From assembly GCA_003290165.1 (NCBI GenBank), contig QNQO01006969.1:62001-126000 (forward strand): a stretch of DNA of 64,000 nucleotides, read 5' to 3'. The stretch's first letter is position 1, and every line of letters begins with the position of its first letter. Shown here piece by piece: positions 1 through 64,000 of this stretch. The DNA is from Berberis thunbergii (lineage: Eukaryota > Streptophyta > Magnoliopsida > Ranunculales > Berberidaceae). The notes beneath the pieces are model-generated. The model was given only the letters and a program-made list of their open reading frames with translations. It searched no databases and was not told the DNA's origin. The position numbers and the translations under genes were made by a program.

Positions 1-489
1 AACAGTTTCTTATCGTGTTTGTGTGCTAATGTTGTTTGGTAAAACAAAATTTTAGTTTAGCACTAGTCCCAACTTTTTTCGACGTATGCTACTAAGCAGA
101 CTAGCACTACCAGTTGACACACTCCATATATCTTGGAGTTTAGTATAAAACACCTCTGCTACCCCTTCTTTTACCCTTCCACTGGTGAGGAACAATGATT
201 AAAATGGCAGATGGGACTTAAATCCATGGAAACCATTTAGCTATTTAAGTGATGTTTGACATTGGATCCAGTAATGCTTAGTGTGTTTTGAGCATCAGTT
301 ATCATCTGGGATCCAAATGTGTTTGTTTAGCGTTAAGTTCAGAATTTTAATTTTAAAACCTGGTTCGTTGGCTGTAGAAACATGTGTTTACTAAAGCTTG
401 TCTTTGTTTCTGCAAGTAGTATTTCCTTGATAGATTGTATTGGCTAAGAACATTTTTTTCAACTCTAACTAGAATGAATTTTGTTGTAG
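1..489 (+). other. Upstream intron of the HMG-box gene
   Basis: No coding exon could be recognised here. The stretch is T-rich and ends in a good acceptor (ttgttgtag) just before the first HMG exon at 490. It is best read as intron of a gene whose 5' exons lie left of the window. Confidence 0.5.
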
Positions 490-1111
490 GGATGATTTTA
501 GAAACTCATTCAAAGAAGCAAATCCAGACAAGAAGGGTATTGCAGTGGTAATATACACAATCTCTACACTTAGTATTACAATTTGTTGTTGTTGTTGTTG
601 TTGTTGTGTGTACAATTGATAATACTTTTTTTTATTTTATTCTAAATTGAATTAAAGGTTGCAAAGGAAGCTGGAGAAAAGTGGAAGTCTATGAGTGATG
701 AGGTATGTAGACAAAGCTTATGTGTTTTAAGTTTATTAAGTTAATCGGTTTGGATTCTGAAATGGGTGATTTACGCTTGTGGCATAACAGGTGATTTACG
801 TTTTTTTTGGGTGGTTGCTTTGAAAGAGGAGAATGACATAAATGACAAGGCGACACCATAATTTTGGTATATATTTTTGTACTGACCTTTTGGTGTCCTA
901 GGTAATGAATTAAACTTCTGTTTGATCCCTAAATTTTGATGGCGGTTTTCCAAATGTAAGTCAACTGTTCTAATTACACAATTCCTCGAATCCAAAATTT
1001 GTACTTTTGGGTTTGCAGTATCAGGGGAAGGACAAGGATGTTGATGTAGTAGATTTGGATTTGGAGACACGAGATGCTGATATTGATGATGATGAAGTGG
1101 ATATTGGGTAG
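490..1111 (+). CDS. HMG-box protein, 3' exons only
   Basis: Three in-frame exons are visible: 490-547, 658-702 and 1019-1111, the last ending in TAG. The first two read DDFRNSFKEANPDKKGIAV and VAKEAGEKWKSMSDE, the helix I to helix II part of a plant HMGB-type box. Such proteins bind and bend DNA in the nucleus. The third exon encodes an acidic tail rich in Asp, as in plant HMGB proteins. Odd point: the usual helix III stretch that follows MSDE is absent, and I found nothing like it in the 703-1018 intron. Either an exon has been lost or this is a truncated paralogue. The N-terminal half of the gene lies left of the window. Confidence 0.65.
583..608. repeat. (GTT)n microsatellite
   Basis: An uninterrupted run of about eight TTG/GTT units lies inside the first intron of the HMG-box fragment. 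Confidence 0.9.
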
Positions 1112-1399
1112 TTTCTGTATGAGCTTTAAAACAACATTTTCTGTGAGGTTCTATCTAATTAGAAGATGGTTTCCCTTCAAAACATAAACCTAGTATATAC
1201 CCTCAGGTATTGTATAGTTCAGATGTTTTGATTTTGGTTCAAAGTTTTGAGAATGGTGCATCAGGGTGTTGTCCTGGATAATTGATCTTGCAATTAGTGG
1301 GAATTCAATTTTTGTCGAATTTTTAAGATGGAGGAAAAACAAGCTTGCTCAGATAGGGCACCAGCATCGGGCTTAGGAAGCACAAGCTCAGCTGGAAAT
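1112..1399. other. Non-coding 3' flank of HMG-box gene
   Basis: Sequence following the HMG stop codon, probably 3' UTR and flank. No ORF, repeat or RNA gene is recognised. A possible polyadenylation region is AT-rich, but no clear AATAAA was seen. Confidence 0.4.
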
Positions 1400-1790
1400 T
1401 GATTTTTTTTAGATATGTTGACATAACCGGTGCTTTCAAAGCGCCATTAAAAAGTGTTAACACTACCGACGCTTTAATAGCGTCGCAAAAAAGAGCTTGT
1501 CCGGCGCTTCAAAACGCCATTAAAAGGTGGTAAGGAAGTTATTTTCACAGGTTTGTTAACATAACCGGCGCTTTCAAAGCGTCGCAAAATATATTTTTCG
1601 GCGCTTCTAAGCACCGTTAAAAGTTAATACATATGCCGTTTCTCTCAGCCTGAGAATTAAGGTATCCATTTATTTGGCGGCGCTTATGTAAGCTTTACCG
1701 GCGCTTTTTAAAGTGCCACAAATAATAATTTTAGCCGGCGCTTCGTGAAAAGCGACGTTAATCTTTTGGCGGCACATACTTTGAAGATAA
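1400..1790. repeat. CACTA-type subterminal repeat relic
   Basis: Five or more short palindromic units of the form ccggcgctt..aaagcgccg / gcgtcgcaaaa occur in both orientations within 400 bases. They resemble the subterminal arrays of plant CACTA elements (compare the CCACGG..CCGTGG arrays near 21700 and 30600). No CACTA terminus or target duplication was found, so this is probably one decayed end. The motif differs from those of the three large elements in the window, so it would be another family. Confidence 0.5.
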
Positions 1791-4129
1791 AAGCACAAAA
1801 AAGTTATAGGTTCTAAATCACTGTGAAATTAATTTTGTTTTATTATTGCATTTGTGTGTGACATACAAGTAAAAAGTTATAGGTTCTAAATCACTGTGAC
1901 ATGTATCAAGAAAAAACCTTTTGAAGATAAAAGCACAAAAAAGGTTAAAAAAAATCTAACATTATAAAAATTGTATTAAAAAAATATGATTGACTTCAAC
2001 AGACAATTAAAATGGTGAAATATAACACGTCGGACTAACTAACAATGATTTGCGATTAACATAGACAATCATTTAATTTTAGGAACTCAAGCCAAAACTG
2101 ACGATTTTTTTTTAAATAAACTGCCAAAACATAGACAATCATTAAAATAGTTCTACTATGACAGGCTCCTCGACTGTAAAAAAAAATATCAAGATTTCCC
2201 ATTTTTTACTGTTTTGGTTCATTGATAAATGGGTGATTTTGATGAACCTTATTTTTGAAAATTGAATTTGTTTTGAAAAACAAGTGAAATATTCAACTTC
2301 AAAGTTATTAGCCTAAACTTGTCGAAGGTTTATGTTGTAACTCTAGGAGAGTGCACACCACAAGGTTCACAAGTTTAGTTTATTTACTTGAAGGAGAACA
2401 CTTAACTAAAAAACATATTTTCGCAAAACCAACAAAAATGAAAATCTTAAATAAGCAAGTTGTCATACACAAAATTTAAGTATGGGAAATAAAGATAATT
2501 TAGCTAAGCATGCAAGGTAGTAGATCGAGTCAATGGAAAAATAAAACAAACCAGAGAAAGACACCAGTGTAACAAGGTTTACTCAAGTCGGAGTTTGATT
2601 GGCTTTGACCATTTACTTCCTTGTAAGAAATGGCTCGCAAACCACAATTTTCTATTATTTGTTCAAATGAAACATCCACTCTCAATCAACATTCCACAAC
2701 ATTGCAAGGTCTAATGCCACGCTCCCACTAGATTTACCGACGTGAACCAAGAGATCCGCTCTGTGAATCTTATCAAAAACCTTGGTGAATACCAGTGGGA
2801 TGCAACACAACCAAGCCTTACAAACGTACGCTCAGAATTCTGAGGATACAATAAACTAGACCTAATGATCATCTTCCACGAGTCTTATCGATTTACTTAG
2901 GATTTCCACTAATTTGGGATGCAACACAACCAAGTCTTATTACCTGCTTAGGATCTTCGGAGTGATACTTCAACAAGGAAATCCTTCACAAGGGCTAGGA
3001 ATCCACACAGAGTAAATGCGAATTCAGGCAAGCTAACACTAGGGTGGTTTCTCTATTCTAGTGACACTCATTTATTGGATAAAGAGGATGTAAGCATTTT
3101 ACATTCACTCGCTGATGGATACATATTTATTAAGATATACAACCCTGAATTCATATTTGTTAGTTATTTAATTTGTTATTTTGCGCACATAATTCTCTAT
3201 AATTTTGTCACTCAACTAATTTTGGCTTCAAAAATGAAAATGATGTAGAATGTTAAACTTTTGGTGTGATTTAAAGCGAGACTATCAGCGAAGAAGATAA
3301 ATGTGACTAGTCCACAAATCTCAATGGACCCCAAGAGAATTTGAAGATCAAAAAAGAAATATGAAACAACAAATAGCTAAAACCCATGATTCAAAGTTAT
3401 TAATCAATGCAAATCTATTTAAATATTTTTTCACAAATTTTATTTGTTATCTCACCCATTTGGAGCCCAAACCCATATTTTTGTTACTTATCCCCTTCCA
3501 TATCCGTCTCCATTTGATGCCTACATATCCCTATTATTATTCCCACGAGCATCTTCGTTAAAATCCATCTAAATACATTCCAAAAATACTTTACTTATTT
3601 ATTTACGAATTCTGGAACAATTGTTTATTTATCTCTTCCAAAACCCTAACCCTAATAAATCTCAACCACTCATTTTGATAGTGAAGTGAATCAGAGTCGT
3701 GGAATTACAAGCCAGAAGTCTATAAATAGACCCAATTTTCTCATTCATAAAGAGAATTTCTTTGAGTTAGATTTTTCTTGTGTTTTTAGAGAAGAAGAGA
3801 GTCTCCCCCTTTTATTCCAAGTTGTAAGTTTATTTCAATTAATGCAGATTTTACTTTCCAATTATTTAATTTAGTTCTTTTTTTCATTCAAATACTATCA
3901 TCTTTTTACATTACGTACATTTTCCTTAGTCATGGAAGGTTGAGATTCCTCCCATCAAAGACATGATCCGCTTCCATGAGAAAATAATTAATTAGTTTTT
4001 TTATTTCAATTTGTTGTTATTTTAGCTCTAGATTTTCAATATCTTTTTTATATCCATTTTATAATAAAAATGAAAATGAGATTTACGTGTTTTTTTTTAC
4101 ATTGGATTCAAGTGATGCTCTAAATCTCC
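1791..4129. other. AT-rich intergenic region with short duplications
   Basis: No gene is recognised. A short segment (aaaaagttataggttctaaa and what follows) occurs near 1800 and again near 1869. A flanking segment containing gaagataaaagcacaaaa occurs near 1785 and again near 1923. A second short duplication (gggatgcaacacaaccaag) lies near 2798 and 2917. The stretch 2600-3060 looks like a fragment of an unidentified repeat. A CCCTAACCCTAA motif at about 3643 is too short to be telomeric. The ORFs of 60-70 codons here look random. Confidence 0.4.
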
Positions 4130-4946
4130 AACATATTATTTTTTTATTTTTTATTTTTTATATAAATAAACCTCCAGTGGGGTGGGGCAATTATGGGATG
4201 TCAGACCTTTATTAAACCAAAGGAAATTTTACACCTTTTAGGGGTACGTTACGACTTTACCCGAATAAAAAAAACCTATGGATCTTACCATTACAAATCA
4301 AAGCCTACTTACGTAAGCCGGCAAAAACCTAGACCAAAATTCCTTAAAACAATCCAAAACCTTTTTTAAGCTCTACTCAAAGAATCACTTGCAAAAACTT
4401 GCATCAACTTGCATCAACTTGCATAAACCATAAGCAACACCTGCAATTTAACGAGCATAACATTGCAACTTCCAAGCACAAACTTGCCAACAAATTGCAC
4501 CACAAGCCCATAAATTGCATCTTACCAATACCGCACAAGCCAGCCCCCAAGCTCGACTTCACCTGCAGCAGCAACAGCAGAAGAAAAACCCTCTATGGAC
4601 AACTCCACTACCTACGAATTAAGCCTACAATTGACTTTGCATCAAAACACAAGCATTGCCATCCAATTAAACCCATGCAATCCAGTCATAAACCTGCCAA
4701 GCCACCGCTTAAAACCCTTCCAAAACAGAGAGCGCACCTCTGTTTTGTGCTCTGCCAGACAGAGACACAGCCTGAACCTGAGCAAAGCAAATCTGCTGGC
4801 TTGCCATTACCATGCGCAGCAGCATCCCGGCCTAAACAACAGCCCGCAAAACTGCCGCATTGCCTTGCATTCCAGCACTTGCAAACATCCGAACCCAGAC
4901 TGAAACTCGGGTTCCTTGCACCAAATCATCACACCGCCCAGCACTG
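4130..4946 (-). other. LINE 3' UTR and tail
   Basis: On the minus strand this follows the RNase H part and ends in repeated A/T-rich units after a gtttaataaag-like motif near 4205. A 210-codon plus-strand ORF crossing it (4399-5031) is antisense to the element, low in complexity at its start, and not taken as a gene. Confidence 0.55.
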
Positions 4947-5470
4947 TTATTTAGGCACATGGATATATGCGGTATGCACCTTATCTAAACGGACCAGGCC
5001 TGCAATCGTACGAGGGAGATTCGCGGCATAAAAAACACGACTAACACCCTCCTCCTGTGCTCTATTTGCCAACGTGTCAGCAACCGCATTTGCTTCCCTG
5101 AAGATGTGAAAACAACTGACTTCCATACAAGAAGCCAAGTTCTTGATATCCCGCCATAGATTTTCCATGTACCACGAAATTTTAAAGACCTCGTAAAACC
5201 AACTGCACAGTTTTGGAATCCGATTGAATGCACACCTTTGAAAATCCCTCCATGACTGCTCGAACCTCCGTAAGTTTATTAGAACTTTCACCAAGAATGA
5301 CTTGTTTTGCCGCCAGACACTTGCCCAAACTATTCCTGATAATAATGCCAGCTGACGCCTTATTATTTCTCGAAGACCCGTCAACATTAAGTTAGACCGA
5401 GCCCTCCGGGGGGAGCATTTCAATAGACCACTCTATTTCCTTTCGTAACAACGGAAGAGATAGGCATACC
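4947..5470 (-). pseudogene. LINE RNase H domain, broken
   Basis: The minus-strand translation contains LNVDGSSRNNKASAGIIIR, the typical first strand of the RNase H domain at the C-terminus of plant LINE ORF2. It is followed by a region with FREANAVADTLANRAQ, the usual last helix motif with its conserved Asp. In the element this domain removes RNA from the RNA-DNA hybrid. At least one in-frame stop precedes LNVDGSS, and frame changes interrupt the rest. Confidence 0.75.
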
Positions 5471-5499
5471 CAAGGCTGAAAGTGGTTTCTTGTTCTCAC

Positions 5500-7963
5500 T
5501 CACCCGCTTCGGAGTAAACAAGGAGTTCGCCAAACTAATGCTCCTCCTGACAAGCAGAATAACTGTGACTACATTTGGTTTTCCATTATCAAAAACACCC
5601 CGACACCGCTGCTTCCAAATTTCCTAGATAATGAACATGGGTGTTAAAAAATAAAGCAAGCCGACTTGAGATTTCTTGTTCGACTTCCCAAGCCAAACTC
5701 TCAAAATCGTGTTTATTTCCGCCGGCCTTCTAATATGAATATAAAAAATGGCTTCAAAATGACGCCAGACCCCTCTAGTCAGCCCACCTTCAATAAAAAG
5801 ATGACTAATGGTTTCCACACTAGGAGAATCACAACAAACGCAACGCGACGCAAGACTGATCCCACACCTGCTAAATTCCCTATCAACTGGAACGCCTCTT
5901 AAAAGTAACTTCCGAACAAAAACTAAAATTCTAGAAGGCAAAAATGGCATCCTGATTTTGTCAAACAATAAATTTCTACCTTTTTTGTCACGGAGCAACT
6001 CATAGGCCGAATGTGAGCTAAAATGACCATCCGGACCCGGTGTCCAAATACAAGAATCCTTGTCCTGCTCACTCCCCTGAAATCTACCAGCAAATAGAAA
6101 TTTCACCAACAATCTCACTTCGGGACTAACAAGCTCAAAATCCCCATTCCGAACCTTCGCTACCGTGGGCCATATCCTTTGAGCCTCCAAATCACCCGTT
6201 CTCGAGAAAACTGATGAAGTGTTCCAGTTTGAAACAAAGAAGCTCGAATTTTGTAACCAATGCGCCAAAGACTATTGCCAACAAAGGCTCTTTTAAATTT
6301 CATGATTTCCTTCATAAAAGGCGAAACACTCTTCTTTTCTAACTGATAGAAAACTGGGACCCTATCTTTCCAGTATTTACACCTCATGTAGTCTGCCCAC
6401 AGAGAATAAGAGTTTACCATACTCCAAAAAGCTTTCAAGTGAAATGCCTTAGTAACAATATCAAAATTCCTAACTCTCAAGCCTCCTTCTCCCTTAGGAA
6501 AACAAATTTTCTCCAAGAGATTCATTTTTTTTGGATTTGCCTTCATAGTCACCCCAAAAGAAGTCTGCTGGTAACTTATGAATTCTAGAGATAATTTGCT
6601 TAGGAACACACATGGCGCTTAGCGTATAGACTGGAATAGAGCTCCATACATGCTTAATCAAAATCAATATCCCACCTGGAGACAAAAGTTTTGCCTTCCA
6701 GCTACTAATACACCTTTGGATTTTATTAACCAACTCATCGAAGTAAATAATCTTGCATCTCCCCTGAAAAATGAGCACTCCCAAATACTTCAAAGGGGAA
6801 CCCTTAAATTGGAAACCTGTAAAAGTCTTAATATCCACCACACGTTCCACTGCTGCCTTTTCCTTTACCATGAAAGAACTTTTACAAGCAGCAGTGGAAC
6901 GTGTGGAAGACTTTTACAAAAAGGCAGCCTGAAAAACACACATATTTTTCCAAAAAATTGATACACCTTGTAATGGAAGACTTTCTCCCATTTAGAAAAA
7001 ATAAATGTGTCATCTGCGTATAACAAATGTGATAAAGGCATGCATTGTCTCGGCATATAATAATAACAAATGTCACCTCTAGCAAAGACTTTCAATAAAC
7101 CTCGACTAAGTACCTCCGACCGAGGCTATGACAAATAATAGGGGAGAAAGAGGGTCCCCTTGTCTCAGCCCTCTGGAAGACGTAAAATAGCCATTATAGA
7201 CTCCTTGCAGCAACACTGAAAACGCACAATAAGCAATACAGTTGGAAACAAGATGGCATACTCTAGTCGAGAATCCAAATATTTTAAGCACAGATAAAAG
7301 AAAAGGCCACTCCAACCTGTCATATACTTTCTCCATATCAATTCTAAAAACAACATTACCACCTGTGACCTTTTTCTAAATATCACGCACCATTTCCTGA
7401 GTCAGACCAATGTTATCCACAATAGACCTACCCCTAACAAAAGCTCCATTTTCCTGGCCTATCATTCCTAGAAGCAGCAATGTTACCCTATTGCATAGAA
7501 TTTTGCTAAAAATTTTGTAAATAACATTGCAAAGGCTAATAGGGCGAAAATCATAGAAAGAACCTGGCGAGTCCACCTTAGGCAACAAAGCAATAAAATT
7601 GACCGAAAAAGCCGCAGGCAAGGCATCACCTTCAAAGAACTGAATAGCTGATTTCCAAATATCAACACCAACAATCTCCCAGCAATATTGAAATAAACCC
7701 GTTTTCAACCCATCTGAACCTGGCGCGTTGTTCCTCGAAATGTCAAAGGTAGCATTCTTTACTTTATCCAAAGACAGACTAGCAACAATATGGTCACACT
7801 CCAAACCTGAGACAACTGAAGGAATACATTCCAACAAGTCACTATCAACTCCTTGAGTTGCTTGAGAAGAAAGAAGCTGATGGAAAAACCTATTGGCTTC
7901 ACTGAGAATTTCCCCTAAAACAGATATCACCCTGCCACACTGCAAAGTGATAGAGGATATCAT
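5500..7963 (-). pseudogene. LINE reverse transcriptase and C-terminal region, broken
   Basis: Minus-strand pieces in several frames give an RT of the plant L1 class. From N to C these are: a finger region with NNAPGSDGLKTGLFQYCW and FRPISLCNVIYKI (about 7400-7750); GLRQGDPLSPLLFV (about 7150); LLYADDTFIF (about 7010), keeping the YADD catalytic motif; then FQFKGSPLKYLGVLIFQG and the zinc-finger-like RVT region around 5650-6270. The order matches ORF2 downstream of the endonuclease. Frameshifts near 7370, 7100 and 6870 and several stops make it non-coding. Confidence 0.85.
6821..6932. repeat. Local inverted duplication inside the LINE
   Basis: The stretch ccacacgttccactgctg near 6838 recurs exactly as its reverse complement near 6891, and the flanking aaaagtctt and tgcctttt also recur inverted. 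It lies between the YADD motif and the next RT motif and breaks the frame. It can fold as a hairpin of about 20 bp. It looks like a fold-back or template-switch duplication. Confidence 0.75.
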
Positions 7964-8225
7964 CCTTTTTTCTACTTAGATTTGACTGAAGCAAAAAAAT
8001 ATTTAGTACATGCATCCCCATCCTTAAAAATTTTCTCTCCCACTTTTTGTATTTAAAACAATTCCTCCTGCTGAAGAGTCAATCTGTATTCAGTTTGACA
8101 TCTGCTCAAGTTACAACAAGCGTCGACATCCCAATTAGCATCCACAATAGATCCATTACGTCCATTCGTTTCCCAACCCGAAATTAGGTAAGTCTCCCAT
8201 TGACTCATTTCATCCTCTAGAGCCC

Positions 8226-8888
8226 TCAGTCTGCTAAAAATATTACCAAAAATATCCTAATTCCACTGGGTAAGTGCTCTACGAATGGCTTTAATTTTAA
8301 AGTCCACAACACCCAATGCCCTCCTATTAGAGCACTTCTGACCCCAGACCGATTCCACCAAGGAATGAAATGACGGATGGGTCGTCCACATATCCAGAAA
8401 TCTGAAAGGGGCAAAACCTGCCCTAGCCTGTATGGGAAATGAAACCAATATTGGTGCATGATCCGAGAATGTACGCTGAAAATGCTCCGCCCTCGTGCTG
8501 GGAAAATTGGTAAGCCATAAAGAGTTAACAAACACTCTCTATCTAGCCTAGCCCAAATACGGTCACCACCATGCCTATTGTTACACCAAATAAACTTTGG
8601 ACCAATATATCCACAATAAATCAAACCACAATGCTCAATACAATCTGAAAAGTTCGCCATGCTAACCAAGGAAGGAGGGTTCCTGCCAAGTTTGTCTTGC
8701 TCAATAGCGATAGCATTTAAATCCCCTCCCACCATCCAAGGACCATTAGCATGAGACGCCAAGCACTCCATCTGAGACCATAGAGTCCTTCTCTCTTCCA
8801 CTGTACACTTAGCATATATAAAAGTAATAAAGAAAGATTGATTATTTGAAACAGTTACCTGACAATGAATGTATTAATCTGACACATT
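8226..8888 (-). pseudogene. LINE AP-endonuclease, C-terminal part
   Basis: The minus-strand frame reads WMVGGDLNAIAIEQDK and FIWCNNRHGGDRIWARLDR. These are the GDxN and N..GG..I..RLDR motifs of the exonuclease/endonuclease/phosphatase fold that nicks target DNA for LINE integration. The part before it has been pushed to 15703-16100 by the CACTA insertion at 8889. A short piece after it continues in a second frame toward the RT. Confidence 0.8.
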
Positions 8889-9010
8889 CACTACAAGAAA
8901 AGTCATCATTTATAGCATATGTTTATAGCATTTTTGTCCAAAGTGCTATGATTGACTAAATTCGTGGACAATTTAAACGCTATAAACCAAAGGAGCACGC
9001 GGGAACTTAG
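8889..9010 (+). repeat. CACTA A left terminus and subterminal repeats
   Basis: The terminal CACTACAAGAAAA is followed by repeated tatagcattt, gtgctatg and aaacgctataaa motifs in both orientations. These are the expected transposase-binding arrays of a CACTA element. Confidence 0.85.
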
Positions 9011-9049
9011 AAAAAAAAGGCGGAACTGGAATTCACTGACGCGGTTTCA

Positions 9050-9182
9050 TTTTTGGTTTGTGTGAGCAAATAATAATAAACGCTACTGCTTCACTCTCTC
9101 CATTTCTATCGATCTTCTGAATCAAATTCAGTCTCTCCATCTCTCTCAATGAAGTTCACTCTCCATCTCTCACTGATTCAAG
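9050..9182 (+). promoter_or_regulatory. Pyrimidine-rich leader in CACTA A (putative)
   Basis: A CT-rich stretch (repeated ctctctccatctctc) lies between the left subterminal repeats and the first captured exon. It resembles a plant 5' UTR. The position matches leader-like stretches in the two other CACTA elements of the window. No TATA box is certain. Confidence 0.3.
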
Positions 9183-9389
9183 GTTAAGCCTCCTGCATCT
9201 GAAGATTTTCATTTTTCTCTCTTTGCGATCGATTCTGCACCTGCCTTTTCTCCCACAGACAACGACAGTGGTAAAGGAGATGAGTCTTCTCCACAAGTTC
9301 TGCTCCAAGTTAAGGATCTGACTGCTGTGATTGCAGAGTCAAAGCAACAGATTCCCAAGGGTGTAAATCTTTTCATTCGCCAAGGAGAG
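9183..9389 (+). pseudogene. Captured exon of ABCI6/SufC-type ATPase
   Basis: One open stretch of 69 codons ends at a GT donor (gag|gtaatt). It includes LLQVKDLTAVIAESKQQIPK and GVNL, which is the start of the SufC-like ABC ATPase of plastid Fe-S cluster assembly (ABCI6/NAP7), preceded by a plastid-type linker. The exon ends just before the Walker A motif, so no nucleotide-binding site is present. It is a DNA-level capture, because the donor is retained. There is no start codon of its own in this frame. Confidence 0.7.
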
Positions 9390-9671
9390 GTAATTATTTG
9401 TTGAAAAAACAGTTCATTCATTTGTGTATTTGTTTATGTGTAATAGAGCTAACCAATTAGCACGTTTAGTTTAAAGAGATGGAGATCTAGGGAGAACGAG
9501 AGATCGTGATAGATCTAGGAAGAAAGAGAGAGCAAGAGAGATCTAGATCCAGATTTAGGGAGAGAGAGCTCTATGGAGAGAGCGAGGGAAATCGAGAAAC
9601 AGAGATAGCACAAACCCATTTAACATTGCCACTCTGTTCTTCGGATCAATCGATCTAAAGAAGACGAAAAG
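9390..9671 (+). other. Purine-rich non-coding stretch in CACTA A
   Basis: This stretch begins as intron after the ABCI6-like exon. It contains a run of gagagag/agatct repeats at about 9476-9600 that resembles a 5' UTR. No gene is recognised until the ATG at 9672. Confidence 0.4.
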
Positions 9672-9840
9672 ATGGAAATCTTCTACTTCCTGTTGTTTTG
9701 GGCACTCTTGTGGGTGGTGGCAGCGCCAAAGCTCAACAATAACAATAATGATCGCATCAACACTTCCACTGCTTTCGATTCCTTCAAGAACAACTAAAAG
9801 TCATCGTCTACTCTCATGATGGGTAAGCTAGATCTTCCAT
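9672..9840 (+). pseudogene. Captured first exon of MFSD5/MOT2-like transporter
   Basis: ATG at 9672 opens 41 codons: a hydrophobic N-terminus, then NNNNNDRINTSTAFDSFKNN, and a TAA at 9795-9797. The motif RINTS.AF.SFKNN followed by YSLMMxG is typical of the N-terminus of plant MFSD5/molybdate transporter 2-like major facilitator proteins. After the stop, the sequence gtcatcgtctactctcatgatggg keeps the rest in another frame, so a small indel has broken the exon. Only the first membrane segment is present. Confidence 0.6.
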
Positions 9841-12203
9841 TTGATCAACATTTCTCGATCTATGGTCGAGCATTTATGGTTTTTGGTTAATAATTTAGAT
9901 CTGTGTATCTTAAACTTCATTGATGTTGCTGAGTTTTAGATTTGGGCATCTTTAATTTGCTCGTGATTTTACTAAGCTTTAAATCTAGCATTACTCTCTT
10001 CAACAAGTTCGGTGTTGACAATGTCAGCTCTCTTGAGGAGAAGGTGGTTGATTTTGGTATTGAGGAGATAAGAATCGATAAAAAAGCAATCACTTGTTGA
10101 TTTTGTGTTTATTCAATTGTTCATATTATTATACTTGAATGTGTTATGTGCCTAGGTTCCCAGCATGATTAGGAAAAATGATTTTGAATTCATGCTAGGT
10201 CAGCCCCCTAAATTATTGAACAGGGTTTGTGTTTATTCCTTGTTGCAAATGAACTGGTGGTAGAAGTTTGATGGCATATTGAATTGCCATTGCAAATTTT
10301 TTTATGTGTTTTACTCTTTGAATCTTTACTAAGTATTGCAAAAGCATGTGAATCTCTTTCAAATAAGTTTAGGGTTACAGTAAACTGCATACTCCCTTTT
10401 GCAAATTTCAACTACTAGTGCTTAAGGTGCCAATTTATATGTTTGTCGAGGCTATTGAGAAATTAGGTTCCAATGCCTTTGTGATGTTGTTATATCAAAC
10501 ATTTGATTCTATCTGCCAGTCCTTGAAATCAGTTAATCAGATGTTTACTTATACTTTTTGTTTCACATAAGCAGTTGCTAGGTCTTTATTGTATTTGTTC
10601 ATAATCATAATGAGCTATCAAGCAACTAAGATGTTAGAGTTCTCGTTGCTAGAATTTGGTTACAACCTAGGTGATCCGAAGGTTTCAAATGCATGCTTGC
10701 GAGACTTATTCCTTCATTTCCTTGAAATAAAAGGAAATTGAAACACCTTAACTCACTCCATGTCAGCCTGACTTTTTATTTTTTTATTTTCATGTAGATT
10801 AAGCTAGAGCCTTTTTCTTAACACCTTTATGGTTTTGTTGGGGGCTTCCTTGTGTTCTTTTAACCCATTTCTGATACCACTGCATTAAAGTAATATGACA
10901 TGATGTTGTTCGTAATATGACATGATGTTGTTCTTTTGTTTGCACTGGTAGAATGCTTGCAAGAGTGGATGGTTCCTAGTTAAAGATGTTGATGAACTTA
11001 TGATCCTGGCAAATGAGGTTTGTTAACATTATTTTCTAATGTGTATTTAATAAGTCATTTTAATACTTGAAACTTTTATTCTATAAATATGTTCTTTATA
11101 TAATTTTTTTGATACTTCGATAAGAAAGAGTTTTTGTACTCCAGCTAATGTTAAAGTTGAACCTCCTTCCACTGTATCAATAATTATGTCAAGGTATGAA
11201 CTAGCTCTTGTTGCTTTCCTATTCTCAATAATTTTAGAAAAAGGCAGGAATGCTAGAAATTGTTTAGGGACAATCAGTCACTGTGGACAAAACATTGTTT
11301 TTATGTTTTTTCATTGAGCAGGGTATTTTTTTCATATTAACTAGTGGAAGTGTTTCAATTACTAAGGATGTTTTCTTTCTCCTTGTAATTTCTCTGTTTC
11401 ATTGTAAACTTTTGGCAGGATTCGCTAGCTAGAACATCAGAACTGTCAAGATTGGTAATCCCATGCACCCATTTTCACTTCTTCCATTTTAGTTTTTCGT
11501 TTTTTCTTATGAGTTTTGGGTGGTAATTTTTGCATAACTGTCATTGTAATTTTTGCGTATTGTTTGACTATTACTAAAGCGTTATTTTTTTCAATCAGTT
11601 TGTTTCTAAAGTTTTTCGTTTGAGTATAATGTTCTTGTACTTTGGATAGGTCCATACTTGGTGGAAATGGGAAGAGGCTCATGCAACAGGCAAAATGCTT
11701 TCCCTGATAAGACCTTTAGCAATACTGCAAGTGTGGGGAGCACTAAGCATCACAAATAATCATATTCTAAATGGTGGATGCCCAAATAATTCATGTCGTT
11801 TACCGATCATGTTAGTTGATACATAATGTTTTTCCTAGTTGTCTAATGATTTCAATAAAATGGAAAAGCTCTAATGATTGTTCTTTAATCAGTGTTACCA
11901 AGCTCCGTTTTCTCTTCAAGATTTTTCCTTTCATTCATTTTACTTTGCCTTGCGTATCTAGGAAAGGATTTTACTTTGCTTTGGGTATCTAGGAAAGGAA
12001 GTGCTTAAAGAAGCATGGATATTGTAGCAGATTGGAAAAGCTAAGCCCTGACATTAATTCTACCCCCATCAAAATTTTTGGATCAAGAAGGGGCAGAATT
12101 TTACCCCCATCAGAATTTTTGGATCAGGATGGGGCGGAATTTCAATGAAAGTTTTTCTCTTTTTAATTTGCCAGGAAGTAAATTTTAGGATTTGTTTGTG
12201 CAG
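9841..12203 (+). other. Unassigned interior of CACTA A
   Basis: AT-rich, intron-like sequence. Exon-like islands end at GT donors, for example around 10953-11017 (..VDELMILANE|gtttgt), 11419-11453 and 11650-11760. They are too short for me to name. Possibly they are further captured exons. Confidence 0.35.
11939..12141. repeat. Two short tandem duplications
   Basis: A unit of about 31 bp (ttactttgc.ttg.gtatctaggaaagga) is repeated twice at 11939-12000. A unit of about 41 bp (containing acccccatca.aatttttggatca) is repeated twice at about 12058-12141. Both lie inside CACTA A. Confidence 0.8.
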
Positions 12204-12316
12204 CATGAAGCTGGTCATTTCCTGATTGTATTCTTGTTAGGAGTTCTTCAAAAAAATATATAGTTCCAAGTTTGGAAGCTATGAAGAATGACGTGGGTTT
12301 TGAATTTCTTAACAGG
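12204..12316 (+). pseudogene. Captured exon with HEAGH motif (M41-like)
   Basis: After a cag acceptor, the sequence reads HEAGHFLI and then, in shifted frames, remnants resembling LLGVL.K and GFEFLN, before a gtaag donor. The HExxH motif and these spacings resemble a plant chloroplast M41-like, stress-related protein (distant FtsH relatives). The frame is broken by at least one stop. The name rests on a short match and is tentative. Confidence 0.4.
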
Positions 12317-15300
12317 GTAAGTTTATTATTAGATTTCAATTGTATGCATTTCATTACATCATGAGATATTAGGTATCCCTTGGCAAAGTTTTTATATTTG
12401 TTAGTATTTCAAAGTCAACCATTTCATATTTTGTTAGCTTCAGTCGTAAAGTGTTAATATATGCTTCTATTAATATATGGTTTCTGAAGTCTATCTATTT
12501 TCATAATGAGGTTAGGTAGTTTGAAAGCTTTATAACTGAGTTTGATAACCTTTAAGTTTTTTAGTGATCTCCAATTGAAAATTGTCATGACTTTATGTAA
12601 CTTGTGGTTACGTGCAGGTCTGCGGAGTAAAAGATAACCATTTGGTGATATCTGATTGGCAGTAGAACGAGTCTATCTTTCAGTAAGGATTCCTATTGTT
12701 CCTTTTCCTTCTATGAGAACCAATTGTTTATGGAGCAAGTTCTTAGTTCTTACACAATATAGTGTGCTTTGGAGTGTGTTTTTATTATGATTAATTCATG
12801 TCAATTTTCAAGTGTGTTTTATTATGATTAGTTCTCTCCAAGTGGTTTAAAAAAATCCTGATTAATGATGTCAGAAATTTTCCATTAACTGAAATTCCAA
12901 CACTTGATAAACCAATTAATGCTATAGGGTAGGTTGATGATGTAGATGTGGATTTGATGAATGTTTGTTAGATGTCCATTTGCCAGTTCATGTTCTCTTA
13001 ATAGTTTTAAATGTGGCAATGGGAAGTGAGTTAATTTGTGATTTGTTGCCTTGTTGGAGCAGTCTTCCTACAATTGTTGTATGTGTTTATTGGGGCCAGA
13101 ACATATAATTTTGTATGAAAGAAAGGTTCACATGGGGTTGAGCAAACATGGTCAACCATAGGGAGTAACCAACTGTCAACTTGTTGGTCCCTTATGTGCA
13201 TATTGCATGTATACAAAAATTCTAACAGGGTTGCCTGTATAGATGCATTTCATTTTGACATTTATTGTGCATAATAATGGGGAGAAAGAAGCGCTAACCC
13301 TAACTCGTCTGTCCTATATAAACTCTTTATGAACTGATGATACCCAGACTCATCTTCTTCATCCTCTATGCAGCACTTGGTGACTAGTAGTAGTAATAGA
13401 TGCGCTTCTCTTTATTTTTGGGCTTTCAGTTGTTTTCCTTCAATTTTTTTAATCCTAATCTGTGGAGGTTTAGAGGTACCGTCCACAACATGAAATATTT
13501 GATTTACTGTCCATGAAACGAAATGTTTGGGTTTTATGTGTTGCAATCCCATGCTTGAATCAATCCTTTTATTTTGCAAAAGTAGAGAGTTTGGGTTGTA
13601 GTAATTTGCTTCTTATGTGTAGCATGGATATGCCCCAATTATTTATGTTTAGTTCTTTGCTGCTAAAATTTTCATCAAGGCATGGACCTAATCTTTTCTC
13701 TTCTCAAAATTTTATATTCTCTTGTGTTTATTTCAACATCTTTTTTTATCCCCCATAGTTTGCCTTTCCCCGTGACTTCATCATCATGACTTTAGCTAAT
13801 GTATGCAATATGATGATTTAATATTCACTCCCATCCAATTCGCTCTTATTTCTTTTTGCTTTCTTTTTGTCATCTTTGGTCCTTTTACCATTCTAATGGC
13901 ATTGATGTTGATATAATCCTATTCAAAGTCATATAATGAGTACAATCATCATTCCTTCTAGCTGCAAAACACTTTATTTAAGATCTATCTCTGTCTTGTA
14001 CAAAAATGTGAAGCAAACTAAAAGAATTGCCCACTTGCGATTTAAAAAGAAATAAAATGGCAAATAAAACAGCTAGTAGTGAAAGGAATGAGTGTGTTAT
14101 TATGTAGCCATGTAATGCTAGGTCCAGTTAATAGATTAAGCTTGATTGTCAATTAATAGATTACATCTTTTGTGTTTGATCACCTTCCAAGAATTAACCA
14201 TTTAACTTCTAAGTTCTAACTGGAATAGTGTGAGGGTGACATTACTAGCATTCTACTTTTGCTTGCAAAGGGCGACATTACTGACTTTGCTGTGAGTTCA
14301 AACAACGCTTGGGTGGTATTTTTTTGAAGTACTTTATTTGAAATGGGTTGTGTTGATAATTCAGTTCTTCTTCTTCTTCTTCTAAAATTCTCTAAACTGG
14401 GGTTCTCATATTTTTTTGAGACGGGAACTAGTGCACGCCAATGGTTGGTTTGGTTAGCTCTCCAGCAAGCAGTGGTTCAAAGAGGACCTCAGAACTAGCT
14501 ATGTAGTTGGCGAATAACAGTATAAATGAGGCTGCATGTGGACCTCATCAAGAACAATCTAGAGTTGTCAAGGTATATAAACTAACTATACCCACTCCTT
14601 TTTCTACAACAAAATTGCATTTTCATGTTATCATTTTCTAATATATTTGAATTTGATGGGGTTGTTGGGGGAGCAGAGAGAAAGCAACAGAAAGGGGCCA
14701 ACATCAAGCTCTGAACATGAAGGACCCAAGACACCAGACCCAAGGTTTTTTCTACTTTGATGATTCTCTCCATCGTGATCACTCATTTATGAGACTGTCG
14801 TCTACAAAAATACATAAACAAAAAATGAAAGTCGTTGTATACGTCATTTTGAAAATAAAAAGTGAGGATCAAAATGCATTTTCATCTTTGAACATTTCCA
14901 TTCTACTGTGTTCTTAGAATACAAATGTTTAGTTCGTGGTGAGACTGCATATACCTAGTCTTTTATGACATTGTCATGAAATTTCTTACAAGACAAGTCA
15001 CGACTTTTATAAAACTTGTTGGTTGCTTTTTTAGATTTTTGTTTAGATGGTTACTTTTGTTACAAAATTTTTTATTAACTTTTCCCTTAACTATCTAACA
15101 GTCTTATACATTATTTTCAAGGACTTTGCTGATTGAGCGAGGCTGGCAAGAGGCGTTCTGATCAAGTTGTTGATTGGTCGAGCTCCTGCTGGAAAATGGA
15201 GTGCTCTGTTGAGGTGGACTGATGAAGATGACTATGGTTCTGTTGAGGTGGTTAAGGTGTTAATACAGGGAGTTGTGGTACTTTATATTTAGTTTTTTAT

Positions 15301-15539
15301 TTAGGTTTGAAAAGCTGGAAATGTTTTGTGACTCGATGTAACACAGAGAGCTGATCTTTATTATTAATTTGATAGATTTTGTGACTTGATGTAATACATT
15401 ATCTCATTAATTATATTACTTTGCCTCCATTCATGGAAATGTTTAAGTTTGGCACATTAAAATTTTTATTTTCTAGAAATAAAACTTATAAGATGTAATA
15501 AAAAGTCATTTGATAGCAAAAAAAAAAAAAAAAAAAAAA
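12317..15539 (+). other. Unassigned interior of CACTA A, right half
   Basis: AT-rich, intron-like DNA without a protein I recognise. An exon-like piece around 15120-15290 precedes the right subterminal repeats and a 22-bp poly-A run at 15519-15541. Isolated ORFs of 60-80 codons look random. Confidence 0.35.
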
Positions 15540-15699
15540 ATTTGCTATGTATACTTACAGAAACGCTATGGTAGAGTCTACCATAGCGTATTTGAAACGC
15601 TATAAAATGCCAACTTACTATAGCGTTTTTAATGGGTATTATAGCTTCGGTAGACACAACATTTTTGAAACGCTATTAATGGGTATTTTTCTTGTAGTG
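15540..15699 (+). repeat. CACTA A right subterminal repeats and terminus
   Basis: There are several copies of aaacgctat / atagcgttt, some arranged as hairpins (ctatggtagag..ctaccatag), then the inverted terminus TTTTTCTTGTAGTG ending at 15699. Confidence 0.85.
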
Positions 15700-15702
15700 A
15701 TT

Positions 15703-16100
15703 CAAAACCGAGATTGCTTAATCAGAATCTCAAAAAATCCATATCTTACCACCCTCTTACTCATTAGACGTAAAACCTGACAATCTAATTTTGTTGCCAA
15801 CCTCCAAGAAACGACTAGCTTCAATCATCGGTTCTGCAATCATAATGAGGCGCACTTTGAACTCTTTAACCATTGACTTAAGTTTGCATTAGTAGCTCTA
15901 TTACTAACTCCTCGGGCATTCCAAAACATATTGTTGTCAAACATTTCTAATGTGGGCTCTAGAAACATTCGGCCATGCCAAACGACGCATACCAGGAAGG
16001 TGCGCCAACCTGGCTTTCTTACTGTTTTTCTTCCTAGCCGCTCCCGCCGACACTGCACCTAAATCCAAATCACTAATCAAAGCTTCCTGCAGACCAGTGT
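15703..16100 (-). pseudogene. LINE AP-endonuclease, N-terminal part
   Basis: The minus-strand reading contains MFWNARGVSNRATNANLSQW, the N-terminal strand of the LINE endonuclease (usual form NxRGLxN), then an EP-like metal-site region and a basic linker upstream (EALISDLDLGAV..). It is the missing start of the endonuclease at 8226-8888. The two halves are separated exactly by the CACTA element. Sequence resembling the LINE ends near 16100. Confidence 0.75.
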
Positions 16101-17493
16101 TGAAATGTGATCATTAAGATTTACTAATCTTGAAGTTGAGATTTTCACAAAATCTTAATGAGTTGACCTTGGATCATTTCTTTACTATAAAGAATCCCAC
16201 GATTTTGGCGGCTCAATGTGATTGTGTAATCACTAATCACTTAGAGGTTTGATGAGTTTTATTGAAAATCGTCCACTTAGAGGAAGAGTTATTTATATCC
16301 TGAAGTAAAGAGAAAAATAAGTAAATTGATTTATAGGAGTTGGTTGTCATCTTCTAGGTAGTGGATCCTAATCCTTAATAGTCTCATTCCATTCAAACAA
16401 TGTTTTAGTTAATAATTCTAATGTCTAATTCATTGCAATCTCCATTCTTTGTTTTAAAAAATTTCTTCATTAGTAACTAGAATTTAAGCGAATGTTTGCA
16501 TGTGTACTCCAATTATCTAGCTAAATCCAATTCAGATTATACCACTTGATATTACCTTAATTAATTTATGTGAGCAATAAAAATATGACTAAAAGGTTGG
16601 GATATGGTAGAAATGACTTGGTGTGAGTTTTTAGAACATTAAACACTTCATCATCCGTGTTGTATTGATGTGCTAAATAGATACTTAACTTACACAGTTC
16701 TATGTCTTCTCTTAAAAACGATAATGAAATTTTTTAATACTAATATTAGTAGCACTCAAGGGAAAAATTTTGAAACATAAGGTAAACATAAATAGCCTAC
16801 TGATTTGGAAAATCAAAGGTTTGGTAACTCAGTTTTTATCCTTATCCACTATAAGCTTAAAGCTAATACCTTTGGCAACTAATAATTTCGTGTATAAATA
16901 GTCTGACTAGCTCCATGAGTCCATGACATTATCAAAAATCCCTTGCTTCTTATCACAGTTCTCTGCAAATGTTCAAATTCTGAAAATGATATATATCCCA
17001 ATTTCAATCATTTAATCCTCAAAGAGATTGGAAAGTTTTTGTGGACTAATAATGGAATTTTTGATCTGTGTGGTATTTACATAATTTGTATTCCTTGAAA
17101 GTAAAAGCAATATGGGAAAAGGTGTTAGTGACATTTCATAATTTGAAGTTGAAGATTAGGAGTTTTCTACAAAAGATTGTATTTGAAGATAAAACTTTAT
17201 AGTAGACTAACAAATCTAGTAAAGTAACCAATATAAATCTAGTAAAGTAACCAATATGATGGGTTCTAAAGATTGAATTATATTAAATTAATAGAGAAAC
17301 AAATAGAGAAACTAATCTTACATATTTTGTCCATTAAATCCTAAAGTAATCTAAAGCTTCAATTTCAAATTAATTAATCTTGAACTCTGTTGACACATAA
17401 TAAATATCAAATTTGTGGATGATATGTGTATTGAATGAACATAAATCATTGAAGTATAACAAATATCACAATGTCCGATGACATATTATTCAT
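16101..17493. other. AT-rich intergenic DNA
   Basis: No gene, RNA or element is recognised. A 24-bp tandem duplication (aaatctagtaaagtaaccaa) lies at about 17210-17258. Confidence 0.4.
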
Positions 17494-17706
17494 AATGAAT
17501 GTAAAGTGGCCAAAGGGGCTGTGGTCGATTGGTTAAGGCTTTGTGGACTTAATCCACAGATCCTTGCTTCGAGACCCACTGGAGGCATCTTTATTTTCGG
17601 GGTGGTATTCGACCCGTAGGTCGCATCTCGGGACTAGGTTACGGATCCTAGGCTGAAAAAACTGGCTTGCCTTTCAAAAAAAAAAAAAAAAAATGAATGT
17701 AAAGTG
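17494..17706 (+). mobile_element. tRNA-derived SINE with target duplications
   Basis: The 15-bp target duplication aatgaatgtaaagtg is present at 17494-17508 and 17692-17706. The body (17509-17691) starts with a tRNA-like head: gtggtcgattggttaaggc matches the pol III A box and gcttcgagaccc the B box. It is followed by an unrelated tail and an A-run of about 18. The perfect duplication suggests a fairly recent insertion. Confidence 0.9.
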
Positions 17707-19712
17707 AAGTAATTACCTTGGTTGTTGTTTATCCCTTTCACTTTGTTCTATAATCTTGGAGCTTGCTCCTTCATCTAATTTTGTAATTAACTAGTGTAAT
17801 ACCCGTGCCGTTGGCAACTACCTCATAATACATTCTATCTTCACGACTCTATTCATGAACACAACCCTCTTTGAATTGTTCATGAACATGATATATAAGC
17901 CAAAACTTACTAACATGAATTGTTCATGAACAAAACCCTCTTTGAATTGTTAAAGGAGTTCTCTCTTAAGCTACATCACAGTGTTGTTAAGAATTTGGCC
18001 TATTCAACTAAAACCACATACCAATCAATGGTAGTTCTGTATGCTAAGAAACAATAAAAGTGAAACAAAACCTTATAGTTGAGCAAACAGATATACAAAC
18101 ACTCTTCACTAAGATCAAATTGAAAAATACATGATGAATAAAATCATTCTTCAAATTTCCATTTTTCTATAATCTAAGTAGTGAATTATTATAATGCTAT
18201 GATGCAATATGTAATGGACTAACCAAACACCTTTCGACATACATTCAGCACACAAATATGGGATCCCCATTGAAATTTACACAAACCCCATGATTGAAAT
18301 TCAGGAAAAAAACTTGATTGACTTCTTATAAAAACTCATAACATAATGGAAAGATGAATAAACAACAATTGAGAAACGAAATGGAAATTCGCAGAAAAGC
18401 TTACCGACACCTAAGAGATAATTGATTGAGAAGAATCAAGTCAGTCAAGGATTTGTGGAGGTAATTTCTTCTTCTATGAGGCTGCTCATCAAACACCTTA
18501 TATGTAAAGTTCCCCAAGAAAATCATAACCTGCTACATGAACATGACTCTAATATCATTTCAAATTCAAAACATTCACATACACAAATTAAATTCCCCAC
18601 TGCACCAACTAACGTAGAGATTGAGTGAAGGATGAAGAAGCTTACCTATTGGAGGGAGACCAAAAACACAATCAATATTAGGAAGAGTGAAAGAATGGGT
18701 TTTGGAATGGTAAAATGAAATAAGGGTCAACACCCCCAAGCTGCTTTGGATCACCAAAGGGGTCGTAGAGACCAGCTGAAGAACAGAGAACATCTGTGCC
18801 GTACATGATTCCTGCTTGGATCGGGTTGCAAAGGTGATTAGAGAAGGGAGAATGGTGAAGACCACCAAACAATTCATCATAACAACAATCAAACAAATGG
18901 GTAGTTCTTAAAACAACTAAAAACCCAAAATTACTCACATTTTCACTTGCTAACTTGATGCAATTCTGAAAAAGCTTCGTAATCTGCGAAGTACTCGATC
19001 GTCTTCTTCTTTCTTGCTTTGTAGACCATTTGGAGTGAAACCCTAACTATGGGAGTGAGACAGGAATAAGAGAGCCCTGTGGAGAAGAAGAAGATGGAGA
19101 AGAGGGAGACGTCGAGAGTAAGACGAAAGCATTGAGCTTCAAATCATTTCACTTAAGTTATGCCAAAGACATAACTTATGCCACGTAGGACATACAGACT
19201 CAGAACACTGTTCATGAACAGTGAAAAGCCTATCTGAAATGTAAGATAGATTTTCATTTTATTTACTTTTTCTTCATCCCCGTTTAAATAATTACATCAA
19301 AATTAGGGTATACACAATGCACATAGTAGTAGTATTGATCCAATTAACATATATTTTATTAAGTATCATCATCAGTTTCGTCCTCTAATTCCATCTTGGT
19401 CTTTCCTTTGCGTTCATAATCACCCATTGGTTGTGTGTTTGTTGATTTTGATAATATTTTTCAACCTGAATCGTAACCATTATGACTGGATTTAACAATA
19501 AAGCAACAAATATAAACATATATGTATACAAAAATGATAACTTTGATGATGGTGACTTGTTAAGCCCTTCAATACAAATTTTCTTTGATGATGGTGACTT
19601 GTAGCCTCTATTTCTTTGGTGGCTCCTTTGTGTCGCTTTTGATCATTGACCATTGTAACTTTGGCATTCTCCATATTTGGTTCAAATTATTTTTTCAATT
19701 ATAATAGAGTTT
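17707..19712. other. Intergenic region without recognised gene
   Basis: Repeated ttcatgaacaaaaccctctttgaattgtt near 17850 and 17925 is visible, as is a palindrome ctgttcatgaacag at about 19208. A direct repeat tttgatgatggtgacttgt lies near 19541 and 19582. ORFs of about 100 codons on the minus strand (18575-18938) overlap each other in two frames and match nothing I know. A purine-rich leader-like stretch (19080-19130) could be an unrecognised exon. Confidence 0.35.
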
Positions 19713-19884
19713 TTCTAGCGGGCCTGGGGAACCGGCTTGGTTTCTCGCCTGGAAGGGGTGAAAATACATTTTTGTCCCTCCTCTTTAAACACACATCTTC
19801 AAAAAGTGTTTAAGAAAGAGGGGCAAAAACGTATTTTCACCCCCCAGGCAGGAAACCAAACCGGTTTTCCTAGGCCAGCTAGAA
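19713..19884. mobile_element. Hairpin MITE, copy 1
   Basis: A 172-bp inverted repeat starts TTCTAGCGGGCCTGGGGAAC and ends with the inverted match. The arms pair over most of their length (ctttaaacac..gtgtttaag at the loop). Copies with the same ends lie at 61713-61884 and, shorter, at 24869-24995. There is no coding capacity. Confidence 0.75.
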
Positions 19885-20366
19885 TTTTTTATTATGATAT
19901 CATAAAGCTCTACCTGATGTTGTCCTTGTCGATTATATATAGAAATGGTTGATTATTCATAAGACATATACACTGTATAGCATATATTTAAGTTTGTATA
20001 AACTTGTGATACATAATTAACAGATTTAAGAAAATATGTTATAGTTATTGATCGACATTCTGGGCATGGTATTGTCAATTAGTATCATCCAATGGTTTTA
20101 TAGGAGTTGAATGTATGTATTGTTTCTGCGAAATTTGGAGTTTGTTTTTATGGACCTATATGATAAATAGAATTACATATTAATACTACTAATAATCGTT
20201 TCAATAATGTCTATTTTAGATGTTAATGCAGATTATAAACTTATCCTTTTACAAAAGCTTTGACTTCCGGGATTTCTAGATCAAAATTAACATTTGTGGA
20301 CTGATTTGAATTTATTGTCCAAACATCTGTAACACAATAAAATTATATTAGCAAATAAAACAATTT
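19885..20366. other. AT-rich DNA without features
   Basis: No gene or repeat is recognised between the hairpin MITE and the left copy of the direct repeat that flanks the pararetrovirus block. Confidence 0.4.
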
Positions 20367-21180
20367 TTTTCACAACAAAATTATATTAATAAGTTAAACA
20401 TTGTCAATAAACATAATATTCTAAAATAATGTTCCATACATCGATATCTTTGTACTGAAAAAGATGTTATGAAAATGATGTTTTGATTTTATTTATTTAT
20501 TTCCATGTCATTTGGTTTTTTTTTAATTGGGTCATTGACTCTTTTTATTTATTTATTAATCAATGCTCGAAGGCTACATGACTGACCCTATAGAGTTAAC
20601 CAAACCAAGCCCGAAGGCTACAATATTGTTGCCACTTAATATCCTCGTCGTTTCCATCTCGCATAAAGACTTCGCTCCGGTCCATCACCTCCACCTTGCA
20701 TGAAGACTCGCTTTCGCTTCACTCCGGTCTAGTCCATCTAAGCAGCTGCATTCAATACCCGAAGGCTTATCAATTGCGGAGCAAATGTGCTCCTAATAAT
20801 CGGGTGAAAGCTCACAAAATCCTAACTGGTGAGTCTCGAACCCCCGAACTCTCACAAGGAGAGTGAATGTTCGACCAACTGAGCTACAATTGGTGGGCTT
20901 CCATGTCATTTGGTATCTTCCAACATTTGTCCCTCCATAAGGTTATTTTCCTTTCCGCTATATTCAACATGAAAAGAAAATGTATGTAAGTTTAGCATGT
21001 CTACAAAATCTCAAATTACTCAAAAAAATTATTGTTCATCTTCAACTATGATTTCTCTTTCAATGTTATTAGGTGAAATCTTGTTGATCTAGGCTTGACT
21101 TCCTCAATGTGATGCAACTTTTCAATCATATCTTAAATTCACAATAGAAATAAAGTTAATAATTATTTTATATTTTAAAT
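20367..21180. repeat. Direct repeat L flanking the pararetrovirus block
   Basis: Without the SINE inside it, this segment (20367-20516 and 20915-21180) matches 37113-37530 base for base apart from scattered mismatches, in the same orientation. Shared landmarks include cattgtcaataaacataata and aggcttgacttcctcaatgt. It could be a target-region duplication, an ectopic recombination product or an unrecognised viral or element terminus. Confidence 0.85.
20517..20898 (-). mobile_element. SINE inserted in direct repeat L
   Basis: The 16-bp target duplication ttccatgtcatttggt is at 20501-20516 and 20899-20914. Read on the minus strand, the head has a tRNA-like A box (tagctcagttggtcgaac) and B box (gggttcgagactc), and the tail is an A-run (t-run on plus at 20517). 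The paralogous repeat at 37113-37530 lacks this insert and so represents the near-empty site. It differs from the SINE at 17494 in head sequence and length. Confidence 0.9.
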
Positions 21181-21696
21181 CTGCCCCTACAAATATTATT
21201 GTGTTTCGAGTCATCATGATTCACTTCACAATAATTACAAATGCATCTGCCACCTCCACTACAAAACAAAAAGACTTTTGGCCAACTGACAACATCTACA
21301 AAAGTAGCTCCACCAACTACAAAGGACACCTCACCAACAAAGACAGCTCGTCTCCACATTCATGATTACAAAGGACAAGATGTCCATTTCATCCACCCAC
21401 TCTCCACTAGCCATGAGAAGCTTATCTTTTCAATTATTGTAAATTTCCAGGAAGGTTATAAAAGCCAGTTTGTATCTTTAGTTTTAGGCATCCTAGTTTT
21501 TCTCTTCTTCCTGTTAGTTCTCATCTATGTAATTATCCTGTAAGTCCTTATTTTGTATTTCTATTTTCAATAAATAAAAGCATGCATTGTTCATCTTCTC
21601 TTTCTTCCAAAACTTTTCTAAGAACTGATCTTGCCTAGAACATCTCGTTATACTAGATTAAAACCTAGTATCGACACCGTTCTCTTGACCAATTTA
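21181..21696 (+). promoter_or_regulatory. Pararetrovirus promoter/leader region, first part
   Basis: This non-coding stretch ends at the CACTA insertion (21696/21697) and resumes at 31038. A TATA box (tataaaag, 21457-21464) and an AATAAA (21569-21574) about 110 bases downstream fit a caulimovirid promoter with its nearby polyadenylation signal. A divergent copy lies inverted at 62985-63383. It crosses the CACTA insertion point without a break, which supports the reading of the empty site. Confidence 0.65.
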
Positions 21697-21940
21697 CACT
21701 ACACCAAAAGGCTTGTTTAGCTACGGGGAGGTGGCCACGGCTCGAAGCAGTTGGTTTAATTGCCACGGCTAAAAACCGTGGCTATAACGGCCAACGGTTT
21801 AAAACCGTGGAAAAAAAGTAAAAACGTGGCCAAAAAACACTACACCAAAAGGGTTGCCACGGTTTTAAACCATGGCTATAACTGCCAACGGTTTATAACC
21901 GTGGCTAAAACTGCAACGGTTTAAAACTGTAGCTAAAAAA
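21697..21940 (+). repeat. CACTA B left terminus with duplicated end
   Basis: After the terminus at 21697 come subterminal units such as gccacggctaaaaaccgtgg. A second full terminus CACTACACCAAAAGGG starts at 21838, followed by its own subterminal units. The 5' end is therefore present twice, 141 bp apart. Confidence 0.88.
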
Positions 21941-22114
21941 GTTTCATTTTCGCGCTATGCCCAAAATAGTTTCGCGCTTTGGCGAAAAAAATTGGAGAAA
22001 AACATACTCTCTCCACACCTCCTCTTCACAATCACAGATTCTCGAAGCAGAGAAGAAGAAGGACGAAAGGAGAGGACGATAGAAGAAGAAGGAAAAAAAA
22101 AAAAAGTTTGAGAA
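21941..22114 (+). promoter_or_regulatory. Leader-like exon near CACTA B left end
   Basis: A tcgcgc..tttggcgaaaaaaattgg block is followed by a purine-rich stretch (gagaagaagaaggacgaaag) and a possible gtaatc donor at 22115. The same arrangement occurs at 43015-43208 in the sister element. It is read as the element's own 5' UTR exon, which could drive transcription into the captured exons. This is inference; no TATA box is certain. Confidence 0.45.
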
Positions 22115-22704
22115 GGTAATCCTGTGACATATGTTCTTTTGTTTTACCTATGGAGATGTCTTTGAAGGAAATCGAATCGAAGACCTAGAAGATAATCTAA
22201 AGGAGGTGTAGTGAGCTTCATTGATGGCTATTTTTATTTTTAGGTCTTTTGTGCTTCATTTCAGATACAAATTTTTCTTTGAGTTCATCGATTTTCCAAG
22301 GTAAATGTATCAATGAACTCTCATCTTCTTTTATTCATCTTGCTTTGAAGATTTAGAGGAAAACCCTCTACTTCGAGTAGGAAAGATCATTAACAGCGAA
22401 AATTACTAACATTGAGAATAAATATGTGAAAATTTATCCCTTATGAAAGAGTTTGAACGATATGGAACGATTTGACTTGAACACGAGTTGTTTGATAAAA
22501 TGCTTCAATTAATCTATCCCTTGATGAAAGAGTTTGAAAGATATGGTCCCAGTGAAGGTTCTTGACAATGGAGGTTCAACTGTAGCAGGTCCTCTTTTCA
22601 ACTGAGTAGCTTCAAATAATATACTTCCTTGATTTAAAGTTGTCTCTTCTCATGTACGTTTACTTTTAAACTGTTATTCATAGATGTTATTTTGTTTTTA
22701 CAAG
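22115..22704 (+). other. Intron-like sequence before the SSI exons
   Basis: AT-rich sequence between the leader-like exon and the first starch synthase exon. A piece near 22540-22600 (ccagtgaaggttcttgacaa) may be a further decayed exon, but I cannot name it. Confidence 0.35.
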
Positions 22705-25100
22705 GGAGTGGAGCCAGGAGTTACTTACAAAAATTTGGGATTACCAGCTGAATGGTATGGAGCATTGGAATGGGTGTTCCCCACCTGGGCAAGAGCACAT
22801 GCTCTGGACACATGTGAAGCTGTTAATATTCTTAAGGGTGCAGTTGTAACAGCCGATCGCATCTTGACAGTTAGTCAGGTTAGTATACTTCATTATGAAT
22901 CCTTGTCATCAATTTCTATTTATTGAAGATGATTCAGTAATGGGTGTGCATCATGTTGAGAGGTAAATAAATAACGGAAGTGTTCACTTTTATATATAAT
23001 AGTCAAAGGATTTCTTAAGAAATATTTCATTTCTTCATGATATTTTTTCTTCAACTTTAACCTTTCTTACAGGGTTATTCATGGGAAATAACAACTGTAG
23101 AAGGTGGATACGGTCTTGATGAACTCCTAAGCAGTAGAAAGAGTGTTCTGAATGGTATATGTTAAACCTACATCATGAAGACATTGTATTTGGGAAAAGA
23201 AAAGACTTTCTTGGAAGCATAAAATAATTCAATTTTCTGAAAGAAGTTCCCTTGATAATTTCTTGTCACAACCAGGAATAACAAATGGAATCGATATTAA
23301 CAAGTGGAACCCAGGAACAGATGAACATACTAATTTCCATTACTCCATCAAAGATCTCTCTGGAAAGGTGCAATGGATCTCCAATCTTCATGTTTCCTAG
23401 TTTATCTATATATGTGCCGTGATTGCAGTGTTTTTTTCCCCTCTCTCTTTAATTGGGTATATATTGTATGAAGCAGGTTAACTGTAAAACGGATCTGCAG
23501 AAGGAACTTGGGCACCCTATTAGGCTGGACTGTCCAATTGTGATAACTAAATTCTGTATTCTAGTTCTTTCAATATTGAAAATTTGAAATAGCTCATGCC
23601 TTCTATTATAACTTATTTTGCAATGATTTTCGTAGATTCGATTCATAGGAAGACTGGATTATCAAAAGGGAATTGATCTGATCAAAGCTGCAATGCCAGA
23701 TCTTCTGCAAGATGATGTCCAATTTGTAAGCTTATATTTTTATTATTGAGGTGTTATTTAGCTTTATTTCACCTTATCCCTTCAATAAGAGTAATTTGCT
23801 TCTCCTTTTATAGTTGTTTTTGTGCCATCCTCTATCATCAGCACTCTACCTCACTATTCTCATGAAATTACACAATGTAGTTATAGTCACCCAACTAGAC
23901 AGTGCGGTTGTCTTTTATGTGGTTATATTAATTCTTAAACTTGCTCTCTGTCTTTGCAGTTATAGGGTTGTAGATTGTGTTCCACAAAATGTGTATTTTA
24001 TTTCTGACTTGAGCTATCTTACCTTGTTCAGGTTATGCTTGGGTCAGGGGACCCACAAACTGAAAACTGGATGAGTGCTACGGATCGCTGCTTACAAGGA
24101 CAAGTTCTGTGGTTGGGTTGGATTTAATGTTCCTATTTCTCATAGGATAATTGCTGGGTAGGTTACTATTGATTTTTAAAGTGCAATGTTCTCACTTCAA
24201 AATTTTCAATAATGTTAATATATTTGAAAATACACAGCTGTGACATACTATTGATGCCTTCAAGATTCAAGCCTTGTGGTCTAAATCAGTTGTATGCAAT
24301 GCGTTATGGAACTATTCATGTAGTTCACTGCACTGGAGGTCTTAGAGTAAGTTAACCTAGAAAAAATTGCATTTGCTTCTGTACTAAGTTCATAGTCTCT
24401 ATGATCAGAGACGTCAAATATCATTTTGAGTTCTTGTCCCTTTATTGCAGGATACAATGGAGACTTTCAACCCGTTCGCTCAAGAAGGCAGTGGCGAGGG
24501 TACTGGGTATGTAATTAATAACCCAAGGGATCACAACTTTTTTTATTATCATAATAAGATAAGGATCCCTTAAGGCTCAGATTGACCATGATTTCCAGTA
24601 ACCATTGTTGTCCTATTGCAGTCAATAGTTGAAATTGTAGTATGAAGTAGTTGATGAAAAAGATAACTTCATTGGGATCAGGGAAGTAGTGACAAATCAA
24701 CTAGAATTTTAGGAAGAATGCTTATTCATTTCATATGTACTGAAAATGTGTAGTTCCATGCACTTCTGTGAACTAGTACTATTACTAAAAACATGTCCAC
24801 ACTTCTCTTTCCTCTCATTTTAATATTGAAAAGTTGACATAATTATTTCTCTGTTTTTTATGGAGCATGTCTAATTGTCGAGGAAACCAGCAAGGGAGGG
24901 GGGTGTGACCACTCATCCCCGAGGATGCAGGCGTGCATCTCGAGGGGGATGAGCAGTCACACCCCCTCCCTCGCTGGTTTCCTCGCCATTTAGAATTTCT
25001 ATTTTTTATGAGTCTGTTTTATAAGGAATCTTACCAGTCATATTTTTTGTTGTTTGACAGGTGGGCCTTTTCTTCATTGACAACGGACAGTATGTTAGCG
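22705..25100 (+). pseudogene. Captured starch synthase I (SSI-like), C-terminal half
   Basis: Nine exons with GT/AG borders: 22705-22878, 23073-23154, 23276-23367, 23477-23539, 23636-23725, 24032-24157, 24238-24346, 24451-24506 and 25061-25100. They encode consecutive GT5 parts: WYGALEWVFPTWARAHALDT, KSVLN-GITNGIDINKWNP, FIGRLDYQKGIDLI, VMLGSGDPQTENW and [13 protein letters not shown]. This is plastid starch synthase I, which extends glucan chains from ADP-glucose. The N-terminus with the KxGGL site and the far C-terminus are absent. Exon 24032-24157 has a small frameshift. The first Glu of the catalytic E-X7-E motif is Lys (SRFKPCGL), so it cannot be active. Confidence 0.9.
24869..24995. mobile_element. 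Hairpin MITE, short copy in an SSI intron
   Basis: The arms tcgaggaaaccagcaaggga and the inverted tccctcgctggtttcctcg enclose a short loop with a second inverted pair (catccccgag..ctcgaggggatg). The ends resemble those of the MITEs at 19713 and 61713. It lies in the last intron of the captured SSI segment. Confidence 0.75.
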
Positions 25101-25683
25101 GTAATGTTCATTTCTTATTTGAACAAATAAACCAAGATTTTCAGGAAAAATGATCCTAAGAAATTAAAACAGACTTCTTGCTTATGTTTCGGAATTAAAA
25201 ACGCAATAGATTAGGAAGAGCAGCTACTGCAATGATACATCTTGCTTTTGTAGGAAGAGCCCTTACTGCAAATATGAAAGGCTACCCCTCCTTACCATAC
25301 GATTTATGTGAAAAATCTTAAAGGACTTGCAATCTGTTGGACCAAAGTTCCTCAAATGAGAGAAGAAACACGATCACATGAGCTTTCGTTACATCATCAA
25401 TGGCTAAGATTTGTGTTTGGTTGGCGGATATGAAGTTGTCAGCAGTTGATAGTTATGATTTTCTTTTTTACTTCCCCAGTATTTGGGTGCTATATGTCCT
25501 AAAAATTTTGTTCGGACCAAATAAGATATAGCCATCGGTCCTTTTTCACATGCTCAATTTCTCGCCATCCTCGTGTTTCTCTTTTAGTCATTCATATATG
25601 TTATCAGTTATAAAGATAAGTTAACTATATCTAATTGGTTTTTTTTTTGTGACATATATGTATGAAAGCAAGACAAAATTTAA
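25101..25683 (+). other. Intron-like spacer between SSI and BCKDH cargo
   Basis: No exon could be named. A duplicated gaagagc...ttactgcaa phrase near 25215 and 25255 is visible. The switch from one host gene to another must lie here. Confidence 0.35.
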
Positions 25684-25884
25684 GAAACAGTAGAGGCCTC
25701 CGTCAGAAAGACAGGAAAGCTACTTGTGAGTAAGTTTTTTCTCTACAATATTTTTCTAATTGTAGTTCTTGAATTTTAACCAAACCTCCCTATGTCCAAT
25801 TGTTAGGTTAGTCATGAAGCTCTAGTGACTGGAGGTTTTGGAGCCGAAATCTCTGATTCTATTGCTGAACGCTACTTCTTGAGG
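25684..25884 (+). pseudogene. Captured BCKDH E1-beta exons
   Basis: Exon 25684-25725 reads ETVEASVRKTGKLL and ends at gtgagt. Exon 25807-25884 reads VSHEALVTGGFGAEISDSIA and ends at gtaagt. The two join in frame and match the C-terminal transketolase fold of the branched-chain 2-oxoacid dehydrogenase E1 beta subunit (mitochondrial degradation of Leu, Ile and Val). The usual SHEAPVTGGFGAEI has Pro changed to Leu. Only two exons were taken, so no function is expected. Confidence 0.8.
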
Positions 25885-26116
25885 GTAAGTTCTTTCTTTT
25901 GGTTACAATACAAATATACAACACTACTCAAACTAACTTGTTTTCCATCTGAGGCATGGTCTACCTTATCTTTGAGTAATTTTGAAGACAAAACTATAGC
26001 CTTTAAAGATTAAAGTGGCAATAGTTTAGAGACGGAGTTCGAGGTAATGCTCAAAATGTATATTAGATTTTTCATTGACTAACATAAACACTTACATTTC
26101 TTGTTGGCATTTGCAG
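25885..26116 (+). other. Intron-like spacer
   Basis: AT-rich sequence between the BCKDH and ABC1K cargo, ending in a ttgcag acceptor. No exon is recognised. Confidence 0.4.
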
Positions 26117-26755
26117 CTCATCTGCACTCAGGCGAGCTTGTAGCAGTGAAAGTACAGAGACCTGGTATGTCACTCTTATTGACCCTTGATGCCTTACTAT
26201 TTAACATGATTGGAGGCCAGTTGAAGCGATTTGCTAAGGCTCGAAAGGATCTTTTGATGGCAGTCACTGAAATGGTGAGCTACCATTTCACTTTTTATTT
26301 CCTTTTGTTGAATAGCATAGTAAACATGATGAGTGGTATCCTGTTCCATTTTTAACTTATTTCAAACTTTCTCATCTATTGGCATTGGTGGGGCGTTTCT
26401 GCAGAAATTCATATTCTCTGGTTTGATAATTGTTCATTTCTTTGTTGCAACGTATTTCCTTACGAGAACCTTTCGAGATTTCACCATCTCTAAATGTTTT
26501 AGTTAATGCAGTCCATCATGACTTCTCTTTTTGGTCTTTATTGCGACTTGGTTATTCTTATTACGTTTGTGTCTCTTGATTGTTAAACCCTTCTATTTGG
26601 TTTGTGGTTTTCACTTAAAAGCGATAGTATAACCAGGTAGTTTCCCTTGGTTATCATGCATTCAAGCATTGATTCAGCATTAAAAAAAAATTTCTTTTGT
26701 TTTGGTCTTCGGGGTACCTTCAATAGAATGGATTGATGGGATCAAGCTCACAGAT
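26117..26755 (+). pseudogene. Captured ABC1 (UbiB/ADCK) kinase exons
   Basis: Exon 26117-26274 reads HLHSGELVAVKVQRPGMSLL through QLKRFAKARKDLL to a gtgagc donor. The motif VAVKVQRPG is the beta-3 Lys region of plastid ABC1-type atypical kinases. A second piece at 26726-26755 reads EWIDGIKLTD, which lies further downstream in the same kinases, so the part in between has been lost or decayed. In plants these proteins act at plastoglobules and thylakoids on prenylquinone metabolism. The pieces are too short to act. Confidence 0.8.
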
Positions 26756-27272
26756 GTTGTTCACTTTGGGGAGTTCAGCCACTTGTTTTCTTTCCGTTTT
26801 AGCATGACATTGTATATTATGTGATCTGTATATCCAGTTTTGGGGAGTTCAGCCACTTTTGTGGCCATATAAACTTGGATTTCTTACTTTGACACCTGCA
26901 GACATTGTTTCTGATCTAAGAAGAATGGGATTTTGAATATTGATAATCTTTCTCTTAACATTAATATTTCTTCCTTGACTAAAACAGGGGTATGGGATTT
27001 ATTTCATTCTTAAACTTTTACTTAGTTTTTTCCCCCATAATAGAGGGTATATATTTTTGTTAACGTTGTTTTTTTTTCTTCCTGTTTTTCTCTCCATCTA
27101 TTTAGTGTAGCACTGATGATTTTCTATATTTAGAACTTAAAAACGATAAAGTTTTCTCTTATGAAGTAAGGGAAGTTTATAATAGGAAGTGTGTTTTATT
27201 TTTAAATTTGAACTTTCTACTAGTAATTTTATTTGTTCAACATTTTAATCCATTTTCAATTGCCAAATATAG
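26756..27272 (+). other. Intron-like spacer
   Basis: T-rich sequence between the ABC1K and ETO1-like cargo. A short phrase ttttggggagttcagccactt is repeated near 26764 and 26839. No exon is recognised. Confidence 0.4.
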
Positions 27273-28157
27273 GTTGAATTGTCAAAAGGCTGCGATGCGC
27301 AGTTTGTGATTGGCTCAAAATCACTCTAGGTCTGAGCATGAAAGGCTTGTCTACGAAGGATGGATTTTGTATGACACTAGTCACCGTGAAGAGGCATTAG
27401 CTAAGGCCGAGGAGTCTATCTCCATTCAGAGATCATTTGAAGCATTTTTTTCTTAAAGCATATGTAGCAAACACAAACCTGGACTCTGTGTCTTCAACTT
27501 ACGTCGCCCAACTTCTGGAACAAGCTCTTAGATGTCCTTCTGATGGTCTTCGGAAAGGACAGGTAAATATTATCCGTCTGTCAACAAGAAAGCATACTAT
27601 TTCAGCCTATGAGAAATGTTTAGAGTATTGTGAGCGCCAAATGGTAAGAAGTGACCTCTGTATGGCAACTAAATTAGATCCACTAAGAACTTACCCTTAC
27701 AGAGACAGAGCGGCATGTAAACTCAATGGTTCTTCATTTTTATTGTGTTCTGCACAACTTGATTTAATTGGACGTGTTTCCTATCTTTTCCTATCTGATT
27801 ACTTGATGTTCATCCTCTTAAGCCTGGTTTTGACGTCTCTTAAAGTTCTTGAATAAAGTCTTGCATATGTTTTATAAGATAGGAATCACTAGGCTCTAAT
27901 TCCTAGCTTTCTGTTCCATCTCTTGTCGCTTCATAATTCTGGCCAAAAAACAGTCTCTTAGTAAACCTTCATTTCCACCCCATTTAACAGAAAATTATGT
28001 TCTTGAGTACCTGGACAAATTTGATCAAACACTAACTAACCAGTGGTGTTGGTTCTTGACAGTGCTTATCGATGACCGTAAAGAAGCAGCTACAATCGCA
28101 GAACTTTCAAAGGCCATAATGTTTAAACCAGACCAAATGGACATCTTCAGGCTGATG
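27273..28157 (+). pseudogene. Captured ETO1-like TPR protein exons
   Basis: Exon 27273-27562 reads LNCQKAAMRSL, a TGA stop, then HSRSEHERLVYEGWILYDT and SISIQRSFEAFFLKAY, ending CPSDGLRKGQ|gtaaat. A second piece from 27605 reads AYEKCLEYCERQM and MATKLDPLRTYPYRDRAA. A third, from 28063, reads LIDDRKEAATIAELSKAI. All three fit, in order, the C-terminal TPR region of ETO1/EOL proteins, which bind type-2 ACC synthases and act as CUL3 E3 adaptors limiting ethylene synthesis. The BTB domain is absent, and a stop lies in the first exon. Confidence 0.85.
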
Positions 28158-29634
28158 GGTACTTAACTAAGAGCCAGAGGCATGGGAAGGCTGGTTACAG
28201 TCTGACCAAACTTCATGCGCGGTGCCATCATCAACTTTCATAGAAGTGAGAATGACTTACCTTAATAGTAATTTTCTTTTAAATGCTAGGTACTTAATTG
28301 TTTGATATATCATAGAAAATCATATAGTTGAAAAAATTATTATGTTGGAAGAAATTATTTGTTTGTTGAGACTCCTATGTGACAAAATGGCCCTTTTAAA
28401 GTTTCTCTTTTACAGTCTGATCAGGTGGAAGAAAACAATACTAGGGTAGATTGTCTCGAAAATAGGGACTCCTATGTGTGGTTGTTTGCTGTATGAACAA
28501 GCTTGAATTAGTCAAGCTTCTCCTCACACTGAGTATTAAGTTCATGAAGAAGGATATAAGACAATGCATATGAAAATATGATTTGATGGATTTAGGGAGG
28601 AGTATTAAGTTTAGGAATTTTGACTATGATAGAGCAGAAAATAGGTATCGTTTTCAACCTGGCCATTCAAGGATAATGTCTCAAGTAAAAACTGAAGTTA
28701 TTTATGAGACTCTGATCAAATAGATTCCATGGAATTGTTAGCAGTATTTCTTGGAATTTCTAATACACATTATTCCGAACATGTCTGTTTATGATGTTTA
28801 GTAATTGATTTCACACATTCAGATGTCTGACATGGAAATTTTGAATGCTAATTTAGAACTTAATATGTATTACTATTAGACTATATATTATTATACATGA
28901 AGCAGTGTTTGTTATGAAGCTTATTCATCAGATTTGGCTTGAATGTTTCATTTATTTTGAAGCTTGGTCGATCAAATCAAGATTTTGTTTCCCTCGTTTG
29001 TATGGTTTTTATGGATGGAAAGCATTTTAAGTTTGCAAACCCTACAAGAGGAAGCTTCAGATTTGAATAGCTAGCTGTAAAAGATGATGTATAATAGCTA
29101 CAGATATAATTACTTGTATCTTTGTTTTCATCATTTTAAAAGAACATGTTTAGATATGCTTTATAACTTAAGAAACTGGCAGGGTCGCAGGTTTTATGCA
29201 AATTATAACATCTTTGCCATGTCTGAATGCAAACTTAAGAACAAAGTCTATATAAACTTCTTTTCTTGTTAGAAGGATCTCACATAGCAGCCCTAGATTT
29301 CATGGAAACATAATTTGAATGAAGCAGTGGTGTCTGCTTTTGTCAGGACATGTGGACCTTTATGTTCAAGTACACAACACCAACCAACAAATACATTTTT
29401 CTGCATTCACCAAGTAATCTAAATTAGGGTGTTTCAGAGCTTTTGAAATGATTATAAAACATGAATCAGTCTAAACATAATTCGTCTCTTCACAGACCAT
29501 TAGTGTTTCGACCTAAACAAGGTAAACTTATTGTAGAGAAATTGATTGCTTAGGGTGTTTGCATGCATTCTAGTGGTTCCATGTATTTATCATGTTTGTC
29601 TGTCATTGAGTACTAACTAATTTTTATACTGCAG
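28158..29634 (+). other. Unassigned interior of CACTA B
   Basis: AT-rich sequence without a recognisable exon. It ends in a clear acceptor (actgcag) before the exon at 29635. Confidence 0.4.
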
Positions 29635-29764
29635 GGCTCTGAAGGTCTGAGCCAGTACAGACAGCAGTATGTTGGACAGGAGAATGCGCATACATTGCTT
29701 GTTTCTGGGGTGCAAAGTGTGTTGTTGTATCAACCATCACTGGTGCCATATACAAGCAACTACC
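29635..29764 (+). pseudogene. Unidentified captured exon
   Basis: An open stretch between a ctgcag acceptor and a possible gtgttg donor encodes GLSQYRQQYVGQENAHTLLV and continues through SGVQSVLLYQ. It has good codon structure, so it is probably a real exon of a host gene, but I do not recognise the family. Confidence 0.4.
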
Positions 29765-29836
29765 AGGTGTTGTATTCTAGTCATTTTCAGTATATTGAAC
29801 AAGCAACTACCGAAATAAATGGAGCCTATTCCTTAG

Positions 29837-29936
29837 GGTATTGTGTATGGTAAGCCTAAGAATCAAGGTATTACCCAACTGAAGTTCCAGAGGAATAAGA
29901 GATCAGTTGCTGAGGAGGGCTTGGGTTCTTCATGGG
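29837..29936 (+). pseudogene. Captured ribosomal protein L15 exon
   Basis: After the ttag acceptor, the frame reads [16 protein letters not shown] and then [13 protein letters not shown], the signature of cytosolic 60S ribosomal protein L15 (eL15). This is followed by a shortened, altered GL.SSW end. About 30 codons remain of a protein of roughly 200 residues. Some of the highly conserved RAGRKLG stretch after AEE is missing. Confidence 0.8.
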
Positions 29937-30399
29937 TATGCTTCTTGGGGCATTGGATAGTCCTCTGATGCAAGAACAAATGACTGCATAAAAAAAATTT
30001 GTTCATGAAGCCAATCAAATGGGGAAAAGGAGCTATAGCTCTGCTAAGACATTTGCAGTAATGGGTTTGATATTTTCAGCTTGAATGTGCAGTAGAGAAG
30101 GTATGAGAGAAATCAATTTGCATCAATGTATTTTCTTACATTATAACTAGGTGGATTTGTATTGTTGGAAAAAAACATAGAGAAATTTTTTTTGTTTTAG
30201 ATGCGAGCGAAACATGATATAACAATTTTCCATTTGTTCAGGTTAATCCTGTTATTGTACATTAGTGCTATTTGTTTACATGTTTTTGTTTGGCGTCAAA
30301 ACTTGACAAGTTCCTTTTTGCGGTTGATTTTGTATTTATCTAGAATATAGTTTGTGGAATCCTATTCAAGCCGGAGGCATGACACAAACCTTAGTAAGG
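29937..30399 (+). other. Spacer before the right end of CACTA B
   Basis: AT-rich sequence with no exon recognised. The family-specific right-end block, shared with 52310-52807, begins near 30395 (agtaaggactgactttgcag). Confidence 0.4.
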
Positions 30400-31037
30400 A
30401 CTGACTTTGCAGGTGCCACGGCTGTGATTTTGCTGCAGTAGCAAAAAAAATATATAAATTTTTTTCGATTATATTAATTTGCAACGGTTTCAACCCGTCG
30501 CAACAAACCATATTTTTTTTTTGAATTTTGTTTTAACTGCCAATGGCTTACAACCATGGTCGCATCTTGCCACGACTGCAAACCGTGGTCTTTCTCCATC
30601 AGTTACCATGGCTTAAAACCGTGGCCAAGCCGTGCCATGGCTTACAACCGTACCTATGATGTTTGCCACGGCTTCTTTCTCCATGTTTAGCCACGGCTTA
30701 AAACCATGGCCATGTTTAGCCACGGCTTAGAACCGTTGTTATGTTGTTAGCCACGGTTGATAACCGTTGTTATGTTGTTAGCCACGGTTGATAACCGTTG
30801 CTATTTTGGCCACGGCTTAAAACCGTTGCTATTATTCTTGCAACGGTTTAAAACCGTGGCTAAATGCTGAAAATCAACACGCCTCCTCAGCATAAAACCG
30901 TTGCTAAAATGTTTAGCAATAGTTTATGGCCGTTACAAGGAATGTTTCGACGCCTCTGCAGCCCACGGCTCTTAGCCGTGACAATGGGTTACCCCCATGG
31001 TTTAAAACCGTTGCTAATGGGGATTTTTGGTGTAGTG
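30400..31037 (+). repeat. CACTA B right subterminal array and terminus
   Basis: More than a dozen units of gccacggctt.aaaaccgt.gc in both orientations lie within 640 bases, ending in TTTTTGGTGTAGTG at 31037. The array aligns by eye with 52310-52807, the right end of element C, including the ttttgctgca.tagcaaaa and ttttcgattatatta landmarks. Confidence 0.9.
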
Positions 31038-31401
31038 TTAAAGAAAATGTCTTTTGAAATTTTAGTTTTATTTACATTTGTTTATAGTTTCTTGAGTATG
31101 CTTCTGATTTTGTATATGTTATACTCTCCTGTCTTCTCTTTTCTATTCTATTGTTAATATGTTTTCTTGCCTCTGTCTCTCTGTTAGTAGTCCTGGGGTA
31201 GAAATTTGTATCAGAGCCATGTTCATCTTCTTCGGGGGGAATAGTATTGTGAGTCCTAGGTACTGTTGGTCAACCGTAGAGCCCTTTGTAAGTTGCTAAG
31301 TTTGCGCAATTACCAGGGTTAGGTGGTCCCATATCGGTGGTCCAATCGTAGGTGGTCCGAGTACAGTGTTCCAACCTTTCTTCCTCTTCGATTTTGTGAA
31401 A
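31038..31401 (+). promoter_or_regulatory. Pararetrovirus leader, second part, with primer site
   Basis: This continues the leader interrupted at 21696. At 31206-31219 TTGTATCAGAGCCA is one mismatch from the complement of initiator tRNA-Met, the usual caulimovirid and retroelement minus-strand primer site. It lies about 180 bases before the movement-protein start. Confidence 0.65.
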
Positions 31402-32256
31402 ATGTCTTTGTTTTCAAAATTTACCCAAGCTTCTAGCTCTGGACAAAAAAACCCAGATTTACAAAACAGGATGGAATGTAGAATTCCAAAAGTAGAACAA
31501 AATTTACAAGAATGGTCCATACCAAAAGTTCCTTACAAACAGATTTATCAAGTTTCTCAATCAAATTTTTCACAAAAATCTGAATATTTAATAGACATCG
31601 TCGAACAGACAATGCCTCTTGATGGTTCTTTAGAATCAAAACAATTGATTTCTCAAAATACCGTTGAATTTCTCAGAAATCAAGAATACAAGTACATCCA
31701 CATCGGTCTTATCCAAGTAGAAATTAAACCAGTTACTAGAACAGGTCTTGACACTTGTGCTCTCATCACTCTTCGCGATTGTCGGCATAATCATTTCCAC
31801 AACTCTTTGCTTGGAATTGCAGAGTCAACCCTTGTGATGGGTCCAGTCTACTTTGACTGCTACCCTAATTTCTCAGTGTCGCTTAAGGATCCAAATGTCC
31901 TTGAAACACTGACCCTCAATATTCAGACCTCTGGTTTCGATATGTTACCAGGATCTGAACCTCTTGCTCTCATTTACAAAATCACCTACAAAGCCATGAA
32001 GACTCAATTGAGTCCGAAAGCTTTGATGGAGTTCGAAAAAGGTTATACAATCTTATTTCAGGCTAACAAAGACAAAACCAGTGTTATCATTCCCAAAACA
32101 ATTCACTGGAATCAAGTTACTCTTCCAGTAACTTGGCAGGTTCAAGCTTCTCCTAGAAAGCCTCTTCCTAGTTTAGTTAGTCAAGTTTTGACTTTAGAAG
32201 ATGGAACTGTTGAATTACAGTTCTCTGAATCTGCAAGATTAGGTTACAACCTTTAG
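31402..32256 (+). pseudogene. Endogenous pararetrovirus movement protein region
   Basis: ATG at 31402 opens 284 codons to a stop at 32254-32256. The reading frame can also be extended upstream to 31366. The content fits a 30K-superfamily movement protein of Caulimoviridae, which enlarges plasmodesmata for cell-to-cell spread: a central beta-rich domain with IHIGLIQVEIKPVTR and, downstream, the TCALITLRD region. In the family this is usually the N-terminal part of a longer polyprotein. Here a stop separates it from the following region. The block is an old genomic copy, because the later parts are clearly dead. Assignment to the genus Florendovirus is a guess. Confidence 0.75.
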
Positions 32257-33028
32257 ATTTTCAATCAGGACGTAGATCTGAATAATCTTTCAGAACTGTT
32301 CCTACTCAAATTCCTATAACCCCTTCTCCAGAGGTTCTCCCTTATGTAGATCTTTCTAACTTAAGATCTAACCCTTACCATCCACAGATCCCTCAACCGA
32401 TCTACAATCAACCATCAGAAAATCTTTTTGATAGATCTCCAACTCGTTCTGAGATGGATGATCCCGCACAATTAAATGTTTTATCTACTGAATTTGTTTT
32501 AAATAAACAAAAGGTTAAGGATGAAATTTCAAAGGATTGCAATTATGTCAAAAGAAAAACATTTTATGAGCAAACTACCCCTGACCAAAGGATTAGTTTA
32601 GGAAAAATGTTTTACTAATTCTGTGAAGATATTAAAGATCATATGCCATTTTTAGAATGGTATGAATCTATTTATCTATCACAATTGAATGTAATTAAAA
32701 ATGCTTCTAAACCTTGATATCTGAAAAACAACTATGTTGTCGAATCAGTTTTACCTCCTTTAGAAGAAATTCATATTCAAACTCAAGGACAGACTGTTAT
32801 AACCTCTCCTTTAAAAAATTCAGCATCTATTTCCGATTCTACAGGAATTTCGAAGGTTATTGAGCAAAATAATTATACCAATATTTTGCTTAATGAAAGT
32901 GGTCAACAATTGTTTTCTATTCCTGTTCCAGAAAAAATGTTTTAACAAATCAAACCATTGACAAACCAATCACTTTTTTTCAACCTTATACAACTGAGCA
33001 TAATGCTCTTTCAACCCCTCCTCAAATC
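32257..33028 (+). pseudogene. Degraded polyprotein linker of the pararetrovirus
   Basis: Coding-like pieces in two frames, interrupted by several stops (for example near 32617, 32717 and 32943), join the movement-protein region to the coat-protein region. Pro/Ser/Gln-rich content fits a flexible linker. No motif is assigned. Confidence 0.55.
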
Positions 33029-34341
33029 ATGGATGAAATCAATCGAAGACTTGTAGCATTAAAACTCCAAGCTGCACCTGCCTTGGATAGGGCTTCATCT
33101 TCAAAAAAAAACAAATCAATACTCTTTCTTATGTTGGTTCTGATTCTTCTGAAAATGAACCAGATGTCATGTCTGAATTGGATAAACTTTAACGATTTAA
33201 AGCCAATCCAATGCGTTCATCCAGAACGAATACCAATACAAATCCTTTACCAACAACTAGGAATTATTATCCTAGGCCAACTTATCCTGACATGCAGTAT
33301 GAAGAAAAACATTTACAAACATTCGGTTCCTTTTCTACAGGAAACATCTATACCTGGAATATAGATGGTTTAACTGAAGAAAATATTATCGAATTGACAC
33401 AAGAAATGGTCATGATGGTTGTTGCTCATCGAAGTGAGCATAAATCTGATCAAAGTATTGCTAGTGTAATTGTTGCTGGATTTGCAGGACAATTAAAAGG
33501 ATGGTGGGATAACTACCTCACACCATCTGAACAACAACAAAATTTTCAAGCTATAAAGCTTGATTTCAATGGACAACCTATTAAAGCTGAAAATGGTGAA
33601 AATATTCATGATATTATCAATACATTAATTTTCGCTATTCTTAAGCATTTCATAGGAGATCCTTCAAAATTTCAAGATAAATCTCGTGATCTTCTCATGA
33701 TCATTAGATGCAAATATCTTAGTCATTTTAGATTCTACAAAGATGTTTTCCTAAAGAAAGTTATGCTTCAAAACGAAGCTAACAATCCTTTCTTGAAAAG
33801 AAAGTTTCTTTCTATATTACCTCCTGTTTTCGCAGATATCGTTAGAGATAAGCTTCAATCTGAATACAATGGTGACATACATTTTGAACTGCTTACATTT
33901 GGAGATTTGATTTCTAAGATCAATGAAGTTGCATTACAACTTTGTAATGATCTTCGTCTCAAAGCCCAGCTCAAACGACAAAACATTTATGGTTCTAATG
34001 AACTTGGATCTTTTTGTCAGCAGTATAGTGGGTTTGCGTCTCTAGCAAAACATTTTTCTAAAAACTCCAAACAAAAATATCGGTCTCATCCAGCCCGAAA
34101 CTTTAAGTCCAAAAGGCCTTATGGCCCAAAACAACAAAAGCAATTTAATAATTATTACCAAAAGCCCAACAAACATGGCACACACAAGCCCACACAATTT
34201 TCAAAGCACAAAGGCCCAATGATTCAAAAACCATTTATTTTAAATGTGGCAAACCTGGCCATTATGCTAAAAACTGTAGAACAACCAAAAGAATTCATGA
34301 GCTTGACGCTGATGAAAATATCAAACAAATGTTTACTATAA
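33029..34341 (+). pseudogene. Endogenous pararetrovirus coat-protein region
   Basis: The main frame (33211-34341) carries a capsid-like region with the phrase GFAGQLKGWWDNYL, typical of caulimovirid and related capsid proteins, and a long Lys/Gln/Asn-rich basic C-terminus. The N-terminal acidic part is in a second frame (33029-33364). Just after a frame change near 34230 lies a zinc-knuckle remnant. Its first Cys codon is TAT (Tyr), and the other C, H and C positions are kept. It is non-functional as a capsid precursor because of frame breaks. Confidence 0.7.
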
Positions 34342-34878
34342 TTTTACTCAATTCTGAGTCTGATTCTAACCCATTTGATGACTTCCAGGTTTATCAAATG
34401 CGTTATGATTTCAATTCTTCTGATCCATAATAATCATATCAGGATCATGGAGCTAAAGCTTGCACTTGTAATGTTACACTCTATTAATATGCTCTCAAAA
34501 ACTAAAGAATCAAATATTCTTCTAGATTTCGTTGATCGTATTGATGATCCCAAACTCAAAACTGAGTATTTAACTCATATCAAAAACACCATTACTCAAA
34601 AACCAATTCCAGAAATTTTCCAGCCATTTTACAATCATAAGGATATTGTTAATAGATTCAGAGCTCCTACTCAACACTCTGTTTCTCTGCTTGATCTTCA
34701 ATCTGAAGTTAATATCATGAAAAAAGAAATTTCTCAGCTTAAGCAAGGTCAAACTTGGCTTACTCAACAGCTGTTGAATTACCAAATTCAAAATGCAATT
34801 TCTATTCCTGATATTCCTTCAACTTCTAACCAAAAAGTTCAACCAGCAACTGATTTCCAGCTTTTCTCAATGAATTAA
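34342..34878 (+). pseudogene. Pararetrovirus region between coat and protease
   Basis: The frame 34375-34878 encodes a segment rich in Leu and Ile ending in a likely coiled coil (EVNIMKKEISQLKQG and following). A close homologue in the same viral context is at 63420-63894. The role is unknown. It follows the zinc knuckle and precedes the protease, as expected for a polyprotein linker. Confidence 0.6.
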
Positions 34879-35470
34879 ATACAATTACCTATCACAAATG
34901 GTATATCAATGTGACCTTGGTAATTAACAAGAATTACAAGGTCAATACCTTTGCCCTTGTTTATTCAGGTGCTGATTTAAATTGTATTGCAGAAGGATTA
35001 ATCCCTTCTCAATATTGTGAGAAAACAACTCAACAACCTTTTACTACTAATAGTAAATTAGCTGTTCAGTACAAACTTGTTGGTGCCCATATTTGTCAGG
35101 AACAAATTTGAATACAACAGGATTTCTTGTTAGTTAAGGATATGACTCAAAAGATGATTTTGGGTACATTATTCCTAACTACTCTTTATCCATTTGATAT
35201 TACAAATGAAGGTATTACTACCGACATTCTTGGCAAAAAGATCATATTCAAATTCTTATGCAAAACAAAAACTAGTGAAATTAATTCTCTATAATTAGAC
35301 AATTGTTTCTTCAATTTTATTTCCCAAAAACAACGACACATTCATTTTCTCAAACAAGAAATAGTTTATCGTCGAATTGATGATCAACTCAAAGACACTC
35401 AATGGTCTGATTACCATATGATCCTTCTTTTCGAGAATCTAAGATTCCTACAAAATCTCGTCCTATACAA
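34879..35470 (+). pseudogene. Pararetrovirus aspartic protease region, inactive
   Basis: The frame at 34911-35111 shows the protease active-site neighbourhood, but the catalytic Asp of the D-[ST]-G motif is Tyr (VYSGAD). A stop at 35109 and another at about 35292 break the rest up to the reverse transcriptase. Confidence 0.65.
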
Positions 35471-36090
35471 ATGAATTCCGAATTAATGGAATTCTACAAG
35501 TCTGAAATCCAAGGATTGCTTTCTAAGCAATTAATTCATCCATCCAAATTTCCTTGGAGTTGTGCAGCCTTTTATGCCAGAAAAGTTGCTGAACTTGAAA
35601 GAGGTTCTCCCAGACTCGTCATCAATTACAAGCCTTTGAACAAAGTTTTACAATGGATTAGGTATCCTATACCTAATAGAAGAGATTTTATTAAGAGATT
35701 ACACTTAGCACGAGTCTTCTCTAAATTTGACCTCAAGTCTGGATTTTGGCAAGTCTAAATCCATCCTCATGACAGATACAAGACAACATTCAATGTTCCA
35801 TTCGGACATTATGAATGGAATGTTATGCCTTTTGGCCTCAAGAATGCACCAAGTGAGTTTCAAAATATCATGAACGATATTTTTACTCCCTTTTCTCATT
35901 TGTCAATTGTATATATCAATGATATACTGATTTTCTCCTCATCCTTAGATGACCACTGGAAACACTTCTATCAATTTTACAAAACTATCAAAGAAAATGG
36001 TTTGGTTCTCTCTCCAACAAAAATTGACCTTTTCAAACAAATGTCAGATTTTTAGGTCACAAAATACAATTGGGACTTAAGTCCAAAACA
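35471..36090 (+). pseudogene. Pararetrovirus reverse transcriptase, truncated
   Basis: RT motifs appear in the usual order: a PSKFPWSCAAF region, LVINYKPLNK, FSKFDLKSGFWQ, then after a TAA stop (35756) NVMPFGLKNAPSEFQ and the catalytic box. The box reads YIND instead of Y-x-D-D, which would abolish polymerase activity. Another stop lies at about 36053. The sequence resembling RT ends near 36090, where an oppositely oriented ORF takes over. The RNase H domain is missing. Confidence 0.85.
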
Positions 36091-37114
36091 ATCATCTTCA
36101 TTGAGAGGAACTGTTGGAGCATCGTCTTCATCTGAGTCTTTTGCACAGATCTTTGACATAGTTTCTAACAATTGACTCTTTGTAGGTTTTCCTTGAAGTT
36201 GCTTCTTGATGAACTGTCGAAGAAGTTTTGCTTCAAAAGGAACTTGTATGGGATTGACCAGAGGCTGTGGGGAAATTTGATTTTTTTCCCAAAAATAACT
36301 TGGTAACATCTTCTTTTGTAACATAAGTTTGATCGAAGGAAGACCACCATTTGACTTTGAATCGGCGGCAGAACCAGATAGGAGCCTGGGCCGATTGACT
36401 TGGGGCTGGGAGAGCTGTGATAGTGTAGCCCTGGCAACAGATCCAAGAAAGATTGAAGTTAACAAAAAACCAAAATGATAGTACCTGTTGGGGGGGTACT
36501 GGAATTGGCGGGTTGAATTTGGATTTGAAAACTTGCCATCCTTCATTGACTACAGGGGGTAAGATATCTTGAAGAGGACCAAAATGATTACACCAAGAAT
36601 GTTGGAACCAAAGAGGAATGGACTTTTGGATAATTTTTTTACAGAAAAGAAAGAACCATGAGTGAGAACAATTTTGAGAAAAAACAAAGAAAGCTCTGGA
36701 CCAAGCTTGTTTGTAATCCAGATAATTGTAAGATGTAGGAAGATAGTTGCCTGAAAACTTCTTATGGAAACGAGGATGTTGCTTCCAATCGGCTTCAGAC
36801 AAGACTTTGAGAATTTGATATTTGGAATGGGAAATCTTCTCAGGATGAGAAGGATCTTTGAAATGAGTAATCAATATCGAGTCAGTGTCGACTAATATGA
36901 ACTCATAAAATTCTTGAGTTTTGAGGATATCTGATTCCTCAAAAAGTGCATTTGTATTGAAGAGATTCTTCGCAATTGAATGAGTATCTTTTGTAAGATA
37001 ATAAAACCATGGTTTGATTAGTGTAATCGGATCCAAGAGGGCTTTTGTAAGATAAGGATTTGGAGGAGGAATTTGAGGTTTAGGGAAGCGTGTCATTGCA
37101 ATTTTTTGAGTCAC
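36052..37114 (-). pseudogene. Opposed ORF fused to the pararetrovirus RT
   Basis: A minus-strand frame runs from 37114 to 36233 (293 codons) and continues in a second frame to 36052, with one frameshift around 36440-36540. The protein is rich in Trp, Phe and Pro (TRFPKPQIPPPNPYLTK near the start) and ends in an acidic tail with KDSDEDDAPTVP. I do not recognise a domain. Its place suggests a second, unknown ORF of the same or a related pararetrovirus, brought in by inversion. The junction with the plus-strand RT is near 36090. Confidence 0.5.
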
Positions 37115-37530
37115 AAAAAAATTATATTAATAAATTAAACATTGTCAATAAACATAATATTCTAAAATAATGTTCCATACATCGATATCTTTGTACTGAA
37201 AAAGATGTTATGAAAATGATGTTTTGATTTTATTTATTCATTTCCATGTCAGTATCTTCCAACATTTGTCCCTCCATAAGGTTATTTTCCTCTCCGCTAT
37301 ATTCAACATGAAAATAAAATGTATGTAAGTTTAGTATGTCTACAAAATCTCAAATTACTCAAAAAAAATTATTATTCATCTTCAACTGTGATTTCTCTTT
37401 CAATGTTATTAGGTGAAATCCTGTTGATCTAGGCTTGACTTCCTCAATGTGACGCAACTTTCCAATCATATCTTAAATTCACAATAGAAATAATGTTAAT
37501 AATTATTTTATATTTTAAAATATATAAAAT
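37113..37530. repeat. Direct repeat R flanking the pararetrovirus block
   Basis: This is the same sequence and orientation as 20367-21180 without the SINE. Small differences include ttattcatttcc for ttatttatttcc and the loss of tttggt at the SINE target. It begins next to the start of the opposed ORF and ends near ttttatattttaaaa. Confidence 0.85.
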
Positions 37531-38169
37531 GATGTAATTGATTTACCTTTCAAATAATATTTGATTTCACATCGCTCCTCGATTGCGGTGGATGCCATAA
37601 GTGCGGAAAAATACATTGGAAGCTACGTCAGGTACCAGTTGACAACTGTGTCATCTTTCATATTTGTGGCATAAAGACGAGTAATTTGCAGCATTGTCCA
37701 CAATTTTAAAATTAAAGATAGTTATAACTGCTCCTATTTTTTATTATTATATGCTCAAATTTCATGATTGCTTTTTTTTGTATCAAAATACCTGCAGTTT
37801 TCTTCTATTAAATTTTTTTTTTTTAAAAATTTTATTCTACATATACATTTAAATAAGAAATTGATATATAGTTACATTTTCATCTATGATTAAGAATTCA
37901 TAAAAAAAATGATGTTTTGATCTTAAAAATCCTGCGTTTACATTATCATTACTTGTGAAGTACAATTTTACGTATTGGTATTGATATGATTCAAGTTTCG
38001 ATACCTTGTATCCATTTTCAAGATTTGCATATGCAATAATATATGATAACACCATTATAGTTAAGATTTAAATTAGTTTAGGCAGAATATGCTAGAAACT
38101 TTTCTTGGCACTTGTGGGTGTATATTATGTTATTTCAATCTGATGTTGATTTCTATGCAGATTTATGGC
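37531..38169. other. AT-rich DNA between two elements
   Basis: No gene is recognised. A short minus-strand exon-like piece near 37590-37680 (ATNMKDDTVVNWYL) could be coding but cannot be named. The region ends where the retrotransposon LTR begins with TGATGCAG. Confidence 0.35.
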
Positions 38170-38851
38170 TGATGCAGTCGTTTTCCTCTCCTTGCTTTGA
38201 CCTTGACATATAAACATGCTGACCTGCATAAGGAACGCACGTGAGCCACGGACCACCATTGTGGTGGCCGATGACACTCTGCTACTAAAGTCAGACAGGG
38301 ATCTGAGGAAGGTGTAATGTTGTAAACAAGGAATTTGTAGCATACATTAACTTACCAATCTCATTTCTTATTTATAGTACATGAGTCCTGGTTCAACTAG
38401 GCCATCGATGGCATAGTTTAGGGAAGATGATCTTCATGGAAATCCTTCTAATTAGGAGTTGTGTTGTGGAGGGAAGTTTTTCTATTAGCCATGAGCTCCT
38501 AAATACGCGGGAGGTAGTTTCCATTCCAAGAGTATTCTATAGGTGGAAGTCTCCATATGTGATATGTACTTTGGAATATGCTTCCTAGTTGGAAGCAAAG
38601 AGCCGTTGTACTTGCCCGTCCGAAGCTCATCCTCAAGATACTTGCCTCAACAGGGTTTATGGGTATTGAGGTTAGCTATGAGATACTTGGGCCTAGCAGG
38701 CTGTAAGAACTTGAACCCGCTTGGCGGATTGCGTTAGGTGGGCTTAGAGCCGCATGGGCTGGATCAGTTTTGGGTTGATGCTAGGATCTTTTTTCCTCGA
38801 GATCATCATGACACGTGTACGACGCAAATTTGGGGTCGTTTTGGTGTATCA
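38170..38851 (-). repeat. Left LTR (3' LTR) of the gypsy element
   Basis: On plus it runs from TGATGCAGTCG to GGTGTATCA; on the minus strand TGATACACC..CGACTGCATCA, with the matched TGAT/ATCA ends. The first 430 bases align with 56502-56931 with many mismatches, so the insertion is old. A purine-rich tract (gggagaagtag on minus) adjoins at 38852-38868. Confidence 0.8.
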
Positions 38852-38889
38852 TCAGCTACTTCTCCCAAGTGAGTGGGTCGTTTAATCGG

Positions 38890-40600
38890 TTCACTGACTC
38901 TTCAAAAAGCAATTGTACTATCGTCATGATTTAGCCTGAAGTGTTGTCTTGAGCGGTGCATAGCATTTATGACTATACGACTGCTCAAGGAAAGAAGGTA
39001 CGATTTGCATTTTCTATAAATATTTGCTACTTCAAGGAAGATTTCTTCAGTTCTTATCTGTGTAATTTCTTTAAGCAATCGTGTTGCTGTAAAGTTCAAT
39101 TTGTCCCTCTTATCAACGGCATACAATGTTGAACTTTCTTCTAAGGATCTGTTGTCTTTCACTTGTCTCAAGCTCTTCGAGGATAGTCTGGTCGATGAAA
39201 CTGAATTAATCAGGCTGCGAAGTCTATACCGTATTTTCGGGATCTGGAAATCGTTCCCGCGTTTGGAGATTTGTCTCCAACTACACCCCCTCATGGGTAT
39301 ATAAGTTTGCACCAGGGCATGATAAAGTCAAGGCTCCGATTTTCAGTGTCGGATGATGTCTGGCGTTTCTTTCTCACTCTTCGCATGCCTCCCACTCAAA
39401 TGGTTCTGAGCTGATTCAAGGTTTTGATTGCGATTCTCCTGAGAGCGTATGATGCCGACCTTCGTTTGACTCCAATGGTAATCCATCATATGACCACCGC
39501 TCGGCTGGATGCTCCGGGGCCTTTGCATTCTGAATTTCCTTGCTTGTTTGCATTTAGTAGCAGATGACATTGAGCCTTGGGAGATGTATTGATTCCTGGC
39601 TTCAGTCAACTCTTCGTACTTCAAGCTTGAGAGACGTAGAATCCCAAGATACTTCTAGTTCGACCTTCATAAGTTCCTTAGTCGCTGGCTAATTTTTCCG
39701 ATCCCAGATATGATGCTAGTTTGATGTCATTTTCTTTTTCTCAGGGAAGTTCGCAATTTCGACTCTCATTGAAGAGAAGAAACGAATAGAGAGGGAGTTC
39801 ATTCACCTCCCGTTGACGTCCGTCGAGGAGGTCATAATGTTAGATAATGTTGTGTGTAGTGGGTTGCTATGGTGTTCTCATGACGTTTTCGCTGCACCAA
39901 GTTCGCCGGCTGAAGGGGTTATCAATCGTCGTTCGAGGAAGAGAAGTCTGGCTATGCCTAGCCCAACCATGGTAGCAGAATTGGAGGCTAGTATGCTTCC
40001 TGTTGTTATTTTGAAAAGGAAGCAGTCCTTTGATCGTACGACCTCTGCCTTTGGGATGTCGCATACTGCTTAGGCAGCAGCTTCGGAGGGTCATCGTCTT
40101 CTGCTTGTTGTTGTTATTCCCCCTGTTCACTTAGAGGGAGAGAACATTGGTCCTCATATTGACGTTTGACGTCATCATGAGTCTGAGGCATACGTTCATG
40201 CCCTTGAGGCATACGCTGCATCCTGAAGCTCGCTCGCGAGTCCTTGCATTGGAGAAGGCCTTCGCAGATCTGCGGATGTCCTATTCGGATACTCTCTACT
40301 TTTTGGATTCCCTTACTGGTCAGCTGCAAAATGTCGGTACTACTGCGAACTTGGGGGTTGTGAAGGCCGTAATTTTGACCCCCGAAGCAAAGTTTGCTGG
40401 CATAAGATCTCAACTGAGGTTGGCCAAGTCAGATTTGGCGTCAACCCGCGCTGAACTGGGACGAACTCGAGCCGAGTTGGAACGCCTAGATTCTGCTATG
40501 GGCAAGTGGTCGTCCGATCTGCAAGCCCAAATTACTTAAAAGAGATGGGCGGTGACAGAATGGGTCGTTAAACGACGACAGTTGGAGTCTGAGGCCGATA
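38890..40600 (+). pseudogene. Opposite-strand ORF of the Tat-like element
   Basis: The plus strand, antisense to gag-pol, carries coding-like stretches in several frames. One at about 39340-39470 includes WRFFLTLRMPPTQM and FKVLIAILLRAYDADLRLT. One at 40147-40539 is a 130-codon frame with a predicted coiled coil (AKSDLASTRAELGRTRAELE). Such opposite-strand ORFs between integrase and 3' LTR are known in Tat-lineage elements; their role is unknown. Frame breaks prevent a single product. Confidence 0.5.
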
Positions 40601-41159
40601 AGGGGCTTCACCGCATTCTCTAGGCAGAACGCTTACTGTCGGAGGAGCGTTTGCAACATGCTTCCTTGGTGGGTGCGATGGATTTTGACATGTTGGGACG
40701 GAAGTCGTTGATCTCGTAAGAGGTTATTTGGGGTAGATTAAAGCTATTGGAGCTTATCAGAAAAGAGCACCCTGGTGTCGACCTTGACTTCGTTGTTATG
40801 GGAGGGCTACTTTCAGACCCATCTCTCAAGGGGAAGGTTCTGGCTTGTAAGACAAGCTGCTGAGCATGCTTTTTCTCCTTAAAATAGTTGTAACGTTCTT
40901 TTCGAGACAGAAAAACAGTTTTTTTAATGAAAATATTGCTTTGTCTTTTACCGTTGAGTTTTCTTTAGATGCTTTTTAGATCGTAGAATCTGTACTATTG
41001 TGCAAAATGCATGTTTTTGTCAGTCGAGTTGTATCGAAATTGACCATTTTTGCCTGCTATTATTTATTGGTGAGCCATTCTAGTCCGCATATTGATCGTT
41101 TGGCGGGTCGTCGTTGCCGTGCGTATGATTGTTGAAGAGACATTGGTTTTATCGATCGC

Positions 41160-42330
41160 CGCCGTCTGCGCACAACGGACTAGGTGTTGAACACCTGAAG
41201 ATGTCGTCATCAGTTGATAACCGATTGAGCTTACCTGGTAAATTCAGTGATCATTGTTTGTTGGAGAGAAATGGTCCCTTGGCGAGTCATTGTCATCAAG
41301 CGGGTGAGCGCTGACTAGACTCCCACTTCCTCGGCTATTGTTGTCCTCACACAGCGGGCTAGGCATTGGTCACAATAAGCCATAGTCATCATTAGGCATG
41401 TGAGCATTGACTAGACTCCCACTTCCTCGGTCGTTGTTGCTCGCAAGTAGCGAAGTAAGCTTTGGGCACCAGAAGTCGTCTTCATCAGTAGTCGCGAACT
41501 AACTAGGCTTATCTGGTAGGTTCAGCGATCATTGTCTATTCGAGAGCAATGATCCCTTGGTGAGTGGTCATCGTCAGGCGTGTGAGCACTAACTAGACTC
41601 CCACTTCCTCGGCTGTCATTGCCTGCACGCGGCGGACTACGCTTTGGGTACCAGAAGTCGTCGTCATCAGTTGCAAACTGATTAGGCTTACCTGGTAAGT
41701 TCAGTGATCATTGTCTGTTGCAGAGCAATGATCCCTTGGCGAGTCATGTGAGCACTGATGAGACTCCCACTGAGGACTAGGCTTTGGGCACCAAAAGCCG
41801 TCGTCATCAGTCGCGAACTGACTAGGCTTATCTGGTAAGTTCGAAGATCATTGTCTATTGGAGAGCAATGATCCCTTGGCGAGTCGTCATCATTAGGCGT
41901 GTGAGAGCTGACTAGACTCCCACTTCCTTGGTCGTCGCTGCATGCACGCAACAAACTAGGATTTAGGCACCAAAAGTAGTCGTCATCAGTCGCAAACTGA
42001 CTAGGCTTACCTGGTAAGTTCGATGATCATTGTCTGTTGGAGAGCAATGATCCCTTGGTGAGTCAACATCATCAGGGGTGTGAGCGCTGACAAGACTTTG
42101 ACTTCCTCGGCAGTCATTGCTAACACACAGCGGACTAGGCTTTGGGCACCAGAAGCTGTCGTCATCAGTCACAAACTGACTAGGCTTACCTGGTAAGTTC
42201 AGTGATCATTTTCTGTTAGAGAGCAATGATCCCTTGGCGAGTCATCGTCATTAGGCGTGTGAGCGCTAATTAGACTCCCACTTCCTCGGCCGTCGTTGCC
42301 CGTTCATAGCGGACTATGTGTTGGGGCTTA
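41160..42330. repeat. Tandem repeats, ~178-bp unit, in the Tat-like element
   Basis: About six imperfect units share gactagactcccacttcctc, gactaggctt..gggcacc, gtcgtc.tcatcag and gatcattgtctgttgg. Recurring landmarks are at about 41250, 41530, 41707, 41848, 42026 and 42204, so the full unit is close to 178 bp with shorter and longer variants. The array lies between the opposite-strand ORF and the integrase end. Confidence 0.88.
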
Positions 42331-42790
42331 CATTCGAGTCTGGTCACATCGGGGGTGATCAGAACGGACAATAGTGGATGCTCTAGTAAAAGCAAATATT
42401 TGTATTGATAATATTTTTTTAGATGCTCTACATTCCACGATCGTTTAAGCCCATCGTTGTCTACGTCTTCCATCCAGTATGTCCTCGGCCTTTTGACCTT
42501 AGTCACATTATAAGGTCCTTCCCAGTTCGGGTTTAGCTTTCCTTCGCCAGCTTCTTTAGTATTTTGTTGGGTCTTCCTGAGTACCCAATCTTCCACCTTG
42601 AATTCGCGTGGCTTGACCTTCTTGTTGTAGTATTACGCCATTCGTTGCTGGTAAGCGGCTATCTTGTCAAAGGATAGATTTCGTTTTTCATTGAGGAGGT
42701 CTAGCCCAACGAGCAAGGTTTCATCATTACCCATCTGGTCTACACTCTTCCGTTTGGAAAGTTGGCACCTCGAGTTCTATTAGAACCATA
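42270..42790 (-). pseudogene. Gypsy integrase C-terminus
   Basis: The minus-strand frame reads DWVLRK, then GEGKLNPNWEGPYNVTKVKR and WNVEHLKKYYQ, the C-terminal SH3-like/GPY end of Ty3/gypsy integrases, followed by the end of the polyprotein. Upstream pieces to 42790 are broken by stops. The rest of the integrase lies at 52808-53420, beyond the CACTA insertion. Confidence 0.8.
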
Positions 42791-43014
42791 CACTACACCA
42801 AAAGGCTTTATTAGCTACACGGAGATGGCCACGGCTCAGAACCGTTAGTTTATTTGCCACGGCCCAAAACCGTGGTTAGACCCTAAAACCGTCACTACAC
42901 CAAAAGGCTTGATTAGCTACATGGATATGGCCACGGCTCAAAACCGTTAGTTTATTTGCCACGGCCCAAAACCATGGCTAGAGCCTAAAACCGTGGCTAT
43001 AAAAAGAAAATGCA
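42791..43014 (+). repeat. CACTA C left terminus with duplicated end
   Basis: The terminus at 42791 is followed by subterminal units. A second terminus, CACTACACCAAAAGGC, starts at 42893 and repeats the following block (ttagctac..ggccacggctca..aaccgttag). The terminal 102 bp are therefore tandemly duplicated. Confidence 0.9.
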
Positions 43015-43208
43015 CCTGGGTTTGCTTTGGCGCCATTGCGAAAACAGTTTCGTAGTCTTGCGAAAAAAATTGGCGATCCCGCCTCCTTCCATTTTAATTT
43101 TAGGGAACGAAAGCAGAAAAGAGTGAAGAGCAGGGAAGGAAAGTAAGAGAGGGAGTGAGGAGCAGGGAAGGAAAGCAAAGAAGCGATTCTCCATTTTCGT
43201 TTCAAATC
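43015..43208 (+). promoter_or_regulatory. Leader-like exon near CACTA C left end
   Basis: The gcgaaaaaaattggcg block, also present in element B, is followed by a purine-rich leader (gagcagggaaggaaag, present twice) and a possible donor caaatcag|gtgagg at 43208/43209. It is interpreted as the element's own 5' UTR exon in sense orientation to all captured genes. Confidence 0.45.
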
Positions 43209-46200
43209 AGGTGAGGAGGCATGTTTTTTTTCTTTGGTTCGACTGTTTCTTTGTTTTAAGCTTATCAAAAGAGTGGTTTGGGTTTTGGGTTTTGGGGTGC
43301 AAGGGTTAGGGTTCAAGAACCAACGCTACTCTCTCGTCTACAGACCCAATCGATTGAGCTTCTGTACTCAGATTTAGTGAATTCAATCAACCCAGTTGTT
43401 GCAATCGATATATTCAATCGATTGAGGTGTCATAGCATCTAAGCTACTTAGTTTAGGGTTTGTAAATTGTTTTAATCAATTTTGCTTGATTTGTGTTTCT
43501 TTATTGTAATTTGCATATTGTTTTGAAATTAATCTCTTGTTTACCACTTCATCACAAATTTTCCCATGTAATTCTGTGGTGGCTGTGAAATGGGGTTCTC
43601 TTGAAAGAGATAGAGATTGAATCAAAACTTTGGATGAGTCCATTTCAGTGTTGATCTTCCCTATCAATGTTGATGTTGGATTGATTTCATAGTTTTATGT
43701 GTAAAAGAATGAATTGATTTTGACTTTCTTAAAATTTGATCTTGACAGGGAATATCTACTAGTGAAACTTGGATCAAGCAGTCAAGGAGAAGGTAGGTAA
43801 TTTAAAAAACATTTTTTATTAGTTTGTATGACTTTATTGTCGAATTTGTAAGAATCAATAAGGAGAATGAAATTCATTTTGGACCAAAAAGAGATGACCC
43901 AAGTTAGTGATTGCGCAATGGTTTTACCTCGAGAAAAAAATCTTAAATATTGCTGCTATGTTCTGTATTTTTCCTGTGATGGACGGCCTGGTAAAAAGAT
44001 AATATGTTGTTTGTTGCAGACATTTCCCGAGCTTCAAGAGGAAGATAGTTTTTGATGAAGGAAAGAATTGATTTGAACACGGTATGCTCTCAAGTGTTTC
44101 TTTGCTCTATAAGAATTTATCTTATTACATTGTCTAATTAGGGATAATTGAACTGTTTCCTTCCATTTTATTTCAAATACGAGTGTGCCAAACTACAAAA
44201 TATACGAGTAATAAATGAATACAAAAAATGAAAGCTTGATGAGATTTGAGGTGCCTAATGTGTTCTATCACTCTAAATCTTTTAAGACTCGAAGCTGGAT
44301 TCTTTTGTGTTAGACCTGTAATCTGTATTGTAGTGTAGCACACACGTATCCTGACCCAGATAAAAAGCAGTTTTTTCCTCGTGTATGAAAAAGTCAGTCC
44401 CTCGTTTCACCTTGAAAATGTGAAGTTTGAACATAGTAGTTATAGAAATTAAAAAAAAAAAATTAGTTTATTCTGGAATGGTAGTTTGAACATTGTATCG
44501 ACCTAATTTCTTTTCATACTCATTTTTTCATTCATATGTTTGTAATTGTTCTGAATAATCTTAAGTTCTATAAGAATTTTAAATGTTCCTTAGAAAGGTT
44601 TGCTCCTCCCATTCCATTCCTAGTTTTCTGTCTTATGACGAGGCAATGCAGTTATTGTTTAGTCAATGTTGAATAGGCCCATAAATTTCTCTAGAATTCA
44701 ATGTTCTAGAAGATCATTAGGGGTGTATTTGAATAAAGTACGATAATCATAACCAGTCAACGAAACAAAACTATTGTATTTATAGGAATGACTAAAGAAA
44801 CTATTGTCAACACCCTGAATAGTGTCAGTAGATTGTCATTTGGATTTTTTGATAGAAAGATTATTTGTTATTTGCATTAAAGTTTCTTGATTCATCTTAT
44901 TATATTTGTTTTCTGCATACTCTTTCAATCTTAGCATTTTTCTTCATTAGCCGAATTGTTAACTCAGTTATTATTTCTATTAAGCAGACGTCATTCTTCC
45001 CCACACTCCTCCCTATATTATGTTTAAACCATTGCTATCTTACTCCCTATCCCTGCTTTACTATGTATAGATTTGAAATATCAATTAAGTTACTATTTTC
45101 CAAGGAAATAGGATCGAAGGGGAGACAAATACCTTTATGGACAGATGCTCTCGTTTGATCAGGAAAAAGATCAATTTGTAGTTTTATGTTTTTATAGCTT
45201 TAGTAGGCCTATTCTACTGGACAAAATTGTTTTGATGTGCTATGCATTAGCATATGAAATAAACAAATGCCATATTAGATTTTCTTTGGCTTGATAATTT
45301 AATTTAAAGCCCCATAGATGCATTAACTTTGATGTTGATGTCTTAGGTAGAATCACTTATTTTATCTAAATAAACAATGTCTGTTATTGTTTATTCATTT
45401 ACCATGGAGATGGTAAAGATATCATCATGTCTTATCTTTTCATTCTTATTCTGCAACGACTTAGATGTTGATGTCTTAGGTAGAATAACTTATTTTATCT
45501 AAATAACCACTGTCTGTTGTTGTTTATTCTAATGGGACAAATGGTCATTTATATCTGGATGTGAATTAACTTTCTTAAGTCTTAATTATTCATTTCTTAA
45601 TCACCAACTCAAGAACAGTGTAACAACTTTGACCTCAGCCAGTCTACCTAGGTTAGCATTGGTGCTTAATCCTCATTGTGAAATATGTGAAAATTATATA
45701 GGAATATATAAGGGCCATGAAGAGAAGATTTCTTTGCCTAAGTTCAGTCATAACTCAAAGAGGCAGCTGAGAGATTGTTAATATAGTACAATACTTGAAC
45801 CAGGCATGAGAGTTGATACACCCTGAATGTCTCTTATAAAGTGTAAAGATGGGATACACTTGGTTTTCATAGACCTTTTAGACTAAGTTTCTATATTATT
45901 TTGAAGCACACACTTCAGTATCCTTTGACCGTCTTTGGTTGAAGGAAAAAATTTCATGGTAAAGTAGTGAATAAAACGGAGAGATAAGAGGATGTGGAAG
46001 ACTAAGGTGGAACTTCAGGTTGAAGAAGACCTTCAAACACATGTCCCCTCAGATAACATTTCACTATGGATAACTCATTTTCAACATCACTTTGCTCATT
46101 TTTTTTCTCACTTTCATGTATGTACTATTTTTCGTGGTTTTTTTATGGGACTTTTCTTTCAATGAAACACACTAGTTATTTTCATTGTGAGATTTGTAAA

Positions 46201-46716
46201 CTTGTAGATCATTGCCATACTACATTTCCATCTGTCCAAATAAATATGATTCTAATGCATCAAACCTTTCTCCTATGACTCCTTGTTTGGGTTTCCTAAT
46301 TTGTTACATTAGTGATGAATGATGACTACAATTGTTGCATTTAGTGCATCTTAAAAAGCTAAAGTAAGTTGTGTTCACCTCTTTTTAAGACCTTAGATGA
46401 ATGTTCGACGTCCATAACCAAATAACTATTTTGAACTTTCATTTTTCTCTTAACCATCTTTTAGTCATAATTATTCTTGGCCACTAAAAGAATATCTGAT
46501 GGTAGCAGCTTGTATAGTTGTATATAAGCATACTTTTTGTAACATATGAAGTTTATATCTCAATAATCATGATATGGCCAATCTACATTTATGTGGTCTC
46601 TGAACTCAGAGCAAATAAAAGATTGATTACTTAAAGTCATTGATTACTTAGTCATTTTGAAAATTTGAATCATCTTTTGTTTCAATTTTCAACATGTTTG
46701 TCATCTGATTTTCAAG
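43209..46716 (+). other. Intron-like interior of CACTA C, left part
   Basis: AT-rich sequence with no exon I can name. A 65-bp phrase (gatgttgatgtcttaggtag and following) occurs near 45328 and again near 45464. It ends with the ttcaag acceptor at 46716. Confidence 0.4.
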
Positions 46717-47090
46717 GGAAGGACTCTGGACTGGCAGCAGTTGTTACTATAGCTTCGTCTCTTGACTATTCATCTTCAAGATCTTCGCTAAAACTCTTAA
46801 TGCCTCTTGTAAGTGAATTTGGAATTTTAGAGCAGCTTTCAGTTGTTGGCATTTTAAATATTTTTTATGTGCAGAATATGTTAAAATTATTTATCCATTT
46901 TAGCATCTTATGCAGGCAGATCCTGCTCAGGCTCTTAATGTTCCTGTTATTCCATTGGGAGCATTACTAGCAGCTTCATACCCTCTTTCATCTCAGCCTC
47001 CTTACACCTTAGGTTGGCTTAATAGTCAAATTTCGGCGAAGGACATGATGACACTCGAGTTGTTCAAAAAGCTTGTCTTAAACAATTTTT
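46717..47090 (+). pseudogene. Captured alpha/beta-hydrolase exons
   Basis: Exon 46717-46808 encodes KDSGLAAVVTIASSLDYSSS and ends at gtaagt. Exon 46916-47090 encodes ADPAQALNVPVIPLGALLAA, then DMM..ELFKKLVLNNF, and ends at gtaagt. The pair matches the middle of a plant alpha/beta-hydrolase family protein of unknown substrate. The catalytic His/Asp part downstream is absent. The two exons join in frame. Confidence 0.75.
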
Positions 47091-47192
47091 GTAAGTATGA
47101 AGTATGAAGCTCAGCATGGAGAGTTTTTGCTAACTTCATCATGAAATTGTTCTCATGAAAGATATTTCTTTATGAAAAAATTAACCTTTCGG

Positions 47193-47548
47193 CTACATAT
47201 CTATCCTTCTTTGGAGAAGAAGTTTTGCAATTGGTTAAACTCCTACACGCCTATGAAATTATTTTGTTTTTGTTTTACTTTATGATCTTCAGTTGTTGAT
47301 TGATAAGTTGTTACTTCAACAAGTTGAAGTTAATTGCACTTTTGGCTACATATCTATCCTTCTTTGGAAAACAAGTTTTGCAATTATGCTATAGGTTAAT
47401 CATAATACATTTTACTCCATCGTTGTCGTGATTGCTAAATGCTATTGTAGTTTATTTATCCATGTGCTAAATGCTATAGGTTAATTGTTGTATGCTCTAT
47501 TATCTGCCTTTCTTATCATTGCTAAATGCTATTGTAGTTTATTTATCT
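47193..47548. repeat. Local direct duplications
   Basis: The phrase gctacatatctatccttctt occurs near 47191 and 47345. The phrase gctaaatgctattgtagttt occurs near 47434 and 47520. Both lie in intron-like DNA of element C. Confidence 0.8.
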
Positions 47549-47630
47549 GTGTTTATGTTTAGGTGAACGATATTAGTTTATTCAAGTAGAATTAGAAGGT
47601 GTTTGAGTTGAATCCTCAAATCTTTTTCAG

Positions 47631-47699
47631 GTGAAGAAACGCAACAAGCATTGTAGGACTTGCAACCATTGTGTTGAAGAATTTGATCACCACTGCAGG
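47631..47699 (+). pseudogene. Captured DHHC-type S-acyltransferase exon
   Basis: A 23-codon exon between ttttcag and gtaaga encodes KKRNKHCRTCNHCVEEFDHH followed by CR. This is the core of the DHHC cysteine-rich domain of protein palmitoyltransferases, including the catalytic DHHC itself. Neighbouring exons and all membrane segments are missing, so no enzyme can result. Confidence 0.88.
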
Positions 47700-48804
47700 G
47701 TAAGAGACTCGAGCTATTTCTCATGGGCTATTTTTATGCTTTATTCAATTTGTATCATTTGATAATTGATTGAAAATGGGTTTTGGTGTTTTTGTCATAT
47801 AGTTAAACATGCAAGTACATGGAATAAATACATGTTAAGGACTCCTTTTTAAATATTTATGTCGAATAAGTACATGTTAAGCCATCATACCATAGTAAGT
47901 TAAATATATATCGAATAAGTTGAATATTTTTATTTTTTTATTTTTAAGGAAGTTTAATATCAACGATTTTAAGGACTCCTTTTTATATCTTAGGATATAT
48001 CGAATAAATACATGTTGCATTTGATTGTTAAAATGTTGCTTGCATTTGCATGGAGTCTCATTGAAGCACAAGCTGCACAACAGTGAGTTTGGTCACACTT
48101 ACATCTTTATTTGTGATGGTGTAGAGTATTTTAGAACTTACATGAGTTTGGTATTCTGTCCAACACCAATTGGAACCCTTCATTCTACCAAAATTGATGC
48201 AATTTCAGATTTGGTTTGGTAATAACAACAATAACCAATGGTTCAATTATGATAAAACCATTCATCCAAAACATCAAATACCTTCATTTTGAAAATACTG
48301 TATCCAGATAATCAGCTCCAAGAGCAAAAAACTTAGATTTACCAGTGACTGCAGAATCAACTGGTAAAGCCAATTGTTTCCTTATCAACAATCTCTGGTT
48401 TGGCCTGCAAAAATATGTCAAGCGTCAGTAACTCTGAGTTGATATAGTAAACACAAATATGTCCTATATTGCATGTTTTTAAAATGGGGACTTGGACACT
48501 GTTTCTGAAACAGGGAATGAAACAACTACAATATTCGCATATGGATTCATATTCCATCCCAACCAGTCTACTTATAATTGTAGAACCATTCTAAACCGTC
48601 TATATTTTACAACTTATGGAACAGTCATTATAAAATACAAACTCAACCAAACTTAGGCCCTCATCTTAAGCTTCAGCCTCTATTATGTAGTCCATAAATT
48701 GCATAAAAAACCCGGTAGAGGTACAACGTGGAGTGAAAGTAAAACAGGGGCATCTATTGATTTATGCTTCTGAAGTCCATTCTACTAAATTGTTCTTTTT
48801 GCAG
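47700..48804 (+). other. Intron-like spacer
   Basis: AT-rich sequence between the DHHC and peroxidase exons. A phrase aaggactcctttttaaat / aaggactcctttttatat occurs near 47838 and 47972. No exon is recognised. Confidence 0.4.
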
Positions 48805-49896
48805 GTGGCATGAATGGTTCCATAGTTTATGAACTTGACAGACCTGAAAATGCGGGACTTGGAAAATCTCTGAAAGCATGCTCTATTTCTCTCAATACAT
48901 TCTTTATTATGTTCTATGCTCATCTACATGTAAAACTTCGGCATTCTTGACTCACTTAAACCATTGACATAGCGATAGGTATTGATTTTACTATAATCTG
49001 AATTGAATTTTAACTTGGGTTCTAGCCACTCTACTCAACAAATGCATTGTTGTTCAGATTCTAGAAAAAGTGAAAGGAGAAATTGATGAAACAAAACCAG
49101 GTCGTTAGTATATAAACCTATATTTTACAAGAATTGTAAAGTTAGTTGATATTTTTATTCTGGACTAACATGTTAGCCGGGTTCCCTATACTAGTTTCTT
49201 TGGCAGACATGATTGCCGTGGCTGGAGCTGAAGCAGTTTCAATATGTGGAGGTCAGTCCAATTAGGCAGAATAGACTCAATGTAAGAATCAAGTTTCATT
49301 GTCTCACACACAAAGTTATGGTTATGAAAAGCATTTGTCGTTACCTTATACATAATGCCTGCTATGTTGTTCGTCAAAAGCATTGGATGATTTTTGCAGT
49401 TAGTTTGGGGAATGATGAATTACCATTACCTAAAAAAACCCACCAAATTGGGGACACACATAGATTGGAATTTTGACTTTATTTTATTTCATTTATTGGT
49501 TTAATTGTTTATTTTCCAGTTGTTTAGCTTGCCATAATTTACTTATAATAATTATAAAAGTATGTTTTGGAATTGGAACCTTTGAAAAATATGTGAAAAT
49601 TTTTGGATCTAAGCATGGAGTGTCCAATCTAGTAAAGTGTTGGAGTGGCCAAAGCATGGAATATTTTGAATACAAAATGTCCTTGGTACATGGGTTTTGA
49701 TCAGATTGAAAGTTAGCCCATATAGTTCTTTCGTTTGTTCTTTGAAAATTGCGAACTGCTAACGATTCACGTCTGTAGTCCGTTAACTTGTAATAATAGT
49801 GTTTTCTTGTAGGAAGCCCGATCCAAAAGGTAGACTTACTGAAGAATCTTTGGACGCTTCTGGCCTCAAACAAAACTTTCTAAGAAAAGGCTTCTC
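48805..49896 (+). pseudogene. Captured ascorbate peroxidase 6-like exons
   Basis: Four exons: 48805-48875 (GMNGSIVYELDRPENAGLGK), 49058-49100 (ILEKVKGEIDETKP), 49207-49251 (MIAVAGAEAVSICGG) and 49813-49896 (KPDPKGRLTEESLDASGLKQ). Together they follow the order of plant APX6-like class I peroxidases, which reduce hydrogen peroxide. The first exon ends at GC instead of GT (ctgaaa|gcatgc). The VSWA phrase between the second and third exons and the heme-pocket part downstream are absent. Inactive fragment. Confidence 0.88.
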
Positions 49897-49941
49897 GTGA
49901 GTTTATTCCTTTAACAACCTTTACTTTCATATTTTTGTAAA

Positions 49942-50070
49942 CTTGGTACCAGCTCAGCTGGTATAGTTGTGGCGGATGGTATTATAATTTCAAGGTTCGA
50001 ACACTGCCAAAGGCATTTAATGGTGTGGTATCCAATAAAAACCTACCCGCCCTAACAAAAAAAAACCCTA
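49942..50070 (+). mobile_element. SINE with target duplications
   Basis: It is flanked by tactttcatatttttgtaaa (49922-49941) and tactttcatatttgtaaa (50071-50088). The head has a tRNA-like A box (agctcagctggtatagttg) and B box (ggttcgaacac), and the tail an A-run. It lies in the intron between the peroxidase and IQD cargo, so it landed after or together with the capture. Confidence 0.85.
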
Positions 50071-50403
50071 TACTTTCATATTTGTAAATTAAAATCCTTT
50101 TCATATACGATTTTTTTATCCTTAAATTCCTAGTATATAAAACAAATGCTACAAGTATTTTCAGTTTATTTCTTTCATATTTTTTGTAAAATACAGCAAA
50201 CGTAGAATGGAATTTGTGTTGTTTTACCCTACGCCATTGAAATACTGTTATGGAAGTAATTCTTAACATACCTTGAAAGCAAAGAAAATAAATAAATAAC
50301 TTATTTTGTTCACTGAAGCACAAAAAGGAAGACATATTTGTATTTTCAATACTGATATCTGAAATAGTTTGTTATGTTTTAAAACTTTTTTCATATTCGA
50401 TCA

Positions 50404-51861
50404 GGATCTATTACTACAAAGGTCTCAAACTCCACAACTTAGATTGCTGATACGATAGAGGTTCAGAATGAGAAACTGAAACATATTACTACAAAGGCAT
50501 CAGGTTCTCCAAATATGGGCATGGTTGGGACTGAGGTTGAGAAGCCAAGACACAGCACCAGCAAGGCATCAGGCTCTCCAGCGCCTCATGTTCCAGATAT
50601 GGGCATGGTTGAGCTTTCTGAGAAGACGAAGAAAGAAGTGGATGCACAAATGTCTAAAGATCTTCATGGAGGAAGTCCTCTGAAGTCATTGGTAGCAGAT
50701 GATATAGTTGATGAGTTGCATGATGCTCATCCTGTTGTTGATTCACCTACTGTGGAGAGCACTGGGAAGGAAGAAAATTGTCATGTGACAAATGAAGAGT
50801 TGTTCTCAAAGGAAGTTAAAACTAGCAATGAGAAGGCCAGCAAGAGGAGAGCTTCATTTCCAGCAAAGCAGGAATATCCGAAAAATGGGTCACATTAACA
50901 GTGCAAAGTTGCCAAGCTATATGGCAGCAACAGAGTCTGCAAAGGCAAAGCTTCGAGCACAAGGCACTGCAAAATCCGACTTAGATGGAGCCGAGCAAAA
51001 TGGTTCAGCCCGTAGGCATTCTCTGCCTTATTCCAAAAGTGGAAAATTGAGCTCGCCGTCACCAAGGACCCAGAGATTGGTTCAATCAAGTGGCAAAAGT
51101 GGAATAAAGAACAACATGTCTTTATTGTCTTCTAGAGATGGGAATGGTAAGAAGTCTCAAAACAATGTCATCTTTCCTTTTTTGTTTGAAAAGCAAACAG
51201 GGTTGTAAGGACCCCTTAACCTTTATATTAAAGAAAAAAAATAAGATGTCTCAAATACAATCTCTCAAAAAGAAAAGATTCTTAGCAAAAACAATCACAC
51301 AAAAAAATTAGGACTATTCTAGTCTCGTTGTTGGCAATATATCATATATTATGTCTTGAAAACACTTACTGGTTTACTGATTCAGTGTGACTATACATGT
51401 GGCCATATCGTTGCCTTCTTTTGTTTATCAAAACCATAAGTTTTCTTTACACTCATCTCACTTGCAATATTTTATAAGTCAGTTGATAAAGTATTCTTTA
51501 ATTGTTGGATGAATATCCTCACATGTATTTTTGTTTCTTATTAACATCAAGAGTTGAGAGATTTCACAATAAAGCAAAACAGGCCATTTGAGATATTTGG
51601 TACAGGTTTTTAAAAAATAAATTATTTATTATTATTTTTTTCACCCATGAAGCAAATGATCTAATATGAACCAGTGTCTTCCCATGCTTCTTAAAGAAAC
51701 TTTCAATTAAAAGCCTTGTTGACTTTACTAGCAGTATTAGTTTGGCATCACTTGGAAGTAGTTTTTAATAGTGATGAAAGCATCTTGTAATTTCTGAATG
51801 TTTAACATTAGGTTGTTGATTATTTTCAGAGAAGGTTGTGCAAGTAGATTGGAGGAAGTGA
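50404..51861 (+). pseudogene. Captured IQD protein C-terminal exons
   Basis: A long exon, 50404-51146, carries KASKRRASFPAKQEYPKNG and, after a frame change near 50890, KLPSYMAATESAKAKLRAQG, RRHSLPYSKSGKL and SLLSSRDGN. It ends at gtaaga. The last exon, 51830-51861, encodes EKVVQVDWRK and a stop. This is the DUF4005 C-terminal region of plant IQ-domain proteins (IQD30-32 type), microtubule-associated calmodulin scaffolds. The IQ motifs themselves were not captured. It is the only cargo here that retains a natural gene 3' end, including the stop codon. Confidence 0.88.
51184..51275 (-). mobile_element. Truncated LINE 3' tail in an IQD intron
   Basis: The phrase agggtt.taaggacccc.aacctttatatta and the following caattacaatctttc-like end match the 3' tail of the LINE at 57250-59850 (57275-57345). 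It is a short 5'-truncated copy of that family, minus strand, placed just after the donor of the long IQD exon. Confidence 0.6.
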
Positions 51862-52309
51862 ACTCTTTTTGCAAAGAGTCTTGAAGGAAAACCTTTATGT
51901 GTTTATGCAGTCTTGTCCTTGTGTTTTTGTGTAAAATTCTGTTGTAAAACTTGAGATCTGGATAAATAACTGGTGTGTGGTGTGCCTAGAGCTTTTTGTA
52001 TTTTGGGTGTCATGAGTAAATGCAATGAGTAAATGTATAGAACTAAGGCTTTACTTTGTCGTTGTTGTTTGATTCTTCAGGTTCATACAATACCATGTCT
52101 TATATTTTCTTCATTTCCTCATTTTTGCCTGTTCTAATATTGAGTGTACTAGTTCATGACTTAAGATGTTTACAATCTAGGAATAAAGTATTCATTTGCA
52201 AAGATTGTTGTGGTTGCTGCCTTGTAGTAGTCTGAGTTGACTGTTTTAAGGATTTGATTTTATATGGATGTTTTGTTATGATATATTCTATAACTTGAAG
52301 AAAATATTC
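51862..52309 (+). other. 3' flank of the captured IQD gene
   Basis: This looks like the natural 3' UTR of the captured IQD gene, T-rich and following its stop codon. It runs up to the family-specific right-end block of the CACTA element. Confidence 0.45.
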
Positions 52310-52807
52310 ATCTTAGTAAGGACTGATTTTGCAGGTGTGGGGCTGTGATTTTGCTGCAATAGCAAAATAAATGTAATTTTTTTTCGATTATATTATTTTG
52401 CAACGGTTTCAAACCCTCGCAACAAACCATATTTCTTTTTTTTTAATTTTGTTTTAACTGGCCACGGCTTAAAACCGTGGTACTTCATGCTTGCCACGGC
52501 TTAAAACCGTGGCCATCATGCTTGCAATGGCTATGAGACCAAAGCAATTCAAAATAAGTGATATATGTTGCCACGGTTATGGAATGTGTAGCATCTAGCC
52601 ATGCCGGATAGTCGTGGCTAAACCGTGGCTAAATGCAGAAAATCATCAAGCGTCCTCGAACATAAAACCATTGCTAATATGTGTTGCCACGATTTATAGC
52701 CGTCAATGGTGATTTGGTGACGCCTCAAATGGCCAGGCCTCTAAGCCGTGACAATAGGTTACCCCCATGGTCCCAAACCATTGCTGATGGGTATTTTTGG
52801 TGTAGTG
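52310..52807 (+). repeat. CACTA C right subterminal array and terminus
   Basis: The right-end block is shared with 30400-31037 (gtaaggactgattttgcagg landmark, gattatatta, then gccacggcttaaaaccgtgg units), ending TTTTTGGTGTAGTG at 52807. It is somewhat shorter and more degraded than in element B. Confidence 0.9.
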
Positions 52808-53427
52808 ATAACTTCTTACCCGTATGCCAGAACGAAAGGTGTCTCTCCGGTAGGGATTTTTTTAATTGTTTGATATACCTAGAGTATTCCTAGTAGCTCT
52901 GGAACCCATTTTCCTTTGGCCAGATCAAGCTTCCTTTTGGTTGCCTCTAGGATTGTTCGGTTGGTGACCTCTTTTTGGCTTGGGGGTGCCCTGGCTAGGA
53001 GAAGTGGTGATTAATATTCAAACTTTTACACAGTTTTTTAACCTTGATACCTTCAAACTGAGTTCTGTTGTCATACCTTCAAACTGAGTTTTGTTGTCGA
53101 TGACCAATACTATGGGGATGCCAAATCTGCAGACGATGGTAGCCTATATGATTTATTCTATCTGAACCTGCCCTATTTTGGATAGGGGCTCGACTTCGAC
53201 CCACTTGGTGAAATAGTCAACAGCCACAAGAAGGAATCTTTTACCAGCTGATGTTGGGAGCGATTCGGTTCCGATGTATTCGAGTATCAGGTCATCCAAT
53301 TTGGTTGCACGTTTACGGCGCAAACATCTCTAAGCTTTTCTTCATTGAGGCTTGATTGCTCCTGGTATTCAATGAGGTCGCTTGAGACTTTGTCAGAGGC
53401 TGAGGCCTCCATGGCTAGCGCACCCGC
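52808..53427 (-). pseudogene. Gypsy integrase core, broken
   Basis: Minus-strand pieces include VTNRTILEATKRKLDLAKGK and PTGETPFVLAYG, the part of the retroviral integrase core and following helices that normally continues into the C-terminus now at 42270-42790. Many stops are present. The CACTA element interrupts between AYG.E and the next segment. Confidence 0.75.
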
Positions 53428-53769
53428 TCATTTGTTGTCGCCTCGAGGGCACTGTATGAGCACGCACCTCTTGAATCTGTCCATTACGCCGAGTACCTTG
53501 TCGCGGTAGACTATCATGCAAGGGCCCTTGCTATTGAATTCTCCTTTGACCTGGTTGACTATCAGTCTTGAGTCGTTGTATGTCCTTAGGTCATCTATCC
53601 CAATCCCCAAGGCTAGCTTTAGGCCGGATAGGAGGGCTTCGTATTCGACCTCGTTGTTTGAAGTGGGGAAGCCGAATCTGATGGCTTTTTCAAGGGTGAA
53701 GCCGCTGGGGGAGCGGAGTGTGATCCTAGTTCCGCTTGCTTTCCCCGTCGATGATCCATCACAGCGCAA
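53428..53769 (-). pseudogene. Archaeal-type RNase H of the Tat-like element
   Basis: A 113-codon minus frame has DGSSTGKASGTRITLRSPSG, NNEVEYEALLSGLKLALGIG and LIVNQVKGEF. These are the DGS.., E..YEALL..GL and N.V.G.F motifs of the second RNase H found in Tat-clade elements. NNEVEYEALL is usually NNEAEYEALL. The frame is open here, but the flanks are broken. Confidence 0.75.
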
Positions 53770-55319
53770 TACCCAATCCTGGGTGCTTAAGTCTAAGGTT
53801 TGGTGATCTGTCTTTGGCTATTCCCCACTGGTGAACTCGGCGATGAAGTTTGCTAGCGTCTGGGCTTTGAAGGCGGTTCTTGGAGCATAGTTTATGTCAA
53901 ATTGTCTGAGCTCTATCGACTATTTCACCATTATACTAGATAACTCTGGTTTATGCAGTACCGAGCATAGCGGATGCTTGGTCAGAACCGTTATAGAGTG
54001 AGCCTGAAATAGGGCCTCAGTATCCTAGAAGATATGACCAGTGCCAGAGCTAACTTTTCTAGGTCTGGGTAGTGTGCCTATGCTTCCACGAAGGTTTTGT
54101 TGGGGTAATACACTGGTCTTTGGACCCCCCAGTCGTCTCGTACGAGGTCTGAGCTGACAGCGTGCTTAGAAACAGACAAGTACAAGTAAAGTGTTTCCCC
54201 GGTCGCTCGTTTTGAGAGTAGCTCCAGACTCCCCAAGTATGCTTTCAGTCTTTGAAAGGCTTGTTCGCACCCCTCGTTCCCCGAAAACCATTTGTTTCCC
54301 CTTAGGATTTTAAAGAAATGAAGGCACTTGTCATATGATTTAGATATAAACCTGTTGAGTGTTGCTACCCTCCCAGTCGGGCTCTTAACGTCTTTGATGC
54401 TGGCAGGGGCTTTCATGTCGAGAAGGGCCTGAATCTGCTTTCTATCGATCTTGATCCCTCTTTTGTTTACTATATAGCCTAAGAATTTTCAAAACTCAAC
54501 TCTGAACATACACTTCTGTGGGTTGAACTTCATCTGGTATTCTTGAGTTGGTTGAACGCTGAAGTGAGGTATCATATTAGGTCAGGGCTGCGAAGACTCT
54601 TGACCAGCATATCGTCAATGTAGACCTCCATGTTCCTGCTGATTTGTTCTTTAAACATCTGATTCACCAATCGTTGATAGGTGGCACTTGCGTTCTTCAA
54701 GCCGAACGACATCACCTTATAACAATATATCCCAATTTAAGTTACGAAGGATGTGTTTTATTGATCCGGTGGGTGCATCAATATTTGATTGTAGCTTGAG
54801 TAGGCATCCATGAAGCTTAGTAAGCTATGTCCGAATGTGGCGTCCACGCTCTGATCAATGCGTGAGAGAGGAAGTTGTCGTTTGGGCAAGCTTTGTTTAG
54901 GTCCGTGTAGTCTACACACACCTTCCATCTCCCGTTTTTCTTTTTTACAAGAATGGTGTTCGCCAGCCAGTCTTAGTATCACTCCTTGATCATGTTCGCA
55001 TTGATTAAATGTTGCACATCCTCCTTTATGATCGCATTTCTCTCGGGCGCCACAAGCCTCTTCTTCTGCCGCACGATTTTCCTCACGGGTCCACTTCTAG
55101 GCGATGGGTGATTATTGACGAGTCCTGATTCCATTGTAGGTGCTTCGTGAATTGTTCCGCCAAGTCTTTGCTCAATCGGGAACCTATCTGGATAGCCCTG
55201 CTGTTGAGAGGGCTATCGAGGTAGATCGTGACGATTTCTTCCTCCGGATGGCTCACATTGGGCCTACCTCGAGAGATTACTAGAGCCTCGTCGTTTGGGA
55301 TAGGTTGTTCTTCCTCTGC
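53770..55319 (-). pseudogene. Gypsy reverse transcriptase and RNase H
   Basis: In minus order: a finger region with WKVCVDYTDLN-like content and SFMDAYSSYNQILMHPPDQ (54758-54982); VYIDDMLVKS with the YIDD catalytic box intact (54611-54622); then the connection and RNase H region with LNRFISKSYDKCLHFFKILR and GWFSG-like CEQAFQRLKAYL (54078-54416). Stops separate the pieces, so no active enzyme is made. Confidence 0.85.
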
Positions 55320-56427
55320 CTATTGGGTGGGATAAAGAGTCATCGGGCTAGCCGACAACTGAGAATCGACTGGTGGCAGTGTCGTCATGTACTGGCATTC
55401 CCTGGCTACTGCTTGGTTGTCTCTTAGTGTTCCGACCACTTGGTTTGTTGGATACTTGATGCACTTGTGTAGAGTGGAGAATGTCGCTCCCATTTGGTGT
55501 ATCCAGGGTCTCCCCAAAACTGCATTATATGCTGAAGGTGCGTCAATCATTATGAATACTTGAAACAAGATTTTTTGAGTTGGTTTTTCCCCTACTACTA
55601 CCATCAGTTGTATCTTTCTCACAAGGAAGCACTTTTCGCCGCTGAAATCGATCATCGAACGGTTATCGGGGCTCAATGCCTTTTCCTCTAGTTACATGTT
55701 GTGGAAAGTGTGGAGAAACAAGACGTTCAATGAGCTCCCCGTGTCCACCAAGGATCTCCTTACTTCCGAGCTTGCCAGTGAGATTGTTACTACCAGGGCA
55801 TCATTGTGCGGGAGTTGTATGCTCTGGAGGTCTTCTTTCGTAAACGCTAGAGGTACAGAGTGTTCGTGTTTTTGAGCATGCGATACTAGCTGTTCGCCGC
55901 GTATTTCTTGGATCCTCATACCTCGGAGGGTCTTTTTCCTAGACCTATTAGATAGTTCAGACTCGGAATAGGCTCCGTGTAGCACGAATATCTTGTTGAG
56001 TGATTTATCTCCAAGTCCGGATTTGGTCCTAGTTGCCCGCTCCTCTTCTAGGGTGATGTAGCTTTGCGCTTCCCTTGTCAAGTTTTCCATATTGGCCAGT
56101 GGGTCTAGAGTTAGGAAGTTATAGAACTTACCCTCCCCCAGATAGTTGATGAAAGCTAAAACGACCATCGTGTCGTTGATGAAGCGAGTTAGGTACGCCC
56201 TCAGTGTCTCGTTAGACTTTTGTTTTATCGATCTGAGTGTCTCTATTGTCAACAAAACTTGATGTATAAAAAATGATCTTGGATCTGATTCGGGGTCCGT
56301 CAAACACTGATGTTGTTTTGGGAGCGTTAGCTTGATGCCTATGCGTCAAGAGCGGTGAAGTGGCGCCAGGCTGAGCATCCGATGTTTGCCCTTGTTCTCC
56401 ACTGTTGTATGATTGGGTGGTCACCAT
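55320..56427 (-). pseudogene. Gypsy gag remnant and aspartic protease
   Basis: A minus frame, 56303-55692, encodes the end of a retrotransposon gag domain (LRAYLTRFINDTMVV, then Asn-rich helices) and, near its end, RRSLVDTGSSLNVLFL with the DTG protease site. The frame continues at 55676-55320 with the rest of the protease (VLGRPWIHQMGA). A short N-terminal piece starts at ATG 56427. Gag is much shorter than usual, so most of its centre is deleted. Confidence 0.75.
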
Positions 56428-56481
56428 CTCTTCATAGCCTGAGGATAGATGCTGCTAGTAAAAGGTTAGGAACTTTGTCGT

Positions 56482-56498
56482 CCCCACGGACGGCGCCA
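56482..56498 (-). promoter_or_regulatory. Primer binding site of the gypsy element
   Basis: On the minus strand TGGCGCCGTCCGTGGGG lies three bases inside the right LTR. The TGGCGCC start is the complement of a tRNA 3' end used by many Tat and Athila elements. Confidence 0.75.
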
Positions 56499-56501
56499 AA
56501 C

Positions 56502-56931
56502 TGATGCAGTCGTTTTTTGCTCCCTGCTTTGACCTTGACTTGTAAAGTCGCCGACCTGTACAAGGAACGCACGTGAGCCACATACCACCACTGTGGCAGC
56601 CGATTTTACTCCGATGCTAAAGTCGACAGAGATCTAAGGAAGGTGTAATGTTGTATATAAGGAATTTGTAGCGTGTCTTAGCTTAACAACCTCATCTTAT
56701 TTATAGTGCAGTAGTCTTGTTTCAACCAAGCCATCGATGACGTAGTTTAGGGAAGAAGATCTTCATTGAGATCCTTCTCTAATTAGGAGTTGTACTGTGG
56801 AGGGAAGTTTCCCAATTAGCCATGAGCTCCTAGATACACGGGAGGTAGTTTCCGTTCCGAGAGTATTTTATAGGTGGAAGTCTCAATTTGTGATACATAA
56901 TCTTGAATATGCTTCCTACTTCTAACACCCG
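56502..56931 (-). repeat. Right LTR (5' LTR), truncated
   Basis: It aligns with 38170-38600 from TGATGCAGTCG through gaatatgcttcct, then stops abruptly at about 56931. The outer 250 bases, including the element's true end, are lost. Confidence 0.85.
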
Positions 56932-56935
56932 CATT

Positions 56936-57249
56936 TTTCTAACTATATTAATTTATTTTATAGATAAATTATTTTATTTCCCTATTACTTTGATTAATGT
57001 ATTATTTTTCCTGCATTAAAGTTTTAATAAAATAGGGGGTTCGTTTATAAACTAATGTTATTTTTTTTGGGCTTGGGCTTTTTTATATTTTGGACTTGGG
57101 CCATTCTTTCATTAGGTTTCATATTGACTAGGCTTTTCTTTTTCCTTGCTAAAGTAGGAGAGAGAAATAAAATAACAATAATAAATAAGGTATGGCAATT
57201 GGCAGCCAATAACTTATTGCATTTTTACCATTTTTCTTAAAAACCCTAA
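56936..57249 (+). repeat. Tandem duplication unit A, copy 1
   Basis: The segment from ttactttgattaatgtatta to cttaaaaaccctaac matches 59987-60261 with small differences. In the second copy it continues directly into unit B (60262 on). In the first copy a LINE separates A from B. Confidence 0.85.
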
Positions 57250-57303
57250 CTTTTTTTTTTTTTGAAAGTGAGTCAGGGTTTTAAGGACCCCCAAACCTTT
57301 ATA

Positions 57304-57705
57304 TTAAGAAAAATCTTTGATGACCCAATTACAATCTTTCATTCGTTCACCCATTACATCATCAATGGAAGTTGAAACTTCCTTCAAATCCTCAATTTGC
57401 AATCTAAATATATCTAGCTCAATACTCTCCAAGTTGGGACGTAGACTAGCAAGATGGTTTGATACCGAAATGGTTCCTTTATGCACTTGCCATAATATGA
57501 CTATTTCGTACGCACCAATCAACCCTTGAATCATCCTCATGGTATCACTTATACCTAATGGATTGTTCAAGATGTAAGAAAAGTTGATGGAAAGAACCGG
57601 AGAGCACTGAATCCTAAACGTATATCCATTTAATGCTAGCTTCAACTTAGCATTCATACAATTATCCAATAAACAAGTGCATTCTATTTGAATAAACGTC
57701 ATCAA
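57304..57705 (-). CDS. Unknown ORF at the 3' end of the ORF1-only LINE
   Basis: An open 133-codon frame directly after ORF1 (ATG overlaps its end) encodes NNPLGISDTMRMIQGLIGAY and helical, Leu-rich content. I do not recognise it. It occupies the place where ORF2 is expected and may be a non-autonomous element's own 3' part or a captured host piece. Confidence 0.4.
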   Translation of the reverse strand: MMTFIQIECTCLLDNCMNAKLKLALNGYTFRIQCSPVLSINFSYILNNPLGISDTMRMIQGLIGAYEIVILWQVHKGTISVSNHLASLRPNLESIELDIFRLQIEDLKEVSTSIDDVMGERMKDCNWVIKDFS

Positions 57706-59697
57706 TTACCCGAATTTTGATTGTAAGGCTCCTCTTGTTGCAGCACTGCAAAGGAATTCCTCTTGTTGAGCATTGAGATTATTCTTGCTTGCGACTTGGG
57801 GTCCTTTGAAAGCCTTGTTCTAGGCTGTGTAGCATTACCTCCTTCATTATATAAGTTCTTCGTTGGTGCTACTGTCATCATTGGGCTTGTATGAGTGGTT
57901 TCACCCACTGATGAATGCCTAACCTTCTTTGGTGACAACACAAAACCTGGTATTGTCCTATCATCATTGAACTTCCCCACATTGGTATCCTTTTCATTAT
58001 CTGCTTCCTGCAAACTTTGGATTAAAGCAACCTGATATGAAGTCTCCTCAACCTGTTCATTTTCAGAACCACTATATTTGTTGTTTACATCTTCCTCTGC
58101 TTTATCATCATCTGCACCATAGTCACTATAACCTTCCATATTACCTTCTTCATCACTTGCACTTGTATGATTATTGCTTTGTTCAACAGCCTGTGATCCT
58201 GAGGTGGCAGTATGTTCAACAGTGGTTGGAACACGACCTGTTGCATTACTTCCTGCACCTACTTGATGATGCCTTGACCCTTGTATTGAGCTGATATTGT
58301 TCACAAGAACATTCATATCCGCTTTGGGCTTGAATGAGTGCCTACCCGCTGCAATAAGCCAACCATCATTACCTTTGGTTGCATCTTCTTGTTTACTCTT
58401 TGCTCTCCAAACTGGTGGTATAGTTTGTTGGGTTGGCTTTCTCTTTGTGCAATTGTTCTTATTATGCCCAAACCCAGTACAATCTGTGCATTTGGCTGGG
58501 ATCCATGAATACTAAACATCCACATTTATAAGCTTTCCATTGATAGCAACAGGGATAGTCTTTGAAAGCTGACTGTTGATATCTATTTCTACGCATACCC
58601 AAGCAAAAGATAATCTAGTTCTATTTTCCGTAGCCTTATTGAGCATAATGGGGGTGCCTATGAAGCTTGCAATCTTTTGAAGACCTTCAGGGTTCCATAA
58701 GAACAATGGAATCTTTTTCAATGTGACCCAAATAGGTATTGTATTCAAAACCGCGTTCTCCACTTGCAAATCTGAAGACCATGGTCGTAGAATGAACAAT
58801 CTACTTGCAATATGAATAGAACCAATTTCCAGGACTTTGCTACGGGTTGCATCATCATTGAACTTGAATAAGAATGTATGCTCTCCATGTATATTCATCT
58901 CAAAGCTGCTAGTTCCCCATGTACGGCTTAGGACCTCTTTTACATACCCAAATGCAAGTCGCTTACCAACGAATCTGCCCACAACCAGCTGCTCGCATTC
59001 TTCTATTCTTTTTTCGAAGTCAGCAACATTCACTTGAACAAACCTTTTTCCTTCAACCACTGTTGGTTGCTCATACTTGAGCTTTGTAAACCCAGTTGCT
59101 TTGTTTTGCTTGAGTACTGCTGCCCAGTTCATGCATTGCATAAACTTATTTTCCTGTCCAGGATTGGGGTTTTCACCTGTTGTTTCAGGAACAAGCTGTT
59201 CTGCGTCATTGGCTGCTTCGTCTATCTCATTTGCTTGACTCAACCCATCATCAGCACTGGTTTTACTGGTTGCCAACACGTTTAGCCCTTCTTCTTCTTC
59301 AAATGCATCGCTGCGCATAGGTCCTTGCAGGCCAAGATCAGTAAGGAGATCGAAAAACGCCTCCTGATTAGTTTTCTTCAACTCTACCAATGTTGTCCTC
59401 ACATCATATCGTTCTTCAACAGAGCAGTCAATCTTATTGGTTACAGCCTGCTTGAGACCTGATTCAGCAGCAGTTAGCGATGCAGATCTAGAGTTTAGAA
59501 CGTGTCCGAGCATCTGTTCTCCTTGTTCCTTAACGTAAGATTTGCAGTTTGGCCAATACCTCTTTAGGAATCATCTTCAATACCTCATCTTCTTCCAGGT
59601 TTGTAGAAGGCTGCGATTCAGATCCCCTCTTGTCTGTAAGTGTCTCTCCACCAATGGGGATGGTTGAAACACTGTCACTGTGAGTCGTATTCATCAT
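57702..59697 (-). pseudogene. LINE ORF1 (DUF4283, zinc knuckle), broken
   Basis: Start-like ATG at 59697 on minus, a frame change near 59525, then 333 codons (59513-58512), a stop, and a further frame to 57702. The part KFMQCMNWAAVLKQNK..FVQVNVADFEKR..CEQLVVGRFVGKR is the DUF4283-like RNA-binding domain of plant LINE ORF1 proteins. After the stop comes CTDCTGFGHNKNNC, a CX2CX4HX4C knuckle, and an acidic, Ser-rich tail. ORF1 proteins coat the element RNA. One stop separates the domain from the knuckle. Confidence 0.78.
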
Positions 59698-59849
59698 CCT
59701 TGTTCAATCATAACAAAAAACTTCATTGAAATCAGCAATAGTGCGTGAACAATGCATGAACAACAACTCGAATCTACTGTAGCAACAGTAGATCGAGGGA
59801 ACTGTAGATGAACAGTAGAATCGCTTCTCTTAAAAAAAAAATAAAAAAA

Positions 59850-60405
59850 AAAAATCTAACTTGTTAGTGGGTCTATTCATTTTGTGTGTGGCGGCTACAA
59901 AAAAAAATGGGAGAGGAGAGATTCCTTTTCTCTCATTTTCTATAATCATTGGACAAAAAAAAAAAAAACAAATAAAAAAGAATTCCTTATTACTTTGATT
60001 AATGTATTATTTTTACTGCATTAAAGTTTTAATAAAATAGGAGGTTCATTTATAAACTAATGTTATTTTTCTTTTGGGCTTGGGCTTTTTTATATTTTGG
60101 ACTTGGGCCATTCTTTCATTAGGTTTCATATTGACTAGGCTTTTCTTTTTTCTTGCTAAAATAAGAAAGAGAAATAAAATAATAATAAATAAATAAATAA
60201 GGTATGGCAATTGACAGCCAACAGTTTATTGCATTTTTACCATTTTTCTTAAAAACCTTAACTTGTTATTGAATCTATTCATTTTGTGTGTGGCGGCTAG
60301 AAAAAAAAAAGGCAGAGAAGAGATTCCTTTTCTCTCATCTTCTCTAATCATTAGACAAAAAAAATAACAAAAAAACAAAACAAATAAGAAGAGAAGAGAG
60401 AAGCC
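59850..60405 (+). repeat. Tandem duplication: B copy 1, then A and B copy 2
   Basis: Unit B (gttag.gggtctattcattttg..ttcctttctctc..ggacaaaaaaa) at 59850-59985 recurs at 60262-60400. Between them is A copy 2 (59987-60261). The original order is A-B-A-B, with the LINE between the first A and B. Confidence 0.85.
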
Positions 60406-60552
60406 ATGAGAAAGATGGGGGGATCAAAAGATAGAGGTTTACAACAAAGTCTATTCGTTCTTCTCTTGGCTTGCGTCTCGCCAATCTTCACAGCTGAATC
60501 CATTTACGAGTCTTCTCTCTTAACCCTTATGTTTGGTTTGTCAATATGCTGA
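60406..60552 (+). CDS. 48-codon ORF with signal peptide, DUF538-like start
   Basis: ATG at 60406, TGA at 60550-60552. The sequence has a hydrophobic segment (SLFVLLLACVSPIFTA) followed by ESIYESS, which resembles the signal peptide and first residues (ESIYE..) of plant DUF538 proteins. The following residues do not fit that family, so it would be a truncated or degraded first exon. The upstream tandem duplication (A-B) could be its duplicated promoter. Tentative. Confidence 0.35.
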   Translation: MRKMGGSKDRGLQQSLFVLLLACVSPIFTAESIYESSLLTLMFGLSIC

Positions 60553-61349
60553 AGCCAATCTCTAACTATATGTTTGCGGGGAATAATTTTGTATTTGTAG
60601 AAATCTTGATAGTTTTATTTCTTTGTCAGTGAGAATAAAATGTCTTCTTGTAGAAATACTTATTAGCAAATACTAATCTAAACCTAACACATTTATACAA
60701 ATACTTTATTAAATTGACACTTGACTAAATCTCAACATTGATATGGCAATTGTATTTTCCCAAAAGTCATGGGTTATATGGTACTACCCAATGGTTGTCA
60801 ACCATGACGCAATTAGGAAGAACAAATAAAACATCATTATCTCTTCTGTTATAAATTGGATATGAGTCATCAGCTTGAATAGTTTATCTTTCAAATGGTT
60901 TGGGAAATCTTGCAACTTCCATTTTCCATACAAAACATATCCACGACTAAGGTGTCAACATGGCTCATGTATCATATATTTAATCAACATAGTATACATC
61001 TCTGGTTCTGTGTTAGAATCGGGTGTATATGTGCTATACTTTTCCTAGAACTCCCATTGTCACACAAACTTTCTTCAGCCCTTTACATTTTGAGCGAAAG
61101 ATTTGTGTAAGTAAGGTCTGGTCTATCTGAGGATGTTTGATCTGGTAAAAGATTATTTGGATTTTGACCCAATTGGGATTGCATGTCATCGTAAGAAAAA
61201 TGTTTAGCTTTTCAAACTTTTATACCAATGTCGCTTGCGCATGTCACATGGGTTGCCAATATAGATGGAGGAAAAATAGTCATTGTTCCAACATTACCTA
61301 ATTTAAGTATAAATTTTTCTGCATAAATTATGTTTTAAATAAATTAATA
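60553..61349. other. AT-rich DNA without features
   Basis: No gene, repeat or RNA is recognised up to the CACTA-type MITE. Confidence 0.4.
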
Positions 61350-61657
61350 CACTACACCAAATTGACATTTTTGTAACAACTCAAAAAACAGTATCACTTT
61401 TGAAGTGTAACAATTTACTTAACAATTTTACACATTTTCACAAACAAAATGATACAATAATTGTATCACCATGAAGAGTATGGTTATAAAAGTGATACTA
61501 TTCATGGTGATCCAACTTATTGTATCATTTTTTTGTGTTACTGTTTTTCATTTTTAGACTAAATTTAGTTTTGACTTAAAATTGTTTGGTAGATTGTAAC
61601 ATCTCAAAAGTGATACTGTTTTTAGAGATGTTACAAAAGTGTCAATTTGGTGTAGTG
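61350..61657. mobile_element. CACTA-type MITE, copy 1
   Basis: The 308-bp element begins CACTACACCAAATTGACA and ends with the inverted match, flanked by the target duplication ATA (61347-61349, 61658-61660). Nearly the whole element is two inverted arms (cagtatcactttt..aaaagtgatactg; tgatacaataa..ttattgtatca) around a small centre. There is no coding capacity. Confidence 0.92.
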
Positions 61658-61712
61658 ATAATATAGTGTTAAAGTAATACATGCTTCACTTTCTTCTATA
61701 TTTGTACAGAAA

Positions 61713-61884
61713 TTCTAAATGGCCTGGGAAATCCAGCGAGGTTGACTGCCTGGAGGGCGCATTTACACTATTGCCCCTCCCTCTTTAACAACTTTTTAAA
61801 AAAGTATTTAAAAAGGAGGGGGCAAAAGTGTAATTTCACCCCCTCCCAGGCAGCAGCCTCGCTGGTTTCCCAGGCCAGCTAGAA
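61713..61884. mobile_element. Hairpin MITE, copy 2
   Basis: 172 bp with the same ends and internal plan as 19713-19884 (ttcta..ggcctggg..ccaggccagctagaa), with arms meeting at cttttta..taaaaag. The target duplication is not clear. Confidence 0.78.
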
Positions 61885-62049
61885 AAGCTCATATTTATAG
61901 CATCCTTGGTATAATATAACATTTTAAATTATCTCATATGTATCTCAATTGTTGGGTAGTGATCTTCGCCCAGTTATAGACTGCATACTGCTGAAGTAGT
62001 TGGCTAAAATGAATGAAGAAAAACTCATTGACACTAATAATTTGAAACA
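61885..62049. other. Short spacer
   Basis: No feature is seen between the hairpin MITE and the minus-strand coding remnant. Confidence 0.4.
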
Positions 62050-62287
62050 TTATAGACATCCTTCACCAATAAAGCTATCATCGTCTTCATACTCACCTTC
62101 AAACACAAGTGGAAAATTGTCAAAGGCCCATTCTCTTGTAATTGCTTTGGACTTATCTCACACTTTGTCATAGACTCTTCTTATAGCATATATAGCATTG
62201 AGAAGGTTGAATAACAAAGGGCATATAAATTTGGGTTTGGGCATAGGCTTAGGATAAACAACTTTTGACTTAGCCTTAGTGGGATGA
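62050..62287 (-). pseudogene. Unidentified coding remnant
   Basis: The minus strand reads AHPTKAKSKVVYPKPMPKPK, then LLFNLLNAIYAIRRVYDKV, a TGA, then AITREWAFDNFPLVFEGEYE and DDDSFIGEGCL with a stop at 62050-62052. One internal stop apart, codon use and composition look genuinely coding: a basic/Pro part, a helix and an acidic tail. I do not recognise the family. Confidence 0.4.
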
Positions 62288-62506
62288 GCGTAAAGCATAT
62301 ATATGGAACAATGTTTTCTCATTCTTGTGGTATGTATGTTATCTCACATGTATAAAAACTCCATGTCCGAGGTTTTCAACCTAATACTCTCATCATATAC
62401 TCAAGTAATAGTGTATTGACTCTCATCATTATATCTCACAGAGTTTGTTAAAATAGTCTACTGACAGTCTTCATTATATCTCGCAAAGGTTTTTAAAGCA
62501 CCACCA
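62288..62506. other. Short spacer
   Basis: A repeated phrase (ctcatcat.tatctcacagagttt / cttcattatatctcgcaaaggttt) is visible near 62420 and 62468. Otherwise nothing is recognised. Confidence 0.4.
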
Positions 62507-62805
62507 CACTACACCAAATTGGCACTTTTGTAACAACTCTCAAAACAGTATCACTTTTGAGATGTTGCAATTCACCAAACAATTTCAAGTCAAAACTAAA
62601 TTTAGCACAAAAAATGAACAACAGTAACACAAAAAAAAATGATACAATAAGTTGGATCACCATGAATAGTATCACTTTTATAACCAAACTCTTCATGGTG
62701 ATACAATTATTGTATCATTTTGTTTGTGAAAATGTGTAAAATTGTTACAATTCAAAAGTGATATTGTTTTGAGGGTTGTTACAAAAATGTCAATTTGGTG
62801 TAGTG
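62507..62805. mobile_element. CACTA-type MITE, copy 2
   Basis: 299 bp, same family as 61350-61657 but in the opposite orientation, with termini CACTACACCAAATTGGCA and the inverted match and target duplication CCA (62504-62506, 62806-62808). The two copies differ at scattered sites. Confidence 0.92.
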
Positions 62806-62808
62806 CCA

Positions 62809-63383
62809 ACAGTAACTATATAATCTAACATAGGGAACGTTCTTTAAAATATAAGACACAACAAATCCCATAAAGGCTTGCATGGCATTGAATTTTACGG
62901 GAAACTCTTGAAGAGTCCCTTATAACTGAAGAAAGCTTAAATGCCCACTTAAAATGCCTAAAAGTCGTAAGGGATATGGGATATAAATAAGGGACAAAAC
63001 TATGAACTAATGTAAATAAAACTAAAATTTCGAAAGACATTTCTTTGAACTGTTCAAGAGAACGGTGCCGATACTAGGTTTCAGCTAGTATAACGAGTAG
63101 TTCTAACAAGAATAGTTCTTAGAAAGTTTTTGATAAAAGAAAATAAGAAGATAAACAGAATGCATGTTTATATTAATTGAAAATAGAAATACAGAGGAAA
63201 GACTTGGGAGATAGAAACTTACAAGAATAAGAGCTAAGGATTACATGGGGAAAAAATCGAATGTCAAACAAAGAGAAATAAACTGGCTCTTATAGCCTTC
63301 AAGGAATACAATCGTTGAGAAGATAAGCTTCTCGTGACTAAGTGGAGAGTGGGTGAGATGTAGACATTTTGTCCTTTGTAAGC
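62809..63383 (-). promoter_or_regulatory. Inverted pararetrovirus leader, second copy
   Basis: On minus, 63383-62985 aligns with 21340-21696 joined to 31038-31100: aatgtctac.tctcacccactctccact, a TATA-like ctataagagcc, an AATT-rich stretch, accgttctcttga, then tttcgaaattttagttttattta. It runs straight through the site where element B is inserted at 21696/31038, so it is a natural empty-site control. Beyond 62985 it no longer matches. Confidence 0.75.
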
Positions 63384-64000
63384 AAATGTTCACTATAATT
63401 ATACTCAATTCTAAGTCCGAATCTAACTCATCTGATGATGATCTTCAGGTCTATCAAATGCGTTAAGATTCCAATTCTTCTGACCATGAAGAATCTGATT
63501 AGGATCATTGTGCTAAAGCTTGCACATGCAATGCTTTAAACACTATCAATATGCTCTCAAAACTAAAGAATCAAGTATTCTTTTAGATTTTGTTGATCGA
63601 ATTGATGATCCCAAACTCAAAACTAAGTATTTGACTCATATCAAAAATACAATTACTCACAAACTGGTTCCTGAAATTATGAACCATTTTTACAATCATA
63701 AAGAAATTATCAATAGATTCAGAACTCCTTCTAAGTATTCTGTTTCTATTCCTGATTTACAATCAGAAGTTAATATCATGAAAAAAGAAATTGCACAGCT
63801 TAAGCAAGGCAATACTTGGCTTACACAACAGTTGTTGAACCAACAGGTTCAAAATGCAATCGCTCTTCTTGATATTCCTTCAACTTCAAATTAAGAGGCT
63901 CAACCAACAACTGAACCAGCTTTTCTCAATGAATTAAATACAGTCACCTATCACAAATGGTATATTAATGTGACCCTTGTTATTAATAAGTATTTCACAA
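63384..64000 (+). pseudogene. Second pararetrovirus fragment (coat end to protease)
   Basis: The plus-strand sequence matches 34325-34935. The frame 63520-63894 is homologous to 34489-34878, including DFVDRIDDPKLKT and the coiled-coil phrase EVNIMKKEI, then a stop and the start of the protease region. It is joined head to head with the inverted leader at about 63383, so this copy is rearranged. It continues past the window's right edge. Confidence 0.78.

Follow-up and report, generated by a model that had tools for sequence, protein, structure and literature searches.

Three CACTA elements, A, B and C, carry thirteen fragments of host genes in a window of 64,000 nucleotides from Berberis thunbergii (contig QNQO01006969.1; the window is the whole stretch that was analysed, and all coordinates are positions in it), and all thirteen read in the same direction, on the plus strand. 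We consider the one-way orientation of this cargo to be confirmed (13/13, p=2.4e-4, a visual count in which the reader knew the strand, and in which six of the names are tentative, judged from protein sequence or given from weak matches, E>0.01). The preliminary description had listed twelve fragments, all in one direction; the direction stands, and the number becomes thirteen with a TIM22-like fragment that had been missed. This one-way cargo suggests either the persistence of elements that can make transcripts resembling those of genes, or a direction in the capture step.

The structure of the elements is established. Element A (8889-15699, plus strand) has the terminal inverted repeat (TIR) CACTACAAGAAAA at both ends and the target site duplication (TSD) ATT; elements B (21697-31037, plus) and C (42791-52807, plus) have the TIR CACTACACCAAAA, with the TSDs TTA and ATA, respectively, and in both the left end is tandemly doubled (the inner TIR copy of B, at 21838, is a tandem duplicate, and that of C lies at 42893). 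All three are complete in the window, with matching 3-bp TSDs at each. Subterminal repeats are present in both orientations in B and C (CCACGG...CCGTGG arrays), and A has subterminal ACGCTAT/ATAGCGT motifs. The three elements are not all unrelated: B and C are relatives, with right ends 80-86% alike. A Pfam scan of both strands of A, B and C found no transposase domain (of the TnpD type in autonomous members), as expected for non-autonomous elements. These are Pack-CACTA transposons, a kind already known. TIRs beginning with CACTA are also seen in E015, E034, R1, R2 and R4; outside the window, the TSDs match at E015 (CAC), E034 (GTA), R1 (CTA) and R4 (TAT) and are unequal at R2 (ATA/TTA) and E037 (AGA/AGG).

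The cargo of A starts with an exon (9252-9389, plus; GT directly 3') whose peptide had no match in Pfam or PDB and which, judged from its protein sequence, is putatively ABCI6-like. It is followed by an MFSD5-like first exon beginning with ATG (9672-9836, plus; Pfam MFS_5, E=0.0022 for the single exon) and by a fragment with the motif HEAGHF (12204-12318, plus, by eye), presumably M41 peptidase-like, again judged from its protein sequence. Element B opens with a starch synthase I (SSI) fragment of nine exons with their introns (22705-25100, plus, exon borders by eye; Pfam Glycos_transf_1, E=1.5e-4 at 24230-24346). Next come an exon of BCKDH E1 beta (25807-25884, plus), which as a single exon matches both Pfam Transketolase_C (E=0.009) and human BCKDH beta in PDB (1olx_B, E=0.0053), and an ABC1 kinase (ABC1K) fragment (26110-26262, plus; Pfam ABC1, E=1.5e-4). 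A TPR fragment (27280-28220, plus, extent by eye; weak Pfam TPR_2 match, E=0.069, at 27280-27462) we assume to be ETO1-like, and the piece at 29828-29926 (plus; weak Pfam Ribosomal_L15e match, E=0.05) presumably derives from RPL15; both names are tentative. The TIM22-like fragment (29911-30111, plus) passes the family cut-off of Pfam Tim17 (E=7.3e-8). In C, two exons (46716-47091, plus, seen from their peptides), whose sole Pfam match is weak and unrelated, are presumed from their protein sequence to be alpha/beta-hydrolase-like. They precede a DHHC palmitoyltransferase (DHHC-PAT) exon (47631-47699, plus; Pfam DHHC, E=9.4e-7 for the single exon) and a fragment of four exons with introns (48805-49896, plus, exons by eye) that we tentatively take to be APX6-like: its exon 4 searched alone had no match, and the plus-strand Pfam pool of A and C holds a peroxidase match (E=0.031), given without a position. 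The last cargo of C is an IQD-like fragment ending in a stop codon (50400-51861, plus, placed by eye), and the same pool contains DUF4005 (IQD) at E=4.2e-10.

When both strands of the three elements were scanned with hmmscan, the plus strand gave Tim17/22, ABC1, Glycos_transf_1 and DUF4005 at E<=0.01, and the minus strand, in all nine frames, gave no Pfam family up to E=1. Searched whole against PDB, none of the six plus frames of A and C (X-masked) had a match; among four short exons searched in PDB, BCKDH alone was supported, the other three being without match.

The leader-like block that had been described at the left end of each element proved real, and it is established that leaders are shared between many loci, with exchanged cargo behind them. 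The shared leader of the A family spans 8905-9221 (plus), the cargo changing after ~9221 in two of the twelve copies compared (L054 and L055, divergence at 9220-9222); that of the B family spans 21940-22546 (plus) and that of the C family 43000-43997 (plus), up to a breakpoint common in the alignment. For the C leader, 40 of 686 candidates were scored, and 29 of the 30 loci compared agree with the window as far as 43997 or beyond, at which point eight run into the cargo of C and 22 into another sequence. At the other end of A, the right subterminal repeats are adjoined by a 3' block (15362-15542, plus) that contains AATAAA and a run of A; most of it is common to E062 (96%) and R2, and part of it to E052.

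Splice-like borders, placed by eye, are seen in the C leader (GT at 43211, an exon-like stretch at 43749-43792 and GT at 43793) and around the cargo (acceptors AG in 17/19, donors GT in 17/19), and as read from the DNA they would fit chimeric splicing. We dropped the idea that selection keeps leader exon 2, because its conservation is ordinary: among 734 windows of 43 bp, 273 are equally invariant. The retention of introns, established in SSI and APX6, indicates that genomic DNA was captured, not mature mRNA, and the lack of an open frame in SSI exon 6, together with frames broken in places, argues against selection for protein. A gene-like layout was noticed in some elements (this is not a count over all cargo): an ATG-bearing first exon lies near the left end of A, and the cargo of C (IQD) and that of E061/E079 (HSP60-like) close with a stop-bearing terminal exon.

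Fourteen more stretches of elements from this 2.24-Gb genome were added to the test, some of them incomplete or part-scanned, three of which (R1, R2 and R4) were chosen by terminal repeats and size. The Pfam scan covered the E elements behind their leaders, E052 (L052) from 1.5 kb onwards, E054 to ~4.05 kb, and E011, E017 and E058 short of their ends. The Pfam pools are blind counts, in which both strands of every scanned stretch were treated alike, and since many copies share ancestry we counted by unique gene rather than by copy. At E<=0.01, unique non-transposon genes number 19 in sense versus one in antisense (p=4e-5), or 15 versus one (p=5e-4) when restricted to elements with the right end seen; the 19 include four genes from outside that restricted set, namely Utp12 and NTP_transferase (E011) and, not assigned to a particular element, DUF702 and ACDC, the ACDC match being probably due to chance. 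The sense bias, established over four end families with one exception (E061), repeats in the other cargo of related elements; the two causes proposed for it in the preliminary description are not distinguished by these counts. Minus-strand cargo at a similar frequency, which the preliminary description had named as a refuting result, was not seen.

Before counting, all matches with E>0.01 were excluded, as were transposon domains, every one of them antisense and some perhaps belonging to flanking DNA: hAT with zf-BED in E011, RVT_3 in E054 and, by eye, reverse transcriptase, RNase H, integrase and gag protease in E058. The antisense detection of hAT, Gypsy and RVT_3 domains shows that the scan is able to see antisense coding sequence. 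E017 has a minus-strand PADRE match (E=0.017, hence uncounted), which we judge, the right end of E017 being unseen, to be probably an intact gene next to the element, since it lies past the final stretch that E017 has in common with E037.

In the exception, E061, 1.6 kb of an AMS-like bHLH gene lie in reverse within the element. An identical antisense copy is present in C1776, and its first 260 bp are found in the same direction in C267 and C3529, so antisense cargo can, in some cases at least, be tolerated. Away from loci of the E061 type, the longest match is on C722; it reads as an AMS-like gene with the bHLH exons downstream, and is the one gene-like parent locus seen for any cargo. That the piece could be a nested transposon was considered and dropped, because the C722 match is gene-like and no flanking inverted repeat stood out. 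With the whole cargo of B and C as queries, matches look like element copies, and no parent of the window cargo was found among the 40 and 37 candidates scored.

We tentatively favour, as the most likely view, a non-directional capture followed by a filter against antisense cargo. The transposase part is missing from these elements; the left end retains the leader with its splice-like borders and the right end the subterminal repeats (in some elements also a 3' block containing AATAAA). Between these ends, fragments of host genes, introns included, have accumulated, nearly all in sense to the leader. Judged from sequence features, the left end may act as a promoter, with the cargo spliced into its transcript. 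DNA recombination would bring in cargo in both orientations, and the filter would afterwards remove antisense cargo and keep spliceable gene-like units. A sense, spliceable and polyadenylated unit would resemble a gene, and so might be less silenced and still mobile, whereas antisense cargo may give rise to RNA antisense to its parent gene and disturb splicing, harming host or element. In favour of this view we count the sense bias, the kept introns, the gene-like layout of some elements and the chimeric mRNAs of soybean Tgm-Express1 (see below). It is possible, if somewhat doubtful, that the CACTA elements of this genome are one-way exon traps, with the leader at the left, internal exons of unrelated genes in the middle and stop/poly(A) terminal exons at the right (~95% sense, 19/20).

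Against the filter count the reversed piece of E061, the ordinary conservation of leader exon 2 and the fact that a capture step directional relative to donor-gene transcription predicts the same bias. R-loops, nicks or replication conflicts exposing one strand could be responsible, or an insertion orientation fixed to the gene. The bias is present at all cargo positions seen, not just beside the leader, and the four end families agree; moreover, PMC8903248 reports that neighbouring insertions of Pack-TYPE elements lie in the same orientation. However, the reversed piece of E061 speaks against directional capture, no intermediate of such a process was seen, and the published capture model of neighbouring insertions and aberrant excision, in its accessible text (PMC13317346), states no link to gene direction; we regard this alternative as rather unlikely. 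Still less probable, in our opinion, is shared descent, with few independent events copied, deleted and recombined between elements, even if E011, E015, E034 and E037 have common cargo blocks in the same order, and modules of the B and C cargo recur in other elements, where, as read from tables, those at one place always retain their relative direction (a palindromic 125-bp stretch excepted) but not always their order (C12, C569): one count per gene still gives the bias reported above, and the genes in R1, R2 and R4, which were chosen by TIR pairs, are different ones and all lie in a single direction. An artefact, sense pieces being easier to see for readers and profile scans, is very improbable, since, although some names come from eye reading that was not strand-blind and weak matches (0.01<E<=1) number 20 in sense against 12 in antisense, the strand-separated pools largely refute it, and the weak excess vanishes (12 versus 11 or 12) once about eight of the 20 that fit known cargo (Glyco_transf_5, L15e, peroxidase, MAP65, ABC_tran, WD40, THOC3 and FKB95) are set aside.

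Maize Helitrons also carry captured fragments mostly in one orientation, spliced into chimeric transcripts, but they are another class of transposon, with rolling-circle replication, and are not known to have TIRs or a TSD. The Pack-CACTA and Pack-TYPE elements of Arabidopsis, rice and maize likewise have non-autonomous CACTA ends around several unrelated host-gene pieces; a statement on captured-gene orientation was not found in the accessible part of that source (PMC8903248), whereas the Berberis cargo is strongly one-way. The soybean CACTA element Tgm-Express1 has five captured fragments, which, with introns kept, are spliced as exons into chimeric mRNAs and, being in one transcript, have one direction; according to the available text (PMC1947982), it is a single element in a host intron, with its exons in the transcripts of that host gene, whereas in Berberis there are many elements with their own leader. 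The Tpn1 family of Ipomoea nil, likened here by description and not by sequence, also has conserved termini and an interior replaced by host genic DNA, and chimeric transcripts are reported; its accessible description (PMC5105172) yielded no statement on cargo orientation. More generally, the literature searched, mostly outside subscription papers and in part as partial texts, yielded no statement on an orientation bias of CACTA cargo.

The wider question is how DNA transposons come to acquire host genes and what lets the products last. The strong orientation bias offers a signature that can be counted and that tells neutral capture apart from directional capture or transcript selection, and any plant genome with a good assembly can serve for the test. 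Were the bias fixed during capture and not by later loss, cut-and-paste capture would read the direction of donor transcription, a feature absent from the published capture model in its accessible form (PMC13317346). If, on the other hand, the transcript filter is true, gene capture would be linked to the way in which elements escape silencing and chimeric genes are supplied.

The three CACTA elements of the window, A (8889-15699), B (21697-31037) and C (42791-52807), have both ends intact: each is bordered by a 3-bp target duplication and carries CACTA terminal repeats as well as subterminal ones. Since a Pfam scan of all frames found no transposase domain on either strand of any of them, they are non-autonomous. 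The right ends of B and C are 80-86% identical, which indicates that these two are related; the ends of A differ from both. The left ends of B (21697-21850) and C (42791-42994) are doubled in tandem, with copies 141 and 102 bp apart, a CACTA repeat on each and a target duplication that matches the outer copy; E034, an element stretch elsewhere in the genome, is doubled likewise (at 1303 and 1405). Immediately left of C, a GC-rich stretch (41774-42299) contains about three copies of a 179-bp tandem repeat. The window lies on contig C6942 of the genome surveyed (2.24 Gb, 11,732 contigs), and the genes it contains are of plant type. A near-identical copy in which A, B and C all recur is found in the same genome (G000:C241:504472-548069; matched pieces 99-100%), either a haplotig or a recent duplication.

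The preliminary description listed twelve host-gene fragments in these elements, all in one direction. The fragments are there, and a TIM22 piece makes thirteen. When Pfam was run on each strand separately, with stops masked in every frame, the plus strand of B gave the Tim17/22 family (7e-8), ABC1 (1.5e-4), Glycos_transf_1 (1.5e-4) and Ribosomal_L15e (0.05), that of A and C together gave DUF4005 (4e-10) and peroxidase (0.031), and the minus strand of all three gave no family up to E=1, which bears out the single direction. Exons scanned singly added DHHC (9e-7), MFS_5 (0.0022), Transketolase_C (0.009) and TPR_2 (0.069), and human BCKDH beta was matched in a PDB search (0.005); the ABCI6, hydrolase and APX6 exons, scanned in the same way, had no fitting Pfam match. 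The names ABCI6, M41-like and hydrolase are putative, given by likeness to plant protein sequences, and ETO1, APX6 and RPL15 are putative names with weak profile support. AG precedes 17 of the 19 exons read and GT follows 17 of 19 (one of the others is a GC, after APX6 exon 1), counts that are a description and not a test because the borders were set by eye. A 125-bp foldback (24870-24994) lies within an SSI intron and recurs in most of the listed copies that carry SSI.

The leaders, the left blocks shared within each family, are followed by exchanged cargo. A search with the C leader gave 686 candidates, and 40 of these were scored; the one in C241 is not independent, being part of the duplicate of the whole stretch. 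Among 30 loci compared, the window included, homology reaches window position 43997 or further in 29 and ends at 43913 in the other (L038); C's own cargo follows in 8 and a different sequence in 22. The B family shares its leader to about 22546, the A family to about 9221. Four C-leader stretches (E011, E015, E034, E037) contain blocks that derive from a single ancestral cargo and keep the same order, and counts were therefore made by unique gene only.

Fourteen further stretches were scanned: five with the C leader (these four and E017), two with the A leader (E052, E054), four with the B leader (E058, E061, E062, E079), and R1, R2 and R4, picked by size from five listed TIR pairs considered. 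Both ends were seen in E015, E034, E037 (flanking triplets unlike, one change in the right repeat), R1, R2 and R4, and the right end in E052, E061, E062 and E079; the scan covered the E elements past their leaders, E052 from 1.5 kb on, E054 to about 4.05 kb, and E011, E017 and E058 short of their ends. At Pfam E<=0.01, with transposon domains excluded and one count per gene, A, B, C and the 14 stretches together hold 19 genes in sense versus one in antisense (two-sided binomial p=4e-5); the bias recurs among other cargo of related elements, and minus-strand cargo of similar frequency was not found. The sense families are Tim17, ABC1, Glycos_transf_1 and DUF4005 from the window, and Rcd1, NOT1, Utp12, NTP_transferase, DUF702, Na_sulph_symp, Cpn60, ACDC, UQ_con, Lysine_decarbox, Kelch, Peptidase_S10, WD40_CDC20-Fz, ATP_synt_H and HSP90 from the other stretches. 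Pooled scans give no element for a match, and most matches were placed by reading frames; when Utp12, NTP_transferase, DUF702 and ACDC, which may not lie inside an element, are taken out, the count is 15 versus one (p=5e-4). R1 and R4 are one family of the same handedness by end alignment, and their genes all point one way relative to each other.

Among the weak matches (0.01-1), 20 are sense and 12 antisense. Of those in sense, about eight agree with cargo otherwise seen (Glyco_transf_5, L15e, peroxidase, MAP65, ABC_tran, WD40, THOC3, FKB95); what remains is split about evenly between the strands, and the scan is therefore not one-sided in itself. Read by eye, an ABCC transporter (ABC_tran 0.019), MAP65 (0.017) and a GLR-like piece (0.19) are also sense, as are, with no profile match, a WDL/TPX2-like and a nucleolin-like piece. 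The CCR4-NOT subunits NOT1 and CNOT9/Rcd1, placed by eye, occur together in one element lineage (E037, G000:C1706), both sense. The transposon domains hAT, Gypsy and RVT_3 are all antisense to the leader (E011 6237-7253, E058 3947-8207, E054 2477-3052); they are few, in or beside elements, some perhaps in flank.

The sole antisense family, bHLH-MYC_N (0.0024 in the pool, 1e-4 scanned alone), belongs to a bHLH gene piece of about 1.6 kb that lies reversed in E061. An E061-type copy in C1776 is identical over this piece, whose first 260 bp recur, with the direction unchanged, in C267 and C3529. A 601-bp probe has near-complete matches at 83-87% in 29 further places: one in C722 (G000:C722:300507-305912; L097, L098), and 28 others. 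The exons that lie beyond the match in C722 read like the bHLH part of an AMS-like gene; this locus thus resembles the parent gene or a near copy of it, and is probably the parent. Given this gene context, the reversed piece comes from a host gene, and it is a genuine counterexample.

In A (15362-15542), R2 (8878-9046) and E062 (9085-9250), the last with different TIRs, there is a common 3' block with AATAAA beside an A-rich run; E052 (8310-8432) has part of it, without AATAAA at its place. The block sits at the border of cargo and subterminal region in elements of two TIR types, and could stem from an exchange of sequence among CACTA families or from the capture of a poly(A) end. The last fragment carries a stop codon in C and in E061/E079, which makes these gene-like from end to end.

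The element type, the gene pieces and chimeric transcripts are already known from Pack-CACTA, Tgm-Express1 and Tpn1, as described in PMC8903248, PMC1947982 and PMC5105172, so that A, B and C add members to a known kind. The main text of a 2026 review (PMC13317346) has no use of "orientation", "direction", "sense" or "antisense". What may be new is the measured orientation bias of CACTA cargo, together with its exception. Maize Helitron cargo is reported to lie mostly in one orientation.

Intact ends, common leaders, fragments with introns and one-way cargo are established. Transcription would start at the left end, splicing would run through the cargo and 3' processing would occur at the right end. 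We favour a filter acting after capture as the explanation of the one-way cargo: antisense cargo would disturb splicing and yield RNA against the parent gene. Capture may instead follow transcription of the donor gene, and the available evidence fits this and the filter alike. Selection for a protein is unlikely, since the leader exon has no special conservation and some stretches of the reading frames are interrupted. With a filter acting after capture, a gene-like unit may be silenced less and remain mobile.
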